From: Spirogloea muscicola | Lineage: Eukaryota; Streptophyta; Zygnematophyceae; Spirogloeales; Spirogloeaceae | Assembly: GCA_009602725.1 (NCBI GenBank) | Contig: WELB01000161.1 | Span: 275,304-309,662 of the forward strand | Direction of reading: 5' to 3' | Length of the DNA stretch: 34,359 nt | Position numbers and translations under genes: made by a program | The notes under the pieces: model-generated | Database searches by the model: none | The model's input: the letters and a program-made list of their open reading frames with translations, nothing else | Told to the model about the DNA's origin: nothing | Shown here: positions 1 through 34,359 of the stretch, piece after piece | Position numbering within the stretch: the stretch's first letter is position 1 | Layout of the letters: each line of letters starts with the position of its first letter

Positions 1-139
1 GCCCGCCCGCCTTGCGCGCGCTGGCCGCCGCCGCGCCGCTATCTAGCGGCGCTGCGGCGCAGCCTCGCGCGCCCGCCGGTGCCGTGAAGTGAGCCTCGCG
101 CCCCCCTCCACCTCGCGGCTTGCCATTCGGCGGCGCCCC

Positions 140-2020
140 ATGGATGCGCTGACGTCCATGGCCGGCGGCGCCGTCGCGGGCACGCGCAGGATCGCGGAGG
201 AGGACGTGGCTCGGCTGGAGACCGACGGGGCCACGGTGCTGCGGGGGCTCTTCTCCAGCGCCTGGATCGACGAGCTGCGCGCCGCTGCCGAGGCCAACAT
301 GCAAAACCCCGGTGCGCTCCTCTGCTCGCCTAGGAGCTCCCCGCAGTGCGCAGCCCGACGGGCTGGTGGGATTACTTCTTCCCTGCGCAAGCTCGAGCTC
401 ACGGCCGGCCGCCGAGCGCCTGGCCTGGGCTCCTGCGCAGCGCCGCCGGGCTGAGCTGCGCCCCCCAGTGGCCTGCTCTGCCATCCAGGCCCGCTCTGCG
501 ACGAGCATGTGAAGCCGGGCGAGGTCCGCCGCCACCTTACGTCGGACCTCTCTGAGCCGTTAGTGCTGTGGGGCGTTGATGGCCATTGACCGTTGCCGCC
601 GCTGCTTCTGAAGTCCCATTTGCCCTGCTTCGCTGCAATCAATCGCGGCTCCCTTCTCAGCCCATTGTCGTGGCCGCCTCACTCCGGTCGCTCCTCCTCC
701 AGCCAGGACGGTTCCACGACGACCAGTTCCTGTGGCAGCGCCACGACGCCATGCGGCGCTTCATCCACGAGTCGCCTGTTGCCGACGTGGCCAGGCAGAT
801 GATGAGGTTGTCATTCATCCGCTGCCTGCCATACTGACACCGTTCACACCTGCATTCCGCAAACGATGCAATAGATCTTCCAAATTTTCGGAGCTGAGGT
901 GATGTGTGGCACCAACATCTGTATCGTCAGCAGCTTCTTCTGGGCACTGCCTGTCTCTTTGACTTGTGTCTCCTCTGCAATTCCCAACTACGTCAACATC
1001 ACCACTTTGGCAGGTCGAGGACGGCACGGCTTTTCTACGACCACCTCTTGGTCAAGGAGCCGGGTACTCGCTCGCTCACGCCGTGGCACAACGACCAGTC
1101 CTACTGGCACGCCAAGGGCCATCAGATCGTCTCGGTGTGGCTGGCACTTGACACCGTGCCCAAGGCTGCATGCGTCAAGTATGTGCGCGGGTCGCACAAC
1201 TGGAAGCTTCTGCACCAGTACGTATCTACGCTTGACGCCTCGTTTGCCGGTATTGATTACATTCATGGCAGCAGCTTTCACATGCTTGCAGACGACTGGC
1301 CTCTAAGAGCTGCGGGAGCAGCCAGTAGGAACAAGCTCACTTCCTGCTGACACCGGGCTCCTCGTGTGGATCAGAGTGACATCCTTTTCTGGTAACGAAG
1401 AACGATATGACACAAGAGGCACCACCAATCTCCCTCCGATGCCGGACATTGAGAACAAGCTTGACGAGGCAAGCAGCGCTGCTCACAATGTTGGCAACAG
1501 CAACCTGCGACGCACAAACGTAGCAGAGTCGAAATTTGATTGTTGTGCTGTGCACCCTGTAGGAGCAGTGAATTTATTTCCTGAAATACGAACTTGTGCT
1601 TTTCTCCAGGTTGAACTGCTTGCGTGGGACATGGAGCCTGGCGACTGCCTGGTGCACCACGCTTTTGCGGTACACGGAGCCTCCGGCACTTCCACATCCT
1701 CACGGAGGCGACGAGGCTACGCGACGCGCTGGCTTGGAGACGATGTTGTATTTGACCCACGTCCTGGTGTGCTCCAGAACCTAATCTATTGCTATATACG
1801 GGCCTTCGTATTGTCTGCACTACTCCTGAGGCAATGGCTGGTCGTTGGAGCTCTTTGAACTATCTGTAGCCTTTAGCAAGCTGATGTAAGCGATTTCTGT
1901 CACTCATTTATATGCGTAGGGACAATGCACTACTCCTGGCTGGCGGCTGGCTTGGACCCCAAGTTGACGCCAGGTTCGCCAATGGAAGCAGACCTTTTCC
2001 CTATTGCACAAGCAGCTTGA
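140..2020 (+). CDS. Phytanoyl-CoA dioxygenase (PhyH) family protein, 6 exons
   Basis: Proposed exons are 140-311, 707-806, 1014-1217, 1375-1468, 1610-1766 and 1920-2020. They sum to 828 nt (275 residues plus TGA) and every junction keeps phase. Family hallmarks seen are GRFHDDQFLWQRHDAMRRF, LVKEPGT, TPWHNDQSYW, YVRGSHNW, LLAWDMEPGDC, VHGAS and RRRGYATRWLGDD. H116 and D118 (HND) with H212 (VHGAS) would bind Fe(II), and an Arg among R222-R225 would hold 2-oxoglutarate. Known family chemistry is Fe(II)/2-oxoglutarate oxygenation; the substrate cannot be read from sequence, and the gene need not act on phytanoyl-CoA. The start is the ATG at 140; a second in-frame ATG lies at 158. An upstream GTG at 89 is not needed. 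Two oddities: intron 4 (1469-1609) has a GC donor, and the stretch that usually separates NPG from GRF in relatives is missing, so a small exon may hide in intron 1 (312-706). Confidence 0.88.
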
Positions 2021-2719
2021 GATTATTGTCAGGCAGCCACGTACTTTGTGCCAAAAGTGCACGCAGGTGCCCTTTATTTGTCGTGTGTTTACCTGATACT
2101 TCCGGAGCTTTGTCAAGCTTTGTCAGACAGATACCGCTACCTAGGCCCTGAGCTTGTGCGACATAAACAGCCACCATCTATGGCCTGCCAATGCACCCTA
2201 GCCTAGGCCCGAGCTGGGGTGACTAAGGACATTCAGTGGCAGTGCATGCAAGGTAGTCTTGAGAAATTGCATCAATCACTTCAAGTGTTGCAGTAGCCAG
2301 CCGTTGGACACCGCTGGCTACTACAATACACATTTTCGTACACATCCTTACACTTACGAGCTCCCTGGTACAAAAGGATTGCTAAGCAACCACGAATTGC
2401 AAACTCCAGTGAGCACAATGTGAAGCATATCAGGCACCCCAGTATATCAGTACACTACCATTTTTGCATCAGTTGGCTGTGCCCATTCGTGACCAATATT
2501 TAATTCTATCCATGTGCAATAGTCAAGCACGAGCTCTGGCGCAGGTTGGCAGGATGGCGTATCTTACTAGGAATAAATATTGCTTCTTTGATGTCATGAT
2601 AGGCCATGAGGATGCAAACGTGGTCAACTCACGTTCACTTTTCCTCTAGAACTACCTAAGTTTTGCCCTTATACTGCTTGGGAGTATCGGGTAAAGCGTT
2701 GTGGGGGGAGCTAGGCTGT
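2021..2719. other. Intergenic region between two convergent genes
   Basis: This stretch lies between the stop codons of the dioxygenase (+) and the phosphatase (-), so both 3' UTRs should fall here. The only reading frames are short and without recognisable motifs. A GAATAAATATT lies near 2570 on the plus strand, but it is about 550 bp from the nearer upstream stop, so I do not call it a polyadenylation site. Confidence 0.5.
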
Positions 2720-4508
2720 CTAGAAGTTGAAATGATGGATAGCCTCGACAATGCCTCCAGCACATCTCTCTGTGGCTCGGAAAATGTGCTCTGCACCCTT
2801 ATGTTTGTCTTCATACCATCGCACCAGCTCCTCCATAGCATTGCTCACCTGCCGACAGTTCAGCCAGGATTAGCACAAAAGAAGCCCACAGGATGCAACA
2901 ATTGATCGGCATGTAGGCATGTTGGACATCATCATTACACCTGATTTGAAAGCTCGTCAAGCTAACAATGTGAAACGGCCTTGGCTACACTTGAGAAACG
3001 TGCAGATGCCATCTATGTACACTTTGAGTAGTGATCAATTACCATGACACCCTTGACAGTTGGCACATCAAAGAGCTCAGCGTCGTTGCCAGAGTCACCG
3101 CAGACGAGCGTGTTTTTCGGTGTCCTGCCTTCCTTCTTGAATTTCTCCAGCAGGTAAGCCAGAGCAGCTCCCTTGCCGGCGCCAGACGACAGGACGTCAA
3201 GATCAATGCCGCCACTGTAGATCAACTTTGCTTTTACCTGCACAGAACAACGAGGCCCACCCTATGTAAAACGAAGCCACAATATCCACAGATGGTATTA
3301 GTGATGTGGACATGCAAGTACCAGCTGTCCCCATCTACCTTGTGCCACACACTGCATACATAGGCACAACCTGAAGGTTTAGCCTGACAAGAGCGCCATC
3401 TTTGACAGTGCGAGGACCACTCTTCAGCACTTTTCTGCAAATCACCGGCTGACTGTATACTTACCCCTTTGTCCCTGAAACTTGACTCCATGGCCTCGAT
3501 GACTGCATTAGCTTGCTCCTTGTTGACGTGGAACGATACCTTGTGAGGCCTCTGCTCACTCTCCTCCTGAGATCAATTGAGGAGGGAGAGGCTTATACGG
3601 TTGTCCATATGCACATCTTCTTCACTACATGCAGGCTTGTTGTCTTAAGTTGCTCAAGTGAAGCTCAAAGCATCCAAGTGCACTGTCCAAGTCTCTCTGA
3701 GGTCTTTGTGTGTCTGGGCTGCTGCAGAGATCTTTAAGGAGCCTGAGGCATGCTGTAATTGTGCACCTGGAACTTGAGGTCAGAGTGCTTTTTGGCCTCT
3801 TCCACAACAACAGCACGGTCCCAGCCCTGGTCAAGGATCTTCTCCCACTCGGAGTCGGGCGTAAGGGAGTCGCCATATACAATCTCAGTGCCGACGGACA
3901 TGATCGTGATGTTGGGCGTCAGAAGGGGCTGCTCCTCTCGGAGCTTCTCGTATAAGTGAGGAGACCGGCCTGCTCCCAAACCCCACACAGCTATGCTCAG
4001 ACTGATCAGCAAAGTCAAGGCTTGGCTAGAAACAGCGGCACTCCCAGAGTGGTTGCTCGAGTCAGCCAGGCAGTCACTCTTATATGCTGAAGTGCTTCAA
4101 GCGAACCCAAATGTCTGCCTCCAGCTCTGGAGCACTGTGGTCAGTGCCAATGCCACGCCCAGGGGAGCGCGTCGGGTCCGGGGAGAACGGACAAGTCGAA
4201 GCAGCTGAGCATACCAGTCGAGAACACGAGAAGTGAGTCCTTGGAGAACTTCTCGGTCCACAGCTTGCCAAACTCCTTGAGTGAGGTGTGCTCCGGATCC
4301 TTGTGGTCGACCTGGCCACCATGGCAGGCCAAAATTCCACGGGCAGGAGAGGCACCCAGGTAAGCAAGTGCTGTGACGCCGCGAGCTCCTTGAAGGGCGC
4401 TGCAGAGCGCCTTCCGTTGGCACAGGGCCTAGCTTCGGAAAGGCTTACCATGGTGTTATCGAGGTCTGACACAAGGAGGAGATTGATGGGGTCTTGCGAG
4501 GCCGCCAT
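2720..4508 (-). CDS. SPP: Sucrose-phosphate phosphatase, catalytic domain only, 6 exons
   Basis: Removes phosphate from sucrose-6F-phosphate, the last step of sucrose synthesis. Exons on the minus strand are 4508-4449, 4311-4215, 3969-3767, 3566-3465, 3237-3043 and 2848-2720. They sum to 786 nt (261 residues), with phase closing at every junction. HAD-superfamily motifs are visible: SDLDNTMV (nucleophile D15, acid/base D17), VFSTGRS (S51/T52), RPHKVSF (K129) and [11 protein letters not shown] (D202, D206). SPP-specific blocks are [38 protein letters not shown] and ATERCAGGI. Land-plant enzymes are about 420 residues with an extra C-terminal domain. This one stops right after [18 protein letters not shown], so it has the short cyanobacterial-like form of about 250 residues. 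The ATG at 4508 gives the usual N-terminus; an in-frame ATG at 4568 would add 20 residues. The product is probably cytosolic. Confidence 0.93.
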
Positions 4509-5170
4509 GGCTGTGGCCCTGGCCGCCCGCGGCGTCACAACCGAGTGTTCGCTGTGATGCTGCGTCATACAGCCGAAGGTAAGAGCAAGGTAAGCAAGTG
4601 GGCAGCCTCTCCTCCGGGGCATCGCCGGTACTTTTGGGCTACTGCCACGAGAGGGCTGCTGTGGGTTATTATTAGCATGCGAGCCGCCCGAAAGGGCTGC
4701 CAAGAGTTCCAAGGAGGGCCACGGCAAGGATCCGTGCGACCGCGCAGGCGCAGGACGACGGGGAGCACCTCGAGGGGCAGCCGGCCACAGGTGCTGCGGC
4801 CGCTGCTATGGGCAGAGCTACTGGGCCGATCGCAGAGCGGGCGGCGGCCCCCGGAGCCTGCGCCCCGGGCAATGCGGCCTGGCGACGACGTCAGGCGCGG
4901 CCGCGATCGCCGCGCGCGGCGGCGGTGGCAGCCTGTGAGCTGCGAGCTGCGGNCGAGCGGTGGCGACATGTGGGCGGGGGTGGGGTTGGGGCACGGAAGT
5001 GATCACGCCGCGGGGGGATTCCCGAGGGGGAGGGCTGGGGACTTATTTGCCCGGGCCCTCCCGTCGCGGGCTCCCGGCGCCTGCCACGCGTCGCCGTGTC
5101 GCGCGCGCACCCGTCGCCACGCTGGCGCCGCCGCATCTTCCAAGGACCTGCCGCGTGGCAAGCGCGGGGG
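4509..5170. other. GC-rich intergenic region upstream of SPP
   Basis: Upstream flank and presumed promoter of the minus-strand SPP gene. From about 4700 it is very GC-rich, with short CGG and GCC runs and one undetermined base at 4953. A 252-codon plus-strand frame crosses it, but it has no recognisable motif and runs through the N, so I treat it as non-coding. Confidence 0.5.
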
Positions 5171-5252
5171 TCCCGCTGCTCAGGGTGCCTCTGTTCCAGC
5201 TGCAAGTTACTCCGACCCGCGGCTGCTGGCTCGGTATTACATCAGACAGTGA
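5171..5252 (+). repeat. Decayed retrotransposon C-terminal tail (plus strand)
   Basis: The frame here reads ASVPAASYSDPRLLARYY and then a stop after IRQ. It matches the C-terminal PAASYSDLxxLTRGY motif of the retrotransposon group found throughout the window, with substitutions in the last residues. Only the end of the coding region is left, joined to unrelated GC-rich DNA at its 5' side. Confidence 0.55.
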
Positions 5253-5281
5253 GCTCGTCCCCGAGGGGCGAGGGCTGTGAA

Positions 5282-5895
5282 AAGAAGGAAGTGCTCGCCC
5301 ATTGAGAATAGGGGCTGGAACAACCAGCCCGAAAAAGAATGAACAGAGTACGAGAATGAACAAAGAACGAGAAGGGGTCCAGGGGAAGCGCTAAGTAACA
5401 GAAACAAAGCTGCTACGAGACACTCAGTAACCCCTGCTAAGCAGCCGCAGATCAGAGATGCTGGGCTCCTGGAAGTGGGTCCCCTGGCCAGAGCCAGAGG
5501 CAGCAGCGAGGGCTCTGCCGGCTGTGTGCTTTGGTTTCTTAGCGCTTCCTCTGGCTTCCTCTGGCCCCCTTATCGTTCTTTGTTCATTCTTTTTTGGGTT
5601 GGCTTGTCCAGCCCCTATCATCAATGGGCGAGCCCTTTCAATTCTGCCGGCACGAAGGTGCAGCGCCCGGGCCATGGACCTCTGCAGCGAGACGGCCAGG
5701 CGCATTCGATACACTTGCGCCAGCGACCCGGCTGCAGGGAAGTCAACCGGCTCCCCATGGAAGCGCCGGGCGATGGTGTGGCGGGCGAGCTGCGTGAGCA
5801 GCTCGAGCCACCGAGCGCCCAGCGCCCCATGTGTGTCGATGGCCAACGGGAAGAACTCGTCTTCCCGCGGATGATCCGCGTACTTCAGCGTGTGA
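5282..5895 (-). mobile_element. 5'-truncated retrotransposon, subfamily A (minus)
   Basis: Read on the minus strand, the frame starts inside the endonuclease-like domain (LKYADHPREDEFFPLAID, HGALGARWLELL), continues through GSLAQVYRMRLAVSLQRS, and ends SDLRLLSRGY with a stop at 5424. The 3' UTR then runs to about 5282 and holds the hairpin GGGCTGG...CCAGCCC at 5311-5331, the AATGGGCGAGCAC box and a pyrimidine-rich tail. The upstream end is cut off, as expected for 5' truncation of a LINE-like element. A second element (5522-5642) sits inside the coding part. Confidence 0.75.
5514..5650 (+). mobile_element. 121-bp nested retrotransposon tail with 8-bp target duplication
   Basis: The host copy is split here by a plus-strand tail of the same group, 5522-5642. 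It starts CTGTGTGCTTTGG, carries the GGGTTGG...CCAGCCC hairpin near 5595-5615 and ends at GGGCGAGCCCTTTCAAT. It is flanked by TCTGCCGG at 5514-5521 and 5643-5650. The uninterrupted sister copy near 24911 has this octamer once. Insert plus duplication is 129 nt, a multiple of three, so the host frame stays open across it. Confidence 0.8.
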
Positions 5896-6017
5896 AAAGC
5901 CAGCCCAGACAAATATGCACAAGGTCCAGAGAGCCGAGAGGCGCCAAAACCACACAGCTGTGCAAGAGACTGCAGCGATTTCTAGCAATTGGCCGCGCTT
6001 CCTTTTGATGGGGAGCT

Positions 6018-6170
6018 CAGTCACCCCGAGTCAGCAGCTGAATGTCGGAGTGACCTGCTTAACTTGCAGCTGGAACAAACAGAGGCGCCCGACGAGACCC
6101 AGGAGAAAGAAGAAAAAGAAGCAGCAGCCATACCGGGGCCTGCTCGCAAGTACACTGCATGCGCCTGGGA
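6018..6170 (-). mobile_element. Retrotransposon C-terminal fragment, subfamily C-like (minus)
   Basis: The minus-strand translation gives SQAHAVYLRAGPGMAAAS and, after a frame break, HSDIQLLTRGD and a stop at 6018-6020. This is the SDLxxLTRGY end with G-D for G-Y. It is a frame-broken relic; no hairpin follows it directly. Confidence 0.55.
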
Positions 6171-6309
6171 TCGGTAGCAGGATAAGCTACATAGGAATGA
6201 CGATGAAGCAGCAGCAAGGGCACCGCCAGCAGGCTTCACGCAGCACACTTCACAGCTGTTGCCCCCTTTATGGGAACAGTCTTTCGGCCTTTGGGAGAAG
6301 CTTCAATGT

Positions 6310-6740
6310 CAGTTTGGGCTGGCCTCTCACAGTTGTCGTGCCCTTTAAAAGAGCACTTTGTCCAGTAATGTCTTTCAGAGCTTGTTGGCCTCTTCAAATT
6401 TTGTCGGCTGGCTGTTAACAGCCCTGTGAGAGAGCCACTTTCTTCTATTCACCAGAAAGCTGGGCAAGCTCTAGTTGGTGGCAGAAGGGCTTCTTATCTG
6501 ACATCTAGTATTCATGCATCAAATAGTGACCCTTATATTTTGACCCGTGGTTACTGAGCGGGTCAATCTGCTGTAGGATATGTAGATTTTGAGATGTGTT
6601 TGCCTTTGTACTTGGCAATGTGGCCTATGTTCGTTTCAAATACGCGAATTATTTCTTCTGGCCACTTCCGACCTTGTCAATTTCCTACGGGCTGGCTGTT
6701 TACAGCCCGCGGCAACTTTGGGAGAGCCACTTTCTGTCAG
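6310..6740 (+). mobile_element. Retrotransposon 3' end, subfamily D, with hairpin tails
   Basis: Two earlier tail relics with the GGCTGG hairpin lie at about 6315-6345 and 6405-6440. The frame ALVGGRRASYLTSSIHAS...SDPYILTRGY follows, with its stop at 6555-6557. The 3' UTR continues with ACCCGTGGTTACTGAGCGGG and ends near 6690-6735 in GGGCTGGCTGTTTACAGCCC followed by GAGAGCCACTTTCT. The same tail and UTR recur at 24240-24420, and on the minus strand at 15165-15400, which defines subfamily D. Confidence 0.65.
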
Positions 6741-7285
6741 GGGCAACTTTGAAGGCAAGAGTCAACGAGCCCACACAAAGCAGGACATGGTACTCCACAG
6801 AATTTGTAGCCATTCGAATATAGCTACTCAGTCAACACTTATTCAGCAGCCGCCTGATGTAGCCCACAGAGCCTTAGCATTCTGGGCTGGTACAACTGGC
6901 GCCCCTTGCCCTCATTTGGCGACAGTTATGCAGCTATGTTTCATACAGATGCTCGTCCTTTTACTCTTCCTGTCCCTTTGAACAGGCCTTCATGATTTGC
7001 ACTTCAATTCTGGATAATGCAGCGACTCATCTGGCTGGCCCTTTCACAGCCTCATTCAGAAGATCGGCATCAAGCTGGCCATCACAGCCACCGCACTCTA
7101 TGTCTCCACTGCGGTCTAGCATTGGAAAGAATGAGAGGGTTATGAAGTAACTCAATCAAAGAATGTAGGGGCATCGGAGGTATGTCGTGCTGGTATGGCA
7201 GCATGCAATATAATACCTACGAAAGGATGGCCGAGTCACAAAACAGCTCGCACTGCGCTGAAGTGAGTCAATGTTCCGCTGTACA
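6741..7285. other. Unassigned stretch downstream of the large minus-strand gene
   Basis: No reading frame with a recognisable motif. It should contain the 3' UTR of the minus-strand gene ending at 7286. A degraded tail-like sequence (GGCTGGCCCTTTCACAGCC) lies at about 7030-7050, which suggests an old retrotransposon insertion. Confidence 0.4.
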
Positions 7286-10200
7286 TCAGAAATTGTCATG
7301 GATCTCCTCCAATACGGCGCTGGTCTTGCGCAACAACGACTTGACGGTCAAGTGATTGCTGCCCCGTGGACACTCGTGCAGCTTACAGGCCCTCAGCTTT
7401 TTGAGGCCAGCCTGCACAAGTGCTATGGCCTCCTGCACAGCCTCGCCCCCATCTGGAGTGTTCTCCTTCTCGACTGTATGTCTTACTTCGCTGGCCGGCT
7501 CCCTTCGGGGCAGGAGCGTGCTCTGTTGGAGCTGTCTTGGCCTTTGTTGTGGCCGCGAGGACTGCCTTGAAACAGCTACGTGATTGTTCAGCAGGTTGGA
7601 CAGCTCCTCTGCTTCGTTTCGAAGAAGAACCAGTTCTGCATTGCTGCTGGTGTCGTAGGTCTCTGTACAATCAGTGACATCAAGGATCAAGTCACAACTC
7701 CAGATTGTTGACCAAGATAAATGCTGAGAGGCATGGCTTTTGGACCAATGGTAATCCCAATCATATGCGTGCAGGAATTAAGCATGTTATGCTAAAGCAG
7801 ATCCAGCATAGCCACTCAAGCACAATGTAGGGCTTGCTGCAGCAAGCGTGCGTGAATAGCACAAGTACAAATCATCCTCAAACAGTATCTTAAGCTTGCT
7901 GCAAGCACAGCACCGCATGTGGTACCTGTTGCTGTCTTGTGAATCAGCTGCTTGCAAGCACCGGTGAACACGTCTTCCTCATTTTCCAGGTGTTCAGCAG
8001 TGACTCGGTGCAGGTGACAAGCCGTTGCCCCATTGGGTACCAACTGTTGGGGATCTGCAATTGCAGAGCTCTCTACATACCTACAGAAGGCTCCAAGACC
8101 TGCCCAAGAACTCCGGCTTGAGTTCATATCATGGCTGGCAGCCCGCTTCTTTCTTGCTGCCAATTGACATCTCAAATTCAAAGAGCGTTGCCGGATCTAC
8201 TGAGGAGCCTGACAAGCCTAACAATGGTGTACCTTAATAAGGGTGAGTATCTGATAAGACAGACCACCACAAGCAATAGATGACACCTCACAAGCACTCA
8301 CTCGTGAAAGCAAAAGCCCAGTGTGGATGCTGCAGAAGCCTGTGGCAGAGGCCCTGGGCAAGGCCTTCGTTTATTCTCAGAGCCCCACTGCCAAGACTTG
8401 GCAGGAGTTCAGCAATTGCTGCATAGAGCTCTGCTGGTAGCCTCTCACGCTCTGCCTGGATCAGCATCAAAGGAGTGAGGTCACCAGAAATGCAACACTT
8501 TGAACACTAACAGCAAGACAGTAAAAGCGCCTCCAGTATGTGGTCCTCTTACGCGAGCTGTTGATGAGCAGACACCACTGTAATGTCAGAGGCAGCAAAG
8601 ATTGAGCTTGCAAGCTGAAAGAATGGGTGAAGGGGTGTACCCTGACAGAAGCCAGAACTGATGAGACTGCACTTGGCGTGACATACTCAGGGACGTGCCT
8701 GTTTGAGCAGGGGCTTACAATAGTCATGTCATGAGATGCGTCTATACTTGCTACTCAGATGGCCTCTTTGCTGAACATTGACCAAAAACAAATTCAAGCA
8801 GAGCAGCAGACTTGTAAGGAAGGGATTGAGCCTGACTACCTCATGATGAGCAAGGCAAGTGGGAGGAGCGAAGCGCGCAAGTTGCGATGTTGTATACTGG
8901 ATAGGGCGACGCTCTCAGCAAGCCGGGCAGCAGCGTCCAGGTCATTACGACTTAGATCTCGTTGGGCAGAGTCTCTGTAGGTAAATATTGGCAAGGAGCA
9001 CACGACCCAATATCTGCAGTTAGTGACTTTTTGCAACTTTGTAGCACTTGTAGCAAGCCAGAAGTTATCTCTTAGCAGTCGGCAGGACTGCTAAGTCAAA
9101 GTAGTGGCTCCACAAAAGGTGTACATTGAGTATTTATGGTCAATCTTTCTTGTTCTTGTGAAGAACGAGACTCACCGGTGCTGCAGCAATGAATGTATCA
9201 CAACAAGGCCATGACGCAGGGCAGCTATGTCCTCGTCACACAACCTGCCAGGCTGAAACCTCTCAGCTGACATGCTCGTGCAGAGGCGTAACAGCTGGGA
9301 GAGTGCACCTGCTTTGGTCTCTTCCTGTTGAATGTCACAGGTAAAGAGCGGTACCCTCAGTGGCAACCTCACTACAATTAGAGTGATTCTGTATAAGAAA
9401 GAACATCCCAGCAGCACATGAAAGATAGCAGCAGAGTTGCACTGGTTTCTGGCAGAGCTTGAGATGACCTGCAGCTTGTTGATAGGAAAACCTTGCTCCA
9501 GCAAGTGTGCTGCAGGAGCCAGCGAAGTGGGAAGGAGCTCATAAGCCGAACCAAAGAGGGCATGATACACGTGGTCGGCTAGGTAAGATGGTGCAGTCTT
9601 CAGCAGGCTGGAGATCAGCCTGGCCAGCTGCAAGGCAGCTTCTTTCTGCCGAGAGTAATCACTACTAATGCCTGCAGATGCCGCCACAAGTTTCTGGAGG
9701 AAGGACAGCAGCACAGACACGTAGCCCTCAGCTGCCCTTTGCTCACAGCAGCTAAGTAAGACTGGATACAGATCGCCAGCAAGCTGCGCTCTTGCTGGAT
9801 GGGGATGCACCGCAGACGCGAATAGGAAGGACTCGAGCAGCCTCCAGCCTCGGCTAACTACCATGGCATCGTTCTCGCTATTCTTCCTGCAGCCAAGGAC
9901 TGCCATGAATGCTGACAGGCCTTGAACAAGACACATGTACACGAGCTGGTTGTCCACATCGTTCTCGCTCTTGGTTCGCCCAAGAAGTATCCAGGGGCTG
10001 CTCTGGACAGCCAGTAAGCTGTCATGGGAGTCAGGACCTGCCAGCTCCTTGGCCAACCAGGTGAGTTGGTCGCTGAGTGCCAAGAGAGTGTCGTCCGAGA
10101 ATGCTGCTGATCCCTCGAGGATGGCAGAAATGACCACGATTCTGGAAGCATGCAGCACTGGTCGCTGTTCTATTGTGCTAAGACCAAAGCTGCCATTGTT

Positions 10201-11572
10201 GCCTGCAGCGCCACTGTCTTGAGGGTTCGGACCTGCCCTACAGATGCCGTCCATGATGGTCTGCTTTCCACTACTGCTGACTTGCGGTGCTGCCATGAGG
10301 CTGTGCAGAAGGCGGAAGAGGGTAGTTGTGACCAATTCTGCGAGCACAGTTGTGGCGTGCACCGGGAATGACTGGGAGCAGCCCCCATTGTGCAGGAGCA
10401 GGGCAGCAAGCTCAACTGCCAAGGCCGCCAAGGCCTCTCCGCAACGGGCTGCCGCACTTTGGTGAAAGACAAGGCTGATCCTTACAACGTTTAGGAGGTA
10501 GAAGCGGCTTGGTGTGAACAGCCTGCGAAAGTCGGCCTCCTCCGAAATACTGCCAGAGCGTACCTGCGACAGCGCGTTCCTCAATGACTGGATTAGCAGT
10601 CCGAGCAAGCTCTGGATGACCTGGGCACCGTCCACCACCTCGTCAATTTCCTCTCTGGCAGGCCGCCACTGGATGATGGTGACAACGGCCTTCCAAGAAT
10701 CACTCAAGATTGCTCCGGCATGTCCCTTGTTTCCTGCAAGGCAGCCCAAAGCCACCAGCGCCTCGATGCAGGCCTTGACCAAGCAGTGCCGCCAGCGTCC
10801 GTCTGGATCTTGAGCATCGCCTGCAGAGAGGCTGTTTGTCAGTGGCAGCCTATCCACTATCTGCTGGTGTTTCATTCACGCAAAGGATAAATCTTAGCAT
10901 TGAAACAACAAATTCAGATACTGCAGCAGCCTATTCACTATCTGCTGGTGTCTCGTTCACGCAAAGGATATGTCGCAGCGTTTATCCAGCACGGATTAAA
11001 ATACCCCAGAGACATAGGTCTAGACTTCAGCTCTTAAGTGGCGACGGATGTCCGCCAAGAGCAACAGCGCCAAGCTGCCAAGCTGGCAGAAGGACTCACC
11101 AGCTGCTCCTCGCTCAGGGTCAACGTCATGAATTGCATCGTTTTGCCAGATATTCACGGCAATATCGGCCGCTTTTGACAGCAGATCTTGCGCAGCCTTG
11201 AAGACGGCATGCTGATCTTGGTGCTGAAGCTCCTACATGGCCACCGAGCGAGCCTTGGGGCGTAAGGCAACACTGCTGTGCCTCGCACCTTGCAGGAGCA
11301 CGACATTGACTCGAGCACGACCATCCAACTTATGTGCACAACTAGTCGCACAATTACAGATCTCGCAATTACGGAGGTGCGTGCGAAGACCGCTTTCTTT
11401 CGTTGCCAGCAGAGACGAGCTCGATCGAGCACGACACCTGCTGTGCCGCGTAGACAGAGCCGACCATTTGAAAGGCGTGGACAAGCTGGTCGAGCAGCCG
11501 CCGGCAGGGCCGCAGGTCCGCCAGCTGCAGGAGCTCTGCCAGGGCGTCCTGGAGCTGCTGAGTGAGGGCCAT
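7286..11572 (-). CDS. Uncharacterised helical protein, about 877-925 residues, 8-9 exons
   Basis: I do not recognise this protein. Minus-strand exons: 11572-11438, 11232-11100, 10820-9176, 8974-8840, 8577-8553, 8455-8302, 8099-7926 and 7662-7286. The sum is 2778 nt (925 residues) and phase closes at all junctions. A possible phase-0 intron of 144 nt (9468-9325) inside the long exon would give 877 residues. The protein starts MALTQQLQDALAELLQ and is rich in Leu and Ala, in helix-like segments typical of HEAT/ARM-type solenoids, but no repeat unit was proved. A central block reads FRRLFTPSRFYLLNVVRISL. The last exon has a short coiled-coil-like stretch (ELVLLRNEAEELSNLL), a Gln/Arg-rich linker and KENTP, which could be a KEN degron beside a Thr-Pro site. 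There is no signal peptide or membrane segment. The 25-nt exon is supported only by its splice sites and phase. The upstream flank is GC-rich. Confidence 0.7.
10845..10970. repeat. Spaced direct duplication inside an intron
   Basis: A 45-bp sequence occurs at 10845-10889 and again at 10926-10970, 81 bp apart, with three mismatches. Both copies contain TATCTGCTGGTGT and ACGCAAAGGATA. They lie in the second intron of the large minus-strand gene, close to the acceptor of the long exon. No coding role is seen. Confidence 0.85.
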
Positions 11573-12720
11573 GGCAGCCGCAAGAGCGGTGCCAGGGCCC
11601 TACTAGCCGCGGCGGCCGCCGCGGCTCTCACGCAGGCGGCCGGCGGGGGCCACGCAGGCGCCGCGGGCGCCTCCGCAACTGCGATGGCGNACGGCGGGCC
11701 AGGCGCCGCGACCGGCGGCGGCGGCGGCTGCGGCGGCGGCTGACGGCGACGACAGCCCCAAGCCTCTGCTCCATGCCCGCGCCCTCGCCCTCCGCCTCCG
11801 CAGCCCTCCGCCCACTCTGTGGCTCCTCCGCACGCTTCGCCTCGCCTTTGCAGCACGCGGCGGCGGCCTGCGCTGCCCTCCTCTGCGCCTACACGCTTGC
11901 GCAGCCGCCGCCACCGCCCCCCGCGCTCTCTGCCCTCGGCGGGGGCTTCTGCGCCCTGCCGGCCAGGCCAGAGCGGGCCAGGTCGGCTGCGGCCAGTCGC
12001 CCGCACGGCTCCACCTCACGCGCCCTCCCTAGTCACTGACGGCTTCGAAGCTGACCGTGCAATTTGTCCTCGTCGCGGCACCTATATGAGAACCCACTCT
12101 GGCCGCCCGCTACGCTGCTCATGCTCTTGCTCAAGCAGAGGGCGTTGTTGCAAGTCGGCACAGGCACTGCCCCTCTCATGCCTGGCCCATTCAGGCATGC
12201 TGTAGGCCTGCGAGACTGTGGCTTGCTCGACCCGGCTGCGGCGCGAGTGGCCTGACAGGAATACTAGTTTTGCTTCTTCCTCCCAGAGCGACAGGTGAGA
12301 CAGCCAGTGTGAGTTTACTCGCCATTAATGCCGTTAGCAATATATATGCAGAAGAATGTCAAGCAATGATGTGGCAATGAAGAGGGCCTTGCCCTCCATA
12401 GTCCTTTTTCACCAACAGGTGCAGCTGCAGTTGCCACCATTGGTGCTCAGTCGTTGCATTGGAATGTGGATCTGACAGACATACCGGGATCTATAAGACC
12501 ATCAGTGCAGCACAATGCATGACTTCGAGGTAAGATCGTCAGAGGAGATGAGCCACAATTTACCTCAAGGACATGGACTCGCCTCCAACAATGAAGGTTG
12601 TCCTAGCTTCAGTTTCCAGCTGCACGGGAGCTCCCTTGAAATTTGGAGCAGCCCAAGCAGCTACCTGGACATACAGATCAGCAAACCTCATTCAGGCTAC
12701 AGATTGAGCTCAGGAACCCT
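11573..12720. other. GC-rich region upstream of the large minus-strand gene
   Basis: Probable promoter and 5' UTR of the minus-strand gene starting at 11572. It contains GGC/CGG runs (about 11712-11742), one N at 11690 and long GC-driven open frames on both strands that carry no recognisable motif. From about 12260 the composition becomes ordinary. The part at 12260-12720 shows no convincing gene, but it could hold missing exons of the protease-like fragment that follows. Confidence 0.5.
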
Positions 12721-12722
12721 AG

Positions 12723-12851
12723 TTGTGGATCACGAATGTTGGCGAGCCAGCCTGGCGGGTTCTTCTTGTGGACACGGGCAGCTACCTGGCCCTAGTTATC
12801 GACCAACCTCCAGGATGGACGCAGCTTGCAGCCCAAACAGGCATCACTTAA
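12723..12851 (+). pseudogene. Aspartic-protease-like fragment (A1 active-site region)
   Basis: A 42-codon frame reads VGEPAWRVLLVDTGSYLALV before a TAA at 12849-12851. The G-x-P spacing, hydrophobic strand and DTGS (Asp codon at 12771) resemble the first active-site region of A1 peptidases, as in the intact protease at 30237 (GLGNPAQPQ...ADTGSDLLW). The frame is closed by a TAG just upstream, and no second DSG motif or cysteine cluster was found nearby. It may be a lone exon or a decayed gene. The match is short, so chance cannot be excluded. Confidence 0.35.
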
Positions 12852-13069
12852 CCAGCCACAAGCAAGCAATACATGCTCGAGTATTCTGACCTGCACATCT
12901 CCAGAGCTTACTATTTCTGTGCCTCCCTGGCTCTTTGCATTCTACTGATTGCGCCAGCCGTTCAACCATCTGATTCAAGCCAGTTCGTTCATTCAACAAA
13001 CAGCTGGATCAGAGGCACATTCATCCACATTCTCACTTGATATCTCTCTCCTTCCCGCCCTTTCAAACC

Positions 13070-13310
13070 TCTGCATTCCTTTGGGCTGGCCTCTTACAGC
13101 CACCGTAGATTGGACGAGCTGTTTCTTGTAGAAAGGGCTTCATCAAAGCTTCTCGGTAGAATGAGTACTTAGTAGCCTCTTGTGAAAGAAGAAATGTATA
13201 GAAGAAAATGACAAGGTCTTTAGGGGCCCGGAAGGCGGATGAAGAGATATAGCGCTTTCAACTAAGGCAGTGACTGTGAGAGGCCAGCCCAAAGGGAGTG
13301 GCTCTTCTGG
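13070..13310. repeat. Hairpin-tail relics
   Basis: Two degraded copies of the H2-type retrotransposon tail face each other: TTGGGCTGGCCTCTTACAGCC on plus at about 13080-13100, and the inverse, GTGAGAGGCCAGCCCAAA, at about 13275-13292. No coding remnant is attached. The flanks at 12930-13070 and 13310-13430 show nothing else recognisable. Confidence 0.5.
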
Positions 13311-13433
13311 AGGAACAGATCTTCCAATTCAAGGCAAGAGCCGTAAGAGAGCCCAAAAAGAGTAAACTAGGTCCAAAGGGCCGAAAGGCGCCAAAAGCAC
13401 ACAGCTATGCAAAAGACTACAGCACATGGGAGA

Positions 13434-13790
13434 CTAAGTACCCCGAGTCAGCAGCCGCAAGTCGGAGTGACTTGCAGCTGGAAAAGAGGCACTCCGACGA
13501 GATCCAGAAGCAGCAAGCATGGCACGGCCTGCCCGCAAGTTCACTGCGTGAGCCTGGGACCGTTGGAAGATATGGACAGCCGCGTACGGAACACCTGCGC
13601 AAGCGGCCCAGCGACGTTGAAGCCGGGCACCTTGCTGTCCCTGCCGATGTTCGATGGCCTACCGTGCAAGCCGCTGCAGAGAGAAGGCGCGCGGTGCGCA
13701 TGAAGTGAAAGCAAGGCCAATTCAAGCCAATACATTGTTCAGGCAAAACAAGCAGAAAGTGCGAAGACTGCAGTGCAAAGAATGTGCTAC
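13434..13790 (-). mobile_element. Retrotransposon C-terminal copy, subfamily C, joined to a subfamily E tail
   Basis: The minus-strand translation, with one frame break, gives GFNVAGPLAQVFRTRLSIS, QRSQAHAVNLRAGRAMLAAS and SASFPAASHSDLRLLTRG with a stop near 13434. At its 5' side (13684-13790) it is fused to the 3' UTR end of subfamily E (AATTCAAGCCAATACATTG when read on plus), as also seen at 29320 and 29581. The uninterrupted QRSQAHAV here shows that the subfamily C copies at 26118 and 28050 carry later insertions at that point. Confidence 0.65.
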
Positions 13791-13814
13791 ATGAAAAGCC
13801 CTATACTAGGAGGG

Positions 13815-15040
13815 CCGGAGGTGCCACAAGAGGGGGGAGCCGTGCCGACAGGGGCCATGTCGACTCGACCTGTAACACTATCTGGAGCTGCTAGAGGAGG
13901 GGGAGGAAGCAGCAGTGGAAGGAGGGATGGCGGGTTCGGGAAGGAGGGCCGGAGGTGTTACAGAGCGGGGGAGCCGTGCTGACGGGGGCCATGTTGACTC
14001 GACCTGCACCGCTTCTGGAGCTTGTCCGTTCTTTTGGGCTGCCTCTCACAGCCACCAGTCAATCTGGCCGCGTGTTCTCTTCTGGAGCCTTGTCCATTCC
14101 TTTGGGCTGGCCTCTCACAGCCACCAGTCAATTTGGAAGCGCTGTTTCTGTGCTGGAGCTGCTAGAGGAGTGGGAGGCAGCAGCAGTGGCAATGGAATGG
14201 CGGGTGGGGAAAGGAGGGGCGGAGGTGCCACAGAGTGGGGGGAGCCGTGCTGACGGGGGCCAAGTCGACTCGACCTGCACCGCTTCTGGAGCTGCTAGAG
14301 CTAGCTTTTCTGAAGGCGTCTACTGGCCCCTTCTCGTACTTTGTTCATTCATTTTAGGCTGGCTTTTCCCAGCCCCTATCCTCAATGGGCGAGCCTCTTC
14401 TCTGCTGGAGGAGTGGGGGGCAGCAGCAGTGGCAAGTGGGATGGCGAGTGGGGAAAGGAGGGCTGGGGGGGCCACAGACGAAGAACAGCGCTTCCAAATT
14501 GACTGGTGGCTGTGAGAGGCCAGCCCAAAAGATTGGACGGTCAAGCGGGGGCGGCCGTGCTGACGGGGGCCATGTCGACTCGACCTGCACCGCTTCTGGA
14601 GCTGCTAGAGGAGTGGGGGGCAGCAGCAGTGGCAAGTGGGATGGCAGGTGGGGTGCGTAGAAGATTGAGACGCCGATATCAAAAGAGCGGCTGTAAGAGG
14701 CCAGCCAGATGCATACAGGTGTTCATGACGAAAGGAGGGAGGGGGAAGAAGAGCGCTTCCAGAGTGACATCAGTGGCTGTGAGAAACCAGCCCAAAAGAA
14801 TGGACAAGGCCTGAAAGGGCCAGATGGCACAAGAAACAAGTTACTAAGCGCTAAGACGTCAGAAAGAAGAAAGCGCGGCCAGATTGACTGGTGGAAAGAA
14901 GACTCTCGGCAACCCCTAGTCAGCAAGTGCAGCAGGGGAACGGAGGGCTGGAGGTGCCATAGAGCGGGGAGCCGTGCTGACGGGGGCCATGTCGACTTGA
15001 TCTGCACCGCTTCTCAGCTGCTAGAAAGTAGCACATGCGG
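13815..15040. repeat. Reiterated GC-rich module interleaved with hairpin tails
   Basis: A module containing GCCGTGCTGACGGGGGCCAT recurs at about 13839, 13973, 14244, 14554 and 14971. Each is followed by a GTCGACTCGACCTGCACCGC-like stretch and usually by a GAGCTGCTAGAGGAG and GGCAGCAGCAGTGG block. H1 and H2 hairpin tails lie between them: H2 plus at about 14034 and 14102, H1 plus at 14354-14394, H2 minus at about 14490-14533 and 14750-14800. Open frames across the array differ in phase from copy to copy, so I do not call a protein. Confidence 0.75.
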
Positions 15041-15059
15041 AATCAAGCAGCTACGACAC

Positions 15060-15545
15060 ACTCAGTAACCCCTGAAAGGCGGGCCGGAGGTGCCACAGTG
15101 CTGCAGAAGGTCCAGCCATTGACTGCCGAATGCCCCGTGCATGTCTATCGCCAGCGCCCCAAAGGAAAAGATTCGTGTATCTGAAACAAACGAAGGCCAA
15201 ATGACCAAGCACGTCTGAAGACCTACATAACCTACCGCAGATTAAGCGGCTCAGTAACCACGGGACCATGAAGGTCGCTAAATCGAAGCCTAAATACTAG
15301 ATGGCAGATACGAAGCTCTTCTGCCACCAACTAGAGCTCGCCCAGCTTTCTGGTGCAAAGCATTAGCCTGAGCACGCTGCAAACAGGCCGAAACTCGTCG
15401 TCGCAAGAACGACAGATATGCAGCTGGCAAGCCCATCTCAGCCGGGAACACATCTGCATGTCGTGTGTAGCCAAGATGGGCAATATTCTGAAGGAGAGTG
15501 TGGAGACGAGGACAGAAACAGCCAAAGACGTCGACTGCAGCTGGC
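15060..15545 (-). mobile_element. Retrotransposon fragments, subfamily D-like (minus)
   Basis: Two overlapping relics. At 15060-15180 the minus strand reads ALAIDMHGAFGSQWLDLLQ and soon RGY with a stop at 15062-15064. At 15165-15400 it reads QKAGRALVGGRRASYLPSSI, then a broken SRGY-stop with the subfamily D 3' UTR. The first has the AID-HGAFG block of the endonuclease-like domain. The reading frame is broken several times. Confidence 0.6.
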
Positions 15546-15551
15546 AGGAGA

Positions 15552-15775
15552 GGGCGACGTAAGTCGAAGGGATCTATACAAGCCCAAAGGGCGGGCAATT
15601 ACGTTGGTAGCACGCGGAAAGTGCACGCAGGAAGGAGGAAGACTCTTGCAGTAGTGGGCAAAGGGGCGACGTAAGCCGAAGGGATCTGCCCTGGCCCAAA
15701 GGGCGGGCAGTTTCGTCGGTAGCACGCGGAAATTGCACGCAGGGAGGAGGACGACTCTTGCAGTAGTGGGCAAAG
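15552..15775. repeat. 112-bp tandem duplication upstream of protease copy 1
   Basis: Two adjacent units, 15552-15663 and 15664-15775, share GGGCGACGTAAG, CCCAAAGGGCGGGCA, GTAGCACGCGGAAA and ACTCTTGCAGTAGTGGGC. The second unit leads directly into the 5' flank that protease copies 1 and 2 have in common. Copy 2 has only a diverged single unit near 29965-30000. Confidence 0.85.
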
Positions 15776-15894
15776 GCTGTGGTTGGCCAGCCCAGGGGGA
15801 CGGTAGATGCGCCGGGCGGGAAGGCGCCTGCCCGGGCTGGTCCCGCACATGGCGCCCCCCTTCCCCGCCACTTGGCCAGCGCGGCACTACTTCA

Positions 15895-15925
15895 GAAGAA
15901 GTGCTCGCCCATAAAGCATTGGGGC
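15895..15925 (-). repeat. Partial retrotransposon tail in the 5' flank of protease copy 1
   Basis: AGAAGAAGTGCTCGCCCAT on plus is the inverse of the H1 tail end (ATGGGCGAGCAC plus pyrimidine tail). It lies about 100 bp before the protease start codon and has no counterpart at the same place upstream of copy 2. The hairpin itself is missing. Confidence 0.5.
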
Positions 15926-16024
15926 TCGGCTGGGGCTGCGCTACTTGAGAGGATACCGACTCCCCCAACGCCACCCGCGCTGCTTCCAGCCTCGTTCCTT
16001 CGTCTGCCGCAACGTCAACGTCCG

Positions 16025-19000
16025 ATGACTCCTCCACAGCCTCTGCGGGCCGTGGCTGCTGCCCGCGTGCCCCTGCGACTCGCCTTCCTCGTGCTCCTTC
16101 TTCATGGGGCTCTGGCAGCAGGTTGCTATCCGCGCCTTCCTGTCGAGCATCACGGTGCAGCGCCACTTCTCTTGCCAGTTCGCTGTTGGATTACGTCCCT
16201 GTGACTGTCTGGTCTGACGGTACTTTGTCTAGGGTTGGGACGGCAACTGGCAATGTGAATGTACCGCATGCTCGCTTCTGAGCTGGCACGGTGTGCTTGC
16301 TCATTCCAGGCCCTGCAGACGCCAAGCCAAATGCAGAAGCCAAGCCGTCCACATTGAAGTAAGGAGATGTCCTCAGCTTTTTGCCTGCCTGCCTTCGCAC
16401 AGCACGCTGCCAGCCCTGGTGCTGATCGAGCTCGGCATCAGACTAGCCCCAGACTCTGCAACACTGGAGCTTGACAATAGACCTTAAGAGCAGGGCCGAC
16501 TTTTCAGCTCCTCAAAACGACACGATGTATACCCGTGACATGTACTCCGCAGGTTGAGCCTGACTCACATCGACGCACCTCATTCGCCTGTTCGGAGAGA
16601 GTGGCCCAGCAAAGAGGACGCATTCAGGTTCCAGCACCACAGCGACAAGGTCAGTTTGTGACTAGCTTGTGAATACCATTGCTGTCCATCCGCATCAGCG
16701 TGCATGTGATCTGGCATCCTTCTTTGCCTGCAGCCCATGCCGATAATTTTCAAGCCTTGCAATGCTGGACATGAGTGACCTCTCTGTGACGATCACAGAT
16801 ACTGTAGTATCAGCTGCTCGTTCTGTGAGAGCATTTGACTTGGCTGCTTATGCAGTTGACCATTTCCATTGTCGTGGGCTTTGTTGCCATGCATATTGCA
16901 TCACAACTGGATGCAGTGACTGGACCCTTCGCTTACTTAAGCTACTGCACATTCTGCAGGCAAGATCGGAGAGATTGTACCACCAGATCACACGCAAAGA
17001 GTCAAGAAGACATCCGGGAAAGAGGACGAAGACATTGAAGCAGCCAAAGCTTGTGCCAGGGGCGCACAGCACGACATCCACGGCATCATCCCATGAGGCA
17101 GTGGCTACGCAGGCAACTCAAGTCAGCTATCAAGCGTACAATGCAACAGTCCACTCAGGATACAGTCTTGGATTTGGGAGTTACTTCGCAGACTTCGGCC
17201 TTGGCGACCCAGCCCAACCACAAATCCTTACTGCAGACACTGGCAGCGACTTACTGTGGACTCAGGTCCAATCAGCACAATGACATTGCAGCAGCTTCAG
17301 TACTCATCCATACAGCATCGCTTGGCACACAGTTGCAACATGCAACTTGAGGAAAGATACAGGGATTCTGACAATGCTTGCATGATATCGCCCTGAAGCA
17401 ATTGCAACTGGTGGATCGCACATGCTTACTTGCTTCGCACTCTTCTGCTGCTACAGTGCTTGCCTTGCTCCAGCTGCTATTTTCAAAGCGGACCCGTCTT
17501 CGATCCGACTCAATCGTCTACCTTCTCTGTCATCAACTGCAACACTTACGCTTGCCTATATGCTGAGACCCAGTATGGGTATGACAATTGCTACTTCTCA
17601 GGAGGCACAGCCGACTGCGAGTACTCCTACGGGTGCACCTCTGTGAACTTGGAGACAGTGTGATTGTTGCGGTGATCGCGGCGTGGCCAATCTCTGCACC
17701 ACTCATCCTTGTGTTTTGTGAAATTGGATGTCTCCTAGTCTGATATATATCAGTCTATTGCAGGGGAGACTTCTAAAAGCGCCTGTGCTTACCCATGCAT
17801 CTCAAGAGCACGCAGGTATGCAGATGGATCCCTAACCTCAGGGAAATTGGCTACTGAGACGGTGTGGCTCACCACCACAACTGGCAGTAGTGTAGGCCTT
17901 TCGGGAGTGGCCTTTGGATGCGGTCACGACAATGTTGGTACCTTTGGCTATGCAGGGGGCCTCATTGGCCTTGGACGGGGGCCACTTTCCTTTGTCCAAC
18001 AGGTACTACTTTGCTTGTCCACTGTAAAGCATTGCTGAGTGCAAACAGAGCTTGTTAGCTTACATGGCCCTTGCTTTAGTACACATACAAACCAGATGTA
18101 AAAAAGTGAATGCATAACATTTGCTATAGTTGATCTCTGGATCTTTCATCCAAGGCCCAGACACCCTCGCCTACTTGTGTACAACATTGGAACTGGGCTT
18201 GAGCTTGCTATGTATTGTAATTGCTGGTTTCGATAAAGACGTTCGTTCTGCACAGCTGCACCAGTCTTTCTCAATCACGATGTGTATTTACTTATCATTG
18301 CAGCTGCAGACATATGACCACATATTTACCCTGTGCCTGCAAAGCTATGATGCGCCTTACCTGCCTCCGAGCGAGCTGGAATTCGGGTCGGCTGGAGTAC
18401 CCAGTACGGGCGTGACTTACACTCCGATCCTCAACAACCCCACCCAGGATGCAAACCTGGGATACACAACCTTCTACTATGTGCAGGTCAACAGTATACT
18501 GATAGGAGCAACCTCACTCAGCATCCCTGCGTCTGCTTTTACCATCGACGGCAGTGGTGGAGGAGGGACAATCTTTGACTCTGGAACAACCTTGACAATG
18601 TGAGCAGAGCAATTGCTTGCCAATCTATTGCCATGTTGGAGCAATATACACATTCTACATCTAGGACTTGCTGGCAAGTCATGAGCTCTGGCATTGCTGC
18701 TCGCGGGCTTTGCTAACATACGCTGTGTCTCAGGCTGGTGGTTGCTGCATACCAACCTGTCATTGACTATCTCAATGCCACCGTGCCTCTGCCCAAGTAA
18801 GTGTAGAGATATCTGTATTGCAGTCTCATACTTTCTATGGATCATATGCACTCAAACTTGGTCGTGACAAGTTCGTGCTTCTAATTGAAGAGCTTGCTGC
18901 TGCCGCATGATGCTGCCGCCGAATACTTTGTGCAGTTCTCAGCTGTTGCAGGTAGCACTGTCATAGTCAGGAAATACTTATTTGCCTGAGATTGCATATA

Positions 19001-19896
19001 TTGCAGGGCAAATATTAGTGGTCTTGGTCTTTGTTGGAACGTTACTGGAAATATGGCGAATCCAGACGATATAAATAATATGGGCTTCTTCCCTATTATG
19101 ACCTTCCGCATGTCAGGGCCATCTGACTACAGGCTCCCTCCTGCAAATTACATTGCTTTCGTATCCGATACAGTAGTCTGTGTGGTTCTTGAAATCTCAA
19201 ACATCAACATCATTGGCAACTTCGCACAGCAGAATTTCCTGATGGTGCACGACCTGAACCACACCAGGGTAATTGCTCANCTTGTTGGGGCAGGCCTTCG
19301 TCCTGCACTTTCAGACCTTGTTGATACATTGGGCTGGCCTCTCACAGCCATTGCCTTACATTCAAATAGCTGTCTCTCCTTTCTGGTCGTTGCGAACCGC
19401 CACCAACTTCGTCGTTCACCAAGTGGAAGAAACACCCCCGCCCCGCCCCCCGCCAAGTGGGGGCGGGGGGCGGGAGGCCGATCCTCTGCAGGAGTCCTCC
19501 TGCGGGAGGCAATAAGCCGGCCCGTTGGAAGGGGCCCCCGCCATTGCCCCGCAGAGGAGTCGGCACCCCCAGGGCTTACTCTTCATCCGGACTGGCTACT
19601 CCGGTTATCCGGCTGCGCCCGGCGGGCCGGGGAGCCGGAGCCTGCGGTAACCGCGGTTGGATAACCCCGCCGACCTTTCCGACGCCCGACGAAGCCCTCC
19701 GCCGGCAGCCGACGTCTGCCGTCGGGCGGGCTGACCGTTAGCTTCCCCCCCACCTCCTCCGCATCCTCCTCCCACAGTCCCTTCACCTCCCACAAAGGCG
19801 TCTCCTCCACCCTCTCATCTTCCTCCTCAATCGCCAGTACCCCCTCCCCCACTTCATCCACCTCCACCCAAGGCTTCCCCTCCACCTCCTGCATAA
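16025..19896 (+). pseudogene. Nepenthesin-like aspartic protease copy 1, broken
   Basis: Secretory A1-family peptidase with the exon layout of the intact copy at 30237. Exons seen: 16025-16219, 16310-16358, 16553-16649, 16960-17265, 17457-17632, 17816-18002, 18304-18599, 18734-18796, 18893-18934 (junction uncertain), 19007-19268, and a proline-rich end 19741-19896 with stop TAA. Both catalytic motifs remain: ADTGSDLLWTQ and IFDSGTTLT. Two faults break it. Exon 1 lacks one base near 16172 compared with copy 2, so the frame leaves after the signal peptide and stops at TGA (tccctgtga) near 16200. The exon that should encode MGWKPVNC is absent; 19269-19740 holds unrelated GC-rich DNA and an N at 19280. 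Sequencing or assembly error is an alternative to true decay. A TGTAA, the usual chlorophyte poly(A) signal, lies about 143 bp past the stop. Confidence 0.8.
19269..19740. other. Foreign segment in the last intron of protease copy 1
   Basis: After the donor at 19269 the sequence leaves homology with copy 2. It holds an N at 19280 and an H2-type hairpin (TTGGGCTGGCCTCTCACAGCC) at 19328-19348. A strongly GC-rich block follows, with further inverted repeats (for example CCCGCCCCCCGCC against GGGGGCGGGGGGCGGG at about 19444-19472). Homology resumes at 19741 within the proline-rich exon. It could be an insertion, a deletion-insertion or an assembly join at the N. Confidence 0.65.
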
Positions 19897-22290
19897 TCTT
19901 CTATACTCATGCTACCTACTGATGGGGAGGAGATCACAGCGAATGCTGTGTGCACCACAGTAGGAGGAATGCGGCTTGATCATGTTCCGCATTCCACAGG
20001 TGCTGCAGTCTAGAGAACGATGTGAGGAAGATGTGAGATGTAAAATACAGCTTTTATAATTTATGCAACCCAAAACAGGTTGTACAAAGTAGGACCAGAT
20101 GTGCTGGAGTTAAGCCATCCAACAGCTGAAAATGTTAGCCTGATGCCAACGGTCGCAATGTAGTCCTAAAAATCTTCGTAGATCTGTGCCTGAAAGTGTT
20201 TTTGGAGGTGTTAAGTGCTACTTTACTGAGCAAGTACTGAGCAACGTAGTCAAGTCTCGGATGCTCTTACTATCAAATGGTGCAACAATACTCAACGCTG
20301 GTACAGGGCAAGGTGGGACATGTATAGATAAGAAATAATATTTTCGATTTAACTTCATTCTTCTTGTGGTTTAAATATGCAATGTGGTACAGTGTAGGCT
20401 TTGCCCATTACCACAGTCGCTTGTCCGATCCAGCATGACAGCTGAGCTCTTTCACCGTGACAAGCCATAGCTGGGCTGGTGAGCGCGTGCCCATTTGCTT
20501 CGATTCAGATGCTGTTACAATACGGCTGGAATTGCTTTAGTGATAGTGAAAGTTCGAAAGGTGCAATTGACCATTGTTCCAGTTAAGCTGAACACCCCAG
20601 ACATGGAGAGAGATGCAAGCTCACTGCTCTGATTGGACAAGATAAGTGCCTGCACGCAGCGTCCTACTTAGGTGGATACGCTTGACTAGCAGCAGATGGA
20701 GAATTATTAGCACAAGGCAAAAAGATTTTTCTCTTTGTTAGCTCGCAACCCGACTGTAAAACATACGTGGCCATCAGCTGTTACGGCCAACTAATCAAGA
20801 TGTTGTGGAAGACTCGGTGCACCTTCAGGAGCTCCATGGAGCAAGAAGCTAGAAACAGCCAGTAATGCCAGGGTCGTAATGACAGATTGACAAGCTTTTT
20901 GGGAAAAGAACCAGCGACGATTGTAGCAGTGAGAGGGCCAGAGCACCGAGTGAGAGGAGCAACAAATAGCCTCTCTTCACCTCAAAGGGATTGGCTAAAG
21001 AGCTCCTGTTCAAGCAACAGATTACCTCTCTTAAGCTGGATTGCATTGGCTGATAGAACACCCACCCGCGCTGGAGTCTGTCATAGCAGCCAACACATTG
21101 ATTGGCGTGAGAATGCAAATGAAAGGCCCCAATCACTGCAGGAAAACGAGTACTCACCTGCATTTGCAACGATGAGCCTGCAGACTACTGACCACCGTAG
21201 GTAACTGCCGCCACATACTGGCGCTTTCACATTGTAATTTCAGATGCTACCAGAAGCGTTACACAGCCTGCAGACAATCAAGTCGGTGACGTCATTAACG
21301 GGCTCGTCTGAGTGTCTGGCCGCCTTGGCTTCTGCGACTTACTCCATGGCGCAGCAGTTGCGCTTGGGTGAAAGCACTAAATCTATCATGAAATGACAGT
21401 GATTACTTTGCTTGTAAAGATCGCATCTGCAAGTCCGGCAAGCACAGGGTCAACGTGGCACGCTCAATGTCCATATGGGAACCTGGGTGAGAATAACCAA
21501 AGCGTCCCTTTACCCCATCTGCAGCCTCTTTAAACACCTAGCATCGAGGCCACAGGTTGTGCCAGCATCTCAGCCTTGACCCACGGGCAGCGGAGAATGT
21601 TCACAGTCGGCGCGCTCGCTCAACCACACCTTCGGCATGGCTGTAAGGAGCGAAATCTGTGATTAATGCTGCGAATTGTCAAGCCCGGGCTGCTGGCGGA
21701 GCAAGTAGAGCCGGTAAGGCCTTGGGATGGGGCTGCACAGTAAAATAAGCTACGGATATTGCAGGGGCACGTCCAGGGATGCGAGGGTGGGTGAAGTGCT
21801 CACCCGCTTCCTAAGCAGATTCCAACTTTGTAATTTCTTTTTCCTGGCTCTTTCTCACAGCCAACGTCCTCTACTGGAAGCGTCTTTCTGTCTATACAGC
21901 GTGACCGACTTCGGGCCTCCCCGATCCCGGCCATATGGGGGTTGTTGCATTTGGCACCAACGGTTTCTTGAGAAAGGACCAGTCCACGACCTGTCGACAG
22001 CAATCAACGGTCTAACACCGACAAATCTACCCAGTAGCCGGCCACCACCCACATACCGACAGTCTCCCGTCAATGCCCCCTCAATAGCAACTGACTGTCT
22101 ACTACCAACGGGCTATCGTGAGCAGTCTACCGTCCACGTTGACTTCAGCAATTGCTAGCCATACCTTGAAATAGTTCATACAGCTGCCTCCCTCCCGTCG
22201 CCATTCCAGCGCCAGCACCACGCACTTTCGCGCGTCACGGCTTCAGGTGGCGCCGCTTTCAGCTCGAGGAAGGAACCAACTACCCCAGTC
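19897..22290. other. Long intergenic stretch without a convincing gene
   Basis: Composition is ordinary and AT-richer than the flanks. No frame shows a known motif; the longest (143 codons at 21727-22158, plus) is rich in Pro and Ser and includes a hairpin-like tail relic at about 21840-21865 (CTGGCTCTTTCTCACAGCC). Several ATTGG motifs (CCAAT on minus) occur at about 20630-21110. A GTGAGT donor-like site on minus near 21150 could mark a small first exon, but nothing downstream supports a gene. Confidence 0.4.
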
Positions 22291-22424
22291 GTCAGCCTGG
22301 TGAAGTATTTGGTCTCCAGGCATTTGTCAAGCCCTTTTCTGCGGCACTGAGGGTCAGTCTGGTGGCAGCCGGATGAAGTGTTTAGTCTCCAGGCGTCAGT
22401 CAAGCCGTCACTGCTGCACGGCAC
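22291..22424. repeat. Imperfect tandem repeat, two units
   Basis: Two units of roughly 60-70 bp share GTCAG(C/T)CTGGTG, GATGAAGT or GTGAAGT, TTTAGTCTCCAGGC or TTTGGTCTCCAGGC, and GTCAAGCC. The second unit has an extra CAGCCG. No coding function is seen; a minus-strand frame of 91 codons that covers both has no recognisable motif. Confidence 0.6.
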
Positions 22425-23552
22425 TCCAGACATGTAAAAAATTTGCAGCATGCGCCAGTAGAGGGGTGATATAGGTAGCTGCCTTAATTATATTGTGAAG
22501 GTGAATGTTGTCAGCCATAGTGCTGCCCCTAGCGCAGCCACTGACTTGAAGCTATCAAGCTGACAGAAGCCTGCACTGTTAAGGAGATTTGGCATGACTT
22601 GGTAGTCCACTGTCAAGATGGAGAGTACCTGGGACTTCACTTTACCAGTTGCGCACCTGTTCTGGAAGTCGCAGTATCAAAGAGGTCGCAATAAATTTCA
22701 CCCACCTTTGTCTGCTTAAGTCTGCTGACTGATTAAGCGCACTCTACTGAAAATCAACCCTTGTTGCCAAATACTTGGGAGCTTGTCCTGAGCTGCCCGT
22801 GCTGACCCAGATGCAAGGAACGGCAAAAATCTTGCCATATCGCCCTTTGTTGTTGTCAAGGCGACCCACTCGTGGACACTAAAAGCAAAAGGGCTGGTAA
22901 AGGGTCGGTCTGTGACAATCCAATCCCTGTACACACAGGCAGGGTCAGAGCGTTCTGATCGTGGTTCGGACATAGGACTTTTCTGGGACAAGCCCTCCTA
23001 CAGAGTGGAAAAGCCAGCGCATGCAGCGCGCACACGCGCACAAAGCGCAGCGGAAGTCTTACCCTGAGGCACCGCCAGAAGGCGGAGAATCTGATGAGGG
23101 TCAACGACTTAGTAGCTGTCCCCACATGTGGCTAAGCCACAGCACCTACAGAGAGCCGGCGAAATCCGCAGCCACGAGCTGCGGCGACGGGCTGGGAAGC
23201 AGGCAGCAGCAGGGCAGCGGCGGCCTGCGGCGGCAGCTGTCAGCCTGTGCCTCCTCTCGGGGCGTCAGTGGTCCGACTGGCAAGTCCGGCCTCGGCCCGC
23301 AATTTGTGGCGCTCCTGCCTTGCGCCGCCTTCCACCCCTTCCCCAATATGAACAGCTTCTTCGCCAAACCAAGGCAATGGCTGTGAGAGGCCAGCCCATA
23401 GAGATCTACAATGAGGGTGTGACAAGGTCGCCCCCAAGATCCGCCTCCGGAGGGGCGGGCCCGACGATGGGGACTCTGGAGGCACGCGCGGCACGAGGCA
23501 GGTGGTCTCGTAGCCACGCGCCGCACGGGACGTACGGACTCGATCCGCTCAC
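22425..23552. other. Unassigned stretch with one hairpin-tail relic
   Basis: A 91-codon minus-strand frame at 22716-22991 is unremarkable and not similar to anything I know. An H2-type tail relic on the minus strand lies at 23372-23400 (AATGGCTGTGAGAGGCCAGC on plus). The region becomes GC-rich from 23150 on. I see no supported gene. Confidence 0.4.
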
Positions 23553-24182
23553 CCGTCCGTCCGAGTGTGGCCAGATTTCACATTCGGACGGACGGACGCG
23601 CCGGGGGGAACGTGTCGCGCGAGCATGGAACGCCCGGGGTTCACAGCCTGGACGCGCCGGCCCGCCGCGGAGGCGCCCAGATCGGGCGCTGACTGGGACG
23701 CCTTTTGCCCCCCGTCAAGGAGGAAGAGGCGCCGTTTGCCACGTTTGGTGCTGACTAGGGGCCGATTCACACCGGGGCGGACGACGGAGGCCTGGAGTCC
23801 GCCCTGTCCAGGGGAGGACGCGGCCACGGAGGCCGATGCCGCCTGCACTTGCGGAACTTGAGCGAAGGGGGGGGGGTGGGACGGAACTGGGCCCTCTCCT
23901 CGGGGGGAGGGCCCAGCTCCGTCCGCCCTCGTGGCAGACGGCGCCGTTTCCTCGTCAGCGGGGGTTGAAGGCGTCCTGGTCAGCAACAGGGGTGGTAACG
24001 GCGCCGGTTCCTCCTTAACGGGGGCCACATGAGTCCTAGTCAGCGCCAGATGTGGCGCAACAGTGGCGCGCGTACGCTTCCGGGAGCACAAGGGTGTGAA
24101 AGCCGGGAGTTCCATTCACCGCGCGAAACGTACCCCTCCGCCCGTCCGTCCGTCCGTCCCAGTGAAAGTTGGCCCTCAGAGT
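23553..24182. mobile_element. Foldback DNA element with long inverted repeats
   Basis: The left end (from about 23563) and the reverse complement of the right end (to about 24182) align over more than 100 bp. Shared blocks include GAGTGTGGCCAGATTTCAC versus CTGAGGGCCAACTTTCAC, CGGACGGACGGACG, ACGT(G/T)TCGCGCG, ATGGAAC and CCCGG. Further in, GGCGCTGACT, AAGGAGGAA and GGCGCCGTT also recur in inverted order, and some of these repeat in tandem. The left end also forms a local hairpin with a perfect 12-bp stem (CCGTCCGTCCGA at 23553-23564 with its complement at 23584-23595). No transposase frame is recognised, so this looks non-autonomous. Target-site duplication could not be fixed. Confidence 0.75.
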
Positions 24183-24239
24183 GCTTCTTTTTTTCCTTTT
24201 TTTCCTTCTGTGCCTTGTTTTCCTTGGAGCTTTCCCCTC

Positions 24240-24420
24240 GCCTTGGCAGAAGGGCTCCGTTTCTGGCATCTAGTATTCATGCACCGATTAGTGACCTTTA
24301 TGTTTTGACCCGTGGTTATTGAGCGGGTCAATCTGCTGTAGGTTATGTAGATCTTTAGATGTGCTTGCCTCTGTACTTGGCCATTTGGCCTACATTTGTT
24401 TCTTATACACGGAATTCCCC
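24240..24420 (+). mobile_element. Retrotransposon 3' end, subfamily D
   Basis: The frame reads LASSIHAPISDLYVLTRGY with the stop near 24319. The 3' UTR then matches that at 6555 onward (GCGGGTCAATCTGCTGTAGG, later CTTGGCCATTTGGCC). The 5' end is truncated close to the foldback element and the 3' end is cut before its hairpin. Confidence 0.65.
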
Positions 24421-24454
24421 CTCGCCCAGTAGCTGCCGGAAAATTATCCCACTG

Positions 24455-24625
24455 ATTATTAGCGCTTCCCCTCGCCCACTTTTTGTACTTTCTTCCGTTT
24501 TTTTGGGCTGGCTTTTCCCAGCCCCTGTCCTCAATGGGCGAGGCCTTCTTTTAAGAGAAAGCGCGGCCAGATTGACTGGTGGCTGGGAAAGGCCAGCCCA
24601 AAAGAATGGACAAGGTCTGAGGGAG
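24455..24625. repeat. Two hairpin tails in opposite orientation
   Basis: A plus-strand H1 tail (AGCGCTTCCCC, then GGGCTGGCTTTTCCCAGCCC at 24505-24524, then AATGGGCGAGG) is followed at once by a minus-strand H2 tail (AGCGCGGCCAGATTGACTGG to GGCCAGCCCAAAAGAATGGA, 24560-24610). Neither has coding sequence attached, so both are strongly 5'-truncated insertions. Confidence 0.7.
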
Positions 24626-24699
24626 CTTGAGTGCGAATGACTAGGACTAAGACATCAGCCAGGGCCTCCTTTTAACACATCCGCTGTTCCTCCTTAAAG

Positions 24700-25425
24700 T
24701 CCACACGCAGGCTGTGCTATGGCTGCTGCATCTGGGTCTCGGCGGAGTGCCTCTTTTTTATTTTTTTTTGGGGAAGCGCTAAGAAAAACAAGCACACAGA
24801 GAAACAAAGCAGCTACGAATTACTCAGTAACCTCTCCTAAGCAGCCGCAGGTCGGATATGCTAGGCTCGTGGAAGTGGGTCCCCTGGCCAGAGCCAGAGG
24901 CAGCAGTGAGGGCTCTGCCGGCACGAAGGTGCAACGCCCGGGCCATAGACCTCTGCAGCGAGACGGCCAGGCGCATCCGATACACTTGCGCCAGCGACCC
25001 GGCTGCAGGAAAGTCTACCGGCTCCCCATGGAAGCGACGGGCGATGGTGTGGCGGGCGAGCTGGGTGAGCAGCTCGAGCCACTGAGCGCCCAGCGCCCCA
25101 AGGATGTCAATTGCCAACGGGAAGAACTCGTCTTCCCGCGGATGGTCTGCGTACTTCAGCTCTTTAGCCCGAGCAGCGCAGGCGACCGCATACCCAGCCT
25201 TAGTGGCACATTGGGCTGGGTGTGAGCGGTCGTAGGCATCTTTGATCACCACGTCCAGGAGAAGACGTGGCCCGCCGGCCTCTTTTCTTCTTTTCCTGCA
25301 GCGATTTACTCGGACTTGATGTTCCTCACTCGCGGGTACTGAGCTTCACATCTGCATCGTCTCGTGTCTACTTGTGTAGTTCTTTTCCCAGAACCTTTTT
25401 GTGCTTTTGGATACTGTCCATCCTT
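24700..25425 (+). mobile_element. Retrotransposon 3' end, subfamily C, split by a nested copy
   Basis: Left part: AMAAASGSRRSASF up to 24757. Right part: PAAIYSDLMFLTRGY and a stop at 25340-25342, then the subfamily C 3' UTR to about 25425. Between them lies a 520-bp minus-strand subfamily A copy. Joining left and right restores the order seen at 26300-26406. The 3' UTR is cut before its hairpin by the next element. Confidence 0.7.
24749..25286 (-). mobile_element. Nested retrotransposon copy, subfamily A, with poly(A)-like 3' end
   Basis: The minus-strand frame starts at GGPRLLLDVVIKDAYDRSHP, runs through KELKYADHPREDEFFPLAID and GSLAQVYRMRLAVSLQRS, and ends SDLRLLRRGY with a stop at 24824. 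The short 3' UTR ends ...TTAGCGCTTCCCC followed by a run of A with one T (plus strand 24758-24769). Flanking GCCTCTTTT at 24749-24757 and 25278-25286 is a candidate 9-bp target duplication. Unlike the other A copies it lacks the hairpin segment, which suggests an earlier polyadenylated transcript end. Confidence 0.75.
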
Positions 25426-25432
25426 CTGGGGC

Positions 25433-26105
25433 CCCGCCGAGCGGACCTCGTTGCCATCCCGCCCGGAGGAGGTCGGCGTATTATCGCAGATGGCCCCTTC
25501 GTAGCTGCTAAGCGCTCTTTCAGACCTTGTCAGACCTTGTCCATTCCTTTGGGCTGGCCTTTCCCAGGCACCAGTCAGTCTGGCCGCGCTTTCTCTTTGG
25601 CCCTTCCAACTTTTGTCATTTCTTTTCGGGCTGGCTTTTCACAGCCCTTGCCCCCGTGGGGAGTGCCACTTCTTCGCAGATGTGGTGACAGCAGATTGCA
25701 TCGACTCCGCCAACCCTGCACAGTCGGCGACGCTTGCCGGGCACGCGGTCACTTTGGCGGCTCCGAGTAAGGAGCGCAAGTGTGCGGACCACCCTCCCGG
25801 CGATGTCTTCGCAGCCCTTGCCATTGACGTTCACGGGGCCTTTGGCACTGGCTGGTTGGATCTCCTCCAGCGGCTTGCCCGGCAGGCCACCGAGCGACGG
25901 CCGGGTTCGCCAGGCTTCCAGGAGCCTAGCATCTCCGACCTGCGGCTGCTTAGCAGGGGTTACTGAGTGAGACTTGTAGCTGCTTTGTTTCTTTGTGTGC
26001 TGTTGTTGTTTTTCTTAGCGCTTCCCCTGGCCCCCTTCTCGTGCTCTGTTCATTCTTTTCTGGGCTGGCTTTTCCAGCCCCTATCCTCAATGGGCGAGCA
26101 CTTTC
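25433..26105 (+). mobile_element. Retrotransposon copy, subfamily A, with endonuclease-like core
   Basis: The coding part begins RADLVAIPPGGGRRIIAD and is interrupted at 25493-25673 by another element. It then continues DVVTADCIDSANPAQS, KERKCADHPPGD, AIDVHGAFGTGWLDLL and SISDLRLLSRGY with a stop at 25964-25966. The 3' UTR (TAGCGCTTCCCCTGG, H1 hairpin near 26064-26082, AATGGGCGAGCAC, pyrimidine tail) ends near 26105. The spacing R-x-D-L ... D-V ... K matches restriction-like endonuclease domains of site-specific non-LTR elements; catalysis is inferred, not shown. Confidence 0.75.
25484..25682 (+). mobile_element. 181-bp nested insertion with 9-bp target duplication
   Basis: TCGCAGATG occurs at 25484-25492 and 25674-25682. 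Removing 25493-25673 and one copy restores RRIIADVVTAD, as in the minus-strand copy at 28050-28975. The insert contains an H2 hairpin (GGGCTGGCCTTTCCCAGGC, near 25551) and then an H3 hairpin (GGGCTGGCTTTTCACAGCCC, near 25629) ending GGGGAGTGCCACTTCT. It therefore seems to be one tail inserted into another. Confidence 0.8.
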
Positions 26106-26117
26106 TTCTTCTTTAAT

Positions 26118-26535
26118 GCTGCCGGCTCCCTCGCTCAGGTATTTCGGATGAGGCTGGCGGTCTCGCTCCAGCGCTCTACGATCGGCCATGGAGCGCTTCC
26201 CCTGGCCCCCTTCTCGTACTCTGTTCATTCTCTTTTGGGCTGGCTTTTCCAGCCCCTATCCTCAATGGGCGAGCACTTTCTCTTTGGCTCATGCAGTCAA
26301 CGCGCGCGCTGGCCGCAATATGGCTGCTGCCTCCGGGTCTCGACAGAGTGCCTCTTTCCCTGCAGCGAGCTACTCTGACCTGCTGTCGTTCAATCGCGGG
26401 TACTGAGCTGCCCTCTGCATCGTCTTGTGTTTTGTAATCTAGTCCTTTTCTGGCTTCTCTTCCTTTGGCTTTGGACATTGTCCATTCGTTTTGGACTGGC
26501 TTTGCCAGCCCCTTTTCTCTATGCGCGAGTACTTT
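26118..26535 (+). mobile_element. Retrotransposon copy, subfamily C, with an inserted H1 tail
   Basis: The frame AAGSLAQVFRMRLAVSLQRS breaks at 26176. An H1-type tail follows (26177-26285, hairpin near 26239-26258). The C-terminal part resumes as AHAVNARAGRNMAAASGS and SASFPAASYSDLLSFNRGY with a stop at 26404-26406. The 3' UTR runs to about 26535 with its own hairpin GGACTGGCTTTGCCAGCCCC. An uninterrupted QRSQAHAV is seen at 13434-13790. Confidence 0.7.
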
Positions 26536-26539
26536 CTCG

Positions 26540-26775
26540 CCGACGTTGTCACGACTGACTGCTTTGTTTCTGCTGACTGCTGGCTTCCGTCATGGCAACG
26601 TCTTCCGCTGGCTAGCTACTCAGACTTGCATCTCCTGACTAGAGGTTACTGAACGTTCCCTAATTGGTGTCTTAGTCCTAGTCCTAGTCTGCACTCCCTC
26701 CTTCAGACCTTGTCCATTCCTTTGGGCTGGCCTTTCCCAGCCACCAGTCAATCTGGCCGCGCTTCCTTTCTTTGT
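26540..26775 (+). mobile_element. Retrotransposon 3' end, subfamily B
   Basis: Short coding remnant ending SYSDLHLLTRGY with a stop at 26650-26652. The B-type 3' UTR (TTAGTCCTAGTCC, ACCTTGTCCATTCC) and H2 hairpin (GGGCTGGCCTTTCCCAGCC near 26722) follow, ending CTGGCCGCGCTTCCTTT. It is 5'-truncated and directly abuts the next B copy. Confidence 0.7.
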
Positions 26776-27285
26776 TTCCAGCAGCGCCAAACGCTCGTCG
26801 GAGAAGGCGGGCTACGCAGTGCCAAGCGGCGGGCGCGAAGGAACGGAAATACTCGGACCACCCGGTGGGAGACGAGTTTGTTCCACTAGCAGTCGACGTG
26901 CACGGAGCCTTCGGCAAAATATGGCTCGGCTTGCTTCACCGCCTTGGGCAGCAGGGCGAGCAGCCCGGCTTCAACGTCGCCGGGTCCCTCGCTCAAGTCC
27001 TCCGAATGCGTTTGGCCATCTCGATGCAGCGGACCCTTGCCTTCGCGGTTCACTTGCGCGCAGGCCGAGCTTTAGCGGCGGCCTCCGGCTTCCGTCAGGG
27101 CGACGTCTTTCCGTCAGCTAGCTACTCAGACTTGCATCTCCTGACTAGAGGTTACTAAGCGTTTCCTGGCTGATATCTTAGTCCTAGTCCTTCGCACTCC
27201 GGCTTCTTCAGACCTTGTCCATTCGTTTGGGCTGGCCTTTCCCAGCCACCAGTTAATCTGGCCGCGCTTTCTTTTCTCTCTTGGG
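26776..27285 (+). mobile_element. Retrotransposon copy, subfamily B, 5'-truncated
   Basis: Open frame with KERKYSDHPVGDEFVPLAVD, VHGAFGKIWLGLL, GFNVAGSLAQVLRMRLAIS and SYSDLHLLTRGY, stop at 27156-27158. The 3' UTR resembles that of the preceding copy and ends with the H2 hairpin near 27229-27247, then CTGGCCGCGCTTTCTTTTCTC. It covers the C-terminal half of the endonuclease-like domain. Confidence 0.75.
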
Positions 27286-27299
27286 GCTGGCTTTGCCCC

Positions 27300-27935
27300 C
27301 AAACAGACCGGCGGGCCACGTCTCCTGGACGTGGTGACCACCGACGCTTACGACCGCTCGCACCCAGCCCAATGTGCCACCAAGGTTGGGTATGCTGTCG
27401 CCTGCGCCGCTCGGGCTAAAGAGCTCAAGTACGCCGACCATCCGCGGGAAGACGAGTTCTTCCCGCTGGCGATTGACACGCATGGGGCGTTGGGCGCTTG
27501 GTGGCTCGAGTTGCTCATCCAGCTCGCCCGCCACGCCATCGCCCGTCGCTTCCATGGGGAGCCGGTGGACTTTCCTGCAGCCGGGTCGCTAGCGCAGGTG
27601 TACCGGATGCGCGTGGCCGTCTCGCTGAAGCGGTCAATGTCCCGCGCGCTGCATCTGCGGGCCGGCAAAGCCCTCGCTGCTGCCTCTGGCTCTGGCCAGG
27701 GAACCCACTTCCAGGAGCCTAGCGTCTCCGACCTGAGGCTGCTTAGCAGGGGTTACTGAGTGATCAGTAGCTGCTTTGTCTCTTTGTGTGCTTGTTTTTC
27801 TTAGCTCTTCCCTGGCCCCCTCCTCGTCCTCTGTTGATTCTTTTTTGGGCTGGCCTTTCGAGCCCCTATCATTGGGCGAGCGCTTTCTTTGCCAGCCCGT
27901 CTTCTCTATGGGCGAGCAATTTCTCCGGGCAAAAG
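27300..27935 (+). mobile_element. Retrotransposon copy, subfamily A, 5'-truncated
   Basis: Frame with GGPRLLDVVTTDAYDRSHP, KELKYADHPREDEFFPLAID, THGALGAWWLELL, GSLAQVYRMRVAVSLKRS and SDLRLLSRGY, stop at 27757-27759. It is uninterrupted and close in sequence to the minus copies at 5282 and 24749. The 3' UTR has an altered hairpin (GGGCTGGCCTTTCGAGCCCC) and a second, partly duplicated tail (GCCAGCCC, ATGGGCGAGCAATTTC) to about 27935. Confidence 0.75.
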
Positions 27936-28049
27936 AAGTGGCACTCCCAATGTGGGCAAGGGCTGTGGAAAGCCAGCCAGAAAGAATTGACAAAGGTTCG
28001 AGGGGGCCAAATTAGGGGGCTACGAAGGGGGCGAGAAGAAAAGAAAGTG
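27936..28049 (-). repeat. H3-type hairpin tail (minus)
   Basis: Read on minus it gives TTTCTGGCTGGCTTTCCACA, then GCCCTTGCCCACATTGGGAG and TGCCACTTCTT. This is the H3 tail seen at 25626-25673, without coding sequence. Confidence 0.6.
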
Positions 28050-28975
28050 ACCGCCCATAGAGAAGAGGGGCTGGCAAAGCCAACCCAAAAAGAATGGACA
28101 ATGTTCAAAGCCAAAGAAAGAAGTGCCGAAAAAGGACTACACCACAAAGTGCAAGACGGTGCAGAGGAAGATGCAGATGGATGCTCAGTATCAACGTGTG
28201 AGCAACAGCAGATCAGATTAACTCGGAGCAGGAAAAGCGGCACTCTGCCGAGACCCGGAAGCAGCACCCATAGCACGGCCAGCGCGCGTGTGGACCGCAT
28301 GAGCCGAAGAAGGTGCTCGCCCATTGAGAAGAGGGGCTGGCAAAGCCAACCCAAAAAGAATGGACAATGGACAAAGAGCGCTGTAGCGAGACCGCCAGCC
28401 TCATCCGGAAGACCTGCGCGAGGGAGCCGGCAGCATTGAAGCCTGGCGAACCCTGCCGCCGCTTGACGGCCTCCCGGGCAAGTCGCTGGAGGAGATCAAC
28501 CAGCCACTGCCAAAGGCCCCGTGTACGTCAATGGCCAGTGCCGCGAAGGCATCGCCTGGAGGGTGGTCAGAGTACTTGCGCTCCTTACTCCGAGCCGCCA
28601 AAGCGACCGCGTGCCCGACGGGCGTCGCCGACTTTGCGGGGTTGGCTGAAAATCAACGCAATCTGCAGTCACCACATCAGCGATGATACGCGGACCTCCT
28701 CTGGGCGGGATGGCAACGAGGTCCGCGTGGCGGGTGTGAAGCTTTCCGTCGGCGCCCCGCAGGATGGGCATGATCGTGGAGTTCTCCACTGCCACCTTGT
28801 AGCCGGCCTCCAGGAACACACCCTGCAGGGCGTCTCGCAGGAGGTCGTGTGAACCTGTCCGCTCGGCCCCGTGCGCGCAGCGGAGCATGTGGCCCGTCAG
28901 CGCCGCAGGGTCATCGTGGCGGGCACTGCACTCGCACTGTTGGACCCACGATGAGGCAGGGAGGGAGGAGGCCAA
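28050..28975 (-). mobile_element. Longest retrotransposon copy: Cys/His cluster plus endonuclease-like domain, subfamily C
   Basis: The minus-strand frame from 28975 gives CECSARH, GHMLRCAHGAERTGSHDLL, YKVAVENSTIMPILRG, RHADLVAIPPRGGPRIIAD and DVVTADCVDF. A frame break follows, then SKERKYSDHPPGDAFAALAI, DVHGAFGSGWL and GSLAQVFRMRLAVSLQRS. A hairpin tail interrupts at 28306-28375; the frame resumes AHAVHTRAGRAMGAASGSRQ and decays before the hairpin near 28060-28080. The Cys/His cluster followed by R-x-D-L...D...K is the C-terminal arrangement of non-LTR elements with restriction-like endonucleases. No reverse-transcriptase motif lies upstream. Confidence 0.7.
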
Positions 28976-29037
28976 GGAGCCGGGGGCCTGAAGAAGCTAG
29001 GGCAGCACAGGGGGAGGATGGGCAAAAGGATATTTTG

Positions 29038-29310
29038 AAAGTGCTCGCCCATTGAGGATAGGGGCTGGAAAAGCCAGCCCAAAAAAGAATGAACAGAGTA
29101 CGAGAAGGGGGCCTGGGGAAGCGCTGAGGAAAACAAGCGCACAAAGAAACAAAGCAGCTACGAAGCACGCACGAGGAAAGGAGAAAGTGCTCGCCCATTG
29201 AGAATAGGGGCTGGAACAACCAGCCCGAAAAAGAATGAACAGAGTACGAGAAGTGGGCCAGGGGAAGCGCTAAGAAACAGAAACAAAGCAGCTACGAGAC
29301 ACTCAGTAAG
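29038..29310 (-). mobile_element. Two consecutive H1 tails (minus), no coding sequence
   Basis: Two 3'-UTR-only copies of subfamily A lie head to tail: 29038-29165 and 29183-29310. Each starts on plus with GAAAGTGCTCGCCCATTGAG, then GGGGCTGG...CCAGCCC, and runs to AAACAAAGCAGCTACGA; the second includes the ACTCAGTAA that encodes the stop. The GA-rich bases before each correspond to a 3' pyrimidine tail on the element strand. Confidence 0.75.
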
Positions 29311-29319
29311 AAGAGAGAA

Positions 29320-29781
29320 GGCGCGCGGGGCGCATGAATTGAAAGGGAGGCCAATTCAAGCCAATACATTGTTCAGGCAGAGTCGAGTGCAGACTAAACA
29401 ATGCTACATAATACGGAGACCTAATCTAAGGTACCTAAGATGACATTAGTACCCACGGGTGAGCACAAACAAATCTGACAAGCTAACTTGGGGAGCTGGA
29501 GCGCCGCCACGAAAGCCGGAGGCCTGACTTAGAGCGCGCCCTGCACGTTGATGAAGAGCCAAAGAAGAAGAGAGAGAGAAGGCGCGCGGGGCGCATGAAT
29601 TGAAAGGGAGGCCAATTCAAGCCAATACATTGTTCAGGCAGAGTCGAGTGCAGACTAAACAATGCTACATAATACGGAGACCTAATCTAAGGTACCTAAG
29701 ATGACATTAGTACCCACGGGTGAGCACAAACAAATCTGACAAGCTAACTTGGGGAGCTGGAGCGCCGCCACGAAAGCCGGA
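29320..29781 (-). mobile_element. Two identical 201-bp copies of the subfamily E 3' end
   Basis: 29320-29520 and 29581-29781 look identical by eye. On minus each encodes VSLSDLFVLTRGY and a stop, then a 3' UTR that includes AATGTATTGGCTTGAATTGG and ends CGCGCGCCTTCTC. They are direct repeats 261 bp apart with a 60-bp spacer. A diverged copy, inverted relative to these, lies in an intron of protease copy 2 (30633-30847), and the UTR end is also at 13684-13790. Confidence 0.8.
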
Positions 29782-29792
29782 AGAAGAAGAAG

Positions 29793-29952
29793 AAAGTGCT
29801 CGCCCATTGAGAATAGGGGCTGGAACAACCAGCCCGAAAAAGAATGAACAGAGTACGAGAAGGGGGCCAGGGGAAGCGCTAAGTAACAGAACTCAGTAAC
29901 CCCTGCTAAGCAGCCGCAGATCAGAGATGCTGGGCTCCTGGAAGTGGGTCCA
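29793..29952 (-). mobile_element. Subfamily A 3' end with the last coding residues
   Basis: The H1 tail on minus (hairpin at 29816-29837 on plus) is preceded by the last codons, EPSISDLRLLSRGY, before the stop. The copy is truncated at about 29952. On plus, GAAGAAGAAGAAAGTGCTCG marks a (CTT)n tail at its 3' end. It lies just upstream of the 5' flank shared by the protease genes. Confidence 0.7.
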
Positions 29953-30236
29953 CGAGGAAAGGATAGCACGCAGGAAAGCGGCAGACTCTTCGAATAGTCG
30001 GCGATGGTGGTGATTGGCTAGCGCAGAAGAAGGACCCGGCGGGTGCGCCGGGCGGAAAGGCGCCTACCCGGGCTCGTGCCGCAGGCGCCACCCTCCCCTT
30101 CCCCTTCCTCCTTTCCAGCGCTCGCTCGTCCACAGGAGTTCGGGGCGCCGACCCCCGCTGCGCGCCTCGCTGCGCCGCGGCCCGGCCAGGCCCGCCGCTT
30201 CAAGCCACCGGCCTTCCTCCGTCTGCCGAACGTCCG

Positions 30237-33200
30237 ATGACCCCTCCACAGCCCCTGCACGCAGTGGCTGCCGCCCGCGCACCCCTGCGGCTCGCCTTCG
30301 TTGTGCTCCTTCTCCATGGGGCTCTGGCAGCAGGTTGCTGTCCGCCCCTTCCTGTCGAGCGCCACGGTGCAGCACTACTTCTCTCTGCCAGTCCGCCGTC
30401 GGCCTATGTCCCTGTGACTCTCTGGCTTGACGGTACTTTGTCTAGGCTTGGGATGGCAATCGGCTATGTGGATGTACCACTGGCTCGCTGCACATGCTCG
30501 CCTCTTGAGCTGGCACGGTGTGCTTGCTCATTGCAGGCCTTGCAGACGCCGGGCCAAGCGCAGAAGCGAAGCCATCCACGTTAAAGTAAGGAGGTGTCCT
30601 CAGCTTCTTGCCTGCCTGCTTCTGCTTTTGTGGGTACTAATGTCACCCTGTTACCTTAGGCCCCTTAGTTTAGGTCTCCGTATTATGTGGCCTTGTTTAG
30701 TCTGCACTGGTCTCTGCCTGTACAATGTATTGGCTTGAGTTGGCCTCCCTTTCAAACCCCCTTAGCCAGCTCATTACCCAGTTAACAGGACACTGTTAGA
30801 ATTGGCCTCCCAATCAATGTCATGCACACCGCGCGCCTTCTCTCTTTATGCACAGCTGCCAGCCCTGATACTGATCGTACTTAGCATTCGAGTAGTCCCA
30901 GACTCTGCAGTACTGAAGCTTGACAAGACCTTGAGAGTAGGGCGTTTTGTTTTCGCATCCTCATCACGAGAGGACGTAGATTTACCCGTGACATGTACAT
31001 TGCAGGTTGAGCCTGACTCACATTGATGCACCTCATTCACCTATCCGGAGAGAGTGGCCCAGCAAAGAGCATGCATTCAGGTTTCAGCACCACAGCGACA
31101 AGGTCAGTGTTCATGACTAGCATGTGACTACAATGCTGTCTATTAACATCAGTGTACATGTGATTTGACATCCTTGCCTGCTTGCAGCCCATGCTAATTG
31201 TTCATCAGGCCTTGCAATGCTGGACATGAGTGACCTCCCTGCAGTGTACATGTACTGTAGTGTCAGCTGCTCGCTCTGTGAGAGCATTTGAGTTGGCTGC
31301 TATGCAGGTGCCATTCTGATTGTCGTGCAATTTGTCGCAATACAGATTGCATCACAACTGGATGCAATGACTGGACCCTTCGCTTACTGAGCTACTGCAC
31401 ATTTGCAGGCAAGATCCGAGAAATTGTACCACCAGATCACTGGCAAAGAGCCAAAAAGACATCCGGGAAAGAGGACACATCCAATGAGGAAGCCAAAGCT
31501 TGTGCCAGGGGTGCACAGCACGACATCCACAGCATCATCCAATGAGGCAGCGGCTGCGCAGGCAACTCAACTTAGCTATCAAGCTTACAATACAACAGTC
31601 CACTCAGGATACAGTGTTGGATTTGGGAGTTACTTCGCAGACTTCGGCCTTGGCAACCCAGCCCAACCACAAATCCTTATCGCAGACACTGGCAGCGACT
31701 TACTGTGGACTCAGGTCCAATCAGCACATTGACATTGCAGCAGGCTTCAGTACTTATCCATACAGCATCGCTTTGCACACGGTTGCAACATGCAACTTGA
31801 GAAAAGATACAGTGGACCTGACAATGCTTGCATCGTATCGCCCTGAAGCAACCCAGTACAATCAGTGGTGTGCACGTGCTTACTTGCTTTGCACTCTTCT
31901 GCTGCTGCAGTGCTTGCCCTGCTCTAGCTGCTATTTACAAAGCGGACCCATCTTCAACCCCACTCAGTCGTCAACCTTCTCTGTCATCAACTGCAACACT
32001 CTCGCTTGCCTATATGTTGAGACCCAATATGAGTATGACAATTGCTACTTCTCAGGAGGCACAGCCGACTGCGAGTACTCCTACGGGTACAACTCTGTGA
32101 ACTTGGAGATACAGTGTCTTGTACATTGTTGCGGTGATCTTGGCGTGGCCAATCTCTGCCTCATTCAACTTTTTTGTAATCTTGGAAGACTCCTAGTCTG
32201 AGATACATCAATCTATTGCAGGGGAGCTGTTACCAGCGCCTGTGTTTACTTGTGCATCTCAAGAGTATGCAGGTATGGAGATGGATCCCAAACCTCAGGG
32301 CAATTGGCTACTGAGACGCTGTGGCTAACCACCACGATTGGCACTAGTGTAGGTCTTTTGGGAGTGGCCTTTGGGTGCGGTCACGACAATGGTGGTACTT
32401 TTGGCTATGCAGGGGGCCTCATTGGCCTTGGACGGGGGCCACTTTCCTTTGTCCAACAGGTATTTCGTTGCATGTCCATTGTGAAGCATTGCTTACTGCA
32501 AAGAGAGCAGGTTAAAGTACATGGCCCTAGCTTTATTACACGTGCAAAGTAGATATGCAAAAGTGAATGCATACCACTTGCTGTACTTAATCTGGATGTC
32601 TTATCCAAGCCACAGACACCCTCGCCTACTTGTGTACGATGTTGAGACTGGGCTTGGGCTTGCTTTCTTTCCGTGATCGCTGATTTTGTACAAGGACGTT
32701 CATTCTGAACAGCTGCACCGTTCTTTATCAATGTGAATCTACTCATCGTTGCAGCTGCAGACATATGACCACGTGTTTACCCTGTGCCTGCAAAGCTATG
32801 ATGCGCCTTACCTGCCTCCGAGCGAGCTGGAATTTGGGTCGGCTGGAGTACCCAGTACGGGCGTGACTTACACTCCGATCCTCAACAATCCCATCCAGGA
32901 TGCAAATCTTGGATACACAGTTTTCTACTATGTGCAGGTCAACAGTATACTGTTTGGAACAACCTCACTCAGCATCCCTGCATCTGCTTTTACCATCGAC
33001 GGCAGTGGTGGAGGAGGGACATTCTTTGACTCTGGAACAACCTTGACAATGTAAGCAGTGCAACTGCTTGCAATCAGTTGCCATGTTGGAGCAACATGCA
33101 CATTCTACATCTAGGACTTGCTGGCAGTAATTAGCTCTGGCGTTGCTGCTCGCGGGCTTTGCTAATATACTCAGTGTCTCAGGCTGGTGAGTGCTGCATA

Positions 33201-34359
33201 CCAACCTGTCATTGACTATCTCAATGCCACCGTGCCTCTGCCCAAGTAAGTGTAGAGATATCTGTATTGCAGTCTCATACTTTTTATGGATCATGTGCAC
33301 TCAACCTGGGTTGTAACACGTTCGTGCTTCTTTTGAAGAGCTTGATGCTGCCGCATGATGCTGCCGCCGCATACTTTGTGCAGTTCTCAGCTGCTGCAGG
33401 TAGCACTGTCATAGTCAGGAAATACTTATTTGCCTGAGATTGCATATATTGCAGGGCAAATATTAGTGGTCTTGGTCTTTGTTGGAACGTTACTGGAAAT
33501 ATGGCGAATCCAGACGATATAAATAATATGGGCTTCTTCCCTATTATGACCTTCCGCATGTCAGGGCCATCTGACTACAGGCTCCCTCCTGCAAATTACA
33601 TTGCTTTCGTATCCGATACAGTAGTCTGTGTGGTTCTTGAAATCTCAAACATCAACATCATTGGCAACTTCGCACAGCAGAATTTCCTGATGGTGCACGA
33701 CCTGAACCACACCAGGGTAATTGATTATATCCTGATACGGCTAGGTGTTTATAGGAAGCAAGGCTGCATTCAGCACCTTAAGTAGCTCCTTTGTGCCTCA
33801 TACCAATCGCTTGCAAACCTGCATTACAGCATCACTGAAAGGCATAGCTTACTTCTTCACCATTTTGTAGTTGCTGGCATTTTGCGCAGCAGATCTGAGA
33901 CAAAAGGCCCAAGCAGGCCTTGCTTAACGCAACATGACCTGCCTTTCTGTGAATTGCAGATGGGATGGAAGCCCGTGAACTGCAGTACAAAACGCCCACT
34001 ATCGCCTCCTCCTTCACATCCGCCAACCCCTAAGGCTTCTCCTCCGCCTCCTCGCCCTCCTCCGCCCAAGGCGTCTCCTCCACCCCCTCCTAGTCCGCCT
34101 CCTCGACCACCCCCGCCCAAGGCTTCCCCCCCTCCACCTCCACCAAAGGCGTCTCCTCCACCCCCACCCTCTCCCAGTCCGCCTCCTCCAACGCCCCCGC
34201 CCAAGGCTTCCCCCCCTCCCCCTCCGCATCCGCCTGCCTCAGCACCTCCACCTCCACCAAAGGCATCTCCTCCACCCCCCCTCAAGGCTTCCCCCCCACC
34301 TCCTCCGCATCCCCCTTCCACAGTCCCTTCACCTCCACCAAAGGCGTCGCCTCCACCCC
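30237..34359 (+). CDS. Nepenthesin-like aspartic protease copy 2 with proline-rich tail (3' end outside window)
   Basis: Secreted A1-family peptidase. Exons: 30237-30432, 30537-30585, 31006-31102, 31409-31714, 31911-32086, 32273-32459, 32755-33050, 33183-33245, 33341-33382, 33455-33716 and 33960 to beyond the window. The first ten total 1674 nt (558 residues). The N-terminus is a signal peptide (LRLAFVVLLLHGALAAG). LTHIDAPHSP marks the propeptide as in plant nepenthesins. Catalytic Asp residues are D207 (ADTGSDLLW) and D429 (FFDSGTTLT). The nepenthesin-type Cys-rich insert (CLPCSSC...NCYFSGGTADC) and YGDGSQTSG are present. After the usual end, HDLNHTRMGWKPVNC, the last exon continues into repeated KASPPPP units resembling hydroxyproline-rich wall proteins. 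Exons 9 and 10 join in phase only with a weak GTTCTC donor; the better donor (GTAGCA after 33399) would shift the frame. Secretion and wall attachment are inferred. Confidence 0.85.
30633..30847 (+). mobile_element. Subfamily E tail inserted in intron 2 of protease copy 2
   Basis: Intron 2 is 420 bp here but 194 bp in copy 1. The extra sequence starts with the RGY-stop codons (GGGTACTAATGTCA), carries GGTCTCCGTATTATGT and TACAATGTATTGGCTTGA, and ends CGCGCGCCTTCTCTCTTT. It is the subfamily E 3' end, a diverged copy of 29320-29520 in the opposite orientation. It lies in the sense orientation of the gene. CTTCT near both ends could be part of a target duplication, but this is weak. Confidence 0.7.
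33960..34359 (+). repeat. Proline-rich (K)ASPPPP coding repeat
   Basis: Last visible exon of protease copy 2. After MGWKPVNCSTKRPLSPPPSH the frame consists of about ten KASPPPP-type units with intervening PPPRPPPP, SPPPP and HPP runs. Copy 1 retains a shorter version that ends in a stop at 19894-19896. The DNA is a CCTCC/CCACC-rich minisatellite, so unit number can change by slippage. The long Gly-rich frames on the minus strand are its shadow. Confidence 0.85.

What the first reader, a model, noticed from the sequence alone, without database searches (positions are those of the whole stretch)
5171..30847. A group of non-LTR-type retrotransposons defined by a shared C-terminal peptide SDLxxL(T/S)RGY-stop
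At least fifteen fragments end in variants of one peptide: SDLRLLSRGY, SDLHLLTRGY, SDLLSFNRGY, SDLMFLTRGY, SDPYILTRGY, SDLYVLTRGY, SDLFVLTRGY. It follows an AID-HGAFG block and, in longer copies, a Cys/His cluster and R-x-D-L...DVVTAD...K core like restriction-like endonucleases of non-LTR elements. Five subfamilies can be separated by 3' UTR. I know of no described element with this exact C-terminus, but I could not search.
Basis: partly seen in the sequence, partly recalled or inferred. Interest (0 to 1): 0.75.

Follow-up and report, generated by a model that had tools for sequence, protein, structure and literature searches.

The report
Debris of R2-like jumping genes
The repeated peptide marks the broken-off tail ends of a large, recently active family of copy-and-paste jumping genes related to R2 elements, in the genome of a photosynthetic organism, where the family seems to make up a sizeable share of the DNA.

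Summary
Observation confirmed. The window holds 14 copies of a C-terminal peptide S-D-x-x-x-L-type-R-G-[Y/T]-stop within 41 fragments, 7.2 kb, of one repeat family; reversed sequence gives none. The fragments are 3'-end pieces; none reaches the reverse transcriptase (RT). Elsewhere in the same genome open copies exist: one ORF of roughly 1,100-1,360 aa with 1-2 zinc-finger motifs, RT, a Cys/His knuckle, a PD-(D/E)xK-like nuclease and the SDLxxLTRGY end. Sequence profile and predicted fold point to R2-type, restriction-like-endonuclease LINEs (RT: R2 E=6e-11, LINE-1 E=7e-4; C-terminal domain: the seven best PDB folds are all R2 proteins, Z 13-15.8, next 7.5). Young copies are 5'-truncated, with 5-13 bp target-site duplications in 14 of 21, so they move by target-primed reverse transcription, with no RNA-gene target found. 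I found no counterpart in a green-lineage genome in the papers searched; Repbase/Dfam could not be searched. Likely a new lineage of a known kind.

The parts
5278..5522 (-). 3'-end piece of lineage B (SDLRLLSRGY* at 5427-5456) with 3'UTR and tail
   Evidence: 92% to B_L048
5554..5639 (+). lineage B tail piece
   Evidence: 86%
5643..5889 (-). C-terminal coding piece of lineage B
6450..6654 (+). 3'-end piece of lineage G, ends SDPYILTRGY* at 6525-6554
   Evidence: 87% to G_L058
13434..13684 (-). 3'-end piece, nearest to A (70%), ends SDLRLLTRGT*
13678..13745 (-). lineage H tail piece
   Evidence: 94%
14022..14861 (.). cluster of six short tail pieces (F-, B- and D-like), both strands
15045..15158 (-). 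two short pieces, B- and C-like
15159..15550 (-). C-terminal piece of lineage G
   Evidence: 86%
24244..24415 (+). 3'-end piece of lineage G, ends SDLYVLTRGY* at 24290-24319
24459..24755 (.). three short pieces (B tail +, F tail -, A piece +)
24800..25281 (-). 3'-end piece of lineage B, ends SDLRLLRRGY* at 24827-24856
   Evidence: 93%
25289..25347 (+). terminal piece ending SDLMFLTRGY* (25310-25339), nearest to C
25433..25592 (+). short pieces of A (25433-25492) and F (25533-25592)
25671..25918 (+). endonuclease-domain piece of lineage A
   Evidence: 86%
25915..26110 (+). terminal piece of lineage B (SDLRLLSRGY* 25934-25963) plus 3'UTR/tail
26111..26537 (+). lineage A 3'-end piece (SDLLSFNRGY* 26374-26403) interrupted by a lineage B tail at 26192-26285
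26572..26764 (+). lineage F 3'-end piece (SDLHLLTRGY* 26620-26649)
26772..27270 (+). lineage F 3'-end piece (SDLHLLTRGY* 27126-27155)
27295..27924 (+). lineage B 3'-end piece (SDLRLLSRGY* 27727-27756) in a 204-aa open frame
28041..28988 (-). lineage A C-terminal domain (knuckle + endonuclease), frame-shifted and interrupted by another A tail at 28307-28376
29037..29309 (-). two lineage B tail pieces
29312..29781 (-). two lineage H pieces (SDLFVLTRGY* 29449-29478 and 29710-29739), near-identical, 261-bp period
29787..29951 (-). lineage B terminal piece (SDLRLLSRGY* 29896-29925)
30630..30845 (+). two lineage H tail pieces

Best explanation
The peptide is the C-terminus of the single protein of a family of R2-superfamily (restriction-like-endonuclease) non-LTR retrotransposons. 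Most likely mechanism: the protein binds its own RNA near the 3' end, nicks genomic DNA with its C-terminal nuclease, and primes reverse transcription from the nick; reverse transcription usually stops early, which leaves short 3'-end pieces such as those in the window. Shown here: domain order, RT, R2-like predicted fold of the C-terminal domain, constant 3' end, 5' truncation, target-site duplications, near-identical young copies. Inferred: enzymatic activity, RNA recognition through the tail, and any role of the SDLxxLTRGY end (a conserved peptide beyond the nuclease fold, perhaps a docking motif). Insertion shows no RNA-gene target and often lands in or beside older copies of the family, which builds mosaics.
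For: Open frames with zinc-finger motif, RT, CxC..H..C knuckle and nuclease-like domain, all ending in the motif: L017, L048, L049 (ends TCGY, not TRGY), L050, L051, L053, L058. Pfam RVT_1 in 6 of 6 ORFs scanned. PDB profile search: R2 E=5.6e-11, LINE-1 ORF2 E=7.3e-4. AF2 model of the C-terminal 255 aa (pLDDT 75) has the order helix, strands, helix, strand; 7 of 7 Foldseek hits at E<=0.001 are R2 proteins; VIA Z 13.0-15.8, next best Prp8 7.5. Residues H786, E807, D827, D842, K872, Y876 are invariant in 7 of 7, in line with the H, D/E and KX2KY markers described in PMC5678591 (passages). TSD of 5-13 bp in 14 of 21 resolved insertions, 6% expected, 0 of 200 shuffles as many. In one search, 40 of the 48 matches listed for one 3' end are >=99% identical (40 of 3,122 candidates were scored; the query itself is one of them). 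pN/pS 0.20-0.62 in 21 of 21 pairs (uncorrected).
Against: The C-terminal profile has no sequence match in the PDB at E<=10, so the nuclease assignment rests on fold and motif. The knuckle spacing is CX1CX11-12HX3C, not the published CX2-3CX7-8HX4C. The full-length AF2 model is poor (pLDDT 54) and was not used. The 3' tail hairpin shows no compensatory change (0 of 6 pairs). Same-orientation bias of neighbours is absent (17 same, 13 opposite, 23 of 53 flank sides without family DNA within 60 bases). 7 of 21 insertions show no TSD of 5 or more.
Confidence: 0.93

Rival explanations
1. The elements belong to Dualen/RandI, the green-algal LINEs said to carry both an AP-type and a restriction-like endonuclease.
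For: Green-plastid host (chlorophyll a/b-binding genes); Dualen is reported in Chlamydomonas and relatives (PMC8226300 passages) and has an RLE (PMC4640811).
Against: No AP endonuclease or RNase H domain in any of 6 ORFs at E<=1; three other lineage B copies lose their >=99% match to L048 78-93 bases before the start codon (only 39-101-base matches of 74-90% follow upstream), which leaves no room for an upstream endonuclease domain.
Confidence: 0.04
2. The elements are a branch of Utopia/NeSL, which has the same ZF-RT-ZF-RLE layout.
For: Same domain order with 1-2 N-terminal zinc-finger motifs (layout from PMC4640811).
Against: No U2, rRNA, tRNA or other Rfam match in 65 kb around 20 young insertions; 7 U2-like hits in the genome, 2 fetched, with the nearest family piece 77 and 103 bases away, not at a junction. 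No Repbase NeSL sequences were at hand for a tree, so shared ancestry with lost targeting is not excluded.
Confidence: 0.25
3. The window pieces are mainly non-autonomous SINE-like repeats that share only the tail with a LINE.
For: Most pieces are short; tails are alike across several lineages.
Against: Pieces extend variable distances into coding sequence, with breakpoints at different positions, and the longer ones include the coding C-terminus; that is 5' truncation, not a fixed SINE head. The shortest tail-only pieces cannot be told apart.
Confidence: 0.03
4. The peptide is conserved because of an RNA or DNA constraint on the 3' end, not as protein.
For: It lies next to the RNA tail.
Against: In the last 12 codons synonymous sites are near saturation while the peptide stays, e.g. 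L017/L050: 11 synonymous and 2 non-synonymous differences; TCN/AGY serine and CGN/AGR arginine swaps occur between lineages.
Confidence: 0.05

Closest known systems
R2 retrotransposons (Bombyx R2Bm, Taeniopygia R2Tg, Platysternon R2)
   Same: Single ORF, N-terminal zinc fingers, RT, Cys/His knuckle, nuclease with KX2KY (features from PMC5678591); best PDB match for RT by sequence and for the C-terminal domain by fold.
   Different: No 28S rDNA or other RNA-gene target found; different knuckle spacing; the aligned range in three vertebrate R2 chains runs to their last residue (1121, 1169, 1390) at model residues 233-235, while the model goes on 20-22 residues to the SDLxxLTRGY end; high-copy and dispersed.
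Utopia / NeSL clade
   Same: ZF(1-3)-RT-ZF-RLE in one protein (PMC4640811).
   Different: No U2 association found; the paper lists Amoebozoa, SAR and Opisthokonta only.
BLAG, non-site-specific R2-like elements of the cockroach (PMC7650587)
   Same: R2-like elements that insert at dispersed sites (passages).
   Different: Animal host; not compared by sequence here.
Dualen/RandI
   Same: LINEs with an RLE, reported in green algae.
   Different: Has an APE as well (PMC4640811); none here.
Zepp and Zepp-like L1 LINEs of green algae (PMC8226300)
   Same: Nested, 5'-truncated copies that build clusters.
   Different: L1 type (its AP endonuclease is recalled); RT here is closer to R2 than to LINE-1.

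Membership tests
RLE-type (R2-superfamily) LINEs | Reverse transcriptase of non-LTR type, nearest to R2 | tested here: met
   RVT_1 in 6 of 6 ORFs; R2 E=5.6e-11 against LINE-1 7.3e-4 in PDB profile search. No tree with Repbase references.
RLE-type (R2-superfamily) LINEs | Single ORF with N-terminal zinc finger(s) | tested here: met
   1-2 CxxC..H..C/H motifs before the RT in 7 of 7 open copies (pattern); Pfam C2H2 matches only below cut-off and in 2 of 6; short 5'UTR, no room for a second ORF in lineage B.
RLE-type (R2-superfamily) LINEs | CCHC knuckle CX2-3CX7-8HX4C before the nuclease | tested here: inconclusive
   Two Cys, His, Cys invariant in 7 of 7 at the right place, but spacing CX1CX11-12HX3C.
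RLE-type (R2-superfamily) LINEs | C-terminal PD-(D/E)xK-like nuclease fold with H, D/E and KX2KY | tested here: met
   Fold. Residues: (second K of KX2KY is H in L058). Activity not tested.
RLE-type (R2-superfamily) LINEs | Target-primed reverse transcription: constant 3' end, 5' truncation, TSDs | tested here: met
R2 clade proper | Insertion at the 28S rDNA site | tested here: not met
   No rRNA match around 20 young insertions.
Utopia | U2 snRNA gene target | tested here: not met
   No U2 match around 20 young insertions. Utopia families with weak targeting exist, so ancestry is left open.
Utopia / NeSL clade | RT phylogenetic position | not testable with these tools
   No Repbase references available.
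Dualen/RandI | AP endonuclease in addition to RLE | tested here: not met
   No APE at E<=1 in 6 ORFs; no room upstream in lineage B.
L1/Zepp | AP endonuclease (recalled), L1-type RT | tested here: not met

The most novel reading that the evidence does not exclude
A separate clade of R2-superfamily retrotransposons, on a par with R2, NeSL, R4 or HERO, living in a green-lineage genome, that gave up an RNA-gene target, grew to thousands of copies covering perhaps a quarter of the genome, and is marked by an extra C-terminal peptide S-D-L-x-x-L-[T/S]-R-G-Y beyond the nuclease that works as a docking or targeting signal.
Probability: 0.35. Interest if true: 0.62.

Novelty: new variant of a known kind. 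Interest (0 to 1): 0.5.

Why it matters
Elements with only a restriction-like endonuclease are best known from animals, oomycetes and protists, and mostly aim at repeated RNA genes. A recently active, high-copy, non-targeted branch in a photosynthetic host would help date the loss of target specificity and offers open-frame proteins for comparison with R2, which is being developed for gene insertion (abstracts listed). The conserved C-terminal peptide is a concrete, testable handle, and the family would otherwise clutter gene annotation of such genomes with 'hypothetical protein' fragments ending in SDLxxLTRGY.

Tried and rejected
Full-length AF2 model (A3, 984 aa): pLDDT 54, set aside. C-terminal profile against PDB sequences: nothing at E<=10. 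Single-sequence PDB search of the L011 ORF: only three weak YuiC matches, E 1.5-1.8. Viral contigs: no relative. Viral fold library: one hit at E<=0.001, an uncharacterised phage protein, then loose matches, some PD-(D/E)xK. RNA structure of the tail, nine tails: A, B and the L051 type fold better than shuffles (z -3.0 to -3.7), G z -2.3, the other five -1.4 to +0.2; consensus folding of 18 sequences predicts one 6-pair hairpin with 0 compensatory pairs. The tail set was picked by a pattern that asks for part of that hairpin, and I gave only 18 of the 26 sequences, so I do not claim the structure as shown. Head-to-tail orientation bias: not found. Pherophorin family as a marker of the host lineage: nothing rang, controls included, so uninformative. 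The LHC comparison lists molecule names without organisms; it shows a chlorophyll a/b type plastid but does not settle the host's class. Papers: no paper holds all of 'restriction-like endonuclease', 'non-LTR retrotransposon' and 'green alga'; others (15 of 26 listed; 15 of 263 listed, chance matches; 9 of 10 listed) gave no RLE-only LINE of a green-lineage genome by title or abstract start.

Counts to read with care: candidate counts (4,570; 19,028; 1,333) are rough and only 150 of each were scored. L048 and L069 are the same sequence with flanks on two contigs, so the assembly holds some duplicate copies. Rows dropped: of 28 insertions 7 were left out of the TSD test (locus edge or N in the 5' flank). 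The random control is 10 contig midpoints, 1 all N. In the BLASTN library lineage H is only its last 300 bases.
Full report
What was claimed.

A pattern search finds 14 such ends in the window, each followed by a stop; 13 end RGY and one RGT. Against eight real copies from the same genome, 41 fragments (7,211 bases) tile 5278-30845; the reversed window and reversed controls give 0 bases. The fragments are 3'-end pieces: with seven protein cores as queries no match begins before residue 719 of 980-989, while the RT active site is at 420-426. The window has no Rfam match at gathering score.

Full copies exist. The window is part of a 153-Mb, 471-contig assembly. Searches with two C-terminal queries and with the RT returned 150 scored matches each, out of 4,570, 19,028 and 1,333 candidates. 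Open copies were fetched and read: L017 (1,130-aa open frame), L048 (1,299 aa from its MGSAA start), L049 (1,358), L051 (1,329), L050 (1,089 from a similar Met), L053 (1,110, cut by the locus edge) and L058 (1,137-aa frame). They share 1-2 zinc-finger motifs, an RT with [Y/F]ADD, a knuckle, a nuclease-like domain and the terminal peptide. L058 is the most distant, 44% identical to L048 over the 984-residue core. By best match the window's SDLRLLSRGY pieces belong to the L048 lineage (B), SDLHLLTRGY to L053 (F), SDLYVLTRGY/SDPYILTRGY to L058 (G), SDLFVLTRGY to L057 (H, only its 3' end readable; the rest is N), and the 28041-28988 piece to L017 (A).

What the protein is. Pfam finds RVT_1 in 6 of 6 ORFs scanned and no AP endonuclease or RNase H at E<=1. 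A profile of five cores finds R2 proteins first in the PDB (E=5.6e-11), LINE-1 ORF2 only at 7e-4. The C-terminal 255 residues, modelled at pLDDT 75, match R2 proteins in the seven best places (VIA Z 13.0-15.8) with the spliceosomal Prp8 next at 7.5; kinship of R2 and Prp8 is described in PMC5678591 (passages). That paper's markers of LINE endonucleases - a His at the first helix, D/E residues and KX2KY - are invariant here apart from the second Lys in L058. The profile has no sequence match there. The knuckle is spaced CX1CX11-12HX3C, unlike the published CX2-3CX7-8HX4C; this is a real difference.

The terminal peptide. Three vertebrate R2 chains end at the place aligned to model residues 233-235; the peptide lies beyond, in a stretch of low model confidence. 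Across seven cores the last 12 columns are at the 84th percentile of conservation with 6 invariant positions, after 12 columns with none. Synonymous sites in it are near saturation, so selection acts on the protein. In the loci read, 103 ends of this type make 23 distinct peptides; SDLLLLTRGY (35) and SDLRLLSRGY (23) lead, partly because I fetched young copies of the first. Its function is not known; a docking peptide is my guess.

How it moves. The 28 young copies read share one 3' end and most start at different points; the median length of the 21 with a readable 5' flank is 314 bases. Fourteen of those 21 have target-site duplications of 5-13 bases, against 6% expected, and none of 200 shuffles reach 14. 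Three further lineage B copies lose their >=99% match to L048 78-93 bases before the start codon, so the 5'UTR is short and an intact element measures about 4.1 kb (length inferred). In one search, 40 of 48 matches listed for one 3' end are at least 99% identical, so activity is recent, though some may be duplicate haplotypes. In 65 kb around 20 young insertions there is no Rfam match, so no rRNA, tRNA or U2 target. Family DNA covers 52-55% of the 50 bases on either side of young insertions, 21-27% beyond 1 kb, and 25.8% (6,450 of 25,014 readable bases) in ten contig midpoints; 13 of 21 insertions have family DNA within 60 bases on both sides. This may mean preference for older copies or simply survival outside genes. 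The control is small and patchy (5 of 9 readable midpoints have any), so the genome share of about a quarter is rough. Neighbours show no orientation bias (17 same, 13 opposite).

The host. Chlorophyll a/b-binding genes (68 matches, exon by exon) and close matches of one to chlorophyll a/b-binding proteins in the PDB (104 sequences at E<=1e-20) show a green plastid. The class is open.

What is known. PMC4640811 (parts 1-2 of 5 and passages) lists five clades of RLE-only LINEs plus Dualen, and Utopia in three supergroups, Archaeplastida not among them. PMC8226300 (passages) names L1 and Dualen LINEs in Chlamydomonas relatives, and PMC3747384 (passages) tables L1, RandI and RTEX for green algae. 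PMC7650587 (passages) describes non-site-specific R2-like elements in a cockroach. I saw no RLE-only LINE of a green-lineage genome in the listings (titles and abstract starts; capped lists). Repbase and Dfam were not available, so a catalogued match is possible.

Verdict. The finding is right in kind. It is a new lineage or variant within a known kind of element: membership in R2 proper and in Utopia fails on target, in Dualen on the AP endonuclease, and placement among RLE clades is left open for want of references.

Noticed in passing
window 16017-19126 and 30229-33785: A stretch with a gene resembling an aspartic protease (recalled from its sequence, not scanned) is present twice, about 14.2 kb apart: three blocks of 104-156 bases at 83-89% and near-identical open frames further on; the densest cluster of retrotransposon pieces lies between the copies.
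   Followed up: no
window 29308-29781: A 261-bp unit holding the lineage H 3' end is tandemly repeated 1.8 times at 99%; a local duplication or a double insertion.
   Followed up: no
L001, L002 (G000:C33:906849-910331, C170:275321-278803): The best RVT_1 matches of the genome are six places with the same top score (open frames of 1,172-1,237 aa); the flank of the two read holds a gag-like frame with a CCHC knuckle, so probably a young LTR retrotransposon.
   Followed up: no
L048 (G000:C338) and L069 (G000:C20:1131300-1132300): Identical over 1,001 bases including flank on two contigs: duplicate haplotypes or a recent segmental duplication, which inflates copy counts.
   Followed up: no
L012, L014, L015, L016, L057: Several element copies run into N stretches (2,425-6,679 N per locus) upstream of their 3' end, assembly gaps or withheld stretches.
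   Followed up: no
window 33786-34359: Proline-rich repeat frame (PPPKASPPPP) running off the window end; TRF periods 24-84.
   Followed up: no
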